Shown here piece after piece: positions 1-64,000 of a stretch of 64,000 bases of DNA. Below the pieces are notes generated by a model. It was not told where the DNA came from and ran no database searches. It worked only from the letters and a program-made list of their open reading frames with translations. The position numbers and the translations under genes were made by a program. This DNA comes from Roseovarius aestuarii (lineage in GTDB: Bacteria > Pseudomonadota > Alphaproteobacteria > Rhodobacterales > Rhodobacteraceae). The DNA is taken from the NCBI RefSeq assembly GCF_019966515.1, contig NZ_JAIMIB010000001.1:496001-560000 (forward strand). The letters run 5' to 3'. The first letter of the stretch is position 1. Each line of letters begins with the position of its first letter.

Positions 1-1350
1 GGTGGTCCCCGCGGTGGTCAGCAGGACGATCTTTGCGATCGCCCAATTCCGGCGCGCTTTGAGTTCGGGTTTGCCCTTGCAGTATTTGACGATATTAACA
101 TAGCGGGCGATCTCAGCGCCGAGCTGGGTGGCCATCACCAGACCCGCGCCATAATCGGCGGCGCCACTCATCTGGTCATTGGCCGAGGATGCCTGCGCCT
201 TTTCCTGCTCGGTGGCATTGTCACCCGTTTTCTGATGCAGCCCGCCAGTTATCTTTGCGACGGTTTTCTTGGCTTCCGCCAGCGGATCGCAGCCATCGAT
301 ATTGGTCTTCCAGTATTCCTCAAGCCCCTCATTGCCCTTGCCGCCAGTGCCCTGCATGCCAAGCGCGTTCATCGCCTCATCCGCGACCCCGGTGAATTCG
401 TCAAACGCGTCGCCCGGCCCCATATCAGGCATATCGGTTTCAACCGTGCGACCAATGGCGCTGAAGACGTTCAGATCACGCACAGCGGTTTCGAGGTAAG
501 TGGTGATACGGCTTGCCGCTTTCGGGCTTTTCGAAATCTGCTTACGCGCCGCCAGCAAACTGCCATCAAACCTTGATCTATAGACAGACAGCGCCGCGCG
601 GGCACTCTTATGGTTCCGGGTGTGCACACGAACGCCAAGATGCACTTCGGCCACGGCGATCAGCACACTGCAGGCATCCCACAGCGCATCGACCGGTTTG
701 TGGTTGGGATCGATATCGCGTGCCTGCTCGCGCATCTCGGCAAGATGCGCCACCATCTGCTTGCGCGTATCCCGGCTGGCACGCGGCCGTTCAATCGACA
801 GAATGTTCTGCACCCGCGCGCGCACCCGCGAATAGACATCATGAGTAAAGTCGCTGCGGCTTCCGTATTGCGGCTTGGCGTCCGGGATTTTCTTGAGCTT
901 GGCCATCTTGTCCGCGACCTGCCGCTTGAGCCGCGCCACTTTCCCAGCCCGTATGCTCTTGACCGTGCTGTCGCTTCCCTTCTTGGACAGCTCCCAGCCA
1001 TCGATCGCCGCTTGCAAATCTTCAAGCCGGTGTCGCTGAACGCTCACCTTCTCTTCCAGAGACTCCTGATACAGAACCAGCGCTTCGTCGATCGCCAGAA
1101 GGTCGTTGGACCGTTTCCTGCCGGTTTTGGAACTGGAGTCCTTCCAGGTGACATAATCCATCACCGCTTCGCGCTGGACCACCTGGCTCTGAAGGCCATT
1201 AAGATGGGCGACAGGCAGGCTGGCGTTGGCCTTGCGCTGAAGTTCTGCCGTCGCCTGAATACGGATGCCTTGATGCACCGCCGCCATCGCCGCCGGGGTG
1301 ACGTGCGGTTTGTTCGCGCGATGCCGTGCTTTCGTGGCCTGACGTGACAA
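1..1350 (-). CDS. Unknown coiled-coil protein next to the eCIS operon (partial, runs off left edge)
   Basis: The minus strand stays open from a TTG at 1350 to the left edge, giving 450 visible residues without the C-terminus. The TTG is favoured because GGAGAG lies 5 bases before it (1356-1361) and no better start is nearby. The N-terminus is basic and polar with no signal peptide. Residues about 85-150 are rich in Lys, Glu, Arg and Leu and look like a coiled coil. The rest appears helical, with a glycine-rich stretch near residue 350. I recognise no family. It is divergent from the eCIS operon, with a 203-base gap between start codons. A role as cargo or accessory factor of the injection system is inferred from position only. 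Confidence 0.6.
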   Translation of the reverse strand, partial: MSRQATKARHRANKPHVTPAAMAAVHQGIRIQATAELQRKANASLPVAHLNGLQSQVVQREAVMDYVTWKDSSSKTGRKRSNDLLAIDEALVLYQESLEEKVSVQRHRLEDLQAAIDGWELSKKGSDSTVKSIRAGKVARLKRQVADKMAKLKKIPDAKPQYGSRSDFTHDVYSRVRARVQNILSIERPRASRDTRKQMVAHLAEMREQARDIDPNHKPVDALWDACSVLIAVAEVHLGVRVHTRNHKSARAALSVYRSRFDGSLLAARKQISKSPKAASRITTYLETAVRDLNVFSAIGRTVETDMPDMGPGDAFDEFTGVADEAMNALGMQGTGGKGNEGLEEYWKTNIDGCDPLAEAKKTVAKITGGLHQKTGDNATEQEKAQASSANDQMSGAADYGAGLVMATQLGAEIARYVNIVKYCKGKPELKARRNWAIAKIVLLTTAGTT

Positions 1351-1553
1351 GATATCTCTCCGCCATTCTGCCTGCGGCGCCAAAATTGCGCTTCCGGTTT
1401 GCTGCGAGCCTACGCACAAGCCGTTTTCCTAGCAACCCCCACACGATACATATAAACGAAAATACCGCCAGGGTTGACGCATGCCGCGCTGTCCGGCACC
1501 GTGCATTTGGTGGGAAACTGCCGACTGAAACCGGCTTAGCGGGAGCTGTCCTT
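1351..1553. promoter_or_regulatory. Divergent intergenic region at the head of the eCIS genes
   Basis: This 203-base gap lies between the TTG start of the leftward gene and the TTG start of the lipoprotein gene, so promoters for both directions are expected here. It carries both ribosome-binding sites: GGAGAG for the leftward gene (1356-1361) and GGGAG for the rightward gene (1541-1545). I could not pick out a convincing -35/-10 pair. Confidence 0.35.
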
Positions 1554-2480
1554 TTGGCGCGAAACTCAGTTGTAAAAGCAAGCACGGTCTGCGGGGTTTT
1601 GATTATGCTCGCAGGATGCGGAGTGGTGAAAAAGGTGCAGGCGATCCCGATGGTTGAACGGCTGGGTTTGGGAGAAGACATACCTTGCGACATTGACCTT
1701 TACGAGCAGCGCCGCATGGCCGGTTCCTTCCTGCAAAGCCCTGTCGGCACGCCGGGCGGTGCCTTGCAATATGTCACCGGCAAACCCTCAAAGGCACCGC
1801 TGCCGCGTAAGCTGGTGTTGGAGGAAAGCAAGATCAAGCGCCTGTCCCCTCAGGAGCAGGATGGCGAAGCAGTCCTCAAAGGCTCGAAAAAGGCAACCGC
1901 CGAGCCGATTGCAGGGCTGGGCGAAAAGGATGTGCTGCCGCAGGCCTATCAGCTCAGCTACCGGGCGGTGAAGGTAGATTATAAGGGGCCACTGGTGGTC
2001 GGACTTAGCCCGACTGCCCAGGAAATCCCGCAATCGGGCCAGGCCGCGATGTCCGGGCCGGTCAAAATCAGCTTCACCAGCACCGACGCAGACGGGGTCA
2101 CCTCCACGACCGAGGCCACCGGCACGTTCAGACTGCTGATCGGCTATGGCACCGGGCGCGCGGCCTTCTCGGCCTCGGATTTCACTGTCGACAGCGGCCC
2201 TGATCTGCCTTTCGCCAAACTCTCGTGGTCGCGTCTGGGTATCTGCGCGCCGCGCATCGTCAGCAGCGGTCAGGGCGGGACCAGTTTCACCTCTGCCGAC
2301 GGCGGGCGCGTGGCCTTGATCGACCCCGGCACCGACCCGGCTGCAACTATGGCATTCGAAAGCAGTCAGTTCGCGGCAAGCGAGCGTCCCGGCCCCCCGG
2401 GGTCGGTCGGCGGTGTCTTTGCCATTCAAGGCAACGCGGCAAGCGTCATGGGAGTATTTTTATCAAAAGACTCTCCCTAA
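1554..2480 (+). CDS. Putative lipoprotein of the eCIS locus
   Basis: Translation from the TTG at 1554 gives 308 residues. It is preferred over upstream in-frame ATGs because GGGAG sits 8 bases before it, and the N-terminus then becomes a lipoprotein signal: basic residues, a hydrophobic run and a lipobox ending LAGC, with the lipidated Cys near residue 22. The mature part is a soluble, Gly/Ser/Thr-rich domain of likely beta structure. I recognise no family. It precedes the baseplate gene on the same strand by 159 bases, so membership in the injection-system locus is likely but unproven. If exported and lipidated it would sit in the cell envelope, which is unusual for a device built in the cytoplasm. 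Confidence 0.6.
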   Translation: MARNSVVKASTVCGVLIMLAGCGVVKKVQAIPMVERLGLGEDIPCDIDLYEQRRMAGSFLQSPVGTPGGALQYVTGKPSKAPLPRKLVLEESKIKRLSPQEQDGEAVLKGSKKATAEPIAGLGEKDVLPQAYQLSYRAVKVDYKGPLVVGLSPTAQEIPQSGQAAMSGPVKISFTSTDADGVTSTTEATGTFRLLIGYGTGRAAFSASDFTVDSGPDLPFAKLSWSRLGICAPRIVSSGQGGTSFTSADGGRVALIDPGTDPAATMAFESSQFAASERPGPPGSVGGVFAIQGNAASVMGVFLSKDSP

Positions 2481-2547
2481 ACTTGTTTCTTCTCTTGCCC
2501 TGAAGATGACGTTGGGTAACTATCCCCTGGGACGTAAGGACATTTCA

Positions 2548-2643
2548 GTGAACCAGTTAACGAGTCTTCCTTGGCCAATCGGGAGATATGATCGAACGCC
2601 TTGTGGCTTTGGGCAAGGTACTGATTTGAAGAGGGATATTTGA
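2548..2643 (+). CDS. Possible 31-residue small protein or leader peptide coupled to the baseplate gene
   Basis: A GTG at 2548 is preceded by AAGGA (2536-2540) at a 7-base spacing and opens a 31-codon frame. Its TGA (2641-2643) overlaps the TTG start (2640-2642) of the next gene, the same overlap style as the other junctions of this operon. The codon use differs from its neighbours (TTA, AGA, AGG, AGT). The peptide is polar with one Cys and no recognisable motif. It may be a true small gene, a translational-coupling leader or chance. Confidence 0.25.
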   Translation: MNQLTSLPWPIGRYDRTPCGFGQGTDLKRDI

Positions 2644-5600
2644 TTTACGACTGGTCCGAAATACGCGTGACGCTAGAAGCCGCCGCGGATCGTCGCCTGC
2701 CGGCGCCGCTGATATCAGATGCCCCTCTGATCCGGCCTGCGTCTCTGGCTGAAAATCTAGCCGAGCTATTGGCACACGCACCGCAACCATGGCGCGACAC
2801 ACTGCGCCGCGAACCTGCAGTCGTCGCGGCACAGATCGCTGCCTTTCGGCTTGATGACGCGATCATGGGCTACGATCTGGTGGCCGAAGCGGGGCCGGAA
2901 GCGCTTGTCAGACATATCGCCGATCTTGCCCGCCGCCTCGATGACTGGCTTAACCGGGTCCGGACCCAGCTGCCCGGCCCGTTCGCTGAAACGCTTGACG
3001 CCCTTGATCGCGGGATGAACCTGCATAAACGCGTTGCTGACATGGCCGAGGCCACGGTGTCGTCCATGACCACCTTGTTCAGAAACTCGCTTTCGGCCGA
3101 CGCCGTTGCAGGCCCGCGCGATGCGGTTGCACAGGCCAAATACGTCAGGTCCTGGCTCAGCGCCGCACACCGGCAGCTGATCCATGCCATCGGATCGCTG
3201 CAACCAACAGCCCGCCTGGTGTTCGAAGAACGGTTAAAGGCAGGCACGATCGAACCCGCTGTCGGTCTCCTGTTAGCCGAATTGGCCGCGGCGGGCGTCG
3301 TGGATGCGCGGCTCAACCTCTTCACGCGACGTCATACCGGGTTTTACTATCGTGATATACTGGGCCAGAAACCGGCAGAGGCTGCTACCGAACATGTGCT
3401 GCTGCATCTCCCCCCCTCCACGGCAAGGCGGTATCTGCCCAAAGGGACCTCATTAACCGCGCGCGGTGAAGATGGGCAGACTGAACGGTTCTGCACCGAA
3501 AGCCGCCTTCCCCTGACAAGCGCCCGCGTGACGGACACAGCCGGCATCACATACGAAACCGACCCTCAGGTATCGCTCTACACCACCTTGGGCGCAATCA
3601 CCGGCATTCGCGCCGGGATCGACCGTTCGGAAGATCTGCCGCTGGGCCGGGGCGTGTTCGTCGCCCCGAACGACACGCCGGTGGATATGGGGCTCGATAT
3701 CGCCTCGGACATGTTTCGGCTGCGCGAAGGCCGCCGTCAGATCGAGCTGCGGCTTAACATGCGCCGCGCTACGCCACTGCGGGCGACATCAATACCAAAC
3801 GCGACACCTCCGGGGCCCGAGCCCGATCCGCATATCCGGCTTGAATTGCAAAGCGACCCCGAACTGGTCCTTGCCTGCGGATTTGCCAGCCTCGAAGAAG
3901 GGATCGACCGGATTGTCGAGGAGGTAGAACAACTCGCCCGGGCGCGCGGTTGTTCCCCCTCCCTGTCGCTGATCTACGAGGCAATGGTGCGCAAGACGCT
4001 CGGCGTCGAACCGTTGCGCCAGCTTCTGGGCCGGATATTCACCCTCGGGCTGGTCGAAGGCACCCCGTGGCCCACAGGCGAGTACTGGGCTGTCCTGAAA
4101 CAACGGATCGACGCCAGCCAAGCGGCGCTGTCGGGTCAACGGCTGGTTACTCCGAATACATCCGAGATGTTCTGGCACCGCTCCGCCGAGGGAAATTCCA
4201 TCCTGGGTGAGGCGTTCGCCCTGAATGGCGACGGAACGTTTATTTTCAGCCCTGACGATGTGTTCCAGAAATTCCTGTCAGACGCTTTCAAGGTCACGCT
4301 CAGCACCGCTGACGGACCCGTCCGCCCTGATGTTCTGCAGGTACTGCCGAACGGACCCGACGCACCTGCAGGCTTTACGCTGCGCATGACACTGGAACCC
4401 GATGTGGCGCCGATCATGCCGCCGGCGGAAACGCCCGAGACCGCCCCGGTCATGTCACTGCGCTATGCGTCCGGCGCCCGGATATGCCCCGCAAGCTTTT
4501 TCGAACGCTACGAACTTGAAAATATCGCGATGCGGGTAAAGGCCACCGACCTCAAGACCTTTGCCGCATTTTCCGACGATGGCCCGGTCGCCCCGGACCA
4601 GAGCTTTCTGCCCTTCACCAGTCGGCCCACTGATGGATCGACCCTGACCATCGCCGCGCCGGAAATGGCGCTGAAACCTGTCAGCAGCGTCTCGCTTGCG
4701 GTGACATGGGCCGATTTGCCGGGAACGTCGGAAGGGTTTGACGAGCACTACGCGCAGTATCCCGAGGGAACCGAGATTCCATCACCGGAATTGCAGATGG
4801 ACTATCTTTCCGGCGGCAAATGGAAACGCCTGCGCGACGCTGCGACACCGCTGGCCGACCGCGATGCTGCCACCCGGACACTCCTGTCTGATTGGCGGCG
4901 CACCGGGAATTTCGACAGCCCGGCAATCCCGGATGACAGCATCGCAGCGATGACGCTCCCAAAGTCGCGCGGTAACGTACGCGGCGGGGCCCTGCGACTG
5001 ACCCTGGCGGGCACGGCGAACGGCTTTGGGCGAAACCTCTACCCACGGGCGCTGGCGCAGGCGATGCGCCCCAGCCTTATCCCGATGCTGAAACGCCCCT
5101 TGCCGAAGCCACCATACCTGCCAAGGATCGCCAGTTTGCGACTTGGCTACGAAGCCCGGGCGACGATCGAGCTGTCCGCCCCCGACAGCGCCCGCCCCCG
5201 GGATCGGCTTTACCAGATCACACCCTTCGCGCGCGCGAGGCTGTTTCCCGAGCGGACCGGGCGCCGGGCAACCCTGTTTCCGCCCCGGCTGGGCTATGCG
5301 TCGCTTTTCATCAAGATCACCGGGCCGGATGCCAACAAGCGCCTCAGCCTGCTGTTTGATATTGCCGATAGCGGCCATTCGCGGATCGCCCGACAGCAGG
5401 TACCTTTGGTCTGGCATTACCTGACCGCCGATGGCTGGACGGCGTTACCCCAGACCGAGATCTCATCGGATACGACCGATGGTTTACTGCGTTCGGGCAC
5501 AATCAATGTGGATCTGCCCGACGACGCAGGCAGCAACACGGCAATTATGCCCGGTGGCGGCCTGTGGCTTGCCGTTTCAGCGACGCGCCGGGGCTTTGAC

Positions 5601-6551
5601 ACCCATCCAGTGCTGTCTCGTGTCAAAACCAATGGGATTTGGGTTGAAGCTGTCGATGCCGGCGGTCCAAACCGTGGTGGCACACGTGTCTGGAGTTTCG
5701 ATCCCGGCGTGCCGGGCACCGGCAAACCGGTCGAGGTTGCGCGCCGTACCCCTCCGCGCCCGCCCGAGGACAATCCCGCCTTTCGTGCCCGCGTGTCCGA
5801 ACGTCTGCGCCATCGCAAACGCGCAGTCACGCCATGGGATATCGAGCGGCTCGTGCTTGAGGAATTCCCCGAGGTCTGGCGGGTCAAATGCCTGCCGCAT
5901 CTCACCCACGACACCGCCGCGCCCTGCCCCGGCGCGGCCACGGTGGTTGCGGTCCGCCGCCCGCCATTATTCGACGACACCGCCAGCGACGTATCGCAGG
6001 AGCTTTTGTTCGATGTGGGTAAGCTGGAACGGATCAGCGGCTACATCAAACGTCACGCACCGCCTTTTGCGCGCTTCGAGGTCGTCAACCCCGGCTTCGA
6101 CCGGCTGCATGTCAGGGCCAAGGTCCGGTTCGCCGAATATAGTGACGACGGCGCGCTGGCCTTTCGGCTCAGGGCCTATCTGGCGCATCAGCTCTCGGTT
6201 TGGACCGCACCCGAGGATATTTCACGTTTCGGCTGGTCGCTGAATGTGTCGCTGCTGCGCGCCCGGATCAGCGCGCTGAGTTATATCGAAGACGTCACCG
6301 ATTTCTCAGTGCTGCACTTCACCTCTGACGATGAGGGTGCCTATCGGCTTGCGGACACCGCCCAAAGCGATGGCCGCGGGCCACATGGGACGGTAATACA
6401 ACCCTCGCGCCCCTGGGCGCTTGCCCTTTCCGCCCAGAACCATGCCATCACGGCGACTGACTACAAACGGAACATCCCCCCCTCGCAAAGCGGCATCGGA
6501 CGGCTGAAGATCGGTGACATGCTGGTCGTGGGACAGGAGGCGAAGCTGTGA
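2640..6551 (+). CDS. Large eCIS baseplate protein (baseplate J/Afp11-Afp12-like)
   Basis: This 1,303-residue protein is the first large structural gene of the operon. An in-frame stop at 2622 leaves the TTG at 2640 as the first usable start, with AGGGA just upstream. The C-terminal third has the layout of phage and eCIS baseplate wedge proteins. It contains a stretch that begins with an Arg-rich FRARVSERLRHRKRAVT segment followed by WDIERLVLEEFPEVWRVKC, and ends in a conserved alpha/beta segment. An N-terminal part near residues 230-320 also resembles wedge proteins. Such proteins join the tube and spike hub to the sheath. It is longer than typical homologues, with extra sequence in the middle. 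It overlaps the next gene by 4 bases. Whether it corresponds to Afp11 or Afp12 cannot be decided by eye. Confidence 0.75.
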   Translation: MIYDWSEIRVTLEAAADRRLPAPLISDAPLIRPASLAENLAELLAHAPQPWRDTLRREPAVVAAQIAAFRLDDAIMGYDLVAEAGPEALVRHIADLARRLDDWLNRVRTQLPGPFAETLDALDRGMNLHKRVADMAEATVSSMTTLFRNSLSADAVAGPRDAVAQAKYVRSWLSAAHRQLIHAIGSLQPTARLVFEERLKAGTIEPAVGLLLAELAAAGVVDARLNLFTRRHTGFYYRDILGQKPAEAATEHVLLHLPPSTARRYLPKGTSLTARGEDGQTERFCTESRLPLTSARVTDTAGITYETDPQVSLYTTLGAITGIRAGIDRSEDLPLGRGVFVAPNDTPVDMGLDIASDMFRLREGRRQIELRLNMRRATPLRATSIPNATPPGPEPDPHIRLELQSDPELVLACGFASLEEGIDRIVEEVEQLARARGCSPSLSLIYEAMVRKTLGVEPLRQLLGRIFTLGLVEGTPWPTGEYWAVLKQRIDASQAALSGQRLVTPNTSEMFWHRSAEGNSILGEAFALNGDGTFIFSPDDVFQKFLSDAFKVTLSTADGPVRPDVLQVLPNGPDAPAGFTLRMTLEPDVAPIMPPAETPETAPVMSLRYASGARICPASFFERYELENIAMRVKATDLKTFAAFSDDGPVAPDQSFLPFTSRPTDGSTLTIAAPEMALKPVSSVSLAVTWADLPGTSEGFDEHYAQYPEGTEIPSPELQMDYLSGGKWKRLRDAATPLADRDAATRTLLSDWRRTGNFDSPAIPDDSIAAMTLPKSRGNVRGGALRLTLAGTANGFGRNLYPRALAQAMRPSLIPMLKRPLPKPPYLPRIASLRLGYEARATIELSAPDSARPRDRLYQITPFARARLFPERTGRRATLFPPRLGYASLFIKITGPDANKRLSLLFDIADSGHSRIARQQVPLVWHYLTADGWTALPQTEISSDTTDGLLRSGTINVDLPDDAGSNTAIMPGGGLWLAVSATRRGFDTHPVLSRVKTNGIWVEAVDAGGPNRGGTRVWSFDPGVPGTGKPVEVARRTPPRPPEDNPAFRARVSERLRHRKRAVTPWDIERLVLEEFPEVWRVKCLPHLTHDTAAPCPGAATVVAVRRPPLFDDTASDVSQELLFDVGKLERISGYIKRHAPPFARFEVVNPGFDRLHVRAKVRFAEYSDDGALAFRLRAYLAHQLSVWTAPEDISRFGWSLNVSLLRARISALSYIEDVTDFSVLHFTSDDEGAYRLADTAQSDGRGPHGTVIQPSRPWALALSAQNHAITATDYKRNIPPSQSGIGRLKIGDMLVVGQEAKL

Positions 6552-7423
6552 CGAAACAGGACAGAACCACGCTCAAATCGTTTTTCAGGGATGGTGCACT
6601 GCCCTCTGCCGAACGTTACGGTGATCTGATCGACAGCACCGTCAACCAAATTGAAGACGGTTTTTCGAAAACCCCCGCAGACGGGCTCCGGCTGTCTTCG
6701 GTCGGCGAATCGCGGGCGGTGATGAGCCTTTATCAGGGCCTGTCCACGCCTTACCCGTCCTGGGTGCTGGAACATGGTGAAGCCGCTGGCAGCCTGCATT
6801 TCCGGCAGGGACTTGGACTTGCCGGGAACGATCTCGACAGCGACGCTCCCGACACCGACCCCGAGGACGGTGGGAAAAAACCGGCCCCCGCACCGTCGGG
6901 ACTGGCGCTGTCACGGGATGGTCGCTTGGGCGTGCATAGCGATGCGCCGGAATGGCGGCTTGACGTCGGCGGCGTGGCCCGCATGCAGGGCCGGATCGGC
7001 CAGCCGACCGAAGGCTTGGAACAGGTTCCCGCCGATGGCAGCTGGCATGACGTGACCCGGTCGATGACCGGCTGTCAAGCGTTCGAGGTCATGGCCGGTG
7101 CCGGCGGCGAAGTGAATTACGGCCGCTATTCGATGGTTCATGCCATAGCGATGAACGCCTATCACCCGCGCAACCCGATCCTGAACTGGCTCTTTGGCCG
7201 GCGACGCATCCGCAGCCAGACAGCGATGTATGGCAGCTATGCCGACCGGATCCGCCTGCGTTGGGTTGCCGCCAGTGAACGACACCACTTCAAGCTTCAG
7301 ATGCGCACCAACGCCAATTTCGGCGAGGGCAAGACGATCCGCTATTACATGACGCGGCTGTGGTTCGACCCTGCGATGTCCGGCTCGCGCGGCGGCCCGG
7401 GGCGCGAAGGGGGCCTTTTGTGA
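6548..7423 (+). CDS. eCIS fibre-like structural protein
   Basis: This 291-residue protein starts at a GTG overlapping the previous stop (GTGA), with AGGAGG 7 bases upstream. After a charged N-terminus there is a Pro/Asp-rich linker around residues 95-120. Then comes a segment of the type GRLGVHSDAPEWRLDVGG, which resembles the G-x-G-x-x-x-x-P-x-x-x-LDV-x-G motif common in tail-fibre and adhesin proteins. The remainder looks beta-rich and aromatic. Its place between two baseplate genes matches where fibre or wedge accessory genes lie in other eCIS loci. The family is unknown to me, and the fibre idea rests on that motif and position. Confidence 0.5.
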   Translation: MTKQDRTTLKSFFRDGALPSAERYGDLIDSTVNQIEDGFSKTPADGLRLSSVGESRAVMSLYQGLSTPYPSWVLEHGEAAGSLHFRQGLGLAGNDLDSDAPDTDPEDGGKKPAPAPSGLALSRDGRLGVHSDAPEWRLDVGGVARMQGRIGQPTEGLEQVPADGSWHDVTRSMTGCQAFEVMAGAGGEVNYGRYSMVHAIAMNAYHPRNPILNWLFGRRRIRSQTAMYGSYADRIRLRWVAASERHHFKLQMRTNANFGEGKTIRYYMTRLWFDPAMSGSRGGPGREGGLL

Positions 7424-9552
7424 CCTCGGACCTGCCACCGCCTCTCAGCTTCGACGCGCTGCGTGACGAAGCCATCCCTGCTGCGCAACGCGCTTCGGGC
7501 GATATCTGGACAGACTATAATATCCACGACCCGGGCGTCACGCTGCTGGAACAGACCTGCTTTGCCTTAAGCGAGATCGCCTATCGCAGCGATCATGCGG
7601 TGCGGGATCTGCTCACGCAGCCCGATGGCGGTTTCGATCCCGACGCCTTGGCTCTGTCCGGTCCCCGGCAGGTTTTGCCCGGCCGCCCGGTTACCGCGCA
7701 TGATCTTGCCGCCGGATTGTCAGCGTCAAAGGCAGTTGAGCGGGTTTTCGTCCACCGGGCCGCCGCGCGTGGCCTGCTCGACATCTCAGTAATCCCCGGT
7801 CCCGGCGTTACGGATGAAGCGGCGATTGCCACCGTGCGAGACACGTTCGCGCAGATCCGCATGGTCGGCACCGATGCCAACCAGATCACCGTAATAAAAC
7901 GCCATATGCTGGCCCTGTCAGGCCGGATCGAGATCAATGTCTTTGCCAAGCCCGATGCGATTGCCGCTGAGATTTACCATCGCATCAACCTAGCGCTACA
8001 CGGGTTCGAAGATGACGGAATTGGCGGGCGCACGGGTGCGACGCGCGACGATGTATTCAATGACCCTGCGGCAATCTGGGCACGTGTTCTCGCCGAACCG
8101 GGCAATCCCACCCAGATAGACCTGGCGCTGGCCGCGCTGCAACGGATAGACGGTGTCGAAAGCTTGCAGGACCTTGCGCTTACGTCTGTCGAAACCGGCC
8201 TGAGCGTTCCCGGCAACACACGCCACGGCGTGGTCTATGAGGTCAGATTGCCCACCAGCGATCAAGATACCTCGCTTGAGCTGTCTCTCAATGGCCATCC
8301 CGTCCCGCTTGATCCGGACGCGATCGCCGAGGAATATGGCCGCGTCGTGGCGGCGCACATCGCACGGCAGGGTAACCAGCTTGATCTGCATGATTTTGAC
8401 GTGCTCGCACCGGGCCGCCCTCGCCACGCACCCACGACCATTGATGCCGATGCAACCCTTCCTGCCATCTATCGCTATCGCGGCCTTGATACGGCGAAAC
8501 CCTACCGCCAAACCATCAACGCACATCTGGGCGCGATTGCTACGCCGCTCTCCCATCTACCCAACCACTACGCTGCGCTGCGCACTATAGACTGGTCCAA
8601 CCCGGCCGATATCCGGCGTCGGATCGAGATGCTCGATTATCTGATTGCGTTACAGGGCGAGGAAATGCCCGCGACATCGCAATCGGGTGTCAACCACTAC
8701 CGAAACCCCGCGGCGCGGGCCCGCTGGCAGGTCGCGTGGCGCGAAAGCTATCTAAAACAGCTTCCCCGGATGAACTTCTATCAGGGAACGGCCCATCCGG
8801 AATTCGGGGTTCTGGCACGACTGGCGCATCTCACCGACCTCAACGCTGGTGATGCTGAGACGTTGGCGGATGCCGGGATTGCGTTGGACCTTGCCGCAAC
8901 CTTACCCGACCCTACGGTCGAACGCCGTTCGCTCCTGCTGCCTTACCGTCCCACAGATATGCTGCTTGAACGTGACGCCGACGCTGAACCGCTTCCTGCA
9001 CATAAGCTGCGCAAGCTCTCACCCTGGCTCAGCGAGACGGGGACAACCCCTGATTTGTATCGCCGCGCCGCCGATCCCGACGCTTACCTGCTGGCGCGCG
9101 ACCGGAACAGCGATTGGCAATTGCTGCTTGAACCCTACGAGGACGCAGATAAGTTTTACGCCTGCGGCAGCGGTCGGGACCGGGAGGAAATGGTGGTGCT
9201 CGGCAACCGCCTCTGCAACAGTTGGCAAACGCTCAACCGCGACTGCGAGACAATCTCACTTATCGAAGATGTCGAACTGCGCAGCGGCATGACCGATTTC
9301 CGCCATGCCTCAGCAACCGCGCTTCTGACCGGCTGGACGGCCCGCACCACACGACGTGCCTTCCGTAGCTATGTCGAGGATATGATCCTGCGGGTTTCCC
9401 CGGCCCACGTAAATATCCGCCCGCTTTGGCTATCGCAGGAAGCGGGCCAGGTACTCGCACCACTGGTGCAGGCATGGCGCGCGGGCGAGGAAGGCGCTGG
9501 CGGGGCGCTCAGGGCGGCGATGACCGCCATCCACGACGAGACCGCATCATGA
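7420..9552 (+). CDS. eCIS baseplate protein (baseplate J-like, second paralogue)
   Basis: Translation from the GTG at 7420 gives 710 residues; this start overlaps the previous stop by 4 bases and follows GAAGGGGG. An upstream in-frame ATG at 7360 would overlap the preceding gene by 64 bases and is not favoured. Residues about 28-50 carry IWTDYNIHDPGVTLLEQ, the DPGxTLLE signature at the N-terminus of baseplate-assembly proteins of contractile systems. An AYRSDH segment that fits the family follows. The protein should form part of the wedge around the spike. It overlaps the tape-measure gene by 4 bases (ATGA). Confidence 0.8.
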   Translation: MTSDLPPPLSFDALRDEAIPAAQRASGDIWTDYNIHDPGVTLLEQTCFALSEIAYRSDHAVRDLLTQPDGGFDPDALALSGPRQVLPGRPVTAHDLAAGLSASKAVERVFVHRAAARGLLDISVIPGPGVTDEAAIATVRDTFAQIRMVGTDANQITVIKRHMLALSGRIEINVFAKPDAIAAEIYHRINLALHGFEDDGIGGRTGATRDDVFNDPAAIWARVLAEPGNPTQIDLALAALQRIDGVESLQDLALTSVETGLSVPGNTRHGVVYEVRLPTSDQDTSLELSLNGHPVPLDPDAIAEEYGRVVAAHIARQGNQLDLHDFDVLAPGRPRHAPTTIDADATLPAIYRYRGLDTAKPYRQTINAHLGAIATPLSHLPNHYAALRTIDWSNPADIRRRIEMLDYLIALQGEEMPATSQSGVNHYRNPAARARWQVAWRESYLKQLPRMNFYQGTAHPEFGVLARLAHLTDLNAGDAETLADAGIALDLAATLPDPTVERRSLLLPYRPTDMLLERDADAEPLPAHKLRKLSPWLSETGTTPDLYRRAADPDAYLLARDRNSDWQLLLEPYEDADKFYACGSGRDREEMVVLGNRLCNSWQTLNRDCETISLIEDVELRSGMTDFRHASATALLTGWTARTTRRAFRSYVEDMILRVSPAHVNIRPLWLSQEAGQVLAPLVQAWRAGEEGAGGALRAAMTAIHDETAS

Positions 9553-12500
9553 CATCGCAACCGCAACCCCACACACGCGACCACGACCCTGAAGTGAACC
9601 GTATCGGCGAGTTGGAATTTCGGTTCGATGTCAGTGATGCTTCGCGTCAACTGGGTGCACCGGAAAAGCTCCTGATGGCGGTACGCGCCGAGCTTCTTGA
9701 GGTCATCGACAACACCCTGGGCGAAGCCACACGCGACAAGGCCGATATCCGTCTGGCGCATCTCGATATCAACCTTGGCGATATCCCGGACCCGCCAGAC
9801 TGGCAACAGGTACGCACCACGCTCCGGCAGCGCCTGCTGGCCGAACTGACCCCATATCTCTACCCTAAGCCAGCATCAGACGATCCCACCATGCCAAACA
9901 AGCGCGCATGGGGATCAGGCGACGCCACCCATCTACCGGCTACGATCAAGGAGACCGCAGCGGACCGGGCCGAGAGTCCGCCCCAGAGCGCAGGGCCGGA
10001 AGCGTCGGATTCAGATCATGACGTGATGGGTGCCGATACACCCGAACCCGAATTCAAGAGCATACGTCGAAAGCCCGTAGATGATGCGATGGGGGTATAT
10101 GACGTCACTGAGTCAAGCATGCCGGATCGGGAATCAACCAAGCGCCCAACCTCGCGTGGTCATGCTTTACGCCAAAACCCCGGACAAAATCAGACAAGGT
10201 CTGCGGACCATGACCAGCACGCGGCGCGGCGGTTCTTGCCATTGCTGCCCGAACAGCCGGCATCCTCGCTGCATGCCAAGCCTCTGTCAGACGACAAGAG
10301 CGCCATCCAGGCGGCGGGCGGGATCCCCGAAATGCTGCGCCGCCTGACGAGCGATGCGCCGGATACCAGGGTGCTTGGCATTCTGATGACAGATCTCCGC
10401 TGGCGATACCGGTATGCCCCGGCACGATTGCGCGAAGAGCTTGCGGCTCTTTCGCAGCACGATCTTGCGCACCTATCGACGGCGCTGGATGCTGTGACCA
10501 ACCCGGAATGGGCGCAGCATGCCAGTTTGGAGGCGTCATCAATCAGCGACGCCCCTACCCTGAAAACTGACCTGATCAATCGGATTGAACGCGCCCTTGA
10601 AGAGACAGCCTCGTTTGCGTCGGAAACGCCGCAGATCACCGAATTGACCGCAGCCCTGCATGGGGTTTTTCCGGATATTGGACAGTCGCGACCCGATCCG
10701 GAACGGCTTAGAAATATTGCAGAACGCGCGCTACACCCTCTGACGGGCGTAGCCCCCTCAACACAAACGGTGCCAAATAAATCGGTACCGAAAGACACTC
10801 ACGACAGGCCAAAAACAAGCCCTTTGAGCAAATCCGATCTGACGCAGCTGACCAGCGCTGAGCTACGCGAATTGATTGCCGAACTCTTGCCGGAAAATGC
10901 GACAGAACTATCCGGTGCCATTGATCAACTAGACACTACGTCCGTCGATCCTGCCGAGGCGCTTCGTGTCGTGGCTCTGGCTCTTCTGGAAAGCAGGCCG
11001 GTCGATCTTGAACTTGCGCGCCGCGCCGTACGCACCCACGACGATACGGCCATGGCAGCCATTGTAGCGCTGCTGCAGGCGCTGGATACTCCAGCACCCG
11101 AAATCACCGCATTCGTCCATGAACGGTCTTCGCAAGTATCACGCAGGCCCAACGAAACCGACGCGGGCGCACCGTCCGAAGATCAGACAAACCTACCGCC
11201 GTCAGCGCAACATAGTTTGTCGCCGACAAGTCCAATGGTCGACGATCCCGCCCCCTCCAGCCTCGATGTCGTATCCCCGGCGGACGCGGCACCACAACAC
11301 CGGAAAGCCAGCGCCACATCGCAACGCGCTCAGGACGAGCCCCACACTGTTTACCCTGACGAAATTGAAGACGATCGCAGAAAAGCTCGGCCTCCCCTGC
11401 CGGTTCAACCGGTTTTCACCGGGAATCGCGCCAAGTCCCAGGTCGGCGCACCAGAACCACCGCTGAATGAGGCGGCCGAGACTGACAGCGGCCCAAGCGA
11501 CACGTTGGTACCAGATCCGGCGGCAGATCACACCGAGACATCTGCGGATGACCGCGCCGTTTCTCCAGACTGGATTGAGCCAACCACGCAGCGAGGCGAC
11601 AACAACCGCAAACGCGACCGCCAGTGGGTGCGAGGGAATGAAATCAGCGATGATCAATCAATAGAATGGAAGCATGCCGGTTCGGGCGAAAGCAAAGCCA
11701 CGCCGATGGCGGCGCGCTCGGTCGGCGCGCCCGGTCCGACACCCGAGAGGCAGACCACCGATCTTCCGCCAACCATGCAGCCCAAGGATGCCGCATCCAA
11801 AACCGACGAGCCGCAAAGCACTCCGGGCGATATGGCACCTTCTGGCAAACCCGATGCTGCCAAAGACGAACCGGTTAAAGACACCGATCCGACAACAGGC
11901 TCGCACCTGTTACCGAAGGCACCGCACCCGCGCGAAACGACACGGACGCAAGACACTGCATCACGGCCAAGCGAGACAGAACCCGGTTCAGAAGAGCCGG
12001 AAGTTAAATCGCATAAAACCGTTGATCGCTCCGATAAAGCTGGTGATGCCTCGGCGGATGGCGCCGGAGAGGCCGCGGAGACACTGCGGTCAAAGGAGGC
12101 CTTGCGCCACAGACAAGCACCGAAGGAAACATCCGGCACCGCGTCTCAGACCAACGCTGGCGCGCGCAATCCGGAGGCCACCGATCATCAAATTACGGAT
12201 CAGGATACTGCGTCCGTGACGCCCTCCCCAACCAACGGGCCGGGTGAAAATACTGAGGCGCCCTCGACCGCTAGGGCCGAACAAACGTCAGACACGTATC
12301 CGCCCGACGCGAGCCTAGGCCAACAAGCGCCCGAAGGCACTGTGCACCCATCTGGTCTCAGCCCTGAGGATCAACCCGAAAGCGCTCGCGCTGCGCCGCT
12401 TCGAGCCGCCGACACACAAGGCACCGAAATGCGACTTGGCGCATTGTTCGACGCGGCAACCCCTGAGGCGCCACGGCTCCGTGAGATGCTGGATCTGATC

Positions 12501-13322
12501 TGGTCGACATTGTCAGATAACGCTGAATACAACAGGCGTGACCGGTCGCGGTACTGGCAGGCCGCTCTGGTGGCGGTCCTTTCGGCGCCTCAGGACCGTT
12601 CGGCACAAGAGCATGCGGTCGCCGCCTTCCTCAGCGTGGCCGAACCTGATGATACGTCCCGGCACAACCTGTTGCGGGTGCTGCGCGCCCGTCTTGGATA
12701 CGCTCAGCCCGGAAGCGATCCGGTCTTGCGCCGCGAAACCTGTTCCGTTCTGGAAAACCTTCTGAATGGCAAGCGGGATACGTCAACCGCGTCGGCAGAA
12801 CCCGATCCCCACACCAGTTTCAAGACCACTGCACGCGCTGGTTTGGTCATCTTCCACCCTTATCTGCCGATGCTGTTCGACCGAATGGGTTTGTTGACGC
12901 CGCAAAAACACATCCGGCCCGAACAATTGTCACGCGCCGCAGCGGCACTGGCAGCGCTGGCCGACGACACACCGCATCAGATGATGCCTGATCCGCTTGA
13001 GCGCCTACTGCTGGCGATGCCCGACACGGCAGAACTCGCACCCGAGAGATTGCCGGACAGTGATCTCAGCCTCATTGACAGCCTGATGCGCAGCGTCCTT
13101 GCGCAGTGGCCGCGTCTTGGTCAAACCTCCCCGGCAGGTCTGCGAGAGGCCTTCATCCGCCGCACCGGCCTGTTACAGACCGATGGAGAGGCGCCGCGGC
13201 TTCTGGTCGATGAAGGCCCCTATGACATGTTGCTTGACGGGCTGCGTTGGGCGCTGTCGCCTGTCGCTCTGCCCTGGATGGCCGTCCCTCTGAACGTGAT
13301 ATGGAGGCAGCAAGATGACTGA
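9549..13322 (+). CDS. Contractile injection system tape-measure-family protein
   Basis: Translation from the ATG at 9549, which overlaps the previous stop, gives 1,257 residues. The N-terminal about 100 residues match the CIS tape-measure family: a strand-helix unit containing IRLAHLDINLGDIPDPPDWQ, where the LDINLG element is typical. The C-terminal about 160 residues (from about 1095) contain GLVIFHPYLPMLFDRMGLL and end in PWMAVPLNVIW, both typical of this family. Between about residues 440 and 970 the chain is low-complexity, rich in Pro, Thr, Ser, Asp, Glu and Lys, and almost certainly disordered. In eCIS this family sets or helps set tube length and is encoded next to the AAA ATPase, as here. 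Confidence 0.8.
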   Translation: MTSQPQPHTRDHDPEVNRIGELEFRFDVSDASRQLGAPEKLLMAVRAELLEVIDNTLGEATRDKADIRLAHLDINLGDIPDPPDWQQVRTTLRQRLLAELTPYLYPKPASDDPTMPNKRAWGSGDATHLPATIKETAADRAESPPQSAGPEASDSDHDVMGADTPEPEFKSIRRKPVDDAMGVYDVTESSMPDRESTKRPTSRGHALRQNPGQNQTRSADHDQHAARRFLPLLPEQPASSLHAKPLSDDKSAIQAAGGIPEMLRRLTSDAPDTRVLGILMTDLRWRYRYAPARLREELAALSQHDLAHLSTALDAVTNPEWAQHASLEASSISDAPTLKTDLINRIERALEETASFASETPQITELTAALHGVFPDIGQSRPDPERLRNIAERALHPLTGVAPSTQTVPNKSVPKDTHDRPKTSPLSKSDLTQLTSAELRELIAELLPENATELSGAIDQLDTTSVDPAEALRVVALALLESRPVDLELARRAVRTHDDTAMAAIVALLQALDTPAPEITAFVHERSSQVSRRPNETDAGAPSEDQTNLPPSAQHSLSPTSPMVDDPAPSSLDVVSPADAAPQHRKASATSQRAQDEPHTVYPDEIEDDRRKARPPLPVQPVFTGNRAKSQVGAPEPPLNEAAETDSGPSDTLVPDPAADHTETSADDRAVSPDWIEPTTQRGDNNRKRDRQWVRGNEISDDQSIEWKHAGSGESKATPMAARSVGAPGPTPERQTTDLPPTMQPKDAASKTDEPQSTPGDMAPSGKPDAAKDEPVKDTDPTTGSHLLPKAPHPRETTRTQDTASRPSETEPGSEEPEVKSHKTVDRSDKAGDASADGAGEAAETLRSKEALRHRQAPKETSGTASQTNAGARNPEATDHQITDQDTASVTPSPTNGPGENTEAPSTARAEQTSDTYPPDASLGQQAPEGTVHPSGLSPEDQPESARAAPLRAADTQGTEMRLGALFDAATPEAPRLREMLDLIWSTLSDNAEYNRRDRSRYWQAALVAVLSAPQDRSAQEHAVAAFLSVAEPDDTSRHNLLRVLRARLGYAQPGSDPVLRRETCSVLENLLNGKRDTSTASAEPDPHTSFKTTARAGLVIFHPYLPMLFDRMGLLTPQKHIRPEQLSRAAAALAALADDTPHQMMPDPLERLLLAMPDTAELAPERLPDSDLSLIDSLMRSVLAQWPRLGQTSPAGLREAFIRRTGLLQTDGEAPRLLVDEGPYDMLLDGLRWALSPVALPWMAVPLNVIWRQQDD

Positions 13323-14688
13323 TCCCGCCGTGGCCCTGCCGCATCCGGATGACAGCGTCCACGCAAAGGCATTGCAGGTCGAGCTGTCTTGGCTGTCCGA
13401 GGTGATCACCGCCCGGCTGACCCATTTCTTCGACGGCACCGACACGTACTTCATAGCGCCGCCGCCACAAGATTTGCCCGAAAGCGCGGCGCTGACACGG
13501 CTGGTCTCTGATGCGCCGCTGGATGCATCGGCCCGGCTGGTGTTGGCGCTGGCCCTTGCCCCGCAGATCGGGCCTGCGGCACTCGATCCGTTCTTCGTCA
13601 AGAACTCGGCCATTGACCGGGTTTTTTCGGAATTCGGCGCAGCCCGGGCCGATGGTGCCGGATTTGTACCCAGTGCCGTGACGGCGCTTTTCCTTCTGGG
13701 CGGTGCGGACACGGCAGCACGGATCGAAGCCATGGCAATATTTGCCCCAGATCATCCGCTGCGACAGCAAGCGGGGCTTACCATCGGAAGAGCAGGTGAC
13801 CCGGCGCAAACCGGTCATGACGCCGTGATGGCCGGCCCCCTAATCCTGCCGCCGCACCGCGTATTAACGCTTTGTGCCGGGTGCCCGCCCCGGCCGGATT
13901 TTTCACCGCAATTCCCTGCCAAACGGTTGGAAACGGCACTTGACTGGCAGGATCTGGTTTTGCCTTCCGGATTGAAACACGGCATCGAACATATCATCGC
14001 CTGGTATGAACATCGCAACCTGATCCGCGATAGCTGGGGGCTGGGTCGTCGCGTCGGGCCCGGATTCAAGGCGCTGTTTCATGGCCCCCCCGGCACCGGC
14101 AAGACCCTGACAGCGGCCATGCTGGGCAAACGCACCGGGCTTGATGTCTACCGTATTGATTTGTCGATGGTGGTATCGAAATATATCGGTGAAACCGAAA
14201 AGAACCTCAGCCATGTTTTTGATATGGCAGAAGAAAACGACTGGATTCTGTTCTTCGATGAGGCCGACGCGCTATTCGGCACCCGCACAGCGACGACCAG
14301 TTCGAACGATCGTTACGCCAATCAGGAGGTGTCATACCTGTTGCAGCGGATCGAGGATTGCCCGGGGCTGGTTATCCTAGCCACGAACCTGCGAAACAAT
14401 ATCGACGATGCGTTTTTCCGGCGGTTCCAGATGTCGATGGGCTTTACCCGGCCCGATGCCAACCTGAGACGCAAGCTCTGGCAAAACATCATTGAGCGCG
14501 TGCCGCTGTCTGAAGGTGTCGACATCGACGCGTTCGCGGAAGAACACGAACTGTCCGGTGGCGCGATCACCAATGTTGTTCATCACGCTACGATCAGCGC
14601 CTTGCGCCGTGGCGTCAAAGTTGTCGGCGCGCATGATCTGCAACAGGCCATCGCCGTCGAATTGCGAAAAGAAGGACGTACCGCATGA
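13315..14688 (+). CDS. eCIS AAA+ ATPase (Afp15-like)
   Basis: This 457-residue protein starts at the ATG at 13315, 7 bases after GGAGG, inside the end of the tape-measure gene (8-base overlap). The N-terminal half is a helical domain. The C-terminal half is a classical AAA+ module: Walker A GPPGTGKT near residues 257-264, Walker B ILFFDEADALFG near 311-322, and arginine-finger and sensor regions (ATNLRNNIDDAFFRRF) near 360-375. Single AAA+ ATPases of this kind are a conserved eCIS component acting in assembly, and they follow the tape-measure gene in known loci. It overlaps the next gene by 4 bases. Confidence 0.85.
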   Translation: MTDPAVALPHPDDSVHAKALQVELSWLSEVITARLTHFFDGTDTYFIAPPPQDLPESAALTRLVSDAPLDASARLVLALALAPQIGPAALDPFFVKNSAIDRVFSEFGAARADGAGFVPSAVTALFLLGGADTAARIEAMAIFAPDHPLRQQAGLTIGRAGDPAQTGHDAVMAGPLILPPHRVLTLCAGCPPRPDFSPQFPAKRLETALDWQDLVLPSGLKHGIEHIIAWYEHRNLIRDSWGLGRRVGPGFKALFHGPPGTGKTLTAAMLGKRTGLDVYRIDLSMVVSKYIGETEKNLSHVFDMAEENDWILFFDEADALFGTRTATTSSNDRYANQEVSYLLQRIEDCPGLVILATNLRNNIDDAFFRRFQMSMGFTRPDANLRRKLWQNIIERVPLSEGVDIDAFAEEHELSGGAITNVVHHATISALRRGVKVVGAHDLQQAIAVELRKEGRTA

Positions 14689-17600
14689 CCCGCCCCGCCC
14701 CGGTCTTTGCCCAACTGATGATCGCCCTCGTCGTCTGGATATGCTGCGCTTTCACCGCCTTGGCCGCGCGATCTGCCGAACACTGCAATGCCCTGTTGAC
14801 CGATCCGGGCGTGACCGGATCACCGAAAGATATCGCGTTGATCCAATTGGGGGCGCGCACCAAGCTGCAGGACAAAAGCGGCCTGCTTCAGGATGGACGG
14901 ATCGGGGCCTATACAAGGCAAGCGCTGGTGCGGCTTTGCGGGCAGGTGCCGCTGCCCACTGGGACCAGCCCGGTCGATGGTACGCTCAATCTGGCCATCG
15001 ACTACGGCACCATCGCGACAGGCGATCCAGACTGGGTTGGCAAAGCTACCTCCACCGCCCTCAAGGCGCGGATGACCGCATCTCCGCAGAACGGTGTGAA
15101 TGCGGTTACGCTCCGCCTTGCCGGACCACCACAACTTACCCTGGAAACGCTGGAGAACACCCTTGCCCAAGGCGCCGGCTGCCAGGGTTTCAGCACCGAC
15201 GATCTGTCCGAACCCGCGCTGGCCGGGCTGGACGCACTGATTGCGGCGGGTCCTGACGGCTGGTCGAAGCCGGAAGCTCTCTGCACAGCGCTGGCAACAA
15301 AATCCGACACGGCTGATAACACGAGCTTCCAACACACGCTCGAATCCTATGCCGCCATCGAAGTTGCACTGCCGGGCGCGTTGGTCCAACTTCTGGCACC
15401 GGATTTCTCGGCCTGGTTGGTCGAGGAGCAGAACACTCGCGTACCACGGCTGACCGGTTCCGACGCAGCAGTTATCGCCCTGATTGCAGAATACCGCGCC
15501 GCAGATCGCCCCGCCGCACCACGCGATTATTCCGGTCTTTTCAAAAAGTTACCCACCTCCTGCGCGGAACCGAAAAGCACCAATGTGCTGGAATATTCGG
15601 CCTTCACCCAAAGCGATCTCGACAATCTGGTGCAGCCGGTGGATGTGGCCGGTGTCCTGTCCGGCCTCGCCGACAAAACCTTTGACAGCGCCGATGCGCT
15701 GATGGTCGCAATTACCACAGCGCTCGACGGGCAGGTGTCGCAATGCACGCTGGATCAGATCGGCCTTGCGGTTTTCAGCTCCGAAGACCTTGGTCTGCGC
15801 TATGCGCTGGATCCGGAAGCCACCGCCAACCTCGCGCTGGTTGACGGGTTCACCGAAAGCGCCGATGCCGTCACGCCGCTGATCGGTCTTTCGGCGCAGA
15901 CGCGCGGCGCGCTTCTCTCTGGTGTGCGCATTGCAATTCTCAAAGACGCGCAGACAGCGATCAACGCCGAGATTGCCCTGGCTGCCGAGACCCTAGCCGC
16001 CGCGTCCGAAGAGCTGGCCTCGGCCCTCGATACCAGGCCGCAGGATGTCCCGGAATTCCCCGAGCTTCCGGTGGCAACGCCGATTGGCGTGACCGAAGCC
16101 ACGGACAGCGCCGTAACCGCCACTGTAAAGGACGCGGACTTTCAGAAAGCCCTGCTTGATGCCAATTACGCCCCCGCCCCCAACACCGAGGTGCTGAAGG
16201 GCGATGTGCGCCGCATCCTTGCGCCTATTGCAGCGGACAAGGTGGACACGATCGTATCGGGCGCCATGTCACAAATTCAGAAAGTCGTGGATCGCAGCTG
16301 GCAACTGACCCCAGATCTGAACGGTGCCATTCTGTCTGCCCCAGCGGTCAGCGCCGCCCAAAGCATGGATCTGACGCCTGAAAACGCCGATGCGCTAAAG
16401 GCCCTCGTGGGTGTCGAATACCCGAATGAAAAGCTACTGGCCTCTGCCGTGGCAGCAGTTTCGCCAGCACCACCGGATGCCGTCGCAGCGCAGGCCCGGC
16501 TTGCCGGGTTCCACACCGTGGCGGACCCAACCGCGCCGCGCAGCGCGAGTGATCTTGCCTTGCCGGATTGCCGTTGCACAGCGGCGCGGCGCGAAAATGC
16601 CGAAATCTATGCCTTCTACCCCTTCTGGCTCTTGCCCAAACTGGCACTGCCCGGCGATGATCCGGCCTCGAATACCGATGAGCCGCCCGACAGTGATGAG
16701 GAAGGCACCGACAAAAAGGCCGCCGCGCCGGAACCGCTTCATCAGATTGACTTCGGGCTGGTCAGCCGCATCGCTTTTTACGGCCTCGAATTCGCCTATG
16801 GCAATCCCGAGGCCGCCGCCGATGACAGGATCATCCGGCTAGCCAACCAGGCCCGCTGGATCGAATCGCGTCGGAATTTCGTCAATGCTGCCCATCTGCA
16901 TCGCGCCAAGGCCGACCTTGCCATAACGCTTACCGGCTGGGACCAATGGAGCAGCTCCGAAATCGAAAACGTTGCCGACAAGATCGTCGATCTGTCCGCG
17001 CCGTTCAGACGTGTGAAAGACAAGGGGTTCAGAGGCTTCATCGCCGCGTATCCGACCATATTCGACGCGCCTCGTCCTGATGGAGTCACGCTGATCTTTC
17101 GCGGTTATACCGGCGTCGACGGCGCAGGGGAATCGATCCTAAGGCTTCGCGCGATGGTCGCCCGCGTCGCCGCGAAGCTCAAAGAACGCGGGCAATCTGT
17201 CAATCTCGGCCTCGATCTTGAGCTGGCCGGCGTCGCGGCTGACAGCGGATTGATGAGCGACTTGCGCTCCATTCTCGTCGACGTCGGTCAGCTACCAACA
17301 CCCAACGCCGCTGGCGGGACCGCTGCTACGGAAGCGAGCTCAGGCAACTCCGACAGCCCGCCACCCGTCGACAAAATCCTCGTCTTTCTGGAACGCCCAA
17401 CCACCAACACCAAAAAGCTGATGCGCGCCCGGATGGAACGCGGTGATTACAAAGGGGTCGAACGCACCGAGGTTCTGCGCCGCATCCTGCCGGTCGTCCC
17501 GCCGGGAGGGCACCGTTACGTGCTGCAAGATTCACGTGCGGTAGACGCCAGTACCGCAACGACCGAAGAGTTCAGTCAGTTCTACGATGACATCGTCTAT

Positions 17601-18050
17601 TTTCAGGACAATTTCGCCGGTATTGGATTTTGGCCCGCCCCGGACCCGAGCAGCCCGGACATGCCGCAGATGCAGGCCATCATGGACAATCTTCTGATGC
17701 TGCCCGGTATTCCTGCGGTGCTTGCGCCCTTTACCGAAGATATCACCAAAGCCTGCAACTGGATTTGCCCCAACCGCGCCTATCTGGGCACGGCAGCCGC
17801 GCTGCTCGCGATACTGACTGCACTGATCGTCTGGCGCTCTTTCTACAGCGGGTTGGCCGATACGATTGCCTTCCGGATGGGTACTGTCTGGATCGGGACA
17901 GGCACGGTAGCAGCCATTCTGGCGGCGCTCACCCTGTGCGACCCTGCGGCACTGATCGCGCCTATTGCGCTGGCCACGCTGGTCATAGGCCTGCTGCTGC
18001 TTCTGGGATTCAACGGCTATCAGCGTGCTCGCAACGGACCAAAGCCGTGA
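14685..18050 (+). CDS. Exported, membrane-anchored protein with GH18-like domain, last gene of the eCIS operon
   Basis: This 1,121-residue protein starts at an ATG overlapping the ATPase stop, with GAAGGA 8 bases upstream. Residues 1-28 form a signal peptide ending ALAARSA. The next about 600 residues are Ala-rich and mostly helical. Residues about 640-870 resemble a glycoside hydrolase 18 barrel: IYAFYPFWLL, then SRIAFYGLEF, then DGVTLIFRG (799-807), then LGLDLEL near 841. In active GH18 enzymes the third element reads DGxxxDxE; here the acidic residues are missing, so it is probably inactive. Three hydrophobic segments near 1033-1052, 1065-1085 and 1089-1109 end the protein. The translational coupling argues for a real part of the system, perhaps an envelope anchor or cell-wall docking factor. 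That role is inference. Confidence 0.6.
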   Translation: MTRPAPVFAQLMIALVVWICCAFTALAARSAEHCNALLTDPGVTGSPKDIALIQLGARTKLQDKSGLLQDGRIGAYTRQALVRLCGQVPLPTGTSPVDGTLNLAIDYGTIATGDPDWVGKATSTALKARMTASPQNGVNAVTLRLAGPPQLTLETLENTLAQGAGCQGFSTDDLSEPALAGLDALIAAGPDGWSKPEALCTALATKSDTADNTSFQHTLESYAAIEVALPGALVQLLAPDFSAWLVEEQNTRVPRLTGSDAAVIALIAEYRAADRPAAPRDYSGLFKKLPTSCAEPKSTNVLEYSAFTQSDLDNLVQPVDVAGVLSGLADKTFDSADALMVAITTALDGQVSQCTLDQIGLAVFSSEDLGLRYALDPEATANLALVDGFTESADAVTPLIGLSAQTRGALLSGVRIAILKDAQTAINAEIALAAETLAAASEELASALDTRPQDVPEFPELPVATPIGVTEATDSAVTATVKDADFQKALLDANYAPAPNTEVLKGDVRRILAPIAADKVDTIVSGAMSQIQKVVDRSWQLTPDLNGAILSAPAVSAAQSMDLTPENADALKALVGVEYPNEKLLASAVAAVSPAPPDAVAAQARLAGFHTVADPTAPRSASDLALPDCRCTAARRENAEIYAFYPFWLLPKLALPGDDPASNTDEPPDSDEEGTDKKAAAPEPLHQIDFGLVSRIAFYGLEFAYGNPEAAADDRIIRLANQARWIESRRNFVNAAHLHRAKADLAITLTGWDQWSSSEIENVADKIVDLSAPFRRVKDKGFRGFIAAYPTIFDAPRPDGVTLIFRGYTGVDGAGESILRLRAMVARVAAKLKERGQSVNLGLDLELAGVAADSGLMSDLRSILVDVGQLPTPNAAGGTAATEASSGNSDSPPPVDKILVFLERPTTNTKKLMRARMERGDYKGVERTEVLRRILPVVPPGGHRYVLQDSRAVDASTATTEEFSQFYDDIVYFQDNFAGIGFWPAPDPSSPDMPQMQAIMDNLLMLPGIPAVLAPFTEDITKACNWICPNRAYLGTAAALLAILTALIVWRSFYSGLADTIAFRMGTVWIGTGTVAAILAALTLCDPAALIAPIALATLVIGLLLLLGFNGYQRARNGPKP

Positions 18051-18062
18051 CGTGAGTACTCA

Positions 18063-18923
18063 TCAAGCAAAGCGCTTGGCCCCGGCCACGCAGAACACGA
18101 CAAAGACTGTCACGCCGATCATCGACGGCGCAATTGGCTCCGCAAGCAAAACGCCTGCAAGGATCAGGCCGAAAAACGGTTGCAGAAGTTGAAGCTGCCC
18201 AACACCCGCAGTGCCGCCTAGTGCAAGGCCGCGATACCAGAAGACAAATCCGACCAGCATGGAAAAGATCGAGACATAGCCCAGGCTGATCCAGACCGGA
18301 GCGCTGAGCCCCGCAAACGTGTCCGGACGCATCAGGATTGCACAACCGATCATCCAGGGTAGCGACAAAACCAGTGCCCAGGAAATGACCTGCCATCCAC
18401 CCAGGCGGCGTGAAAGCACGGCGCCCTCGGCATACCCCAACCCGCAGGCAATAATGGCGGCCACCATGAACATATCTCCCATCAGCGACGCGTCCGAATT
18501 CTGCATCAATGCAAATCCGACAACCGCCGCACTGCCGAGGATTGAGAATACCCAGAATAATGGCGCCGGGCGCTCACCTCCGCGCAGACCGCCAAAAACC
18601 GCCGTCATCAGCGGCAACAGGCCGATAAAGACTATTGAATGCGCTGCCGTGATGTGTTGCAGGGCCAGTGCCGTCAAGAGCGGAAAGCCGATGACAACGC
18701 CCAGGGCCACTATCACAACAGATGTCAGATCTGCTCGCGACGGCCGGTTCACTTGGAACAACATCAGCAGAAGAAGAGCCAGGATTGCCGCCAACACGGC
18801 ACGGGCCGAGGTCAGGAAGAACGGATCAAACCCGGCAACTGCCACCCGCGTGGCAGGCAGTGACCCGCTGAAAATCAAAACACCGAGCAACCCGCTGCCC
18901 CATCCCGAAAACGAAGATTTCAT
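18063..18923 (-). CDS. EamA/DMT-family transporter
   Basis: Starting at the ATG at 18923 gives 286 residues; this follows GGGAAG at a good spacing. An upstream start at 19046 would add 41 residues across the promoter region and into the divergent gene. Ten hydrophobic segments in two halves match the drug/metabolite transporter fold (two EamA repeats), with the usual short charged loops. Members export amino acids or other small metabolites; the substrate is not readable. It converges with the eCIS operon (12 bases between stops) and is divergent from a MocR regulator, a frequent pairing in which the regulator controls the transporter. Confidence 0.85.
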   Translation of the reverse strand: MKSSFSGWGSGLLGVLIFSGSLPATRVAVAGFDPFFLTSARAVLAAILALLLLMLFQVNRPSRADLTSVVIVALGVVIGFPLLTALALQHITAAHSIVFIGLLPLMTAVFGGLRGGERPAPLFWVFSILGSAAVVGFALMQNSDASLMGDMFMVAAIIACGLGYAEGAVLSRRLGGWQVISWALVLSLPWMIGCAILMRPDTFAGLSAPVWISLGYVSIFSMLVGFVFWYRGLALGGTAGVGQLQLLQPFFGLILAGVLLAEPIAPSMIGVTVFVVFCVAGAKRFA

Positions 18924-18983
18924 CGCCAGACTTCCCTTTTTCGGTTTTGTAGCCGGCACGGGGTGACAAAGGCAGATACAAAA

Positions 18984-19009
18984 CAATACAATATTATAAA
19001 ACTGTATTG
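18984..19009. promoter_or_regulatory. Inverted repeat CAATACA-N12-TGTATTG between EamA and MocR genes
   Basis: A perfect 7-base inverted repeat (18984-18990 and 19003-19009) lies in an AT-rich stretch of the 115-base gap between the two divergent starts. The spacer (ATATTATAAAAC region) could hold a -10 element. Its position suggests the operator of the MocR regulator, which would control both genes. Confidence 0.45.
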
Positions 19010-19038
19010 CCATAACACCCCATACACCGAGATCTAAC

Positions 19039-20433
19039 GTGGCCACAGCAACCCGCCGCAGCTTTGTGATGGATCACATCACCCGCCTGATCCAGTCCCG
19101 TACGCTTGGGGCCGGAGACAGGCTCCCATCGGTTCGGGGCCTCGCCGCCAGGCTAGGCGTGTCGCCGTCAACCGTGGTTGAAGCCTATGATGTGCTGGCC
19201 GCAGACGGCGCCATCTTTGCGCTGCGCGGATCAGGGTTTTTTGTGGCCGACCGCGTGCAGCCTTTTGCCGTGTCGCAAACCGGCCCTGAGCTTGAACGCG
19301 AGGTCGACCCACTCTGGGTGGCACGGCAATCAATCGATTCTGGCGCTGAGGTTGCCAAGCCCGGATGCGGCTGGATGCCGGCGGACTGGATGCCAGTCGA
19401 GTCGCTGCGCCGTGCCATGCGTCGTGTCACGCGCGGAGACAGCAGCGTACTGACGGATTATGGAAATGCTCAGGGGCATGCTGACCTGCGTCGCCACATC
19501 GCTCGGAAGCTGCACGATCAGGGGGTCGGAGTGGATCCGGATCACGTATTGCTGACCAATTCCGGATCGCAGGCGCTGGACCTGATTTGCAGGCTGCTGC
19601 TGAAACCCGGCGACACGGTCCTGGTCGATGACCCATGTTATTTCAACTTTCAGGCGCTTCTGAGGGCGCACCGGATCACCGTCGCCAGCGTTCGTCATAC
19701 GCGAAACGGCCCCGATCTGCCCACGTTTGAAAACGTCCTGAAGGAACAACGCCCGCGACTTTATCTGACCAACTCGGCACTACACAATCCGACCGGCGCG
19801 ACGATCACGGCAGCCACCGCGCACCGTGTCCTCTCGCTGGCTGAATCGTATGACATGCTGATCGTGGAGGATGCAATATTCTCGGAGTTCGAGCCGGACC
19901 TGTCCCCGCGCCTTGCCGCGCTGGATGGGCTGGATCGCGTGCTGACGATTGGCAGTTTTTCCAAAACGCTGTCGGCGTCGCTGCGCTGTGGCTATATCGT
20001 GGCGCGCCCGGACTGGATAGCGGCCCTGACTGATCTGCAGGTGGCGACCAACTTTGGCGGCCCGAGCCCGATGGTGACAACATTGCTGTATGCCGCCCTG
20101 ACTGATGGCAGCTATCGCAAACATATGGAGGCGCTCAAAACCCGGCTAGACGGTGCGCGCAATCGCACAATTGGTGAACTCAGCACGATGGGCATTGTGC
20201 CCTGGGTCAAACCGCGTGGCGGGTTCTACTTGTGGTGCGAGTTTCCCGGGCAACAAGATGTCGCCAGACTTGCGCGCGCCGCTCTTCGGCAAGGTGTTGT
20301 CTTTGCGCCAGGCAATGTTTTCAGCCCAACGCAGTCCATGAACTCGTTCATGCGCTTCAACGTCAGCCAGATGAATGGTACTTCTCACTTGGAGGTGCTT
20401 CGCAAGTTGTTAAGTCGATCTGACATTTCGTAA
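19039..20433 (+). CDS. MocR-family PLP-dependent transcriptional regulator
   Basis: This 464-residue protein has a GntR-type winged helix at residues about 5-70 (GDRLPSVRGLAARLGVSPST) fused to a fold-type I aminotransferase domain. The PLP lysine is in GSFSKTLSASLRCGY. MocR proteins sense a ligand through the PLP domain and act on neighbouring promoters. The GTG start at 19039 has only a weak ribosome-binding site; the next in-frame ATG is at 19069. Divergence from the EamA transporter suggests it controls that exporter in answer to an amino acid or amine. The effector is unknown. Confidence 0.88.
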   Translation: MATATRRSFVMDHITRLIQSRTLGAGDRLPSVRGLAARLGVSPSTVVEAYDVLAADGAIFALRGSGFFVADRVQPFAVSQTGPELEREVDPLWVARQSIDSGAEVAKPGCGWMPADWMPVESLRRAMRRVTRGDSSVLTDYGNAQGHADLRRHIARKLHDQGVGVDPDHVLLTNSGSQALDLICRLLLKPGDTVLVDDPCYFNFQALLRAHRITVASVRHTRNGPDLPTFENVLKEQRPRLYLTNSALHNPTGATITAATAHRVLSLAESYDMLIVEDAIFSEFEPDLSPRLAALDGLDRVLTIGSFSKTLSASLRCGYIVARPDWIAALTDLQVATNFGGPSPMVTTLLYAALTDGSYRKHMEALKTRLDGARNRTIGELSTMGIVPWVKPRGGFYLWCEFPGQQDVARLARAALRQGVVFAPGNVFSPTQSMNSFMRFNVSQMNGTSHLEVLRKLLSRSDIS

Positions 20434-20547
20434 TCGCTGGTCAGGCCGCCTTAGTCCTTCTTGATCAGACGCAACCCTCCCAAATTTCGACCTTCTCGGA
20501 AGACTAGAAACAACGGCCAGCGTTAACATCCTACGCGCTCGTGTCCT

Positions 20548-22584
20548 TCAGCGCAGCTCTGCCTCGGTATTGCCTCCATCAACGGTCACAACATGGCCTG
20601 TGGTCCGGGCCAATTTCGCCAATGCCACGAAAGCGTCAGCGACGTGCGTTGCCTCGACTTCGCGGCCCAACAGATTTCCACCCATGTATTCTTCTTCGGT
20701 CACATGGCGCGCAGCGGCGCGTTCCTGAATGAAATCATCGGTCAACAGGCCTGAGCGGATACGATCGGCATTCACTCCATTGACCCGGATGCCCATCCCG
20801 GCGAGTTCAAGCGTGAGCTGTCGCAGAAGAAACATCGTGGCAGCTTTGGGCGTGCCGTAAGCGCCCATATCCTTGCCGGGATTAATCGCCTGCTTGCTGA
20901 TGTTGAACAGGATCTGCCCGCCCCGCTGCTGTGTGCGCATCGCCCGCGCTGCGCTGAGCGCGAAGGCCTTATGGGCAAAGAAATTCAATTCAAATGCTGC
21001 ACGAAAATCGCGATCATCAAGATTAAGCAGCGCGCCGCCGGTCGCCGAGCCAGCATTGGACACAAGGATGTCTACACCGCCAAAGCGATGGATAGCGGCC
21101 TTCATCGCGGCATCGGCGGCGCCTTCCTGCGTTATGTCGCAGACATGGGTCGCGTGCCAGCGGCCAAGGGTCGCGCGCGCCTGTGTTAATGCGGCGTCGT
21201 CCCGGTCGACCAACAGGATACTGGCACCGCCATCGGCAAAAGCCCTGGCGGTTGCTAATCCAATGGCACCGGCGCCGCCGGTCACAATCACGATCTTGCC
21301 CTGGAAGGGTGGCGGAGTGCCCTTGCCCAGTTTCGCCTGCTCCAGCGACCAGTATTCACAGTCAAATCGGTCTTTCTCGCCGAGCGGATGAAAGCCGCCT
21401 GCATCCTCGCCAACCGCCCGGACGCGCAGGTTCTGCTCGGCAAGATCCGCCGCCGCAGCTGCGGCCTTGGCATTCGGCCCCATACCCACGATCCCGACAC
21501 CTTCGATCCAGGCGTGTTTCGGGTCCGGTGTCAGCAATGTCTTGGGCTCAGCCGCCTGGGGGGCCTGCCGGTCGAAATAAGCGCGATAGGTGTCGGCAAA
21601 TTCTTCAACCCTCGCCTTCAGCCGTGCGCGATCACCGGTCAGATCCTCGCTTCGAAGCACAAGCGGGAAGCCTTTCGTGCGCAACACATGATCAGGCGAT
21701 GCCATACCGCGCATTGCCAAAGCTTCGATATCCGTCCGATGAAAGAAATCCATCACCGCCGATCCGTTCCGAAGGTCGAAAACCGGCATCGGCGCGTCAC
21801 GCGCCGCGTTGACCTCGGCAATGACACCCCGCAGCATGGGCAGAACATCAAGATTCTCGGCAGGTTCCCGAACGCCGATTGGCGTCACTTCTTTCAAACC
21901 GAAATAGGCCGCAACCTCGTTGGTATGGGTGACGATCCGGTCGTAGCTTTCCTTGGCGGTCCCGCCAAAAGTGAAATGTCCGTGTTGCAAAAGCAGAAGC
22001 CCTTCGACCTTCGGATTTTCGTCAAAAACCTCGGCCGCTTTCCTGGCCAATCCAAAGCCGGGCATGATATAAGGTACGATGCCAAGACGGTCGCCGAAGA
22101 TCTCACGGCAGATATCGGCGGCATTCGGCAGATTTGCCAGGATCAGAAACGGCGTGGCGTGGGTGTGATCCACATATTTATGCGGCAAAAACGCGTGCAG
22201 AAGGGTTTCGACCGATGGATTGGGCGAGCTGGAATCAAGCAGGTTGCTGCGTTGCACATTGACCATGTCTTCATCGGAAAGCCGCTCAAGCGCACGCAGT
22301 TTCATAAGAGGGTCAAGCCACACCGCTGGCAAACCGGGCGCTTCGATCACGTCCAGATCCCAGCCTGATCCCTTCACATGCAACACCCGTTGCGGATCAC
22401 CAAAGAGGTCTGGGCGCTCAACTTTGACCGATGTATTCCCGCCGCCATGCATCAGAAGATCAGGGTTCTGCCCGATCAGGCGCGAGGTATAAACGCGCTC
22501 GCCAAGCTCTTGATCGGCAGGGTCGTTACCTGCCTCGCTGCGCCAGCGTTGCGCGTCCTCTGCCCGGTACCAGTTTTCGATCAT
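20548..22584 (-). CDS. Bifunctional class II aldolase/short-chain dehydrogenase (RhaD-like fusion)
   Basis: This 678-residue protein has two catalytic domains. The N-terminal class II aldolase domain shows HGGGNTSVK, the zinc-binding HxH in VDHTHATPF, and a further ligand in LLQHGHFTFGG. The C-terminal SDR domain (from about residue 425) has TGGAGAIG for cofactor binding, SNAG, a catalytic Ser in NISKQ and YGTPK as the YxxxK pair. The length matches the rhamnulose-1-phosphate aldolase/dehydrogenase family. It lies 49 bases downstream of mtnA on the same strand. The aldolase may therefore split methylthioribulose- or deoxyribulose-1-phosphate into dihydroxyacetone phosphate and an aldehyde that the SDR domain then converts. 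That substrate is inferred from context; rhamnulose-1-phosphate or another sugar phosphate is possible. Confidence 0.85.
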   Translation of the reverse strand: MIENWYRAEDAQRWRSEAGNDPADQELGERVYTSRLIGQNPDLLMHGGGNTSVKVERPDLFGDPQRVLHVKGSGWDLDVIEAPGLPAVWLDPLMKLRALERLSDEDMVNVQRSNLLDSSSPNPSVETLLHAFLPHKYVDHTHATPFLILANLPNAADICREIFGDRLGIVPYIMPGFGLARKAAEVFDENPKVEGLLLLQHGHFTFGGTAKESYDRIVTHTNEVAAYFGLKEVTPIGVREPAENLDVLPMLRGVIAEVNAARDAPMPVFDLRNGSAVMDFFHRTDIEALAMRGMASPDHVLRTKGFPLVLRSEDLTGDRARLKARVEEFADTYRAYFDRQAPQAAEPKTLLTPDPKHAWIEGVGIVGMGPNAKAAAAAADLAEQNLRVRAVGEDAGGFHPLGEKDRFDCEYWSLEQAKLGKGTPPPFQGKIVIVTGGAGAIGLATARAFADGGASILLVDRDDAALTQARATLGRWHATHVCDITQEGAADAAMKAAIHRFGGVDILVSNAGSATGGALLNLDDRDFRAAFELNFFAHKAFALSAARAMRTQQRGGQILFNISKQAINPGKDMGAYGTPKAATMFLLRQLTLELAGMGIRVNGVNADRIRSGLLTDDFIQERAAARHVTEEEYMGGNLLGREVEATHVADAFVALAKLARTTGHVVTVDGGNTEAELR

Positions 22585-22633
22585 TGTTCTCTCTCGACCA
22601 CTTCAATCAGCCTCAGTTCTGCCTTGAGTAAAC

Positions 22634-23731
22634 TCATGTGTCGGCGCGTTCTGGAAATAGCGTCGCCAGCCCCTCTGCCGATGCCTCGCAAACGCCACGT
22701 TCAGTTATCAAACCCGTCACCAGACGATTTGGCGTTACGTCAAATGCCGGGTTCCCGCCTTCGGTGCCCTCCGGTGTCACGCGCACGTCTGACACGGTAT
22801 TCTCTTCGGCAACCCCCATGACATGGGTAACCTCACGCTGGTCACGCTCTTCAATCGGGATCTCGGCAACGCCGTCCCGCACCGTCCAGTCAATCGTCGG
22901 CGACGGCAATGCGACATAGAAGGGAATGCCATTGTCATGGGCCGCAAGCGCTTTCAGATAGGTGCCGATCTTGTTGCAGACATCGCCCTGCGCGGTCGTT
23001 CGATCCGTGCCCGTGATCACCGCGTCGACAAGCCCGTGCTGCATAAGATGCCCGCCCGCATTATCGACAATATAGCGATGCGAAATACCATGTTCGCCCA
23101 ACTCCCACGAGGTCAGCGCCCCCTGGTTGCGCGGGCGTGTTTCATCGACCCAGACATGAACGGGAATGCCCGCCTCATGGGCATGATACATCGGGCTTGT
23201 TGCAGTGCCCCAATCCACCGTTGCCAACCAGCCGGCGTTGCAGTGGGTCAGCAGGCGCACCGGCTCACCTTTAGGTTTCCGAGCGGCGATTTCCCTGATC
23301 AGGTCAAGGCCATGACGGCCGATTGCGGCATTGATGTCGACATCTTCGTCGGCAATGGCCCGGGCAAGCTGACGGGCGTGAGAGGCGCGTTCAGAAGCAG
23401 GCAGCGGCATCAGCGCACCACGACACCGATCAAGCGCCCATTTCAGATTGATCGCCGTGGGTCGCGTGGCGTTAAGAGTATCATAGGCGACCTCAAACGA
23501 CGCGTCCGAGCTATCACGGGACATCTGCCCGGCAATCCCGAAAGCGGCCGTCGCGCCAATAAGGGGCGCGCCTCTGACCCACATGTCACGGATCGCCACG
23601 GCAAACTCTTCCAGAGTGTCAAGTGTTACGATCCGAAACTCGTGTGGCAGCCAGCGCTGATCAATGATCCGGACCTCGCCCGCTGCGTCATCCCACCAGA
23701 TCGAGCGATAGTGATCACCCTTCACCTTCAT
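22634..23731 (-). CDS. mtnA: S-methyl-5-thioribose-1-phosphate isomerase
   Basis: This 365-residue protein is full length for the MtnA/eIF2B-like isomerase family. It has [16 protein letters not shown] near the N-terminus, the catalytic Cys in [12 protein letters not shown] and the catalytic Asp in [20 protein letters not shown]. It converts the 1-phosphate of methylthioribose (or 5-deoxyribose) to the ribulose form. In the standard methionine salvage pathway MtnB, MtnC and MtnD follow; none is here. Instead a fused aldolase/dehydrogenase lies directly downstream. No kinase (MtnK) or phosphorylase (MtnP) is in the window. Confidence 0.92.
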
Positions 23732-23867
23732 TCCGTGGTCTCCCTCTTCCTGCGCATTGCGCTCAACATCGATCGTGCTGTGTCAGGCGTGTTGTTCGGC
23801 ATCACAACAGATTTTCGGCCCGTTATCCATATCCATACTGCCAAGCGGCGTCTGGCGCGGGAAACAG

Positions 23868-25385
23868 TCAGGGGAAAAACATGTCCTTATAGCGCTCACG
23901 CAGGATGTTTTTCTGAACCTTTCCCATCGTGTTGCGCGGAAGCTGGTCAAGAAGAACCAGTTTAGCCGGGTGTTTATAACGCGCCAGCGAGGCTTTCAGC
24001 GCCTCCATCACTATTGTAAGATCGGGCGCCTGCCCCTGCTCCCCCACAATAACGCCAACCGGGGTTTCGCCAAAGTCGGGATGCGGCGCACCTATAACGG
24101 CGCTTTCCAACACACCCGGTTGTTCGTCAAGCACCAGCTCGATTTCCTTGGGGTAGATGTTGTAACCACCCGAAATGATCAGATCCTTGTTGCGGCCAAC
24201 GATGTGTACATATCCGTCCTCGTCGGTCATGCCTAGATCGCCGGTAATGAAGAACCCGTTATGGCGCAGTTCGGCGGCAGTTTTCTCGGGCATCTGCCAG
24301 TAGCCCTTGAACACGTTCCGGCCGCGCACTTCGATCTGACCGATCTCGCCATCAGGCAGTGTTTCACCGGTTTCGGGGTTCGTGATCTTCAACTCAACCC
24401 CGGGCAGCGGAAAGCCGACGGTTCCGGCGCGGCGCTCACCATCATAGGGGTTCGACGTGTTCATGTTGGTTTCGGTCATGCCATAACGCTCGAGAATGCG
24501 GTGCCCGGTCCTGTGTTTGAACTGCTGATGGGTCTCGGCCAGAAGCGGGGCCGAGCCGGAGACGAAAAGCCGCATATGCGCAGCGACATCACCGGTGAAG
24601 CGCGCGTCGCCCAGCAATCGCGTATAAAAGGTCGGCACGCCCATCATCGACGTCGCCCTCGGCAAGTGATCAATGACGGCACCAGCTTCAAATTTGGGCA
24701 GAAATATCATGCTTCCGCCGGTCGTCAGAATGATATTGGTTGCCACGAACAGACCATGGGTATGGAAAATCGGCAGCGCATGCAGCAGCACGTCGCGCGC
24801 GGTAAAACGCCATTCCTCCGCCAGCACAAGGGCATTGGACAAAAGGTTGTTCTGAGTCAGCATTGCGCCTTTCGAACGCCCGGTTGTACCCGATGTATAC
24901 AGGAATGCTGCCAGATCCTCACCTTCACGCGCCACGGTTTCAAAACTGTCCGGCATGTCCCGCGCCTTGTCAGCTAGCGTACCGCTCCCGTCCGCATTCA
25001 GCGTTTCCACCCGTGCCGACAGCTTCCGGCCCAGCGCCGATACGCTCCTCTCGCGCGCCGCGTCACAAACGATCAGCGTCGCACCGCTGTTTTCGACGAA
25101 ATAGCCAAGTTCCTCCGCCGTATAAGCCGTGTTCAGCGGAAGGAAAATCAGCCCGGCCTGCACGCAGGCAGCATACAGCGCAAGCGCCTCGGGCGACTTC
25201 TGGACCTGTGCCGCGACGCGGTCACCCGGTTTAAGTCCGATATTGATCATTACGTTGGCCATACCAGCAGCCAGCACCAGAAAATCCTGATGCGTAATGA
25301 CATCGCCGCTCGGTAAATAGAGAAATGGCGTGGTTTTCCCCGCATGGACGCCAAAGAGACGATCAAAAAGCGGATTTGCCATCAT
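23868..25385 (-). CDS. matB: Malonyl-CoA synthase
   Basis: This 505-residue acyl-activating enzyme has the AMP-binding loop YTSGTTGRSKGAM, the motif ERYGMTETNMNTSNPY typical of MatB, the hinge region TGDLGMTDEDGYVHIVGRNK and the adenylation lysine in RNTMGKVQK. It makes malonyl-CoA from malonate, ATP and CoA. The first two codons are both ATG; spacing from the GGGG upstream slightly favours the second (25382). The usual partner, malonyl-CoA decarboxylase, and a malonate transporter are not adjacent. It is 136 bases upstream of mtnA on the same strand, so co-transcription is possible but not required. Confidence 0.9.
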   Translation of the reverse strand: MMANPLFDRLFGVHAGKTTPFLYLPSGDVITHQDFLVLAAGMANVMINIGLKPGDRVAAQVQKSPEALALYAACVQAGLIFLPLNTAYTAEELGYFVENSGATLIVCDAARERSVSALGRKLSARVETLNADGSGTLADKARDMPDSFETVAREGEDLAAFLYTSGTTGRSKGAMLTQNNLLSNALVLAEEWRFTARDVLLHALPIFHTHGLFVATNIILTTGGSMIFLPKFEAGAVIDHLPRATSMMGVPTFYTRLLGDARFTGDVAAHMRLFVSGSAPLLAETHQQFKHRTGHRILERYGMTETNMNTSNPYDGERRAGTVGFPLPGVELKITNPETGETLPDGEIGQIEVRGRNVFKGYWQMPEKTAAELRHNGFFITGDLGMTDEDGYVHIVGRNKDLIISGGYNIYPKEIELVLDEQPGVLESAVIGAPHPDFGETPVGVIVGEQGQAPDLTIVMEALKASLARYKHPAKLVLLDQLPRNTMGKVQKNILRERYKDMFFP

Positions 25386-25436
25386 GTCCCCTTTCCCAGA
25401 TCTTGATGAGCGCCTTATATTCGGTGGCTGCGCCCG

Positions 25437-25574
25437 CTACTCAGCGGCGGCACCGCTACGCTTGTCTACAAAGCGCTCAATGTATCGGGCAACCTCCGGC
25501 AGATTGTAAAGCGCTTTCACCCGCAAGCTGCAAAAACGGGCATGAGTGTTGACCTCAAATCCCGCCACAGGGTT
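25437..25574 (-). other. Short open frame, possible remnant of a gene's 3' end
   Basis: The 274-base gap upstream of matB holds a 45-codon minus-strand frame with no good start and a TAG stop at 25437-25439. Its last residues (KALYNLPEVARYIERF, then an Ala-rich tail) look like a natural protein C-terminus rather than random translation. The frame is closed by a TAG just upstream. I cannot name the family. It may be the remnant of a gene lost beside matB, or chance. Confidence 0.2.
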
Positions 25575-25659
25575 CTAAGAGCCGAGGCGGTGCTACGTGC
25601 AGGTGAATACTGGAAACCCGATGCGCATCGAAACGTGTCCGATTTTGCTACGAGCACCG

Positions 25660-28524
25660 TTACCAATCCGAACGTTCGTAGGTTTCCACCATTTCAGAAG
25701 ACTGTTCATTGCCATGTGATTCAGCAACAGGCTCATCCATCACATCATCCTCGGACGCATCATCATCGCCCTGAGCCGTATCGGAATCGTCAACCCAGCT
25801 CTGACCATCTGCGTCGGGATTCTCGGAGTCCGCCAGCAGCATATGGTCGTGGGCGTCGTCGGGTTCTGATGCGTTTTCAACGTCACCCACTTCGATCTCA
25901 AATGTCTCGCTACTCTCTATCGTCGCGCCATTGAAAGCCCGATCCGTCATCGAAATCTCCGCGGATATCACGCCTTCGAAATCAACCGGGGGTGACAGTT
26001 CAATGATATCGAGATCCCAACCGCTCAGATCTATGTCGGACCCGTCGGAAACGGCCGACTGATCACCACTGATCAGTATTGTTTCCGGCGGCAATCCGGA
26101 GATCGTGACGGATCCGTCTTCGCTCACATCGGCATTGCTTAAGCGAATTTCCAAGGTGCCGTTTTCGGCTACTGACAGATCGGTATCCGCACGGACAAGC
26201 TCACGCCCGTCTGTTCCGGGCCCTTCCCATTCCAGCTTCAGCCCGGCATGTCCGTAGTTTTCGAAATAGCGAACCTCGATTTCGTGAGTGCCGGGTTCCA
26301 AGTCGATCTCGCCCGATCGTGTACGATAGCCGTGCAGGCCATCGTTATCGATCACCTCAATCCCATCGACATAAAGGACAACACCGTCGTCACCACCTAT
26401 AAAGAAATCGAAACTACCGGCTTCATCGACTGTTATCTCACCGGTGATACGCACACCAAACGTATCGCTGGAACCACCCTCCCAGAACGACTCTCGCCCG
26501 TTTTCATAGTCGATTTCCCCGACCACTTCTTCTTTGGTTGGGTCAGCCTCCCAATTGACATCGTCAAGCGTGCGGAGCGTATGATCGACATCGAAATAGC
26601 TGGCACGAAACCCAGCCTCCAACTCAAGCGGTGGGACGGAAAGGTCGGCCTCGTCTACGCCGAAGGCCAGCCCCGTGGCTGAAACGGCCGTATCGCCAGT
26701 TTCCAACGTGAGGTTCGTCGTTAGCTGGGCGTCCACTTTACCTACAAAATCAACCGGTGGCGTGATGGTCAGCATTGATGTATCCCATCCCGTGATCTCG
26801 GCAGTACCTGCCTCGCCCACTTCGATAATCATGTCACCCGCCTGAACCACCGTACCGGACGGCAGCCCTTCGATCACATGACTGATATCGCCGGCGCCCG
26901 ATTGCGACATATCGATGTCGAGATCAAGCGTAACCGGCATACCACTGACAGTCTGAAGCTCGCCGACATCAGGAGGCGCCAAAAGCTCACGCCCGTCAAT
27001 TCCTGGCCCCTCCCATTCGACCTTCAGGCCCGCATGCCCGTAGTTTTCAAAGTAACGAACCTCAATAACATGTGCGCCCGGTTCCAACTCGACCTCACCC
27101 GAACGGGTGCGATACCCGTGCAGGCCGTCATTATCGACCACTTCTTTGCCGTCGACATAAAGAACAACCCCGTCATCGCCGCCAATATGGAAGTTAAATA
27201 CACCCCCCTCTTCAACCTCAATATTACCGGTAATCTGAACGCCGAAGGTATCCCTGGAACCGCCGTCCCAAAAAGAGTTTGAGCTGTTGGTGTAGTTGAT
27301 ATCGCCCACGAGTTCTTCATGAGTGGCTTCACTATTCCAGTCGATATCATCAATTTCGTCAAGGTGCTGATCCATATCGAAATATTTGGCATGGAACCCC
27401 GTATCAAGCGCAATATCGGGCATATCTGCAACCGCGATATCAAAGCTCTCTGTGAACGTCGCGCCGCCACTGTCAGTGACCGTCACGTCAAGTGACACAC
27501 TTGCCGCATCCTGATGATCAAGGCTCGCGTCTGGCTTCAGCTTGACCCGACCATCAACCACTTCGAACCGATCATCAGAGAGCGAAAAGGTATGAAGGTC
27601 CCCTATGTCCTGATCGCTCACGGAAAGCGTGCCCACAACAGCGCCCTCGACATTCTCGGCGACCGCCAGGTTCGACATTGTCAACTCGGTCGGTTCTTCG
27701 TTGACATCCTCGACGGCAATATCAAAGCTCTCGGTGAAAGTCGCACCGCCACTGTCGGTGACCATTACGTCAAGCGAGACACCTGCCGCATCCTCGTGAT
27801 CAAGGCTCATACCCGCTTTCAGCTTGACCTGACCGTCGACCACTTCGAACCGGTCATCGGACAGAGAGAACGTATGACTGTCGCCCGCATCCGGATCGCT
27901 CACAGAGAGCGTGCCTACAACAACACCCTCGACGTTCTCCGCCACTGCAAGGTTCGACATCGTCAATTCGGTCGGAGCCCTGTTCTCGGTAGTCTGCTCT
28001 TCGCTGTCAGGCACCTCATCGACGGGTCGTTCGGCATCGACCTCGTCGTTCTCGATCATCTCCACCGTATCTTGCGAGACATTCAACGGCGTGGTGGCAT
28101 CGGCAGCGGCGCTTTCAGTTTCCGCCGTAACCTGCCCTGCGTCTTGCGTGGTACTTGAACCGGTGTCTGATGCAATGTCTTTGGAACTGGTTTCGGCCTC
28201 TACCCTTGTCGCATCCTGGTCAACCTCACGCCTCTCCAGGCCGAAATCATACGTTGAACCCACCTCTTGCTCAGCTGAGAAATCACTTTCTGTTTTGTTA
28301 TCTGGTAACGCGGTTTGATCCAGATCCCGCGGGTCCGATTGTGGTAGCACGGCGCCGGTTGGGTCGCCCTCGTGGGGCTGGCCGTAATGCAGGACACCAC
28401 GATTTTGGCCGTCGGGCAATTGTTCTGCGGCCTGGGAAGATTGCGCCACGGCCTTCTTCTTAAGATCATCGCTATCGGGTTGAAATTCTTCAGGCGCACC
28501 ATCGCCGTAGTTTTCATCTTCCAT
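25660..28524 (-). CDS. Large acidic surface protein with cadherin-like and PA14-like repeats (probable type I secretion substrate)
   Basis: Starting at the ATG at 28524, which follows GGAGA, gives 954 residues. An in-frame start at 28608 would add 28 residues and lacks that site. There is no N-terminal signal peptide. The first about 200 residues are acidic and disordered. Two near-identical cadherin-like repeats (PTELTMSNLAVAENVEG start, about 27418-27985) follow. Then come two PA14-like domains (about 26965-27410 and 26190-26630) sharing IGGDDGVVLYVDG and YFENYGHAGLK. The tail is acidic, rich in Asp, Glu and Ser. PA14 domains often bind carbohydrate and cadherin repeats bind calcium, which fits an adhesin. 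It is divergent from an ABC/HlyD secretion operon, so secretion by that system is inferred. Classic RTX nonapeptides are not seen. Confidence 0.75.
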   Translation of the reverse strand: MEDENYGDGAPEEFQPDSDDLKKKAVAQSSQAAEQLPDGQNRGVLHYGQPHEGDPTGAVLPQSDPRDLDQTALPDNKTESDFSAEQEVGSTYDFGLERREVDQDATRVEAETSSKDIASDTGSSTTQDAGQVTAETESAAADATTPLNVSQDTVEMIENDEVDAERPVDEVPDSEEQTTENRAPTELTMSNLAVAENVEGVVVGTLSVSDPDAGDSHTFSLSDDRFEVVDGQVKLKAGMSLDHEDAAGVSLDVMVTDSGGATFTESFDIAVEDVNEEPTELTMSNLAVAENVEGAVVGTLSVSDQDIGDLHTFSLSDDRFEVVDGRVKLKPDASLDHQDAASVSLDVTVTDSGGATFTESFDIAVADMPDIALDTGFHAKYFDMDQHLDEIDDIDWNSEATHEELVGDINYTNSSNSFWDGGSRDTFGVQITGNIEVEEGGVFNFHIGGDDGVVLYVDGKEVVDNDGLHGYRTRSGEVELEPGAHVIEVRYFENYGHAGLKVEWEGPGIDGRELLAPPDVGELQTVSGMPVTLDLDIDMSQSGAGDISHVIEGLPSGTVVQAGDMIIEVGEAGTAEITGWDTSMLTITPPVDFVGKVDAQLTTNLTLETGDTAVSATGLAFGVDEADLSVPPLELEAGFRASYFDVDHTLRTLDDVNWEADPTKEEVVGEIDYENGRESFWEGGSSDTFGVRITGEITVDEAGSFDFFIGGDDGVVLYVDGIEVIDNDGLHGYRTRSGEIDLEPGTHEIEVRYFENYGHAGLKLEWEGPGTDGRELVRADTDLSVAENGTLEIRLSNADVSEDGSVTISGLPPETILISGDQSAVSDGSDIDLSGWDLDIIELSPPVDFEGVISAEISMTDRAFNGATIESSETFEIEVGDVENASEPDDAHDHMLLADSENPDADGQSWVDDSDTAQGDDDASEDDVMDEPVAESHGNEQSSEMVETYERSDW

Positions 28525-28673
28525 GTCGTCTCCTGACGTCAATGTCAGGGCGACCTTGTGCAGTTTCGAAAAAGAAAAAATTAACTCCGTCGGTAGATTA
28601 CCGGCCAAATAGATTAAAAATGACGGTTCTATTCTGGAAATTTAAGGAATTGCGTAACGCTGTCGCGACATAA

Positions 28674-30443
28674 GTGAACGACCAAGTGAGGGAGTTTTCA
28701 CCTGTGGAGCCATCGGCCTCCTCCGTGTCTCTAGCTGTTCGTCCACCGCGGATCGGGCTGACCACGCTTGCGGCCACGCTAAGTCTTAATTTGCTGGCTC
28801 TGGCCCTACCGCTGGTCGTGCTTCAGGTATTTGATCGCGTGATCCCATTCGAGGCAGTTGAAACACTGTCATTCCTGTTTATGGGCCTATGTGTGGTTGT
28901 GCTGCTGGAGTTTATCCTCAAGTGGTGCCGATCAATCCTGCAAAGCGAGCAAGCTGAACAATTCGAGATAAATCTCTATCAGAAATTTGTGGATGCGACG
29001 CTAGGGGCAGATCCGGAAGTGTTTCGCCAGACGACGCCGGCTGCGCATATGGAGCGCCTCAGCGCCATTGCGCAGTTGCGCGCGCATTATGGCGGTCAGG
29101 CGCGGCTTCTGTTGATAGACTTGCCCTTCACCCTAATATTTGTCGCGATGATCGGCCTGATCGGCGGCTGGCTCGTGATCGTGCCTCTGGCCAGCATGGC
29201 ATTGCTCTTGCTGTTCAAGACCGCTCTGACCAAGGCCCAGTCCACAGTTTTCAGCAAACGCAAAAAACTTGATGGCCGACGATATTCGTTTCTGGTCGAA
29301 TCCTTGTCGCAGATCAGGACGCTGAAAGCCAACGCGATGGAACCGCAGATGCTTCGGCGCTACGAAATGCTGCAAAAGCAAACCGCTGACATCAGCCATA
29401 GTGTTATTCAGTTCTCAGGGCTGTCGCAGACCTTTGGGGCGCTCTTTTCGCAGCTGGCCGTCGCCGGCATGGGTTTGCTGGGCTGCTATCTGGTGATCAC
29501 GGAGCATCTGGGAATTGCCGAACTGGCCGCCTGCATGCTGCTGAATGGCCGTACCGTCCAACCAATGTTGAAGGCGCTGAATCTTTGGGCGCAATCAGAA
29601 AGTATCGCCATGGCCAAGGCAAAAATTCGCGATGCCTGCGAAATCCCGCAGCGACCCGCAGCGCCAAGCCTCGTTGAACCTCTGAAAGGTCATATCCAGC
29701 TCGAAAATCTAACCCTCAAGCGTTCCGACCGCGACGAATATCTGTTCCGGAACGTCTCGGGCCAGGTAAAACCGGGCGACTGTGCCGTGTTGCAAGCGGA
29801 CAATGAACTTGCGGGCACCACTTTCTTCAAAGTGCTCTTGGCGGAGCGCCAGCCATCAGTTGGCACCGTATTGATCGACGGGTTTCAGCCCGGTGAGGTC
29901 TCGAACGCACGCGGCGCGGGTGGAATTGTGTATTGCGAAAAGAACGCGGTGGTGTTTTCGGGCACTGTGCTTGAAAATATTTCGGCCTTTGGCGATGGCG
30001 AAGTTATCAAAAATGCACTGCAATTGTCGGAATTGATGGGCCTCGACAAGATCCTCAATCGCCTGCCATTGGGATACAACACCCCGGTTCACGAAAGCCG
30101 GGCGTTAATGAGCAACCTGAATTTTCTTCAGAGCGTTAACCTGGTTCGGGCTTTGGCGCTACGCCCAAGCATCCTGCTGCTCAACGATGTAACCGCCACC
30201 ATCGACAACACCACTAAGGTAAGGTTTGAAACTGTCTTATCGGAAATGAAAGGCAGCGCCACGATTATCATCTCTGATGGCGCTGGCGTTGCAAGCCAGC
30301 TCGCAAACACGAAAATCCAGCTGGAATCCACCACGTCCACCACTGCACGCGCATGGGCGAAGGATCTCGCCGACGAACGCACCGCCGCGGACGCGACCAA
30401 TCGCTCCACTGACGGTGGCACCAACACGAAACGGATCGGCTGA
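28674..30443 (+). CDS. Type I secretion ABC half-transporter with degenerate nucleotide-binding domain
   Basis: This 589-residue protein has an N-terminal six-helix ABC exporter domain and a C-terminal nucleotide-binding domain. The P-loop is ruined: where GxNGSGKST is expected it reads LQADNELAGTT (residues 373-383), with the lysine replaced by Gly381. The LSGGQ signature is absent (MSNLNFLQSV) and Walker B reads ILLLNDVTATID. This half probably cannot hydrolyse ATP. The listed GTG start has no good ribosome-binding site; a GTG at 28704 follows GAGGGAG by 9 bases and may be the true one. It overlaps the next ABC gene by 1 base, suggesting a heterodimer. Confidence 0.85.
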   Translation: MNDQVREFSPVEPSASSVSLAVRPPRIGLTTLAATLSLNLLALALPLVVLQVFDRVIPFEAVETLSFLFMGLCVVVLLEFILKWCRSILQSEQAEQFEINLYQKFVDATLGADPEVFRQTTPAAHMERLSAIAQLRAHYGGQARLLLIDLPFTLIFVAMIGLIGGWLVIVPLASMALLLLFKTALTKAQSTVFSKRKKLDGRRYSFLVESLSQIRTLKANAMEPQMLRRYEMLQKQTADISHSVIQFSGLSQTFGALFSQLAVAGMGLLGCYLVITEHLGIAELAACMLLNGRTVQPMLKALNLWAQSESIAMAKAKIRDACEIPQRPAAPSLVEPLKGHIQLENLTLKRSDRDEYLFRNVSGQVKPGDCAVLQADNELAGTTFFKVLLAERQPSVGTVLIDGFQPGEVSNARGAGGIVYCEKNAVVFSGTVLENISAFGDGEVIKNALQLSELMGLDKILNRLPLGYNTPVHESRALMSNLNFLQSVNLVRALALRPSILLLNDVTATIDNTTKVRFETVLSEMKGSATIIISDGAGVASQLANTKIQLESTTSTTARAWAKDLADERTAADATNRSTDGGTNTKRIG

Positions 30444-32533
30444 TGGACAACACACTACCATCCGCAATCAACACTCTTGACAGGGTCATGTCGGCGGCCG
30501 GTTGGCACAGCAACCATAACCGGCTCTTCGAAGCAGTGCCGCACATGTCACAACAGCTGAATGCCAGCGACATGATAAAGACGTTGGAGAACCTCGGTGT
30601 TCCTCTGACACAGCAGGATTGCTCTCTTGATCTGGTACGCGAGGGGGATTGCCCGGCTCTGTTTGTCCGCGAAGACGGCACGATTTCCGCGATACTCGAC
30701 GCCAAGGATGCGCAGCTGCTGACATGTAGCGTCGCTGAGGACAAACCCATCTGGCAAGCCGCCTCGGAAGGCCGTGGGCGACTGATCCGGCTGGAACGCT
30801 TCGACAGTGGGATCGAAACCGAAATCACGCTCGGCTTTTCCCATATCTGTAGCGAATTCAGCGGAATTTCCCCGTGGCTGATTTCTGCCTCGTTCATGTC
30901 CAACCTTGCAGGGCTGGCCACGCCTTTATTGATCATGGTGGTCTATGACCGTGTCATTCCGTCGGGGTCGGTCGATCTGGTATTGTCGCTCGTCGTAGCT
31001 GTCCTGCTGGTGCTGGCAGCAGATTGTGGCTTTCGCTTCGCGCGCTCCAGCGCCGTCGCCTACATGGGACGGCACGCTGAACATCAGATGGGTCTGGCCC
31101 TTTTTCGAAAACTGCTCGCCCTGCCAATAGATCAGATTCAGAAATCAGATGTCGAGCAACAGCTGGCGAGATTCCGGCAGTTCGAAAGTCTCAGAGACAT
31201 ATTCAGCGGGCAGGTTCTGACGACATTGCTTGATCTGCCCTTTATTCTGATCTTCCTGGCAGTGCTATTCGTCCTGTGCCCGCCAGTGGCGTGGCTGGTG
31301 ATCTGCCTGATTTTGGTGTTCGCCCTGGCCATCACGCAGAATCTGCCGAAACTGAAGAAGCTGAACGCGCAGGCCGCAGAGGCCAAAACGCAGCTCCAGA
31401 GCCACATCTTTGAAGCGACCGAAAAACAACATGCCATTCAAACCCTGGGCCTGGTTCAGCACTGGAAAGAAAAGAACGCCGCCCTTGTAAAGCAGGCGGC
31501 GCAAGCTGCACGCAAGGCAGGCGGTCGCAGCTTGGTGTCGCAATTTATCGGGCAGGGTCTGATGGCAGTTGCAGGCGTTGGTGCCGTTGTCATCAGCGCA
31601 ATGAGCGCCATCGAAGGCGACATCACTTTCGGCGCCTTGATCGCAGTCATGGCACTTGTCTGGAAAGTCCTGACGCCGCTTCAGGCACTATATTCGAACG
31701 CGCCACAAATTCTTTCGTTTCTGTCCAGCAAGCGGCAGAGCGATCGCGTGCTTGCTTTGTCGGAGGAAGTTGTCCGCGGTATCGGCCAGAGCCATCAGAA
31801 AGCCTTCGAAGGGCAAATTAGCTTCAGCGGCGTTACCCACCGTTACGATGTGGCCTCTGCACCGGTCCTGTCGCAGGTTTCACTGGATATTCAGGCGGGC
31901 GAATTCGTGCTGCTTTGCGGTGACAGCAATGGCGGCAAGACATCTTTGCTCGATCTGATCTGTGGATTTCGCCAGCCCAGCATTGGTTCGATTCAGCTTG
32001 ATGGTGTCGATGTTCGACAAATCGCGGTCGACGATCTCAGGCGCGCAATCACTTACGAACAATCTCAGTCGCAGTTATTCTATGGTACCCTCTATCAGAA
32101 CTTCCGCCTGGCCTCGCCGGATATCAGCGAACAGGAGGTGGTCGGGATATTGCGCACAATGGATATCCTGGAAGAGGTCGAAAAGTTCCCGAATAGCATC
32201 CATACGCGTCTGTCGGAGACTTTCCGTGCCACCCTGCCATCGTCAACGCTAAGCGCATTGGCGCTTGCGCGAAGTATTGGACGCGAAGGCCCCGTGCTGC
32301 TGCTGAACGAACCGACAACGGGTCTGGATCAATCCCGCAAAATCGCGCTGGCTGAAAAGCTATCGCACCTGAAAGGATCCAAAACAATCCTCGTGGCAAC
32401 AAGCGACCAGCGTCTGATCGAATTGGGTGACCGGTTCGTCTACCTCGACCAGGGTCGCGTCATTGCCAACGACACCGGTCTGGCAGGGCGGAAAAAGCTT
32501 GCCGCATTGCAACGAAAATCCGGAGGTAATTGA
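30443..32533 (+). CDS. Type I secretion ABC transporter with N-terminal peptidase-like domain
   Basis: This 696-residue protein has about 120 N-terminal residues resembling the inactive C39-peptidase-like domain of type I exporters, a transmembrane domain (about 140-430) and a nucleotide-binding domain. Walker A is intact: GDSNGGKT, residues 493-500 with Lys499. Walker B reads VLLLNEPTTGLD, keeping the catalytic Glu623 but with Asn622 in place of Asp. The signature LSGGQ is changed to LPSST, and the H-loop histidine appears replaced (Ser654 region). It is the likely active half of a heterodimer with the preceding protein. The HlyD gene starts 1 base after its stop. Confidence 0.88.
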   Translation: MDNTLPSAINTLDRVMSAAGWHSNHNRLFEAVPHMSQQLNASDMIKTLENLGVPLTQQDCSLDLVREGDCPALFVREDGTISAILDAKDAQLLTCSVAEDKPIWQAASEGRGRLIRLERFDSGIETEITLGFSHICSEFSGISPWLISASFMSNLAGLATPLLIMVVYDRVIPSGSVDLVLSLVVAVLLVLAADCGFRFARSSAVAYMGRHAEHQMGLALFRKLLALPIDQIQKSDVEQQLARFRQFESLRDIFSGQVLTTLLDLPFILIFLAVLFVLCPPVAWLVICLILVFALAITQNLPKLKKLNAQAAEAKTQLQSHIFEATEKQHAIQTLGLVQHWKEKNAALVKQAAQAARKAGGRSLVSQFIGQGLMAVAGVGAVVISAMSAIEGDITFGALIAVMALVWKVLTPLQALYSNAPQILSFLSSKRQSDRVLALSEEVVRGIGQSHQKAFEGQISFSGVTHRYDVASAPVLSQVSLDIQAGEFVLLCGDSNGGKTSLLDLICGFRQPSIGSIQLDGVDVRQIAVDDLRRAITYEQSQSQLFYGTLYQNFRLASPDISEQEVVGILRTMDILEEVEKFPNSIHTRLSETFRATLPSSTLSALALARSIGREGPVLLLNEPTTGLDQSRKIALAEKLSHLKGSKTILVATSDQRLIELGDRFVYLDQGRVIANDTGLAGRKKLAALQRKSGGN

Positions 32534-32534
32534 A

Positions 32535-33863
32535 ATGGTATCCAAGTCATTGCGTTCAAAACCCCGCGGTGTCTTTGGCAGCGCCGAGATACGGGGCGCG
32601 CGTCGTGGCACGTCGATTGCGGGAATTGTCATCTTGTCGGTCACCGCTCTGCTGACGGGCGCGATCTCACTGGCGGCGGTTACAAATGTTCCTGAGCTAG
32701 TTCGTGCCCACGGAACGCTCATTCCACTGGGGCATTTCCGGCAAGTCCAGGCCCCCGAACAGGGTGTCGTCACCCAGGTGTTGGTCGAAGAAGGACATCA
32801 TGTCGGGAAAAACCAGGTCCTGACGATCCTGTCTTCGCCCGAATTGGAACAGGCGCTGAACGAGGTGAGGCGCGAACAACGCGCGATGAAGGTACGCCTT
32901 CAGAACCTGCATATGATTCTCGAAACAGGTCAAAACTGGTCAGATATCACCGATGTCGAGCTTACCACGTCAGACAGCGTAGATTGGTCTTATGCAAAAT
33001 CGCAGCTTGAGCTGTTTGCCGCTCAGCAAACCGTTCAGCTATCTCTTCGGCAGCATCTTCAAGCGACGGTTGAAACGCTGAAAAGTGCGCGTGGCCTGAC
33101 GAAAAACAGGGTTGCAACACGTGTGGAAAGGGTGGAACGCGCGGAAAAACTGTTCGAAAGCAATCTGACACGCCGTCGCGATCTGGAGCTTCAGCGCGAT
33201 GGATTAGACCAGTTGCGGGCAGACCTCATTGACATCGAAATTCAGCTGGCACAGGCCAAAAAGGAACTTGGCGGCGTCAGTGCCACCCTGGAACAAAATC
33301 TGATATCGCTGCTGGAACAAACCAGTAAGGAAAAGTTTGATCTTGAAGACCGCTTGGAAGCGCTTGTCGTGCAGGCACAAGCCTTGGAAAAGCGCTTGCA
33401 AACGCTTCAGATCCGAGCGCCCGAAGCAGGTGTTATTCATGCAGTAGGCTTTCCCAACGCCGGTGAGGTTATCGCTGCCGGGACAACCCTGTTCGAAGTG
33501 ATGCCATCGGTAAACCGGTTGGTCGCCCAGCTGAAAATTGATCCTGTAGACATTGGTCATATCCGGCTCGGCGATTCAGTTGCGTTGAAATTCGATACGT
33601 TCGATGCGCGCCGTTTCGGTCAACTCGACGGTAACATTACAGCGATCTCACCAAATTCGGTCATCGACGAACAAACCGGCCTCGGTCACTTCCGCGCGAC
33701 GGTCGCACTGGAGCAGATGTCGATCGGAGCCGGTATATGGGAACGCCCCTTGCAAGTCGGGATGGGCGCATCCGCAGAAATCGTCACGGATGAACGCACC
33801 GTACTGGCCTATCTCATCAAACCGATCAACAGGTCCCTAACAAATGCTTTTGGTGAGAGATAA
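32535..33863 (+). CDS. HlyD-family periplasmic adaptor of type I secretion
   Basis: Starting at the ATG at 32535, right after a GGAGGT site, gives 442 residues; an upstream in-frame ATG lies inside the ABC gene. One transmembrane helix (about residues 27-50) is followed by a split lipoyl domain (VQAPEQGVVTQVLVEEGHHV near 70-90, matching half IRAPEAGVIHAVGFPNAGEV near 290-310). Between them is a long coiled-coil hairpin, and a beta-barrel region follows. It bridges the ABC dimer to an outer-membrane TolC-like channel, which is not encoded in the window. Confidence 0.9.
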   Translation: MVSKSLRSKPRGVFGSAEIRGARRGTSIAGIVILSVTALLTGAISLAAVTNVPELVRAHGTLIPLGHFRQVQAPEQGVVTQVLVEEGHHVGKNQVLTILSSPELEQALNEVRREQRAMKVRLQNLHMILETGQNWSDITDVELTTSDSVDWSYAKSQLELFAAQQTVQLSLRQHLQATVETLKSARGLTKNRVATRVERVERAEKLFESNLTRRRDLELQRDGLDQLRADLIDIEIQLAQAKKELGGVSATLEQNLISLLEQTSKEKFDLEDRLEALVVQAQALEKRLQTLQIRAPEAGVIHAVGFPNAGEVIAAGTTLFEVMPSVNRLVAQLKIDPVDIGHIRLGDSVALKFDTFDARRFGQLDGNITAISPNSVIDEQTGLGHFRATVALEQMSIGAGIWERPLQVGMGASAEIVTDERTVLAYLIKPINRSLTNAFGER

Positions 33864-34121
33864 CCAGACTTTATAGACGTTCCCCGTACCGCCGCAGCAT
33901 TCAAAGAATCGGCGTCTTGGGGATAGTTGAAATGACACGCGGTCCGTGCGGCGTATCGCATTCCGGCAAACGCTACCTGACTACCGGCCGAATTGCCGCT
34001 CCGTAATTTCGGCATTCGCTTGCCGGGTCGTACGAATCGCATTGTTAAGAGATCGGGCCGGGAACTCCACGCCACCCCGCAAACCATATCAAAGTTAAAT
34101 ATCAGACTCCTAGTTGTACGA

Positions 34122-34144
34122 ATTGATTTAATTTAAAAATCAAT
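34122..34144. promoter_or_regulatory. Inverted repeat ATTGATTT-N7-AAATCAAT upstream of dprA
   Basis: Two perfect 8-base arms (34122-34129 and 34137-34144) are separated by 7 bases in the AT-rich region about 105 bases before dprA. It may be an operator or simply promoter-associated AT-rich DNA. The arms resemble FNR half-sites but the spacing is wrong for FNR. Confidence 0.3.
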
Positions 34145-34189
34145 AACTTACACTATATTTTTCGTTTTCCATGCCAAGCTTGGCTACAG

Positions 34190-34205
34190 TTTACTCCCTA
34201 TTAAC
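34190..34205 (+). promoter_or_regulatory. CtrA-like binding site upstream of dprA
   Basis: TTTA-N7-TTAAC (34190-34193 and 34201-34205) differs from the alphaproteobacterial CtrA consensus TTAA-N7-TTAAC at one position. It lies 43 bases before the dprA start. CtrA control of dprA and DNA uptake is known in Rhodobacter capsulatus, which makes the match meaningful. Confidence 0.45.
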
Positions 34206-34248
34206 CACACTACAACTAATACTGGATTTGCAAGCAGGCGGAGTTACG

Positions 34249-35397
34249 ATGACTGAGGATTTACAACATCCTTCCACTCACCCCCCACTCCCACCCACCA
34301 CGGAAGATGATCGGATATCGTGGCTCCGCCTATTGCGTTCCCGCCGGGTCGGGCCCTCCACCTTTTTTCGCTTGATGAATGAACATGGCGCGGCCAATGC
34401 CGCGCTGGAAGCGCTTCCTGAAATCGCCCGCGCTGCCGGTGTCGAGGGTTACGAGATCTGCCCCGAGGGTGTCGTACTGGCTGAAATCAGGAGCGCCAAA
34501 GCCGCCGGTGCTCACCTCCTATGCGCAGGTGATCCGGACTACCCTAGTGACCTTCTGCAAGTTTGCGATGCACCGCCACTCCTCTGGGCCATTGGCGATA
34601 CATCCATCCTGTCCCGCCCGATGATCGCGCTCGTGGGCGCGCGCAACGCATCGTCACTGGGCGTGCGCATGGCCCGCGCCCTGGCGACCGATTTAGGGGA
34701 ACGGGGATACGTCATCGTCTCGGGCATGGCCCGCGGCATCGACACAGCTGGTCATCAGGCCGCGCTCGGCACGGGCACGATTGCCGTTTTGGGCGGCGGC
34801 GTTGACGTGATGTATCCGGCAGAAAACACGCTGCTCGCACAAGAGATAGCACAAAACGGCCTGCGCCTATCGGAACAGCCAATGGGCCTGACACCACAAG
34901 CACGCCATTTCCCACGCCGCAATCGCATCATTAGTGGCATGACCCGCGCTACTATCGTCGTGGAAGCGGCGGCAAAATCCGGTAGCCTGATCACCGCCCG
35001 TAATGCCCTTGATCAGGGGCGCGAGGTTCTTTCGGTACCCGGTCACCCGTTCGATGCACGCGCGGCAGGCTGCAACATGCTGATCCGTGACGGTGCGCGG
35101 CTGGTGCGTAACGCTGATGACGTCATCGAAGCACTTCCTGCTATCAACCTTGATCAACAACCGAACTTGCCGTTGGCACTGACACCCAAACCACCAGCCA
35201 GCGATCGTAGCCTGCGCGAGACCGGTGATCTGCACAACGAGATTCTCAATCGGCTTGGGCCCTCGCCCGTCTCGGAAGATCAACTGATCCGCGATCTGGC
35301 CGCACCCGCACGCCGCGTGTCGCCGATATTGGTCGATCTGGAACTGGAGGGCCGCATCAAACGCCAGGCCGGAGGGTTGCTGGCACTGGCCGATTGA
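34249..35397 (+). CDS. dprA: DNA-processing protein DprA
   Basis: Starting at the ATG at 34249 after GGCGGAG gives 382 residues. The Rossmann-like core shows ALVGARNASS, SGMARGIDTAGHQAAL, TIAVLGGGVDVMYP, FPRRNRIISG and SGSLITARNALDQGREVLSVPG, all hallmarks of DprA/Smf. A C-terminal winged-helix-like domain follows. DprA loads RecA onto incoming single-stranded DNA in natural transformation and, in Rhodobacterales, after gene-transfer-agent uptake. The CtrA-like site upstream suggests cell-cycle or quorum-linked regulation. Confidence 0.94.
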   Translation: MTEDLQHPSTHPPLPPTTEDDRISWLRLLRSRRVGPSTFFRLMNEHGAANAALEALPEIARAAGVEGYEICPEGVVLAEIRSAKAAGAHLLCAGDPDYPSDLLQVCDAPPLLWAIGDTSILSRPMIALVGARNASSLGVRMARALATDLGERGYVIVSGMARGIDTAGHQAALGTGTIAVLGGGVDVMYPAENTLLAQEIAQNGLRLSEQPMGLTPQARHFPRRNRIISGMTRATIVVEAAAKSGSLITARNALDQGREVLSVPGHPFDARAAGCNMLIRDGARLVRNADDVIEALPAINLDQQPNLPLALTPKPPASDRSLRETGDLHNEILNRLGPSPVSEDQLIRDLAAPARRVSPILVDLELEGRIKRQAGGLLALAD

Positions 35398-35604
35398 TTT
35401 CCCGAATGGCGCGAAACGTCCTGTCGTTCCAAATGAGCTTATCCGAACATCCCGTTTTCCAGAACAATATTGCCGCGGGTATGTGCCAAAACACATGCAT
35501 GGTCATGAATTTCAACCCGACTGCACGGGGTGCATTGACAATTACTCTTGCCAGCCCACATGTTCCGCCGCCATAAGCCTTGTCCCGAGTCGAAAGGATT
35601 TTCC

Positions 35605-38139
35605 ATGCCCGTTGTCGTTGTCGAATCCCCGGCCAAGGCCAAGACAATCAACAAGTATCTGGGTTCGGATTACACGGTTCTGGCGTCCTACGGCCATGTG
35701 CGCGACCTGCCCCCCAAGGATGGTTCAGTCGATACCGAAAACGATTTCGACATGAAATGGGAGGTCGGCTATGACAGCCGCAAACACGTCAAGGCCATCG
35801 CCGACGCGCTGAAGGATGACAACGCCCTGATCCTCGCCACCGACCCGGACCGTGAGGGCGAGGCAATCAGCTGGCACCTGGAAGAGGCGCTGCGCAAACG
35901 CAAGGCTATCAATAAGGACACGCCGGTCAGCCGTGTGGTGTTCAACGCCATCACCAAATCCGCCGTGACCGAAGCGATGGAAAATCCGCGCCAGGTCGAC
36001 GGCCCGCTGGTCGAGGCCTATCTGGCCCGCCGCGCGCTGGATTATCTGGTAGGGTTTAACCTCAGCCCGGTTCTGTGGCGCAAGCTGCCCGGCGCCAAAT
36101 CGGCTGGGCGCGTTCAATCGGTCTGCCTGCGTCTCATTGTCGAACGCGAGATGGAGATCGAGGCGTTCAACCCGCAGGAATACTGGTCGGTCAAGGCCAT
36201 CCTCGGCACGCCGCGCGGTCAGGAATACGAGGCACGGCTGACGATCCTTGCGGGCAAGAAGCTTGACAAGTTCGACATCGCTAACGCCACCCAGGCCGAA
36301 CTGGCGGTTCAGGCAATTGAAAGTCGCGATCTGACGGTGACCTCGGTCGAGGCGAAACCAGCAGCGCGCAACCCGTCTGCCCCGTTCATGACTTCGACCC
36401 TGCAACAGGAAGCCAGCCGCAAGTTCGGCATGGGTGCGCGGCAAACGATGTCGGCGGCGCAGCGTCTCTACGAGGCGGGATACATTACCTATATGCGGAC
36501 CGACGGGATAGACATGGCGCCCGAGGCGGTGATGGCGGCGCGCGACGCGATCAAGGGCCGTTATGGCGAGGAGTACGTTTCCAAATCGCCGCGCATGTAC
36601 AAGAACAAGGCCAAGAACGCGCAGGAAGCTCATGAATGTATCCGCCCGACCGACATGACGCGCGATGCCAACGGGATCAAAACCACCGATGCCGATCAGC
36701 GCAAGCTCTATGATCTGATCTGGAAACGCACGCTGGCCTGCCAGATGGCCTCGGCCCGGCTGGAGCGCACTACGGTCGACATCGGCAGTGCCGATGGTCA
36801 GGTCGGGCTGCGCGCCACTGGCCAAGTGGTTCTCTTTGAAGGCTTCATGAAAGTCTATGAGGAAGGCCGTGACGATGCGGTCGTCGATGATGACGACAAA
36901 CGTCTACCCCAGATCATGCAGGGAGAAGCCGCCGACAAACGCAGCGTCGCGCCCGAGCAGCATTTCACCCAGCCCCCGCCGCGCTATACCGAGGCAACTT
37001 TGGTGAAGCGCATGGAAGAACTCGGAATCGGCCGCCCCTCCACCTATGCCAGCATCGTCACCACGATCCAGGACCGCGAGTATGTCCGAAAGGACAAGAA
37101 CCGCCTGATCCCCGAGGATAAGGGTCGGATCGTTACGATCTTCCTGCTGAATTTCTTCCGTAAATATGTGGGCTATGAATTCACCGCAAATCTGGAAGAG
37201 GAACTCGACGTCATCAGCGCGGGCGATGGCGACTATAAGGAGACGCTGGCGAAGTTTTGGCGGGATTTCTCAGCGGCGATTGCCGAAACCTCCGAATTGC
37301 GCATCACCGAAGTGCTGGATGTGCTGGATGAAGCACTGGCCCCCACGCTTTATCCCCCGCGCGAAGATGGCAGCGACCCGCGCGTCTGTCCGCTCTGCGG
37401 CAACGGGAAACTGCACCTCAAGACCTCCAAGACCGGCGGTTTCGTCGGTTGTGGCAATTACCCCGAATGCCGCTATACCCGCCCCATCGGTGGCGATACG
37501 GCAGAGGGCGGCGACCGGGTGCTGGGCGAGGATGCCGGTGATGAGATCAGCCTGCGCTCGGGCCGATTTGGGCCGTATGTCCAGCGTGGCGAGGCCACGG
37601 AAGAGAATAAGAAACCCCCGCGCGCCAGCTTGCCCAAGGGCTGGTCGCCGGACGATATGGACCTGGAAAAGGCGCTGACGCTACTAAGCCTGCCGCGCGA
37701 GGTGGGTCCCCACCCCGAAGATGGCGAGATGATCGAGGCGGGCATCGGCCGATATGGCCCCTTCGTCAAGCATGGCCGCCTTTACGCCAATCTCAAGGAG
37801 GTTGACGAGGTCTTTACCATCGGCATGAACCGCGCTGTCGAGGAACTGGCCAAGAAGGCCGCAAGCCGGGGCGGAGGCCGAACGTCCGCAAAACCGCTGA
37901 AGGAGCTCGGTGAGCATCCCGATGATGGCGGGCCCGTCAATGTGATGGATGGCCGATATGGGCCTTATGTGAAGTGGGAGAAGGTGAACGCCACCCTTCC
38001 TAAAGGCGTAGAGCCTGTAGACGTCACAATGGAAATGGCCGTAGGGTTGATTGCGGAAAGGGCTGCGAAGAAGGGCAAGGGCCGCAAGAAAGCGCCCGCC
38101 AAGAAAACCACCAAGAAGAAGGCAGCAGCCAGCAAGTAA
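35605..38139 (+). CDS. topA: DNA topoisomerase I
   Basis: Starting at the ATG at 35605, preceded by AAAGGA, gives 844 residues; an upstream in-frame ATG adds 19 residues of unlikely sequence. The TOPRIM domain begins VVVVESPAKAKTINKYLG and contains DPDREGEAISWHL. The active-site tyrosine is in YITYMRTDGIDM. A Cys4 zinc ribbon (CPLCGNGKLHLKTSK, then GCGNYPECRYT) lies near residues 595-630. Several repeated GRFGPYV/GRYGPFVKHG-type units and a Lys/Ala-rich tail complete the alphaproteobacterial TopA layout. It relaxes negatively supercoiled DNA. Confidence 0.96.
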   Translation: MPVVVVESPAKAKTINKYLGSDYTVLASYGHVRDLPPKDGSVDTENDFDMKWEVGYDSRKHVKAIADALKDDNALILATDPDREGEAISWHLEEALRKRKAINKDTPVSRVVFNAITKSAVTEAMENPRQVDGPLVEAYLARRALDYLVGFNLSPVLWRKLPGAKSAGRVQSVCLRLIVEREMEIEAFNPQEYWSVKAILGTPRGQEYEARLTILAGKKLDKFDIANATQAELAVQAIESRDLTVTSVEAKPAARNPSAPFMTSTLQQEASRKFGMGARQTMSAAQRLYEAGYITYMRTDGIDMAPEAVMAARDAIKGRYGEEYVSKSPRMYKNKAKNAQEAHECIRPTDMTRDANGIKTTDADQRKLYDLIWKRTLACQMASARLERTTVDIGSADGQVGLRATGQVVLFEGFMKVYEEGRDDAVVDDDDKRLPQIMQGEAADKRSVAPEQHFTQPPPRYTEATLVKRMEELGIGRPSTYASIVTTIQDREYVRKDKNRLIPEDKGRIVTIFLLNFFRKYVGYEFTANLEEELDVISAGDGDYKETLAKFWRDFSAAIAETSELRITEVLDVLDEALAPTLYPPREDGSDPRVCPLCGNGKLHLKTSKTGGFVGCGNYPECRYTRPIGGDTAEGGDRVLGEDAGDEISLRSGRFGPYVQRGEATEENKKPPRASLPKGWSPDDMDLEKALTLLSLPREVGPHPEDGEMIEAGIGRYGPFVKHGRLYANLKEVDEVFTIGMNRAVEELAKKAASRGGGRTSAKPLKELGEHPDDGGPVNVMDGRYGPYVKWEKVNATLPKGVEPVDVTMEMAVGLIAERAAKKGKGRKKAPAKKTTKKKAAASK

Positions 38140-38250
38140 GCTATCGTTACGCGGTAATACCCAAAGGGCTCGCTTTCCGTCGCCTTTGAGTTGACTCTCC
38201 CCCGTCCCGAACCTCATATCCGTGGAAAAGGGCTGGAAGAGGTTTCTACC

Positions 38251-38955
38251 ATGAAGAAAGTGTACGAAAGCGCGTCCGAGGCGCTGAACGGCGTGCTACA
38301 CGAGGGCATGACCATTGCCGCCGGGGGCTTCGGGCTTTGCGGTATCCCCGAATTGCTGATCGATGCGATCGTGGAAAGCGGGGTCAAAGATCTCACGGTG
38401 GCATCGAACAATTGCGGCGTTGACGGATTTGGTCTGGGGAAACTGCTCGATACCAAACAGATCAAGAAGATGATGTCGTCCTATGTGGGCGAGAACGCCG
38501 AATTCATGCGTCAGTATCTGTCGGGTGAGCTTGAGCTTGAGTTTAACCCGCAGGGCACCTTGGCCGAGCGGATGCGCGCAGGTGGATGCGGCATCCCGGG
38601 TTTCTATACCAAGACCGGCGTGGGCACCGTGATTGCCGAGGGCAAGGAACATAAGGATTTCGACGGTCAGACCTATATTCTTGAGCGCGGGATTTTCGCG
38701 GATCTGTCGATTGTGAAGGCGTGGAAGGCCGATACCACCGGCAATGCGGTCTTCCGCAAAACCGCGCGCAACTTTAATCCCCCCGCGGCGATGTGCGGTA
38801 AAATCTGCATCATGGAGGTCGAAGAGATCGTAGAACCCGGTGAACTGGACGGTGATCACATTCATCTGCCTGGCATCTACGTGCACCGCCTGATCCAGGG
38901 CAATCATGAGAAACGCATCGAGCAACGCACCACACGCACACGGGAGGACGCATAA
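38251..38955 (+). CDS. scoA: 3-oxoacid CoA-transferase subunit A
   Basis: Starting at the ATG at 38251, after GGAAGAGG, gives 234 residues, the normal length for family I subunit A. It shows MTIAAGGFGLCGIPE and SNNCGVDGFGLGKLL, and later GFYTKTGVGT and AVFRKTARNFNP. Together with the next gene it moves CoA from succinyl-CoA to acetoacetate or a similar 3-oxoacid, in ketone-body or polyhydroxybutyrate breakdown. The stop overlaps the subunit B start (TAATG). The exact acid substrate cannot be told from sequence. Confidence 0.9.
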   Translation: MKKVYESASEALNGVLHEGMTIAAGGFGLCGIPELLIDAIVESGVKDLTVASNNCGVDGFGLGKLLDTKQIKKMMSSYVGENAEFMRQYLSGELELEFNPQGTLAERMRAGGCGIPGFYTKTGVGTVIAEGKEHKDFDGQTYILERGIFADLSIVKAWKADTTGNAVFRKTARNFNPPAAMCGKICIMEVEEIVEPGELDGDHIHLPGIYVHRLIQGNHEKRIEQRTTRTREDA

Positions 38956-39578
38956 TGCCCTGGGATCGTAATCAGATGGCCGAACGGGCCGCTCAGGAGC
39001 TGGAAGACGGCATGTATGTCAACCTTGGCATCGGCATCCCGACGCTGGTGGCGAACTATGTTGGAGACAAGGATATTACCCTGCAATCAGAGAATGGCAT
39101 GCTGGGCATGGGTCCCTTCCCGTTCGACGGCGAGGAAGATCCGGACCTGATCAACGCAGGCAAGCAGACCATCACTGAATTGCGCCGCACTTCATATTTC
39201 GACAGCGCGCAGAGCTTCGGCATGATCCGGGGCGGTAAGATTGCCGCGGCAATCCTGGGCGCGATGGAGGTCAGCGAACAGGGTGATCTGGCCAACTGGA
39301 TGATTCCGGGCAAGCTGGTGAAGGGCATGGGCGGCGCGATGGATCTTGTGGCGGGCGTTGGCCGCGTGATCGTGATCATGGACCACACCAACAAGCATGG
39401 CGATAGTAAGTTGCTGAAGGAATGCACGCTGCCTCTGACCGGCAAAGCGGTGGTTGATCGAGTCATTACCAACCTGGGGGTCCTAGACGTCACCCACAAG
39501 GGCCTGCATATTCAGGAACTGGCCCCGGGCGTCACCCGAGAAGACATGATCGCGGCGACCGAGGCCAAGATCGTCTGA
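38955..39578 (+). CDS. scoB: 3-oxoacid CoA-transferase subunit B
   Basis: This 207-residue protein starts at an ATG sharing a base with the subunit A stop. The catalytic glutamate is in LQSENGMLGMGPFP near residue 47, and GIGIPTLVANYV and GGAMDLVAGVGRVIV are typical of subunit B. It forms the heteromeric transferase with the preceding gene product. A hairpin terminator follows 40 bases downstream. Confidence 0.92.
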   Translation: MPWDRNQMAERAAQELEDGMYVNLGIGIPTLVANYVGDKDITLQSENGMLGMGPFPFDGEEDPDLINAGKQTITELRRTSYFDSAQSFGMIRGGKIAAAILGAMEVSEQGDLANWMIPGKLVKGMGGAMDLVAGVGRVIVIMDHTNKHGDSKLLKECTLPLTGKAVVDRVITNLGVLDVTHKGLHIQELAPGVTREDMIAATEAKIV

Positions 39579-39617
39579 TCGCGCGCAAATCTATCCACAT
39601 TATATATAGTGCAGAGA

Positions 39618-39640
39618 GGGGCGCCGGTGGTGCCCCTTTT
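39618..39640 (+). terminator. Rho-independent terminator after scoAB
   Basis: GGGGCGCC-GGT-GGTGCCCC forms an 8-base stem (one G-T pair) with a 3-base loop, followed by TTTT. It lies 39 bases after the scoB stop and reaches the stop codon of the convergent lytic transglycosylase gene. Confidence 0.75.
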
Positions 39641-40449
39641 CAGTTCGACGCCAGATTTAAAGCACAGCCGTCGCTGACAAGCTCAGGGCGGGTTTTGCAC
39701 AACCCCTTTGCCACCTCGAACGCCGCAAGCACTTTGGGTACGTAATCGCGGGTTTCTGCATAGGGTGGTACGCCCTCATGCTTCTTCACCGCGTTTTCCC
39801 CGGCATTATATCCTGCAATGGCCATGACAGCATCGCCGTCGAATTCGTTCAGCAGCCAGTGAAGGTAGCTTACACCACCTTTGATATTTGCCGCCGCTGA
39901 CAGGCTGTCCGTAACACCAAACCGTTTCGCCGTATCAGGCATCAGCTGCATCAGCCCCTGCGCGCCCTTACTGCTCACTGCCTCGGTTCGCCCGCTGGAT
40001 TCAACCGAGATAATCGCAAGAACCAAAGCGGGCGAGACATTCGTTCCTATCGTCGCTGACAGGATATTCGCCCCTTCGCTGCGTGTGATCGCCTGCAACG
40101 CCTGCAATCGCGGGCTGACAACCCGTGCGCCGTCAGGCCCCGTCGACAAGCTCTCAAGCGCGAGCCGCAACCTGTCAGACGCATTCTCGTCGATACCGGG
40201 CGATACTTTTTCCCAGAACCAGCTGTAATGCGATGACACGCTGGGAACCTCCGGTGTCTTATCCGGCGTAGCGGTTGGCTCTTTTATCACTTCCGGTTCG
40301 ATCTGCACTGTTATGCGTTTGCGTACGCCGGCCTTCGGTGGTGTCCCCATCTTGAAAGTGAATTCGGGAAATGGCGGCGGATCCGCCGCCTGAGATGGCG
40401 CTGAAACCAAGGATACCGCCAAAATTACCGCCCATCTGGAAATACTCAT
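39640..40449 (-). CDS. Lytic transglycosylase (SLT domain)
   Basis: This 269-residue protein has an N-terminal signal peptide (ending SQAADP) and a Pro-rich linker. An SLT lysozyme-like domain lies at about residues 140-250: catalytic Glu in IISVESSGR, then SSKGAQGLMQLMPDTA and AIAGYNAGENAVKKHEGVPPY. It cleaves the glycan strands of murein. It is transcribed away from the Flp pilus genes; a link to pilus passage through the wall is possible but not shown. Confidence 0.9.
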   Translation of the reverse strand: MSISRWAVILAVSLVSAPSQAADPPPFPEFTFKMGTPPKAGVRKRITVQIEPEVIKEPTATPDKTPEVPSVSSHYSWFWEKVSPGIDENASDRLRLALESLSTGPDGARVVSPRLQALQAITRSEGANILSATIGTNVSPALVLAIISVESSGRTEAVSSKGAQGLMQLMPDTAKRFGVTDSLSAAANIKGGVSYLHWLLNEFDGDAVMAIAGYNAGENAVKKHEGVPPYAETRDYVPKVLAAFEVAKGLCKTRPELVSDGCALNLASN

Positions 40450-40814
40450 GATTGCCTGCCGTTCTTTTTCTTAATCTTTGGAGCGAGTATCGCAAAAGTC
40501 CCGATTTTCCGCCAGCATTGTCTTTTCTTAAGAAACCGGAAACCACGATCAGACGCTCGAATCGTCCACCAAAATACCCCTATCAAGTGTTTTTTCGTTT
40601 TTTTATTTGTTTATATTCAATTAGTTAAACGTATCTCCGCGATAAATCTTTAGCGGTGCAAAAAAGGAACTATTGCCGCCCAATTCCTGCCTGATTTGGC
40701 TGGCTATATCTTCCCATACCGCAACGGCAGCGGGCCAATTAAGAGAGTACGGTCCGACACTATAGCACAAGCGGTTGCGAACCTTAGTAACAGATCCTCT
40801 GGAGGGACCTAACA
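40450..40814. promoter_or_regulatory. 365-base region upstream of the first Flp pilin gene
   Basis: No gene is supported. The middle (about 40570-40620) is strongly AT-rich with long T runs. Near the pilin gene, TTAAGA (40739-40744) and TATAGC (40761-40766), 16 bases apart, are a possible but weak promoter. The pilin ribosome-binding site GGAGGG (40801-40806) is strong, as expected for an abundant structural protein. The long leader could hold regulatory sites. Confidence 0.35.
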
Positions 40815-41003
40815 ATGATTAAATTCTTCAAGAACTTCAACAAAGACGAAGACGGCGCCGTAACAGTTGACTGGGTCGTTCTGACCGCAGCAGTTGTTGG
40901 CCTTGGTGTTGCCGGTGTTGCTACTGTCAGCGACGGCATCAGCAGCCTGGCGACCAAAATCGAAACTGGTGTGAAAGCTCAGACCGTTAACGGTGCTCCG
41001 TAA
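40815..41003 (+). CDS. flp1: Flp-family type IVb pilin
   Basis: This 62-residue protein has a short charged leader ending DEDG, then AVTVDWVVLTAAVVGLG, a hydrophobic helix. That is the Flp pilin layout, with cleavage after Gly by the prepilin peptidase encoded at 51139. The mature positions 5-6 are Asp-Trp instead of the Glu-Tyr of classical Flp pilins, as in other rhodobacteral Flp pilins. It forms the adhesive pilus fibre. A stem-loop follows the gene. Confidence 0.92.
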   Translation: MIKFFKNFNKDEDGAVTVDWVVLTAAVVGLGVAGVATVSDGISSLATKIETGVKAQTVNGAP

Positions 41004-41028
41004 GAACGGCTCTTTCTGAAACTTGGTT

Positions 41029-41053
41029 GATCGCCGGCCTCCGGCTGGCGGTC
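41029..41053 (+). terminator. Stem-loop after the first pilin gene
   Basis: GATCGCCGGCC-TCC-GGCTGGCGGTC forms an 11-base stem (two G-T pairs) with a 3-base loop, 26 bases after the flp1 stop. No U-tract follows, so it may stabilise the pilin mRNA 3' end or weaken read-through rather than stop transcription. Confidence 0.5.
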
Positions 41054-41171
41054 ACCGCCCTAAACAAGTAAATGCAACGAGATCGGGTATCGGGGTTGCA
41101 GCATTGAATGATCAGTACGAATTTTCAACGCTGTTGTGTAACATATAATGCGAATGGCGGAAGAATTCGAA

Positions 41172-41363
41172 ATGTTCAACTTTCTAAAATTCAAAAAATT
41201 CTGCGAGAATGAAGATGGCGCTGTCGCTGTCGATTGGGTTGTCCTGAGCGCGGCGATTATTGGGCTTGCGGTATCGGCCGTGACCTCTACTCAAAACGCC
41301 ACAGTTGCCGCAGCCAACTCTATCTCAGGTAAGATGAGTGCGATGAACGTGCCTCAGCCGTAG
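41172..41363 (+). CDS. flp2: Second Flp-family type IVb pilin
   Basis: Starting at the ATG at 41172 after GGAAG gives 63 residues; an ATG 24 bases upstream has no ribosome-binding site. The leader ends ENEDG, followed by AVAVDWVVLSAAIIGLAV. It is a diverged paralogue of the first pilin with a different C-terminal half, so it could be a minor pilin or an alternative major pilin. Confidence 0.85.
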   Translation: MFNFLKFKKFCENEDGAVAVDWVVLSAAIIGLAVSAVTSTQNATVAAANSISGKMSAMNVPQP

Positions 41364-41393
41364 CCGCGGCACACTGAATCAATAACTCGCGTA

Positions 41394-41427
41394 CAATGAG
41401 GGCGGCTTGTACCAGGCCGCCTCATTG
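41394..41427 (+). terminator. Long stem-loop between second pilin and cpaB
   Basis: CAATGAGG-G-CGGC pairs with GCCG-CCTCATTG (one bulged G) around a 9-base loop, 31 bases after the flp2 stop. A weak T-rich run follows. It probably reduces transcription into cpaB so that pilin is made in excess over the assembly machinery. Confidence 0.6.
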
Positions 41428-41573
41428 CTGTTTCGATACGGAAATTCATCGTTTTCTGTCTAGAAACTATCACCGCCACACCAATTTTTCGCCACATTCG
41501 AAAGCAATATGTAACGTTGTAGCGGTACAAGACCTGTACCGTATTAAAACAGTAACCTTGAAAGGACAGAGCC

Positions 41574-42443
41574 ATGAGATTGGTATTTGGGCTTGTACTG
41601 ATTGTAGGTCTCGGGCTGGCCGGTTTTGCCGTCTACATGGCCAAAAACTATATTCAGGGCTATCAGCAACAGCTTGCCAATGAGCGCGCTCAACGGGCGC
41701 CCGCAATTGAAACGGTCGACATTTATGTCGCCGAAAGGCCACTGAAATATGGCGAAACACTGAGGAAAGACAGTGTGCGTCTTGTAAGCTTTCCAAAATC
41801 CTCCCTTCCCGAAGGTGTCTTTGAAACATACGAAGCACTATTTCCAGAAGGCGATGACGAGCCACGTACGGTAACTCGTGCGATGGAACCGAACGAAGCG
41901 ATTCTTGCCGTCAAGGTCACCGGGCCGGGCGAAGAAGCAGGTCTGACTTCACAGCTTGAGCGCGGAATGCGCGCCTTTGCAATCAAAGTTGATGTTTCCA
42001 GCGGTGTTTCGGGCTTTCTACGCCCTGGTGACCGGGTCGACGTCTACTGGACAGGCCGGATTACGGGCAAAGGGACAGTAACCGAAGGAAACTCAACAGG
42101 TGACGTAACCAAGCTGATCGAAACCGGCGTCAAACTTATCGCGGTGGATCAGGTGGCCAACGGTGACACAACCGGCGCCATTATCGCCCGCACTGTTACA
42201 GTCGCTGTGCGACCACAGCAGGTGGCGGCTCTGGCGCAGGCACAGACAACCGGTCGACTGGCGCTATCATTGGTCGGCGCTGAAGACGATACCGTTGCCG
42301 AAGCGATTGAAGTTGACCAACGCAGCCTTCTCGGCCTGACACAAATACCGGTCGCCCAGGCACCTGTAGAAGAGGAAGTCTGTACGATCCGAACACGTCG
42401 TGGTGGCGAGACTATTGCGACAGAGATCCCCTGCACGAACTGA
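41574..42443 (+). CDS. cpaB: Flp pilus assembly protein CpaB
   Basis: This 289-residue protein starts at an ATG after AAAGGA. An N-terminal membrane anchor (about residues 3-22) is followed by an SAF-like domain (VDIYVAERPLKYGETLRKD) and the RcpC/CpaB core (GVSGFLRPGDRVDVYWTG). In the periplasm CpaB assists the secretin CpaC, encoded next. Confidence 0.92.
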   Translation: MRLVFGLVLIVGLGLAGFAVYMAKNYIQGYQQQLANERAQRAPAIETVDIYVAERPLKYGETLRKDSVRLVSFPKSSLPEGVFETYEALFPEGDDEPRTVTRAMEPNEAILAVKVTGPGEEAGLTSQLERGMRAFAIKVDVSSGVSGFLRPGDRVDVYWTGRITGKGTVTEGNSTGDVTKLIETGVKLIAVDQVANGDTTGAIIARTVTVAVRPQQVAALAQAQTTGRLALSLVGAEDDTVAEAIEVDQRSLLGLTQIPVAQAPVEEEVCTIRTRRGGETIATEIPCTN

Positions 42444-42644
42444 TTAGCATCGTGACAATTCGAATTTGAACGGGGCGTCGGGCGATCGGCGCTCCGTTGC
42501 ATTTTGGCGACTATTGCAGGCAAGCCACAATAATATTGCGCCCGAACCCATTGAATCTTGAAAAAAATAGCCGATTGCCGCAGAGTACCCGCAATCCGGG
42601 GCGTTAAGACCCTAAATTGAGGCGTGATCGGAAAGGCAGGTCAC

Positions 42645-44057
42645 ATGAAAAATCTAGGCTTATTCAAAGCTGCCCTCCTTGGGCTGGCGGTGGCGTTTGG
42701 ACCATTCGCCTCTGCCGTAAGTGCAGAAAATATCACCGTAGTACGAAAAGGCACAAGTCGCGATCTGAACGTCGCGATGAACCGCGCCGTTGTTGTCGAA
42801 AGCGACACACCGTTCGCGGAGCTCAGCATCGCCAACCCGGCAATCGCCGACTTTTCGACCTTGTCGGATCGGACGATCTACGTGCTTGGCAAGACACCGG
42901 GGCGCACCACGCTGACTCTGCTGGATGCAACCGGTCGCCTGATCACCAATGTCGATGTGCATGTCACGCCGGACGTTTCAGAATTCAAGGAACGGCTGCG
43001 CCAGATCATCCCGAACGAGAAGATCGAAGTGCGCTCGGCCAACGACGGAATTGTCCTGTCCGGCAGCGTTTCCAGCATGGCGCGCATGACGCGGGCTCTT
43101 GAACTCGCCGAGCGCTACGCGCCGGAACGAGTATCAAACCTGATGGTCGTCTCTGGCCAGCAGCAGGTTATGCTGAAGGTGCGTTTCGCCGAAATGCAGC
43201 GTTCCGTATCAAAGTCGCTCAGTTCTTCGATTGGCATCTTTTCTCTCGGGAACGATCTGTCCCTTGGGACCGAAACTGGCACGTTTCTTGTGCAAGGCAA
43301 CGGCGCACCGGCACTGGGAGGAAATGTTCTTCCCCCCGGCACGCAGGGCGCCTTGGGAGTGGACCTCAGCTTAGGTTCTACTCAGTTGTCAGTTTTGCTT
43401 GAAGCGCTTGAAAACAAAGGCATTGTCAGAACGCTGGCGGAGCCGAACCTGACCGCACTTTCGGGCCAGGAGGCGAAGTTTCTCGCTGGCGGTGAATTCC
43501 CGATCCCGGTGGATTCAGGTGATGACGGTATCGAAGTCGAATTCAAGCCTTTCGGAGTTGAGCTGAACTTCATCCCAAGAGTGGTTGATGAAAACATCAT
43601 TAACTTGGAAATGGCCGCGGCTGTGTCCTCGATCGACACCACCAATAGCGTTACTGTCGGCCCGATACAGCTACCGGCCTTCCGCCGCCGCGATACATCG
43701 ACAACTGTATCATTGCGCGATGGCCAGAGTTTCGCTGTAGCCGGTCTCTTGCAGGATGATTTCATCGACAACAACGCTCAAGTACCATGGCTAGGCGATA
43801 TTCCGGTTCTCGGTGCGCTCTTCCGCAGCGCGGATTATCAGCGCTCGCAAACCGAGTTGGTCATCATTATCACGGCACATCTGGTTTCACCCACCAATGG
43901 TGACGCATACGCGCTCCCCACTGATCGGGTTAAACTACCGACCGAGAAGGATCTCTTCCTAAATGGTCGGGTCGCGAAGGATGTCAGAAACCGCGGTTCG
44001 GCCGGTGAAGTCGCAAAGCAAGACTTCTCCGGTTCGTACGGCTACGTCATGGAATGA
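42645..44057 (+). CDS. cpaC: Flp pilus outer-membrane secretin CpaC
   Basis: Starting at the ATG at 42645 after AGGCAGG gives 470 residues with a signal peptide (cleavage near AVSAEN). N-terminal periplasmic domains, including a BON-like segment (VRSANDGIVLSGSVSS), lead to the secretin core with GIVRTLAEPNLTALSGQEAKFLAGGEFPIP split over the typical region. LPAFRRRDTSTTVSLRDGQS and VPWLGDIPVLGALFRS follow. It forms the channel through which the pilus leaves. Confidence 0.94.
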   Translation: MKNLGLFKAALLGLAVAFGPFASAVSAENITVVRKGTSRDLNVAMNRAVVVESDTPFAELSIANPAIADFSTLSDRTIYVLGKTPGRTTLTLLDATGRLITNVDVHVTPDVSEFKERLRQIIPNEKIEVRSANDGIVLSGSVSSMARMTRALELAERYAPERVSNLMVVSGQQQVMLKVRFAEMQRSVSKSLSSSIGIFSLGNDLSLGTETGTFLVQGNGAPALGGNVLPPGTQGALGVDLSLGSTQLSVLLEALENKGIVRTLAEPNLTALSGQEAKFLAGGEFPIPVDSGDDGIEVEFKPFGVELNFIPRVVDENIINLEMAAAVSSIDTTNSVTVGPIQLPAFRRRDTSTTVSLRDGQSFAVAGLLQDDFIDNNAQVPWLGDIPVLGALFRSADYQRSQTELVIIITAHLVSPTNGDAYALPTDRVKLPTEKDLFLNGRVAKDVRNRGSAGEVAKQDFSGSYGYVME

Positions 44058-44074
44058 TAGAAAGGCAGGGGCAA

Positions 44075-44737
44075 ATGAAATATCTTCTCGCAACTGCAGG
44101 ACTTGTCGCACTCACCGCCTGTTCCCAACAGGGCCAGGTTTACCGGTCCTACCTCTCGGAAGCAGGATCGGTGGTCGACGGTGGCAATTTCGGCAACGCC
44201 GTCATGAACAACCACCTCGTTATGACGGGACAGCGGAGTTATGTCGAAAACCTCTCGAACCGGTTTTCGAACGAGGTGCTGAGCACGGTGAACTTCGCAT
44301 TCAACTCGGCACAGCTGGATGCAGCCGCGCAATCGACATTGCGCGAGCAGGCACAATGGATCCGGCAATTCCCCGAGGTGCGTTTCAGGGTATACGGGCA
44401 TACCGATGCAGTGGGCTCGAATAGCTACAACAAACGCCTTGGTCTGCGCCGCGCGCAGGCAGTCGTCAGCTACCTGGCAACGCAGGGGATCAGCAGGTCA
44501 CGGCTTGAAGCGGTCGTATCCTTCGGAGAAACCCAACCTCTGATCGTCACGCAGGGTCGCGAACGGCGCAACCGCCGGACCGTGACCGACGTATCCGGAT
44601 TTGTTGGCACCCACCCAGTTGTCATGGAAGGCAAGTATGCGCAGGTGGTTTATCGCGAGTACGTAGCAAGCGCGATACCGCCGACAAGTCTGGCAACCGT
44701 AAGCGACGGGGAAACCATCGTCGGAGACGGAGGCTAA
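44075..44737 (+). CDS. OmpA-family lipoprotein of the Tad locus
   Basis: Starting at the ATG at 44075 (after GGCAGGGG) gives 220 residues. The signal sequence ends in the lipobox LTAC. The C-terminal half is an OmpA-like peptidoglycan-binding domain: VNFAFNSAQLDAAAQ, VYGHTDAVGSNSYNKRLGLRRAQAV and RRNRRT, split over residues about 75-185. It occupies the place of CpaD in other Tad loci and probably fixes the secretin to the wall. Confidence 0.88.
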   Translation: MKYLLATAGLVALTACSQQGQVYRSYLSEAGSVVDGGNFGNAVMNNHLVMTGQRSYVENLSNRFSNEVLSTVNFAFNSAQLDAAAQSTLREQAQWIRQFPEVRFRVYGHTDAVGSNSYNKRLGLRRAQAVVSYLATQGISRSRLEAVVSFGETQPLIVTQGRERRNRRTVTDVSGFVGTHPVVMEGKYAQVVYREYVASAIPPTSLATVSDGETIVGDGG

Positions 44738-44786
44738 CCACAGACGGTACGAAATCTCCCTGCCCGGCAAGCGCCGGGCCACCTGA

Positions 44787-44814
44787 AAAACCCGCCGCCT
44801 GGCGGGTTTTTTTT
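44787..44814 (+). terminator. Rho-independent terminator after the OmpA-like gene
   Basis: AAAACCCGCC-GCCT-GGCGGGTTTT forms a GC-rich stem with a 4-base loop running into eight T residues. It divides the pilin/secretin unit from the cpaE-tadV unit, so the latter needs its own promoter in 44815-45005. Confidence 0.9.
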
Positions 44815-45005
44815 GTATCTCAAAAACGCACAATTACGATCTTTTGGCCCAAATGTTGCCTAGATTTTAAGCCATTCTCGCTACAACGCCTTTGCGTTCC
44901 CCATGAAGTAAGGGGGCGTTGTGCAGTGAAACACGGCCGCAAACAGGTGAACTAAGTGCCGTTCAAAAGCCGCGCAATGCTTACAGGAATAGGATTTTTG
45001 GTACG

Positions 45006-46241
45006 ATGACGAGCAGCGCGATACAACATCCAGATCCCAGCCCGATAGTTGCATGCACGATAAGCCGGGATGTTCAGAATTTCGATTTGCTAATCGAAGA
45101 CATGGAAGCCATCCTTGGCGAAGCATGGGGCGATCTTGGCTTTTCCGAGGCGCTGGCCTTTTTCAACCAACCTGAAGCCGCCTCTCTCGAATTCGTGGCA
45201 ATTGCCGTGGATGAGACCGACGAGGAAGACCTGTCGATGTTGGGGGAATTGATTTCGCTGGCGAAATCACACCGTATTAAAGTTATTCTTATCGCCGAAG
45301 ATGTCAGCCCCGCCGCACTGCACCAGTTGCTACGGCAGGGAGCAGATGAGTTTGTCCCCTACCCGCTTCCGGAAAACGAATTGCAGGCCGCAATTGAACG
45401 TCTTCGCAAGCCCGACCCCGTGGCACATCCTGAACAAGCCCCGTTCAACACGGCCACCCCCGACAGCGAAGGCGTCTTATTTGCAACCCACGGCATGGCA
45501 GGCGGAACCGGCTCAACCACATTGGCGGTCAACCTCGCGTGGGAGTTGGCCAATGCCAGCGATAAGGATGCGCCCCGCGTCTGCTTGATTGACCTGGATC
45601 TTCAGTTCGGCTCTGTCGCGACCTATCTAGATCTGCCCCGTCGTGAAGTCGTCTACGAGATGTGGTCCGACACCGACTCGATGGATGACGATATCCTAAA
45701 ACAAGCGCTTGTTTCCTTTGAGGAAAAGATGTGGGTATTGACAGCGCCGCCAGACATGCTGCCGCTTGATATGATCACACCGGAAGATGTTGGCCGGGTG
45801 ATCGAGCTGGCCCGCAGCAAGTTCGACTATGTGGTTGTTGATATGCCGTCCACGCTGGTTCAGTGGTCCGAAACCGTGTTGACCGCGTCCCAGATCTATT
45901 TCGCCACCCTGGAATTGGATATGCGCTCGGCTCAAAATGTGTTGCGGCTTAAGAGAGCTTTGAAGGCCGAGGAACTGCCCCTTGAAAAGCTGCGTTTCTG
46001 TATGAACCGCGCCCCGAAATTTACCGATCTGAATGGCAAATCACGGGTCAAGCGCATGGCCGAAAGCCTGGAAATCGGCATTGAAATTCACCTGCCGGAT
46101 GGCGGCCGCCCGATCAGCCAGAGCGCGGATCATGGCCTGCCACTAGCATCATCCTCAGCAAAAAATCCTCTGCGTAAGGAAATTGCAAAACTTGCCGTAT
46201 CTCTTCACGAATTGGGGAAAAGTGAAGCAGAGGCTGCGTAA
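45006..46241 (+). CDS. cpaE: Pilus assembly ATPase-like protein CpaE
   Basis: Starting at the ATG at 45006 gives 411 residues; an upstream in-frame ATG at 44919 adds unlikely sequence. An N-terminal receiver-like domain (about 15-135) is followed by a MinD/ParA-like domain with a deviant Walker A, GMAGGTGSTTLAVNLA, in which the second lysine position is Ser/Thr. VCLIDLDLQFGSVATYLDLP follows. It localises the pilus machine to a pole in related bacteria. Confidence 0.9.
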   Translation: MTSSAIQHPDPSPIVACTISRDVQNFDLLIEDMEAILGEAWGDLGFSEALAFFNQPEAASLEFVAIAVDETDEEDLSMLGELISLAKSHRIKVILIAEDVSPAALHQLLRQGADEFVPYPLPENELQAAIERLRKPDPVAHPEQAPFNTATPDSEGVLFATHGMAGGTGSTTLAVNLAWELANASDKDAPRVCLIDLDLQFGSVATYLDLPRREVVYEMWSDTDSMDDDILKQALVSFEEKMWVLTAPPDMLPLDMITPEDVGRVIELARSKFDYVVVDMPSTLVQWSETVLTASQIYFATLELDMRSAQNVLRLKRALKAEELPLEKLRFCMNRAPKFTDLNGKSRVKRMAESLEIGIEIHLPDGGRPISQSADHGLPLASSSAKNPLRKEIAKLAVSLHELGKSEAEAA

Positions 46242-46255
46242 AAAGGTAATACTGG

Positions 46256-47710
46256 ATGTTTTCAAGATACAAAAAGCCCACTGCTGTTGGTGACGCGAAA
46301 GCGACTGGCAAACCCGACGCAGACCAACCGCAAGCGACGGAAACCAAACCCGTTGGTGAGGCCTCGGCGCAATCTTTGCGCCGACCGGTTCAAGCGTCAC
46401 CTGCTGCCGTTGCGCCGGTGGACAAAGAACGCAAACGCAAGGAGCGGCTGTCGGAAATCAAGCTCGACCTGCACCGGTCATTGCTCGACAATCTCAACCT
46501 TTCCGCGCTCGATTCGGCCAGCGAAGCAGATCTTCGCGCCGAAATAAGTTCTATCGCCAGCGAGGTTCTGGAAGAACAAAGTATTGTCCTGAACCGGGAA
46601 GATCGCGCGATCCTGACCCAGGAACTCTATGATGAGGTACGCGGGCTCGGCCCGCTCGAAACGCTTCTCAAGGATGATACGGTAAACGACATCCTGGTTA
46701 ACGGCCCGCAGCAGATTTTCGTAGAGCGCGCCGGCAAGCTGGAACTCAGCGACATCACTTTCAAGGATGAAAAACACCTGCTCCGGATCATCGACAAGAT
46801 TGTATCCGCCGTGGGCCGGCGCGTCGATGAATCCAACCCCTATGTGGACGCCCGTTTGCAAGACGGGTCGCGTTTCAACGCCATGGTACCGCCGATCGCG
46901 GTGGATGGCAGCCTGGTCTCGATCCGGAAGTTTAAAAAGGATAAGCTCGGGATTGATGATCTGGTGCGGTTCGGCGCCTTTTCCGAGGAAATGGCCGCCT
47001 ATTTGCAGGCCGCCGTGGCCACGCGTCTGAATGTCATCGTTTCGGGCGGTACGGGTTCCGGTAAAACTACGACGCTGAACGCACTGTCCAGTTTTATCGA
47101 CAATTCCGAGCGCATCCTGACCATTGAGGATACCGCGGAACTTCAGCTCCAACAGGTTCACGTGGGCCGGATGGAAAGCCGCCCCCCCAACGTGGAAGGC
47201 AAGGGCGAGGTTTCGCCGCGCGATTGTCTGAAAAACGCCCTGCGGATGCGCCCCGATCGTATCATCGTGGGTGAGACGCGAGGTGAAGAAGTGATCGACA
47301 TGCTGCAGGCCATGAACACAGGCCATGACGGCTCGATGACGACGATCCACGCCAACAACCCACGCGACGGCATCAGCCGTTTGGAAAACATGGTTGCGAT
47401 GGCCGGGATCGAAATGCCGCTCAAGGCGGTCCGGTCGCAGATTTCCTCGGCCGTGAACCTGATCGTGCAGGCCAGCCGCTTGCAGGATGGCTCGCGCCGG
47501 ATGACCTCGATCACCGAAATCACGGGCATGGAGGGCGAAGTGATTTCCATGCAGGAAATCTTCCGTTTCCAGCGTGTCGGGCTGACCTCGGATAATAAGA
47601 TTGTCGGTCATTTCACCGGCACCGGCGTGCGGTCAAACTTTACCGAGCGTTTCCGTCTGTGGGGCTACGACCTGCCTCCCAGCATTTTTGAACCCATCGC
47701 AGCGGAGTAA
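46256..47710 (+). CDS. cpaF: Flp pilus secretion ATPase CpaF/TadA
   Basis: This 484-residue protein is full length. A basic, disordered N-terminus precedes the CpaF domain. Walker A is [16 protein letters not shown] near residues 261-276. It also has [20 protein letters not shown] and the His box [16 protein letters not shown], as in PilT/VirB11-type ATPases. It drives extension of the Flp pilus. It starts 14 bases after cpaE and ends 5 bases before tadB. Confidence 0.96.
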
Positions 47711-47715
47711 GCGAT

Positions 47716-48684
47716 ATGACAATCAGTGCAGAACCGATTATCTACGGTCTTATTTTCGTTGGGGTTCTGGTCCTTGTAGAAGGGCTGTATCTTACCGTTT
47801 TTGGCCGCTCTATTAGCCTGAACAACCGCGTCAATCGCCGGTTGGATATGCTCGATAAGAGCGGCAACCGCGAAGAGGTGATGGAAACCTTGCGCAAGGA
47901 AATGCAGCAGCATCTCAAGGCACGCAAGATTCCGCTTTATTCGATCCTGTCCAACAAAGCCCAGAAGGCGGCGATTGCATTCACTCCGAAGCAATTGGTG
48001 CTCTTGATGATCGGCGTAAGCATACTCGCCTTTCTCGGTCTTTCGGTCGGCACTGCAACCTCTGTACCGGTCCGCGCACTGGTGTCGGTGGCCATGGGGA
48101 TCGGCGGTGTATTCACCTGGATCAACATGAAGGCAGGCAAACGCATGGCCCTGCTGGAAGAGCAGTTGCCAGACGCCATCGAACTGATGGTTCGTTCACT
48201 CAAAGTCGGGCATCCGTTTTCCACAGCACTGCAGGTCGTTTCAAGCGAAGTTCCAGATCCACTGGGCACGGAGTTCGGCATTATTTCCGACGAAGCCGCC
48301 TATGGCCGCGATATCGGCGAGGCTCTCAAAGACATGGCGGAAAGACTGGACATGCAGGATATGCGCTTCCTAGCGGTCGCAGTCGCCATCCAGCAGCAAT
48401 CCGGGGGTAACCTTGCCGAAATCCTGGCTGGCCTGTCCAAGGTGATCCGCGCCAGATTCCGTCTGTTCCGCCGGGTCAAGGCCATCACCGCCGAGGCGAA
48501 ATGGTCGGGCAAGTTCCTGTCGGGTTTCCCGATCCTGGCGCTCATCGGCATCCAGCTGATCAAACCCGACTACTATGATGAGGCGATGGAACATCCCTGG
48601 TTCATCCCCGCCTGCCTGGTCGTCGGCACCTTTCTGGTCGTAAACCTGCTCGTCATGCGCGCCCTTGTGAACATCAAGGTCTGA
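47716..48684 (+). CDS. tadB: Tad pilus inner-membrane protein TadB
   Basis: This 322-residue protein has a GspF/TadB layout: an N-terminal helix, two central helices, then the T2SSF domain (DAIELMVRSLKVGHPFSTAL and FLAVAVAIQQQSGGNLAEIL) and two C-terminal helices. With TadC it forms the inner-membrane platform moved by CpaF. Confidence 0.93.
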   Translation: MTISAEPIIYGLIFVGVLVLVEGLYLTVFGRSISLNNRVNRRLDMLDKSGNREEVMETLRKEMQQHLKARKIPLYSILSNKAQKAAIAFTPKQLVLLMIGVSILAFLGLSVGTATSVPVRALVSVAMGIGGVFTWINMKAGKRMALLEEQLPDAIELMVRSLKVGHPFSTALQVVSSEVPDPLGTEFGIISDEAAYGRDIGEALKDMAERLDMQDMRFLAVAVAIQQQSGGNLAEILAGLSKVIRARFRLFRRVKAITAEAKWSGKFLSGFPILALIGIQLIKPDYYDEAMEHPWFIPACLVVGTFLVVNLLVMRALVNIKV

Positions 48685-48697
48685 AAAGGAAATTCCG

Positions 48698-49672
48698 ATG
48701 AAAGTTACCTCTCAGATGTTTGATTTTCTGGGGCCTTTTGGCCCTCTGATCGCGGTCGGCACGCTTGGTCTACTGATGATTCTGATCACCGTTCCGATAC
48801 TCCTAAAGGGGCGTCAGGATCCTCTCGACAAACTGAAAAAAGCGTCGCGGTCAGGCGTCGTCGAACAACCGGATCAGAAGAAGCGTCTGAGAACCGGGTC
48901 ACGCAACGAAAAACTGGACAAATACGCCAACTTCCTCGAACCGCAGGACGAGAAGGCCTATTCCCAGATCAAGCTGACGCTATTGCAGGCGGGCTATCGC
49001 CATCGCGATGCGGTTCGGTTCTTCCACTTTGCACAAATGGCTCTGGGGATCGGGTTTCTGGTCCTCGGTGTGATCTATTTTCTGCTGTTCCAGTCTGATG
49101 GCGAGACATCCACACAGCAGGTCGTTCTCTATATCCTCGGGCCCGGCGGCGTTGGCTATATGCTGCCCAAATACTGGGTAACCAAACGCCAGCAGCAGCG
49201 ACAGGAAGAGATCACCGACGGGTTTCCCGACTCGCTGGATATGATGCTGGTCTGTATAGAAGCGGGTCAGTCGATGGATCAATCGATCATCCGTGTGGCG
49301 GGCGAAATCCGTGCGTCCTATCCCGCGCTTGCAGAAGAGTACGAGATTGTCGCGCAGCAAGTCAAAGCAGGCCGCGACAAGCCTTCCGTTCTCAACGAAA
49401 TGGCCGAGCGTTGTGGCGTGCCGGATATATCAAGCTTTGTGACGGTTCTCGTGCAGTCCCAGACCTTCGGTACGTCGATCGCGGATGCGTTACGGGTCTA
49501 TGCTGGTGAAATGCGTGACAAACGGGTCATGCGCGCAGAAGAAAAAGCCAACAAACTGCCGACCAAGATGACATTGGCGACGATGATGCTTACAGTTCCA
49601 CCATTGCTGATCATTCTGGTTGGCCCGTCGATCCTGGGGATCATGAAACTCTTCGCTATGGGCGGGCCGTGA
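48698..49672 (+). CDS. tadC: Tad pilus inner-membrane protein TadC
   Basis: This 324-residue protein has four to five predicted membrane segments and a T2SSF domain (FPDSLDMMLVCIEAGQSMDQ, later VTVLVQSQTFGTSIADALRV). It is the partner of TadB. It starts 13 bases after tadB with GGAAATTCC upstream. Confidence 0.93.
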   Translation: MKVTSQMFDFLGPFGPLIAVGTLGLLMILITVPILLKGRQDPLDKLKKASRSGVVEQPDQKKRLRTGSRNEKLDKYANFLEPQDEKAYSQIKLTLLQAGYRHRDAVRFFHFAQMALGIGFLVLGVIYFLLFQSDGETSTQQVVLYILGPGGVGYMLPKYWVTKRQQQRQEEITDGFPDSLDMMLVCIEAGQSMDQSIIRVAGEIRASYPALAEEYEIVAQQVKAGRDKPSVLNEMAERCGVPDISSFVTVLVQSQTFGTSIADALRVYAGEMRDKRVMRAEEKANKLPTKMTLATMMLTVPPLLIILVGPSILGIMKLFAMGGP

Positions 49673-49684
49673 CAAAGAGGCAAG

Positions 49685-50233
49685 ATGAGGAAAACGGGGG
49701 CGTTTCTGGCAATGTGCCTGGCCTTGGCTGCGTGCAGCAAAGGCCCTTCTGACGACAATCCCTTTGCGCCGGGCGTGAGTAAAAGGGGTGAGGCCGTCGA
49801 TGGCCTGATCGTCGGCAATCGGTTGATGGCAGCCGGGGAATACGATCTTGCGCTCGACGCGTTCTCGCGTGCAGCGTTGGTTCACGGCATGACTCCGGAT
49901 GTTCTCGCCGGATTGGGCACCGCAAATCTGGGCCTGGGACGTCTGGGGCAGGCCGAAGAGTTATTGCGCCAGGCCCTCGAACAGGACGAAAAATCCCCTG
50001 AAATCTGGAACAATCTCGGCGTTGTGCTGATCGAACAGGGCAAAAATGCCGAAGCTGAGCAGTTTTTTCGCCGCGCGTACGCGCTCGATGATGGCGAAAG
50101 TGACTCAATTCGTGATAATTTACGCTTAGCACTCGCAAAAACGGAAAATTCTGATTATGGTGAGGCTCAAGAACAAGACTACAAAGTGGTACGGCGGAGC
50201 AGCGACGAATATCTGATCCACAAGATACCATGA
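49685..50233 (+). CDS. tadD: TPR lipoprotein, TadD-like
   Basis: This 182-residue protein has a lipoprotein signal (LALAACSKG, lipidated Cys near residue 18) and three or four tetratricopeptide-type repeats (AAGEYDLALDAFSRAAL, PEIWNNLGVVLIEQGKNAEA). TadD proteins act as pilotins or assembly factors for the secretin. It follows tadC by 12 bases. Confidence 0.85.
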   Translation: MRKTGAFLAMCLALAACSKGPSDDNPFAPGVSKRGEAVDGLIVGNRLMAAGEYDLALDAFSRAALVHGMTPDVLAGLGTANLGLGRLGQAEELLRQALEQDEKSPEIWNNLGVVLIEQGKNAEAEQFFRRAYALDDGESDSIRDNLRLALAKTENSDYGEAQEQDYKVVRRSSDEYLIHKIP

Positions 50234-50263
50234 TTGAGGCCGAGGCAGTAAAAGGACGCAAAA

Positions 50264-51121
50264 ATGCGCCATCCCATTCTCCTAACGCTTTGCGTGACAG
50301 GTGCATTTGCGCTGTCAGCTTGTGACAAGAAATCAACTGAAGATGTTGACCGGGCATTTCAGGACGTCAATGTAATTGACGAAAGCAATCTGAATGACGT
50401 TATGCTAAGCGCTGCTGACCCGAACGAAGCGGTCGCCTATTTCCAGCGCGCAACGGCTCAGGATTCGGATCGCATTGATCTGCAACGAGGTCTGGCAGCA
50501 TCGCTGGTACGCGCCAAGCGCACGACGGAAAGCGTGTCAGCCTGGCGTAAGGTGACCGCTCACGAGGACGCGACGAATGCTGATCGCGTCAATCTCGCCG
50601 ATGCGTTGATCCGAAATAACGACTGGGCTGAAGCGGATAAAATTCTGGATTCTATCCCGCCCACATTCGAAACGTTCAAGCGCTACCGCCTTGAGGCCAT
50701 GATTGCTGACAGCAATCAGGAATGGGAAAAAGCTGACAGCTTTTATGAAATCGCGGTGGGTTTGACCACTCGCCCCGCTGCTGTAATGAATAACTGGGGA
50801 TATTCCAAGCTGACACGCGGAGATTTCCCCGGTGCCGAGCGCCTGTTCTCGGATGCCATCCGGCAGGACAAATCGTTATTTACCGCCAAAAACAACCTCA
50901 TCCTCGCCCGTGGCGCACAAGGTAACTATGCCCTGCCAGTGATCGACACCACACAGATAGAGCGCGCCCAGCTTCTCTATACACTTGGGCTATCAGCCAT
51001 AAAACAAGGGGATACGGCAATTGGCAAAGGTTTGCTGAGGGATGCAATCGACACCCATCCGCAGCATTTTGAAGCTGCCGTCCGTAGCCTGCGGGCACTG
51101 GAAGAGAACGTGGCGAACTAA
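50264..51121 (+). CDS. Second TPR lipoprotein of the Tad locus
   Basis: This 285-residue protein starts with a lipoprotein signal (GAFALSACDKK) followed by TPR repeats (NEAVAYFQRATAQDSDRIDL, AAVMNNWGYSKLTRGDFPGAE). It is a longer relative of the preceding TadD-like protein and is likely part of the same periplasmic assembly scaffold. It ends 17 bases before tadV. Confidence 0.83.
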   Translation: MRHPILLTLCVTGAFALSACDKKSTEDVDRAFQDVNVIDESNLNDVMLSAADPNEAVAYFQRATAQDSDRIDLQRGLAASLVRAKRTTESVSAWRKVTAHEDATNADRVNLADALIRNNDWAEADKILDSIPPTFETFKRYRLEAMIADSNQEWEKADSFYEIAVGLTTRPAAVMNNWGYSKLTRGDFPGAERLFSDAIRQDKSLFTAKNNLILARGAQGNYALPVIDTTQIERAQLLYTLGLSAIKQGDTAIGKGLLRDAIDTHPQHFEAAVRSLRALEENVAN

Positions 51122-51138
51122 TCTGGCAGGCTCACCCG

Positions 51139-51639
51139 ATGCTGTTGAATATTACCTCTGCCGAAGCGTTGTGGTTTCTGCCCTTCGTGCTGCCGATCTG
51201 CATCTGGGTCGCCTGGACCGACCTTAGCCTGATGCGCATTCGCAACAAGGCGGTTGTTGCGTTGGCCTGTATCTTCCTGGTTGTCGGCCTGATCGCCCTA
51301 CCGTTTCCCGAATACCCGTGGCGATTGGCAACGATGGTCGTAGCCTTGCTTATCGGCATCGTCATGAACGCAGCCGGCCTGATGGGCGCTGGCGACGCGA
51401 AATTCATCGCCGCCGCAGCACCTTTCATCGATCCTGGCGACCCGGTCATGCTTTGTCTGATTTTCGCAGCCAATCTGCTTGCATGCTTTACCGCCCACCG
51501 AATTGCCAAACACACAGCTCTGCGCAATCTCGCACCAAATTGGGAAAGCTGGTCGCGGGGGCGCAAGTTTCCAATGGGTTTTTCACTTGGCAGTACATTG
51601 GCAATCTACCTGTTTCTGGGTGTAATATACGGCGTTTAA
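51139..51639 (+). CDS. cpaA: Flp prepilin peptidase (TadV/CpaA)
   Basis: This 166-residue membrane protein has the two aspartates of the A24 peptidase family, one in AWTDLSLMRIRN near residue 30 and one in the GxGD motif LMGAGDAKF near residue 86, with about five membrane segments. It lacks the N-terminal methylase domain, as is normal for TadV. It cleaves the two Flp pilins encoded at 40815 and 41172. Confidence 0.92.
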   Translation: MLLNITSAEALWFLPFVLPICIWVAWTDLSLMRIRNKAVVALACIFLVVGLIALPFPEYPWRLATMVVALLIGIVMNAAGLMGAGDAKFIAAAAPFIDPGDPVMLCLIFAANLLACFTAHRIAKHTALRNLAPNWESWSRGRKFPMGFSLGSTLAIYLFLGVIYGV

Positions 51640-51802
51640 ACAATTTTTTCTTGCCGAAGCTAAATTTCTAGAAAAATTTGGCTCGAGCCTGCCCCATCAT
51701 CTCCACAATTTCTGCACCTTTCGACGGCATAACTAGCGTTGTGCCCGTGCGCGCAGCCGGGCCCTGTTCTGTTGTCGTGTAATAAAAAGCGGGCCGAAAC
51801 AA

Positions 51803-53113
51803 ATGAATATGCAAGTGACCCCAGGTGTTCAACCACCGCCGCCGCCAGTCAGCCTTGACGAAATGCGGCTGCCGATCGTTATGATGCGCGACATCCTGAT
51901 CAAAACCATGTTCCGCAAGAACATCGACCTCGTGTCCGAACTTTCTCAGGCTATTTGCCTGCCCCGCGCTGTCACCCAGGAACTGGTCGATCAGGCCCGC
52001 ACGCAAAAACTGCTTGAGGCGACGGGCACGCTCAACGCCAATAGCGGCGGTGAAATGGGTTATCAACTGACCGATGCCGGCAAAGCCCGCGCACTGGATG
52101 CCCTCGCCCAATCGGAATATTTCGGCGCCATGCCGGTACCGCTGGCGGTTTATCGCGAACAAGTCAAACGCCAATCGATCCGCAATATCCAGATCACCCG
52201 CGATCAGCTGACCGGCGCCATGGGTCACCTGATCCTGCCCGACAGCTTACTTGACCATCTGGGCCCCGCCGTAGGCGCTGGTCGTTCGATCCTGATGTAC
52301 GGCCCCCCGGGCAACGGTAAATCCAGTATCTCGAACGGTATCCGCGATGCGATGGGCGACAAGATCTTTGTTCCCCGTGCGATCGAATATTCCGGCCAGG
52401 TGATCACCGTCTATGATCCGATCGTACATTCCAAAGCCGAGGAAGAGGTCGATGATCCCAATTCGCTGCGCCGCCGCCGGACATTTGATGCACGCTATGT
52501 CAAATGCGAACGACCCACGGTCATTACCGGCGGTGAACTAAGCCTTGATATGCTCGACCTGGTCTATAACCCGACCGCGCGGACTTATCAGGCACCGCTA
52601 CAGCTCAAATCCACCGGCGGCATCTTCATCGTGGACGACCTTGGTCGTCAGGCCGAGCCGCCGCAGTCGCTGGTCAACCGCTGGATCGTTCCACTGGAGG
52701 AATCAAAAGATATCCTGGCGTTGCAATCCGGTGAGAAATTCGAAGTACCGTTCGATACGTTGGTGATTTTCTCGACCAACTTCCACCCGAATGACATTTT
52801 CGATAACGCCGCTCTGCGCCGGATCTTTTTCAAGATCAAGATCGACGGACCGACACAGGAAGATTTCCTCAAAATCTTCGCCATGGTCGCGAAAAAGCGC
52901 CAGATGCCGCTAGACGAAACCGCCCTGGTGCATCTGCTGAAACAGAAATACCCGACGATTGAAAACGTCTATGCGAACTACCAACCGATCTTCCTGATCG
53001 ATCAGATGATCTCGATCTGCGAGTTTGAGGGAATTCCCTATCAGATGACGCCGGACTTGATTGATCGGGCCTGGGCCAACATGTTCGTCAAGCAGGAGAA
53101 AATCGCCCATTAG
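51803..53113 (+). CDS. AAA-family ATPase of the Tad locus
   Basis: This 436-residue soluble protein has a Pro-rich N-terminus, a helical domain and a P-loop, MYGPPGNGKSS near residues 168-178. It also has a Walker B-like GIFIVDDLGRQ and a sensor-like segment LVIFSTNFHPND. Genes of this type lie next to tad clusters in rhodobacteria; the function is unknown. It is 163 bases after tadV. Its stop codon TAG lies inside the palindromic element that follows. Confidence 0.8.
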   Translation: MNMQVTPGVQPPPPPVSLDEMRLPIVMMRDILIKTMFRKNIDLVSELSQAICLPRAVTQELVDQARTQKLLEATGTLNANSGGEMGYQLTDAGKARALDALAQSEYFGAMPVPLAVYREQVKRQSIRNIQITRDQLTGAMGHLILPDSLLDHLGPAVGAGRSILMYGPPGNGKSSISNGIRDAMGDKIFVPRAIEYSGQVITVYDPIVHSKAEEEVDDPNSLRRRRTFDARYVKCERPTVITGGELSLDMLDLVYNPTARTYQAPLQLKSTGGIFIVDDLGRQAEPPQSLVNRWIVPLEESKDILALQSGEKFEVPFDTLVIFSTNFHPNDIFDNAALRRIFFKIKIDGPTQEDFLKIFAMVAKKRQMPLDETALVHLLKQKYPTIENVYANYQPIFLIDQMISICEFEGIPYQMTPDLIDRAWANMFVKQEKIAH

Positions 53114-53213
53114 AGCGCGAACCGAAAAGTGGAAAACGGTTCTAAAAATAATTTGTGCATGAAACAAAGCCGCGGAGCAGGCATGTGATTCAGATTTCTC
53201 CGACAGCGCTATA
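53111..53213. repeat. Palindromic extragenic element with imperfect terminal inverted repeats
   Basis: The ends TAGAGCGC (53111-53118) and GCGCTATA (53206-53213) are inverted repeats with one mismatch. Inside, GAACCG (53119-53124) pairs with CGGTTC (53137-53142). The inner sequence GAAAAGTGGAAA resembles short extragenic repeats seen in many alphaproteobacterial genomes. The left end supplies the stop codon of the preceding gene. Only one copy is in the window. Confidence 0.4.
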
Positions 53214-53255
53214 AGCCGACTTTTATTCGACATGCCGGCAAACTAACCTGCCGGC

Positions 53256-55670
53256 ATGTCATTCTTGCCACCGCCCTTTTCAGACTGGTTTGCTACTCGC
53301 GGCTGGACGGTTCATCCCCACCAGCGCGACATGCTGGCCCGGTCGGATGATCCGGCGCTGTTGCTCATCGCACCAACCGGCGGTGGCAAGACATTAGCTG
53401 GTTTCCTGCCGACACTTGTCGATCTTGCCACAACGTCGCGCGATCACGATGGGATCCATACGCTCTACATCTCGCCGCTCAAGGCTCTTGCGGCGGATAT
53501 CAAGCGCAATCTTCGAACCCCGGTTGACGAAATGGGCTTGCCAATTCGCATCGACGATCGCACCGGCGACACACCCGCCAGCCGTAAGAAACGGCAGCGA
53601 GCCGATCCCCCACATATCCTTCTGACAACCCCCGAAAGCCTCGCACTGTTGACCTCGTATGAGGACGCACCACGCATGTTCGCGGGCCTCAAGCGGGTCG
53701 TGGTCGATGAAATCCATGCCTTGGCCGACTCGAAACGCGGCGATCAGTTGATACTGGCGCTGAGCAGGCTTCAGGTCCTGTGCCCTGACATGCGCCGCGT
53801 GGGCCTGTCGGCCACGGTGGAAGACCCGTCAGCCATGGCCCGCACCCTCGCCTGCCATCCCGATCCCTGCGAAATCCTTGTTGCCGATCCCGGGCCCGCT
53901 CCGGACATCACAATGCTCGACGCAGTAGAGCCACCACCCTGGGCCGGAGGTGGTGGCGCCTACGCCATCCCCGCCGTTATGGCGCAGATCCGACAGCACA
54001 CCACCACTCTTATCTTCCACAACACCCGAGCTCAGGCGGAAATTTTCTTTCATAATCTGTGGCTTGCGAACTCTGAAGGCCTACCGATCGGCATTCATCA
54101 CGGCAGCCTTGACCGGCAGCAGCGCGAGCGCGTAGAAGCCGCAATGCAGCGTGGTGAACTGCGCGCCATCATCTGCACAGGAAGTCTTGACCTGGGCATC
54201 GACTGGGGCGATGTCGATCTGGTCATTCAGGTGGGCGCCCCGAAAAACGTTAAACGGCTTGTGCAGCGCATCGGCCGGGCCAACCACCGCTATAATGCCC
54301 CCTCCAAGGCCATTTTGATACCAGCAAACCGGTTCGAAGTGGTCGAATGCCACGCTGCTTTGCAGGCTGCAAAAGATCATGATCTGGATGGCGACTCGCG
54401 GGGGCCCGGCCCACGAGACGTGCTCTGCCAACACATCCTGATCCGCGCCTGCGCCGGTCCCTTCGACGCTGATCAGCTTTACCGTGAAGTCACAACCGCT
54501 GGGCCCTACACTGCTCTCACCCGGGCAGAGTACGACGATTGCCTTACGTTTTGCGCGACCGGCGGTTATGCGCTGCGCGCCTACGACCAGTGGCAACGCC
54601 TTCTGCAACGCCCGGATGGCCAATGGCAATTGCGCGACCCGCGTGCTGCACAACTCATAAGGATGAATATTGGCACCATACAGGATAGCGACAAACTCAA
54701 GGTCAGGCTCCGGCGCACCCGTGGGGGCAAGCCGCTGGGTGAGGTGGAAGAAGGGTTCGCCGCCTCGCTGACGCCCGGCGATACCTTCCTGATTGGTGGC
54801 CAGATCGTGCGCTATGAAGGCTTACGCGAGATGACGGTCGAAGTCAGTCGCGAGCGGGGGCGCAAGCCCAAAGTCGCGGTGTTCTCCGGCACCAAATTTG
54901 CCACCTCCACACAGCTCAGCCACCGCATTCTTCGCCTATTGGCTCAGGATGACTGGCCAGATTTACCGGATCACACCCGCGACTGGCTGAGGCTGCAGCG
55001 TGACATCTCGCAGCTTCCGCAAGCGGGCCAACTGCTCATCGAAAGCTTCCCTCACAACAAGCAGGAACATGTGGTGATCTATGGCTTCGCGGGCCGCAAT
55101 GCGCAGCAGACTTTGGGCTTGATTCTGACCAAACGCATGGAGGAGCTGGGCCTCGATCCATTGGGCTTCGTCTCGACCGACTACGCCACGCTGATCTGGG
55201 GGCTGGAGCCGCTAAACGACGCAGCCCCACTTTTTACACCCGCCGCACTTCGCGAGGGGCTAGACAGTTGGTTAACGGGTAACACGTTGATGAAACGTAC
55301 CTTTCGCGCCTCTGCCACGATTGCGGGGCTGATCAACCGCAACTCTCCACAAGCGCGAAAATCCGGCAGGCAAGCAACGTTTTCGTCGGATATCCTCTAT
55401 GACACATTGGTCAAATACGACCCCGACCACCTGTTGCTACAGGTCACAAGAGAAGAGGCGATGCGCGGTCTGATTGATTTTGGCCGGATCGAAGAGATGG
55501 TCGCCCGTGTTGAAAACCGCATTGAGCTGCGACGATTGCCTCGCGTCACACCGCTTGCGGCGCCTCTTTTCCTGGAAGCAGGAAGGACACCGGTGGACGG
55601 CACCGCGCAAGAACGCCTGCTGGCCGAAGAAACCGAACGTCTTATGCAAGCCGCTGGACTGACAAGCTGA
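53256..55670 (+). CDS. Ligase-associated DNA damage response DEXH-box helicase (Lhr-like)
   Basis: This 804-residue protein has helicase motif I in LLIAPTGGGKTLAGF, motif II VVDEIHALAD, motif III GLSATVED, TLIFHNTRAQAEIFF, and motif VI RLVQRIGRANHRYN. A long C-terminal Lhr-type region follows. Helicases of this family travel with an ATP-dependent ligase, an exonuclease and a phosphoesterase in a DNA-repair cassette. Here only the phosphoesterase (next gene) is adjacent. Confidence 0.92.
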   Translation: MSFLPPPFSDWFATRGWTVHPHQRDMLARSDDPALLLIAPTGGGKTLAGFLPTLVDLATTSRDHDGIHTLYISPLKALAADIKRNLRTPVDEMGLPIRIDDRTGDTPASRKKRQRADPPHILLTTPESLALLTSYEDAPRMFAGLKRVVVDEIHALADSKRGDQLILALSRLQVLCPDMRRVGLSATVEDPSAMARTLACHPDPCEILVADPGPAPDITMLDAVEPPPWAGGGGAYAIPAVMAQIRQHTTTLIFHNTRAQAEIFFHNLWLANSEGLPIGIHHGSLDRQQRERVEAAMQRGELRAIICTGSLDLGIDWGDVDLVIQVGAPKNVKRLVQRIGRANHRYNAPSKAILIPANRFEVVECHAALQAAKDHDLDGDSRGPGPRDVLCQHILIRACAGPFDADQLYREVTTAGPYTALTRAEYDDCLTFCATGGYALRAYDQWQRLLQRPDGQWQLRDPRAAQLIRMNIGTIQDSDKLKVRLRRTRGGKPLGEVEEGFAASLTPGDTFLIGGQIVRYEGLREMTVEVSRERGRKPKVAVFSGTKFATSTQLSHRILRLLAQDDWPDLPDHTRDWLRLQRDISQLPQAGQLLIESFPHNKQEHVVIYGFAGRNAQQTLGLILTKRMEELGLDPLGFVSTDYATLIWGLEPLNDAAPLFTPAALREGLDSWLTGNTLMKRTFRASATIAGLINRNSPQARKSGRQATFSSDILYDTLVKYDPDHLLLQVTREEAMRGLIDFGRIEEMVARVENRIELRRLPRVTPLAAPLFLEAGRTPVDGTAQERLLAEETERLMQAAGLTS

Positions 55671-55709
55671 CCCTTGCCCCGGCGCGCTAGCTGGGCAAGA
55701 TACCCGGAC

Positions 55710-56372
55710 ATGAACGGACACGATTTCACCTTTGCCGACACAACGCTGACGGCGCTTGGCTCGGGAGCGCTTTATTGGCGTGCACAAGAGCTTATCTGCG
55801 TCTCGGATTTGCACCTTGGAAAGTCGGAACGCCGTGCCCGGCTGGGCGATGCAACGCTGCCCCCCTACGAGACACAGGATACCCTGTCACGGATTGAAGC
55901 CGACCTGCACAGATCAGGAGCAAAAACCGTTATCTGCCTTGGCGACAGTTTCGATGATGCAGCCGCTGTCGACGCAATGCCTGAGCAGACAAAGATATGG
56001 ATTACGCAATTGCAGGCTGGTCGGCGGTGGATCTGGATCGAGGGCAATCATGATCCCGGTCCGATTAATCTGGGCGGCACGCACCTGGCCGAGTTCAAGA
56101 TTGACAACCTGGCTTTCCGCCATATCGCGGACCCACATCAAAAAAACGAAATCTCCGGACATTACCACCCTAAGGTGACGCTCGCCACCAAAGGCCGCAG
56201 CATCACGCGCCGCGCTTTTCTGATCGACGCTTGCCGTGTCATCCTGCCTGCCTTCGGCACCTATACCGGCGGGCTGCGCAGCAGCCACGCGGCGCTGCAA
56301 TCGCTGATGCGGCCGGACGCCCTCGCTGTCATGACTGGCCCGACCCCGCGCCCGGTGCCAATGCCGCGTTAA
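55710..56372 (+). CDS. pdeM: Ligase-associated DNA damage response endonuclease PdeM
   Basis: Starting at the ATG at 55710 gives 220 residues; a TTG at 55674, 4 bases after the helicase stop, is an alternative. The calcineurin-like metal-binding motifs are all present: VSDLHLGKSERR, CLGDSFDD, EGNHDPGPI and SGHYHPKVT. It is a metallophosphoesterase nuclease, translated directly after the helicase. Its stop overlaps that of the convergent LytTR gene by 4 bases. Confidence 0.92.
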   Translation: MNGHDFTFADTTLTALGSGALYWRAQELICVSDLHLGKSERRARLGDATLPPYETQDTLSRIEADLHRSGAKTVICLGDSFDDAAAVDAMPEQTKIWITQLQAGRRWIWIEGNHDPGPINLGGTHLAEFKIDNLAFRHIADPHQKNEISGHYHPKVTLATKGRSITRRAFLIDACRVILPAFGTYTGGLRSSHAALQSLMRPDALAVMTGPTPRPVPMPR

Positions 56373-57265
56373 ATCAATCCGGCTCTTTCTAGATTCACAC
56401 GGTATTTTCGACTGACCGGGATCTGCTCCCCGTTCGCCAGCACCACGTAGAGTTTTTGCGTATTTTGGCGCTCGACTCTGACAATGGCATCATGCGCCAC
56501 CCAATGCGAGCGATGTACGCAATATCCGATGACCGGTTCCATTTCAGCGATTGCATCCGTCAACCGCATCCGTAGTGATGTAATACCATTCACTGTTGCA
56601 ATTTCCACGAAATGGTCATTCGCGGTCAAACGCAAGATTTGACCGTGCATCCCGGGTTCCAGGCGGCGCAGAATGCGGGGGGGATGCGCCCTTGAGGGCT
56701 GTACTATAGGTTCAGTCGCCGTTTCGCGAACAATATCAACGGGCGGGCCCTCAAACCCCGGCATCACCCTGCGACCGACGACGATGACCGACGCGCATAA
56801 AATCACGTAACCGGCAACTACCGAAAGCGGCATAAGGTCCGTTTCCGGAATAAACCGGGCAATACGTGTGAATCCCCAAATCACCGGAGTAATCACAAGC
56901 AGTATCAACACAATCATGACCACATCCAGCAGGACCGGTCGGCGTATTCCCACCAGCACAATCGAGACCGCCCGGATAGCATATCCAATCACGACTGAGA
57001 CGCTGACAATCACCAGCCAATACACGGCGCGCATCGGCCACTCGGCGATCACGGATGTACCGAAGGGACTGGCGATCGTCGCGACGATAATCGAGGCCAG
57101 CCAGATAAACACCGTCAGCGGTGAAAAAAGCGTCTGGAAAATTACCGCCAAACTGTGTCTGATTTTAACCCTCAAGGGCATTTCGCCATCGCACTTACTA
57201 TCTTGACGTGTATTATCATGGGATTTTCCCCTGCACCAGCCATTCCCACCAGTTGTCACTGACAT
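56369..57265 (-). CDS. Membrane-bound LytTR-domain regulator
   Basis: The ATG at 57265, 6 bases after GAGGGA, gives 298 residues. An in-frame start at 57481 would overlap the divergent thioesterase by most of its length. Four hydrophobic segments (about residues 45-165) are followed by a linker and a C-terminal LytTR DNA-binding domain (LRLTANDHFVEIATVNGITS, VGYCVHRSHWVAHDAI region, LYVVLANGEQIPVSRKY). Such one-component membrane regulators sense an envelope or membrane signal. Its target is unknown; the head-to-head thioesterase gene is an obvious candidate. Confidence 0.85.
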   Translation of the reverse strand: MSVTTGGNGWCRGKSHDNTRQDSKCDGEMPLRVKIRHSLAVIFQTLFSPLTVFIWLASIIVATIASPFGTSVIAEWPMRAVYWLVIVSVSVVIGYAIRAVSIVLVGIRRPVLLDVVMIVLILLVITPVIWGFTRIARFIPETDLMPLSVVAGYVILCASVIVVGRRVMPGFEGPPVDIVRETATEPIVQPSRAHPPRILRRLEPGMHGQILRLTANDHFVEIATVNGITSLRMRLTDAIAEMEPVIGYCVHRSHWVAHDAIVRVERQNTQKLYVVLANGEQIPVSRKYRVNLERAGLI

Positions 57266-57294
57266 TACAGTTCCCTCATGAACCAACGTAAGCA

Positions 57295-57735
57295 ATGGGA
57301 AAGAAAGCCGAAATGTCCCCTCTGAGTCAGCAACGCATTCGCGAAAGTTTCGCCGGGCAGTCAATGATGCAAACGCTGGGGGCAACGTTAGAAAGGGTTG
57401 ATCAAGGGAATGTCGAAATTCACGCGCCAATCTTACCTGGCAGCCGTCAACAACACGGCTTTGCGCATGCCGCGCTGACATTCGCGATCGGCGACAGCGC
57501 CGCAGGGTATGCCGCCCTCTCGATGATGCCCGAAGGGAACGAGGTGTTGACGACAGAAATGAAAATCAACCTGCTGGCACCTGCCAAGGGTGCGTATCTG
57601 ATTGCACGGGGCCGGGTCATCAAACCGGGCCGCCGTCTCGTCATCGTGCAATCAGATGTATTTGCAATCGACGATGGCCGCGAAACTCATATCGCCCTGT
57701 TGACCGGTACAATGATCCCGATCGCTGTAGCGTAG
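57295..57735 (+). CDS. PaaI-family hotdog thioesterase
   Basis: This 146-residue protein has the hotdog fold pattern, with HGFAHAALTFAIGDSAAGYA and TTEMKINLLAPAKG. PaaI-type enzymes hydrolyse aryl- or acyl-CoA thioesters. A second ATG at 57313 is a possible start, because GGAAAG lies 9 bases before it. The gene starts only 29 bases from the divergent LytTR gene. Confidence 0.85.
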   Translation: MGKKAEMSPLSQQRIRESFAGQSMMQTLGATLERVDQGNVEIHAPILPGSRQQHGFAHAALTFAIGDSAAGYAALSMMPEGNEVLTTEMKINLLAPAKGAYLIARGRVIKPGRRLVIVQSDVFAIDDGRETHIALLTGTMIPIAVA

Positions 57736-57737
57736 AA

Positions 57738-57759
57738 GGCCCCGGACAACCCCGGGGCC
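57738..57759. terminator. Stem-loop between convergent thioesterase and folD genes
   Basis: GGCCCCGG and CCGGGGCC form a perfect 8-base stem around a 6-base loop, just after the thioesterase stop and about 30 bases beyond the folD stop. No U-tract is present on either strand, so termination strength is uncertain; it may serve both directions. Confidence 0.55.
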
Positions 57760-57790
57760 GCAAATCGTGTCGGATATGTTTTTCGGATCG

Positions 57791-58681
57791 TCAGGCCGTC
57801 AACCCTTCAGGCTCGGACAATCCATTAGCGCGGCAGCAGGCTGTCACTGTATTGGCAAGCAGGCATGCAATCGTCATCGGACCAACCCCTCCTGGGACGG
57901 GAGTGATGGCACCTGCAACATCCTTGGCGCTGGCGAAATCGACATCACCGACGAGGATATTTTTCCCATTCCTCTCGATCCGGTTAATGCCAACGTCGAT
58001 AACCGTTGCCCCCGGTTTGATCCAGTCACCCGGTACCATTTCAGGACGACCCACGGCGGCAATCACGATGTCGGCGCGACGGACAACATCCGGCAAATCC
58101 TTGGTGCGGCTATGGGCAATCGTCACCGTGCAGCTTTCGCCCAGCAAAAGTTGCGCCATCGGCTTGCCCACGATATTGGAGCGTCCGATAACTACGGCAT
58201 CCTTACCAGACAGGCTGCCAAGGTGATCACGAAGCATCATCAGGCTGCCCAGCGGTGTGCAGGGCACCATGCTTTTCTGCCCGGTACCCAGCAGGCCAAC
58301 ATTCGAGATGTGAAATCCGTCAACGTCCTTTTCCGGAGCGATCGCATTGATCACCTTGTCGGCATTCATATGATCCGGCAGCGGCAGTTGAACCAGTATG
58401 CCATGCACATCGCGATCATTGTTCAGCTTGTCGATCAGCGTCAGCAGCTCAGTCTCGGGTGTATCGACATCCAGTTTGTGCTCGAAAGAGTTCATGCCGA
58501 CCTCAACGGTCTGTTTGCCTTTCGAGCGCACATAGACCTGGCTGGCCGGGTCTTCACCCACCAGAACCACTGCCAGACCTGGCGTTATGCCGTTTTCCTC
58601 TTTCAACCGGTTCACATGACCCGTTACCTTTTCGCGTACGGACGCGGCAAAAGCCTTGCCATCAATAATCTGCGCCGTCAT
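57791..58681 (-). CDS. folD: Methylenetetrahydrofolate dehydrogenase/methenyltetrahydrofolate cyclohydrolase
   Basis: This 296-residue protein is full length. It shows [14 protein letters not shown] with the catalytic Lys, [15 protein letters not shown], and [15 protein letters not shown] with the Rossmann domain. It interconverts 5,10-methylene-, methenyl- and 10-formyl-tetrahydrofolate with NADP. It lies downstream of fhs on the same strand, separated by a large hairpin. Confidence 0.96.
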
Positions 58682-58711
58682 TCCATCGTCCTTATACTGT
58701 CACATCTTTGT

Positions 58712-58766
58712 GGGATGGTGGGCGGGGAGATGGGCCCGAGGGGCCCGAGCGTCGCCCCGCCATCCC
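58712..58766 (-). other. Large GC-rich hairpin between fhs and folD
   Basis: GGGATGG and GGCGGGG on the left pair with the CCCCGCC and CCATCCC run on the right. A nested near-palindrome (GGGCCCGAGGGGCCCG region) sits inside. The whole 87-base gap between the two co-directional genes is filled by this structure. It lacks a U-tract on the coding strand, so an mRNA-stability or attenuating role is more likely than termination. Confidence 0.45.
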
Positions 58767-58768
58767 AA

Positions 58769-60445
58769 TCAGAACAGGCCTTCGATCTGGCCACCTTCGT
58801 TCAGATGAATGTTTTCCGCCGCTGGCGTGCGTGGCAGGCCGGGCATGGTCATGATCTCACCGCAGACCACGACGACAAATCCCGCGCCAGCACTCAAACG
58901 TACTTCGCGCACTGGTACCGAATGACCCGTCGGCGCACCGCGCAAATTGGGATCGGTGGAAAAACTATACTGTGTCTTGGCCATGCAGACCGGCAGATTG
59001 CCATAGCCCTGCTCTTCCCACAGCTTTAGCTGGTCACGGATTTTCTTGTCCGCAAGCACCTCGTCGGCGCGATAGATACGCTTGGCGACCGTCTCGATCT
59101 TCTCAAACAAGCTCATCTCGTCGGGGTAAATCGGCGAGAACTGCGATGTGCCACTTTCGGCCACCTCGGCCACGCGACGGGCCAGAGCCTCGGCTCCTTC
59201 ACCACCCAGTTCCCAGTGGCGAGACAAAATCGCCTCCGAGCCTTGTGCTTTGGCAAACTCGCTGACCGCCGCCACCTCTGCGTCAGTGTCGGTCACAAAG
59301 TGGTTGACCGCGACCACAACCGGCACACCGAAACCTTTCAGGTTTTCGATATGGCGGCCCAGATTGGCACACCCGTTCTTGACCGCTTCGACATTTTCTG
59401 CGCCCAGATCAGCCTTGGCCACGCCACCGTTCATCTTCATCGCGCGGACCGTGGCAACCAGCACCACACAATCGGGGGCCAGTCCCGCCTTGCGGCACTT
59501 GATGTTCATGAATTTCTCGGCACCCAGATCGGCCCCGAAACCGGCTTCCGTCACCACATAGTCGGCGATCTTCAGCGCGGTCGTGGTCGCGGTGACCGAG
59601 TTACAACCATGAGCGATGTTGGCGAACGGACCGCCATGCACAAAGGCCGGGTTGTTTTCTAGCGTCTGCACCAGGTTTGGCTGCATCGCATCCTTAAGCA
59701 GAACTGTCATCGCGCCTTCCGCCTTGATATCACGGCAGAAAACCGGGCTGCGGTCGCGCCGATAGGCCACGATCATGTCGCCCAGACGTTTCTCAAGATC
59801 CTGCAAATCCTTAGCCAGACACAGGATCGCCATGACCTCGGAGGCCACGGTGATGTCAAATCCGCCCTCCCGCGGGAAGCCGTTGGCCACGCCACCAAGC
59901 GAGACATTGATCTGTCGCAGAGCGCGATCGTTCATGTCGACAACCCGGCGCCACTGCACCCGTCGCACGTCGATTTCCAGCTCGTTGCCCCAGTAGATGT
60001 GGTTGTCGATCATCGCGCTCAGCAGCGAATGCGCCGAGGTGATCGCGTGAAAATCGCCGGTGAAGTGGAGGTTCATATCCTCCATCGGCACAACCTGCGC
60101 ATAACCACCGCCAGCGGCGCCACCCTTCATCCCGAAATTCGGCCCAAGCGACGCTTCACGGATACAGATCATCGCTTTCTTGCCGATCCGGTTCAGACCG
60201 TCACCCAGCCCCACGGTCGTGGTGGTCTTGCCTTCACCTGCCGGGGTCGGATTGATCGCAGTCACGAGGATCAGCTTGCCGCTTTTGTTGCCCTGAACCG
60301 AGTTGATGTAGTCTTGGCTCACCTTCGCCTTGTCATGGCCGTAGGGCAGCAGATGTTCCGTGGGAATCCCCAGCTTGTCACCGATCTCCTGGATCGGCTT
60401 TTTCTGCGCTTCACGCGCAATCTCGATGTCGGATTTATAGCTCAT
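58769..60445 (-). CDS. fhs: Formate-tetrahydrofolate ligase
   Basis: The ATG at 60445, preceded by GAGGAC, gives 558 residues, the usual length. An in-frame start at 60565 adds 40 non-family residues. The P-loop is [20 protein letters not shown]. The family segments [27 protein letters not shown] and [19 protein letters not shown] are present. It makes 10-formyltetrahydrofolate from formate and ATP and works with FolD in one-carbon oxidation and assimilation, common in marine roseobacters using methylated compounds. Confidence 0.97.
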
Positions 60446-60627
60446 TTCTTGTCCTCGTTTGGGCAGCCGGGCTGAAGTGTCGAACCGGGTGTACCGAGTC
60501 TTCCACGGTATACAGAACGCAAATCCGACATATCCCACACCTGTTGCGTCGGCAACCCAAGCCAAAGTTTCCCATCGGAAACAGTGCTGCCCTGAAAAAA
60601 CAGGGGAATTCAGAATCCGAGGCTGAT

Positions 60628-61233
60628 CTACTCGGCGCGATCCAGGCTATCGTGAATATGCGCCCAAGCCCGCTGGTCAGGCACATGCAGGCGCAACTTA
60701 TCGCCCAGGTGCAAAGGCCCCTCACGCTCGACCCAGGCGGTCACACCCCTGCGCCCGGTTGCCGCCGGTTTGAAGGCCTTGCCATACCCCGGCTTGTCCT
60801 TGTCAATTTCCTTGGCAGGATAGATGCAGGGCCGGTTCTGCATATCGATCACCAGGGTCGTGCCCGCGGCACTTTGCAACCTTGATGAAGGCGGCACATG
60901 ACTGAAATCCGGAATGCCCGCTATCACCAGTGACGCACCAAGCCATGTGGGCGCCAGCACATCGACGCCGATTTCCGATGCGATCACCGCCATTTCCTCG
61001 GCTGAAACGATCGAAAATTGCCGCACGTTACGGATTTCCGTGCCTTCAGGATGTTGGTCGCGCACCCGTACACAGGCCGCACGGGTCAACCCGCCGTGAA
61101 CTTCGCCTTCTACCCCGGCAAAGGTCGCCTCGACCATTTCCAGCGGCACCGAACGAATACCCTCGCCACCCCGCTCCACCCGCCCCAACCAGGTTATCCT
61201 TGCGGTGAATTCCGTGGGCAAAAGTGCAGGCAT
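60628..61233 (-). CDS. MOSC-domain protein
   Basis: This 201-residue protein is a single MOSC domain, related to the C-terminus of molybdenum-cofactor sulfurase. It has [31 protein letters not shown] and a conserved cysteine in [14 protein letters not shown] near residue 135. MOSC proteins carry sulfur or reduce N-hydroxylated compounds with a Mo cofactor; the specific role is unknown. It lies 182 bases upstream of fhs on the same strand. Confidence 0.85.
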
Positions 61234-61444
61234 CGTATGCTCTCCGGGTTAGATGTCCCGCGTAGCTTCCCGCCCCCGGCGACAGGCGTCAAATGACAAA
61301 TTGTGAATGCAAGTGGCAAATGTAGTGGGCAGCGTCCTCAATTCACCTTTACAGAAATACTCCGAGGTTCAGAGCAACGCCCCTGGCGCAGAACTGAACT
61401 GCGTGATCGCTAGCGACCTCGGTTCAGTAAGAACCGCCGCAAGG

Positions 61445-62226
61445 TCACACCGTCAGGGTGAAGAACATCCGCCGGAACGGGAACAGGACAGAGCCGTCCT
61501 TACGCACCGGATAGGCCGCATGCATGACCTCTTCGTAGCGCGAAATCATGTCGGCCTTTTCCTCGGCATTAAGCGCCTCAAGGATGGGACGAGCATAAGT
61601 GCTCTCGGTGAACCGGCGCACGGGGTGGCTTCCCTCTTCGGCACCAAGGCGCTGAAAATACTCGGTTTCCCAAAGCCGGAATTGTCCCATCGGGGCCAGA
61701 AGCTCTTCGTATTTCACCGGCGCCATCACACCGGGGGTGCCCATTTTCTCAACTCGGTCGGGATAAAGCTCCTCAGCAAGGCTGAGCCAGACCCGATGCG
61801 AGGGCGACTTGTTCTGATGCGGCATCTGCACCGCCAGCGTACCACCCTTGCCCAATATCCGTGCCAGACGCGGCAGCAGCTGTTCGTGATTGCCAACCCA
61901 ATGCAGCGCCGCATTGGAAAAAATCATTCCCGGCGTGCTGCGCGGATGCCAATCGCGGATATCTGCCTGCTGTAATGTCGTGTAACCCTTGGACTGCCGC
62001 GCCTTGGTCAGCATCGCCGGCGAGGCATCCACGCCAATAACCGAACGCCCTGCGGCGCGCGCCGCCAATGCTTCACCCAGTGCGCCATTGCCGCAACCCA
62101 GATCAACCACGTCACCGGCACCCATCCGCCCAACCGCATTAAGCAGATCCAGCCCGGGCCGCAGGCGCAGGTCGTGGAACCGGGCGTAGGCTCCGGGATT
62201 CCAGTCAGAAGATCGCGCAGTATCAC

Positions 62227-62230
<4 letters not shown>
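61445..62230 (-). CDS. tam: Trans-aconitate 2-methyltransferase-like SAM methyltransferase
   Basis: This 261-residue protein starts at a GTG overlapping the ftsH stop (GTGA). It has a [21 protein letters not shown]-terminus typical of Tam, the SAM motif [15 protein letters not shown] near residues 41-55, [18 protein letters not shown] and [11 protein letters not shown]. Tam methylates trans-aconitate, a spontaneous inhibitor of aconitase. Annotation by overall similarity; activity on another acid is possible. Confidence 0.85.

Positions 62231-64000
<1,770 letters not shown>

Follow-up and report, generated by a model that had tools for sequence, protein, structure and literature searches.

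The genes at 1554-18050 of the window (the whole stretch of 64,000 nucleotides of Roseovarius aestuarii DNA that was analysed), together with genes to the left of it, form a complete extracellular contractile injection system (eCIS), which is split here into two divergent operons. The system belongs to the clade of AlgoCIS, tCIS and SalCis. We propose that the machine is tethered to the envelope of the producing cell and carries an amino-acid-gated trigger. To this reading, in which the identity of the machine is read from its genes and its mechanism is inferred, we assign a probability of roughly 0.45.

The distal operon at 1554-18050 comprises seven genes on the forward strand (p1 to p7). 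Its first gene, p1 (1554..2480, + strand), encodes a predicted lipoprotein of 308 aa with a hydrophobic start and a lipobox (LAGC) recognized by eye; the TTG at 1554 is a chosen start, the longest open reading frame beginning at 1326. Homologues of p1 were found in 23 of 34 related loci, and no match was obtained in Pfam, NCBIfam, PHROG or the PDB. The second gene, p2 (2640..6551, + strand), encodes a baseplate protein of the Afp11/Cis11 type. It matched 9rce_A of SalCis (5.4e-85), 7aeb_G of AlgoCIS (3.3e-51) and All3317 of the Anabaena tCIS (2.4e-44), as well as Pvc11 and Afp11, and it scored below the cut-off of NCBIfam TIGR02243 (5.5e-7). A baseplate protein of the Afp12/Cis12 type is encoded by p4 (7420..9552, + strand), with matches to 9rce_B SalCis12 (1.7e-32), All3315 of tCIS (1.9e-17), Algo12 of AlgoCIS (1.7e-15), Afp12 (7.5e-11) and Pvc12, the N-terminal 100 residues matching best. 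Neither p2 nor p4 reached the cut-off of a Pfam family. Between these two lies p3 (6548..7423, + strand), a well-conserved protein of 291 aa (identities of 71, 58 and 54% with three relatives, of which the third is partial) and a probable Cis13-like short tail fibre. Its profile matches to bd2133 (E 0.016) and, over residues 1-41 on 1-41, to All3316 of tCIS (E 0.54) are weak and not significant alone; FtsZ chains appear in the same match list with E 0.3-0.9. The operon continues with the tape-measure protein p5 (9549..13322, + strand; CIS_TMP, PF19268, 4e-43, scored on the longest-ORF version 9426-13322) and the AAA+ ATPase p6 (13315..14688, + strand; PF00004, 3.7e-27) in the Afp15 position, directly after the tape measure as in the related loci. 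In PADLOC, p6 matched IetA and TRIP13; this was read as generic AAA+ similarity, and the assignment of p6 as a defence gene was rejected. The last gene, p7 (14685..18050, + strand), encodes a predicted membrane protein of 1121 aa.

A sequence-only reading of this DNA had recognized baseplate, tape-measure and AAA+ ATPase genes in the order of an eCIS, and the profiles of p5 and p6 and the PDB matches of p2 and p4 agree with it. It had also claimed an overlap of 4 or 8 bases at each junction from 2640 onwards; the bases indeed give 4 for p2/p3 (GTGA), p3/p4 (GTGA) and p4/p5 (ATGA), 8 for p5/p6, and 4 for p6/p7 (ATGA), and there is no overlap between p1 and p2. As longest ORFs, p4 and p5 would begin further upstream (7360 and 9426), so the 4-base overlaps at the starts of these two genes follow from the choice of 7420 and 9549.

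The remaining parts of the machine were located on the reverse strand, 1.7-11.8 kb left of the window: the sheath, two tubes, CIS_tube, the spike, PAAR, gp25, the Pvc16 cap and an eCIS_core protein. Sheath and lumen genes had been said to lie outside the window, and the presence of sheath, tube and spike genes within about 20 kb had been named as what would speak for a complete system. The sheath (L003:6586-8766), the tubes (L003:6107-6565 and 5646-6101) and the spike (L003:2970-4754) turned up at a distance of 5.2-11.0 kb from the left edge of the window, on the other strand from the p genes. The sheath (726 aa, with a cadherin-like insert) exceeded the cut-off of Phage_sheath_1C (5.3e-11) and stayed below that of Phage_sheath_1. 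Both tubes are Phage_T4_gp19 proteins (9.5e-49 and 5.4e-39), and profile matches were found for the spike (Phage_base_V, 2.8e-18), PAAR (6.2e-26), GPW_gp25 (1.9e-27) and CIS_tube (6.2e-41). The gene m6 had no informative match.

The closest solved structures were SalCis entries, followed by AlgoCIS and the Anabaena tCIS. SalCis (PDB 9RCE; the same sheath in 9R9H, 9R9I and 9R9N) gave the best matches for the sheath (9r9h_T, 7e-171), p2 and p4; its sheath chain has 519 aa, against 726 aa for the present protein with its cadherin-like insert. The next-best sheath match was that of AlgoCIS from Algoriphagus machipongonensis (7.8e-105), and the tCIS sheath matched at 3.4e-94.

Tail-like parts dominate the cluster, and PHROG tail families match the sheath, the spike and p2, as would be expected of a decayed, non-functional phage tail or prophage remnant. 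We consider this explanation extremely improbable, and rejected a prophage remnant: the genes are open, their order is conserved between genera, and the eCIS families CIS_TMP, CIS_tube, Pvc16_N and eCIS_core are present by Pfam. An ordinary prophage had been named as the alternative from the start; the profile scans of the cluster returned tail parts and the ATPase, and no capsid, portal, terminase or other head or DNA-packaging family was found among 23 Pfam-scanned proteins (including the right-hand neighbour) or nine PHROG-scanned proteins. A tRNA scan of the whole window and a tandem-repeat scan of positions 1-20000 were empty, and promoter and terminator scans gave a signal near shuffle level.

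In 25 of the 34 related loci, which were selected with p3 as query and hence represent this clade by design, the genes from sheath to gp25 and, after them, the p genes share one strand; chance is therefore excluded. The description of the p genes as the distal half of an operon is accurate for these 25 loci, but not for the present genome, in which each half forms an operon of its own and the two diverge; here the distal operon was apparently parted from the sheath-tube-spike operon by an inversion. Five loci (L036, L038, L042, L043 and L049) cover the region ahead of p1 or p2 and depart from this pattern, and four are cut upstream of p1/p2. The end gene p7, left unassigned by the sequence-only reading, matched no Pfam family and proved to be a conserved member of the cluster, found in 25 of the 34 loci, with five of the nine misses ending ahead of p7.

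The predicted layout of p7 comprises an N-terminal hydrophobic segment, a peptidoglycan-binding-like motif (assigned by eye), a helical region, a GH18-like barrel (about residues 634-1008) and C-terminal hydrophobic segments (about 1031-1113). The catalytic signature of GH18 enzymes is DxxDxDxE. At this place, located by eye on the sequence alignment, the p7 of the window reads DGVTLIFR and so lacks the signature. Among 21 rows of alignment A5, several of them cut by locus ends, the first inner Asp is replaced by Thr in 20 and by Ile in one, the second is Asp in one, and the final Glu is kept in nine; since 9 of 21 rows keep this last glutamate, remnant activity is possible in some p7 relatives. 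A homologue of p7 was found in PDB 9r9a_B (“Uncharacterized protein”, 864 aa), with strong matches at the barrel and the C-terminal helices (5.5e-24 and 8e-9) and weak ones in N-terminal stretches (0.011 and 1.5). From this similarity and the neighbouring codes, 9R9A is probably part of the SalCis set; no paper on SalCIS or 9R9A was found in the open-licence PMC literature. In the same literature, contractile injection combined with GH18 returned only work on Pseudoalteromonas symbionts.

Left of the window lies m4, which encodes an ionotropic-glutamate-receptor-like protein with the predicted order signal peptide, S1, M1, pore helix, M2, S2. Profile halves, structure model, fold match and hydrophobic segments (a signal-peptide-like start and two further segments) all point to this S1-M1-P-M2-S2 topology. 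The top profile match was the solute-binding protein 4zv1 (9.8e-25); the S1 and S2 halves of the profile matched both 2pyy (2.1e-22), which is titled “Ionotropic glutamate receptor bacterial homologue”, and Slr1257, or GluR0 (1iit/1ii5, 2e-21). At E<=0.01, SBP_bac_3 was found in all 18 m4 members and Lig_chan-Glu_bd in 16, the window's own m4 being outside these 16. The structure model (pLDDT 81) shows the elements in the expected order, and Foldseek alignments with AMPA and NMDA receptors span about 400 columns. Assignments of m4 as StpK7 and of p7 as OlsG were discarded, with NCBIfam scores far below the cut-offs.

Eight residues of m4 are invariant in 18 of 18 sequences (P103, L104, T105, T107, R110, G342, D343 and E370; alignment A4, from which L067, with one stop inside its frame, and L060, almost the same as L059, were left out). 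In the pocket of ionotropic glutamate receptors, an Arg binds the carboxylate and an Asp or Glu the amine of the ligand. Judging from the alignment with Slr1257, R110 and D343 would provide such an amino-acid pocket. The K+ filter is TVGYG, a motif seen in none of the 18 sequences; the window's m4 has TLGLKG, and 16 of 18 carry T-x-G-L-[K/R]-G. As the K+ filter is not intact, m4 may not conduct K+, or may not conduct at all. The available part of PMC2950845 describes prokaryotic receptors of this type in which no K+ filter can be recognised (Group 2). Thus m4 shares layout, pocket residues and profile and fold matches with GluR0 and other prokaryotic iGluRs, but differs from GluR0 in the filter region and in its genetic tie to an eCIS.

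This tie was evident in several samples. Of 394 family genomes, four had strong m4 homologues (E<=1e-50; up to four candidates scored per genome); these four are eCIS carriers and fall within the 12 genomes with CIS_TMP and the five with p7; the chance of such overlap is 5e-7 and 5e-9, respectively, under the assumption of independent genomes, which they are not. Among 367 genomes of the class, again with up to four candidates scored per genome, only the window's own carried a strong homologue. In 33 named genomes, picked as eCIS carriers and hence informative on linkage rather than on absence elsewhere, m4 was found in 18 at E<=1e-50 and in one more in diverged form (6e-18). Rhodovulum steppense DSM 21153 and Roseobacter cerasinus AI77 are among the m4 carriers of this sample. 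The other 14 had a weak match (six) or none (eight), so m4 is not required for the machine as such. L043 was left out of this search, being the same genome as L042, and the family and named samples overlap at G419, G397 and G412, which are contigs of G001, G119 and G130. A plasmid origin of the 76-87 kb contigs gained no support from PLSDB, whose plasmids gave no match for p7 (E<=1e-10) or m4 (E<=1e-20).

Of 20 m4 loci, 19 have an eCIS_core gene in the neighbourhood of m4, and in the window's genome the two genes overlap by 4 bases. Downstream of m4, 15 of the 20 loci carry genes for a methyltransferase, a solute-binding protein and a permease-like protein (the latter recognized by eye). The block is missing from the window's locus, and its methyltransferase has no place in a docking and trigger model. 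These neighbours, the existence of eCIS loci without m4, and AlgoCIS of the same clade, for which the available part of PMC8894135 describes free-floating particles and never membrane anchoring in the producer, would fit an ordinary free eCIS in which p7 and p1 have a part in release or assembly, and m4 and its neighbours are a linked solute-sensing or uptake passenger with no role in the machine. We regard this as somewhat unlikely: a passenger would be expected without an eCIS too, whereas in the family sample the strong homologues were confined to eCIS carriers, and in the class sample to the window's own genome. Moreover, the window's m4 has kept its place beside eCIS_core and the cap gene even though the cluster is rearranged and the transporter-like block is absent, and the diverged m4 adjoins eCIS_core in a Geminicoccaceae eCIS locus. 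The presence of a receptor-like gene beside the machine, here and in many related clusters, suggests that the machine answers a chemical signal.

Alternatively, m4 could itself be cargo, a pore former that is packed together with the eCIS_core protein and inserted into a target membrane. The proximity of eCIS_core to m4 speaks for this, as do reports, in the parts available, that eCIS_core (DUF4157) genes often adjoin toxin genes (PMC8213781) and that DUF4157 proteins are lumen cargo of AlgoCIS (PMC8894135). We consider it quite improbable, since the signal-peptide-like start and hydrophobic segments of m4 suit a protein exported in the producer and not one loaded as soluble cargo, eCIS_core lies on the strand opposite m4 in 5 of the 19 loci (G398, G400, G402, L058 and L071), and membrane proteins follow m4 in 15 of 20. 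In the tethered reading, the cargo candidates are the eCIS_core protein m3 and m1. The 5′ part of m1 lies at 1..1419 on the reverse strand, in an 846-codon frame that continues to window position -1121; its start is uncertain (TTG at 1419, first ATG at 1287), and its leader contains LQ and VVQR motifs (by eye). Nothing in Pfam or NCBIfam came near a cut-off for m1, and a homologue with 41% identity lies near an eCIS_core gene in G400.

In the tethered reading that we prefer, particles would be assembled in the cytoplasm of the producer and docked by the baseplate (p3 and p4) to a station in the cell envelope, made up of p7 in the inner membrane and cell wall and of p1, probably in the outer membrane. 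Binding of a periplasmic amino acid would cause m4 to move ions or merely to change shape, and this response may license firing or release, comparable to the role that the CisA authors, in the available text, speculate on for a solute-binding-like domain. A second sensor candidate would be the solute-binding protein with further membrane segments, together with the second permease-like protein, at 15 of the 20 m4 loci. That docking rests on p1 and p7, and that the machine fires or is released when the glutamate-receptor relative senses an extracellular amino acid, is in this specific form unlikely in our estimate.

Membrane attachment has precedents within the clade. According to the accessible parts of the sources, tCIS is anchored in thylakoids (PMC8894136), where the fibre Cis13 contributes a transmembrane helix and Cis12 an extension, and T6SS-iv is attached to the inner membrane (PMC8894135, PMC12998442). 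What tCIS would share with the present system is the proposed membrane anchoring; neither p3 nor p4 has a hydrophobic segment above threshold (19-residue segments for p3). The proteins p1 and p7 could be analogues of T6SS subtype i parts, and TssJ, TssL, TssM and ClpV had no Pfam match among the cluster proteins. For AlgoCIS and other released eCIS, target binding is given as the firing trigger in the available part of PMC13314943. CisA of Streptomyces coelicolor, as described in the portion available of PMC12237407, is a membrane protein that is encoded with the CIS and required for firing in the cell; its extracytoplasmic domain is solute-binding-like. Its parallel with m4 is one of working principle. 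CisA is bitopic with one transmembrane segment, and m4 has the layout of an ionotropic glutamate receptor. Searches of the open-licence PMC literature, partly titles and abstracts, for contractile injection combined with ionotropic, glutamate receptor, ligand-gated or Roseobacter returned nothing on such a link.

From the parts available of these sources, the trigger within the producer for firing or leaving of eCIS-like machines is mostly open, with CisA as the one membrane trigger candidate. Now that a receptor-channel gene has been found to accompany one eCIS lineage, along with two conserved envelope proteins, the question of the trigger becomes testable. If the proposed reading is true, it would give prokaryotic relatives of glutamate receptors a concrete role.

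The + strand span at 1554–18050 of the window (G000:C11:496001-560000) carries seven genes, p1 to p7. The gene overlaps described by the sequence-only reading from 2640 onward were recovered, with successive junctions sharing 4, 4, 4, 8, and 4 bases when starts at 7420 (p4) and 9549 (p5) are chosen. The tape measure and AAA ATPase of that reading were both named by profile matches, and its baseplate genes, p2 and p4, by matches to solved baseplates of extracellular contractile injection systems (eCIS). Sheath, tubes, and spike were looked for left of the window and were all present there on the - strand; the sheath profile gave a single match in the genome, under the curated cut-off, approximately 7 kb from the window on the same contig.

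This left-hand stretch (L003) was read and then profile-scanned, and its - strand genes are listed here in transcription order (m1 to m14). The first, m1 (846 codons; L003:12879-15419), is a large frame whose leader contains LQ/VVQR motifs, and it extends into the window up to 1287-1419. It is followed by m2 (176 aa; L003:12346-12876), a small YbjN-like protein (non-significant, 0.12); together they look like a cargo/chaperone pair, and homologues of 41% and 39%, respectively, occur in G400. Further genes encode an eCIS_core protein (m3, 7.6e-11), an SBP_bac_3 protein (m4, 1.4e-7), a Pvc16_N protein (m5, 1.5e-26), m6, for which the profile scan gave no family, the sheath (m7, L003:6586-8766; Phage_sheath_1C, 5.3e-11), two gp19 tubes (m8 and m9), a 72-aa protein (m10), CIS_tube (m11, 6.2e-41), the spike (m12), PAAR (m13), and gp25 (m14). 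Overlaps of 4 bases were found at m3/m4 and m5/m6, and of 38 bases at m9/m10; the remaining gaps measure 1-81 bases, apart from 241 between m4 and m5. The m genes and p1 to p7 together make up a complete eCIS.

The best solved match of the sheath was 9r9h_T (7e-171), also present in 9r9i, 9r9n, and 9rce, followed by the AlgoCIS sheath 7adz (7.8e-105; assigned to AlgoCIS because entries 7aeb and 7aef are shared) and Anabaena All3325 (3.4e-94), whereas the Pvc and Afp sheaths ranked far behind. Likewise, p2 and p4 ranked 9rce first, and the 9rce chain matched by p4 carries the name SalCis12; no publication on the SalCis structure was found within the open-licence literature. The window's sheath, at 726 aa, is longer than the G130 sheath frame (526 aa) and the 9r9h chain (519 aa), and contains a cadherin-like insert (Cadherin_3, 2.3e-13), possibly a decoration of the particle surface.

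A profile of p3, a probable Cis13-like fibre, was built from four rows and detected 34 loci in the genome collection, 26 of them in Rhodobacteraceae-type records and one each in records named Deltaproteobacteria, Burkholderiaceae, Reinekea, Geminicoccaceae, Roseateles, Gammaproteobacteria, Proteobacteria, and SAR324. A single strand carries sheath, tubes, m11, spike, PAAR, and gp25, with the p genes after them, in 25 of the 34 loci; m10 and p1 were not detected in all of these. The description of the p genes as the distal half of an operon fits these relatives but not the window's own genome, where the m block is inverted against the p block. The two blocks converge in G130, whose contig is that of L038, and in G146. 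The order differed in L036, L038, L042, L043, and L049, although the stretch extends upstream; L023, L025, L037, and L046 are cut before the upstream genes. The predicted lipoprotein p1 was present in 23/34 loci (three misses are loci cut before its position), with no match in any of the eight non-Rhodobacteraceae loci. The predicted membrane protein p7 was present in 25/34; L020, L027, L031, L039, and L042 end before its position, and it was not seen in L043, L051, L052, and L053. L042 and L043 lie on separate contigs of one Rhodobacteraceae metagenome genome and show an identical beginning of the eCIS; the match to p3 in L043 ends at residue 232, with p4 1.2 kb beyond. This may reflect a duplicate, an insertion, or an effect of the assembly. 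Four Roseobacter loci (L026, L030, L035, and L040) lie on contigs of 76-87 kb, and the gene order of L026 and L040 reads as circular, a hint that these contigs may be plasmids.

Elsewhere in the window, inspection by eye suggests a type I secreted adhesin and its exporter at 25660-33863, where a 982-aa repeat protein is encoded next to an HlyD-like gene and two genes of ABC transporters, and a Tad/Flp pilus cluster at 41574-51121.

The two halves of m4 match the ligand-binding cores of Slr1257 (GluR0) and of another bacterial homologue of ionotropic glutamate receptors (iGluR), with a membrane part between. Its top profile match is the solute-binding protein 4zv1, as expected because the fold is shared. 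The predicted model comprises S1, M1 (151-179), a pore-helix-like element (194-210), M2 (219-255), and S2. Foldseek listed a solute-binding protein first and then mostly AMPA and NMDA receptors over approximately 400 columns, at an rmsd of ~8-13 Å that leaves the relative placement of the parts unfixed. PLT-T--R (103-110) and GD (342-343) are invariant in 18/18 sequences; the filter region reads T-x-G-L-[K/R]-G in 16/18, the Geminicoccaceae member and L070 deviating.

Among 394 family genomes (at most four first-look candidates scored per genome, as in the class search), p7 occurred in five and CIS_TMP in 12; m4 reached E<=1e-50 in four, all within both sets. Any match at E<=0.001 was found in 47, the best after the strong four being 1.2e-14. 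Of 367 class genomes, the window's own alone had m4 at 1e-25. In 33 named eCIS genomes, 25 had a match at E<=0.001 and 18 at E<=1e-50; the rest comprised the Geminicoccaceae m4 (6e-18), six weak matches, and eight without any. The 18 strong loci, the Geminicoccaceae locus, and the window give 20 m4 loci. Of these, 19 have an eCIS_core match close to m4: the distance is at most 0.5 kb in 16, 1.2 kb in G405 and G418, and 3.3 kb in G400, where m1 and m2 intervene. No such match was detected in G130. m4 shares a stretch with eCIS structural genes in 17/20 loci (G400 and G414 by joining contig ends); in the other three, in G397, G410, and G411, m4 lies outside the eCIS locus read from the same genome.

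One main rival explanation is that m4 belongs to a sensor or uptake block that is linked to the machine but unrelated to it; the other is that m4 is itself cargo. In 15/20 loci the genes after m4 encode a methyltransferase, an SBP_bac_3 protein that has additional hydrophobic segments, and a second permease-like protein; the start of this block was seen in L057 and L058, and L071 is cut. The block is absent from the window and Geminicoccaceae loci, and no ATPase gene was seen in it by eye in four ORF-listed stretches (G406, G400, G394, and G001). The Yoonia loci of G395 and G415, whose upstream stretch was read, are without m4, block genes, and eCIS_core alike. In Roseobacter cerasinus (L119:7011-11280), Pfam matches identify a long histidine kinase of 1129 aa and a response regulator of the LuxR type directly upstream of eCIS_core and m4, possibly a two-component switch for the cluster.

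The machine is of a known kind, and p7 already has a solved homologue. The open-licence literature yielded no description of an iGluR-like gene linked to a lineage of eCIS, which does not prove absence in print. The analysis shows which genes are present and conserved, the topology predicted for m4, and its pocket residues; beyond this, we propose that the machine would dock at the envelope, that m4 may sense amino acids, and that this sensing may be coupled to firing or release, for which CisA (PMC12237407) offers a precedent.
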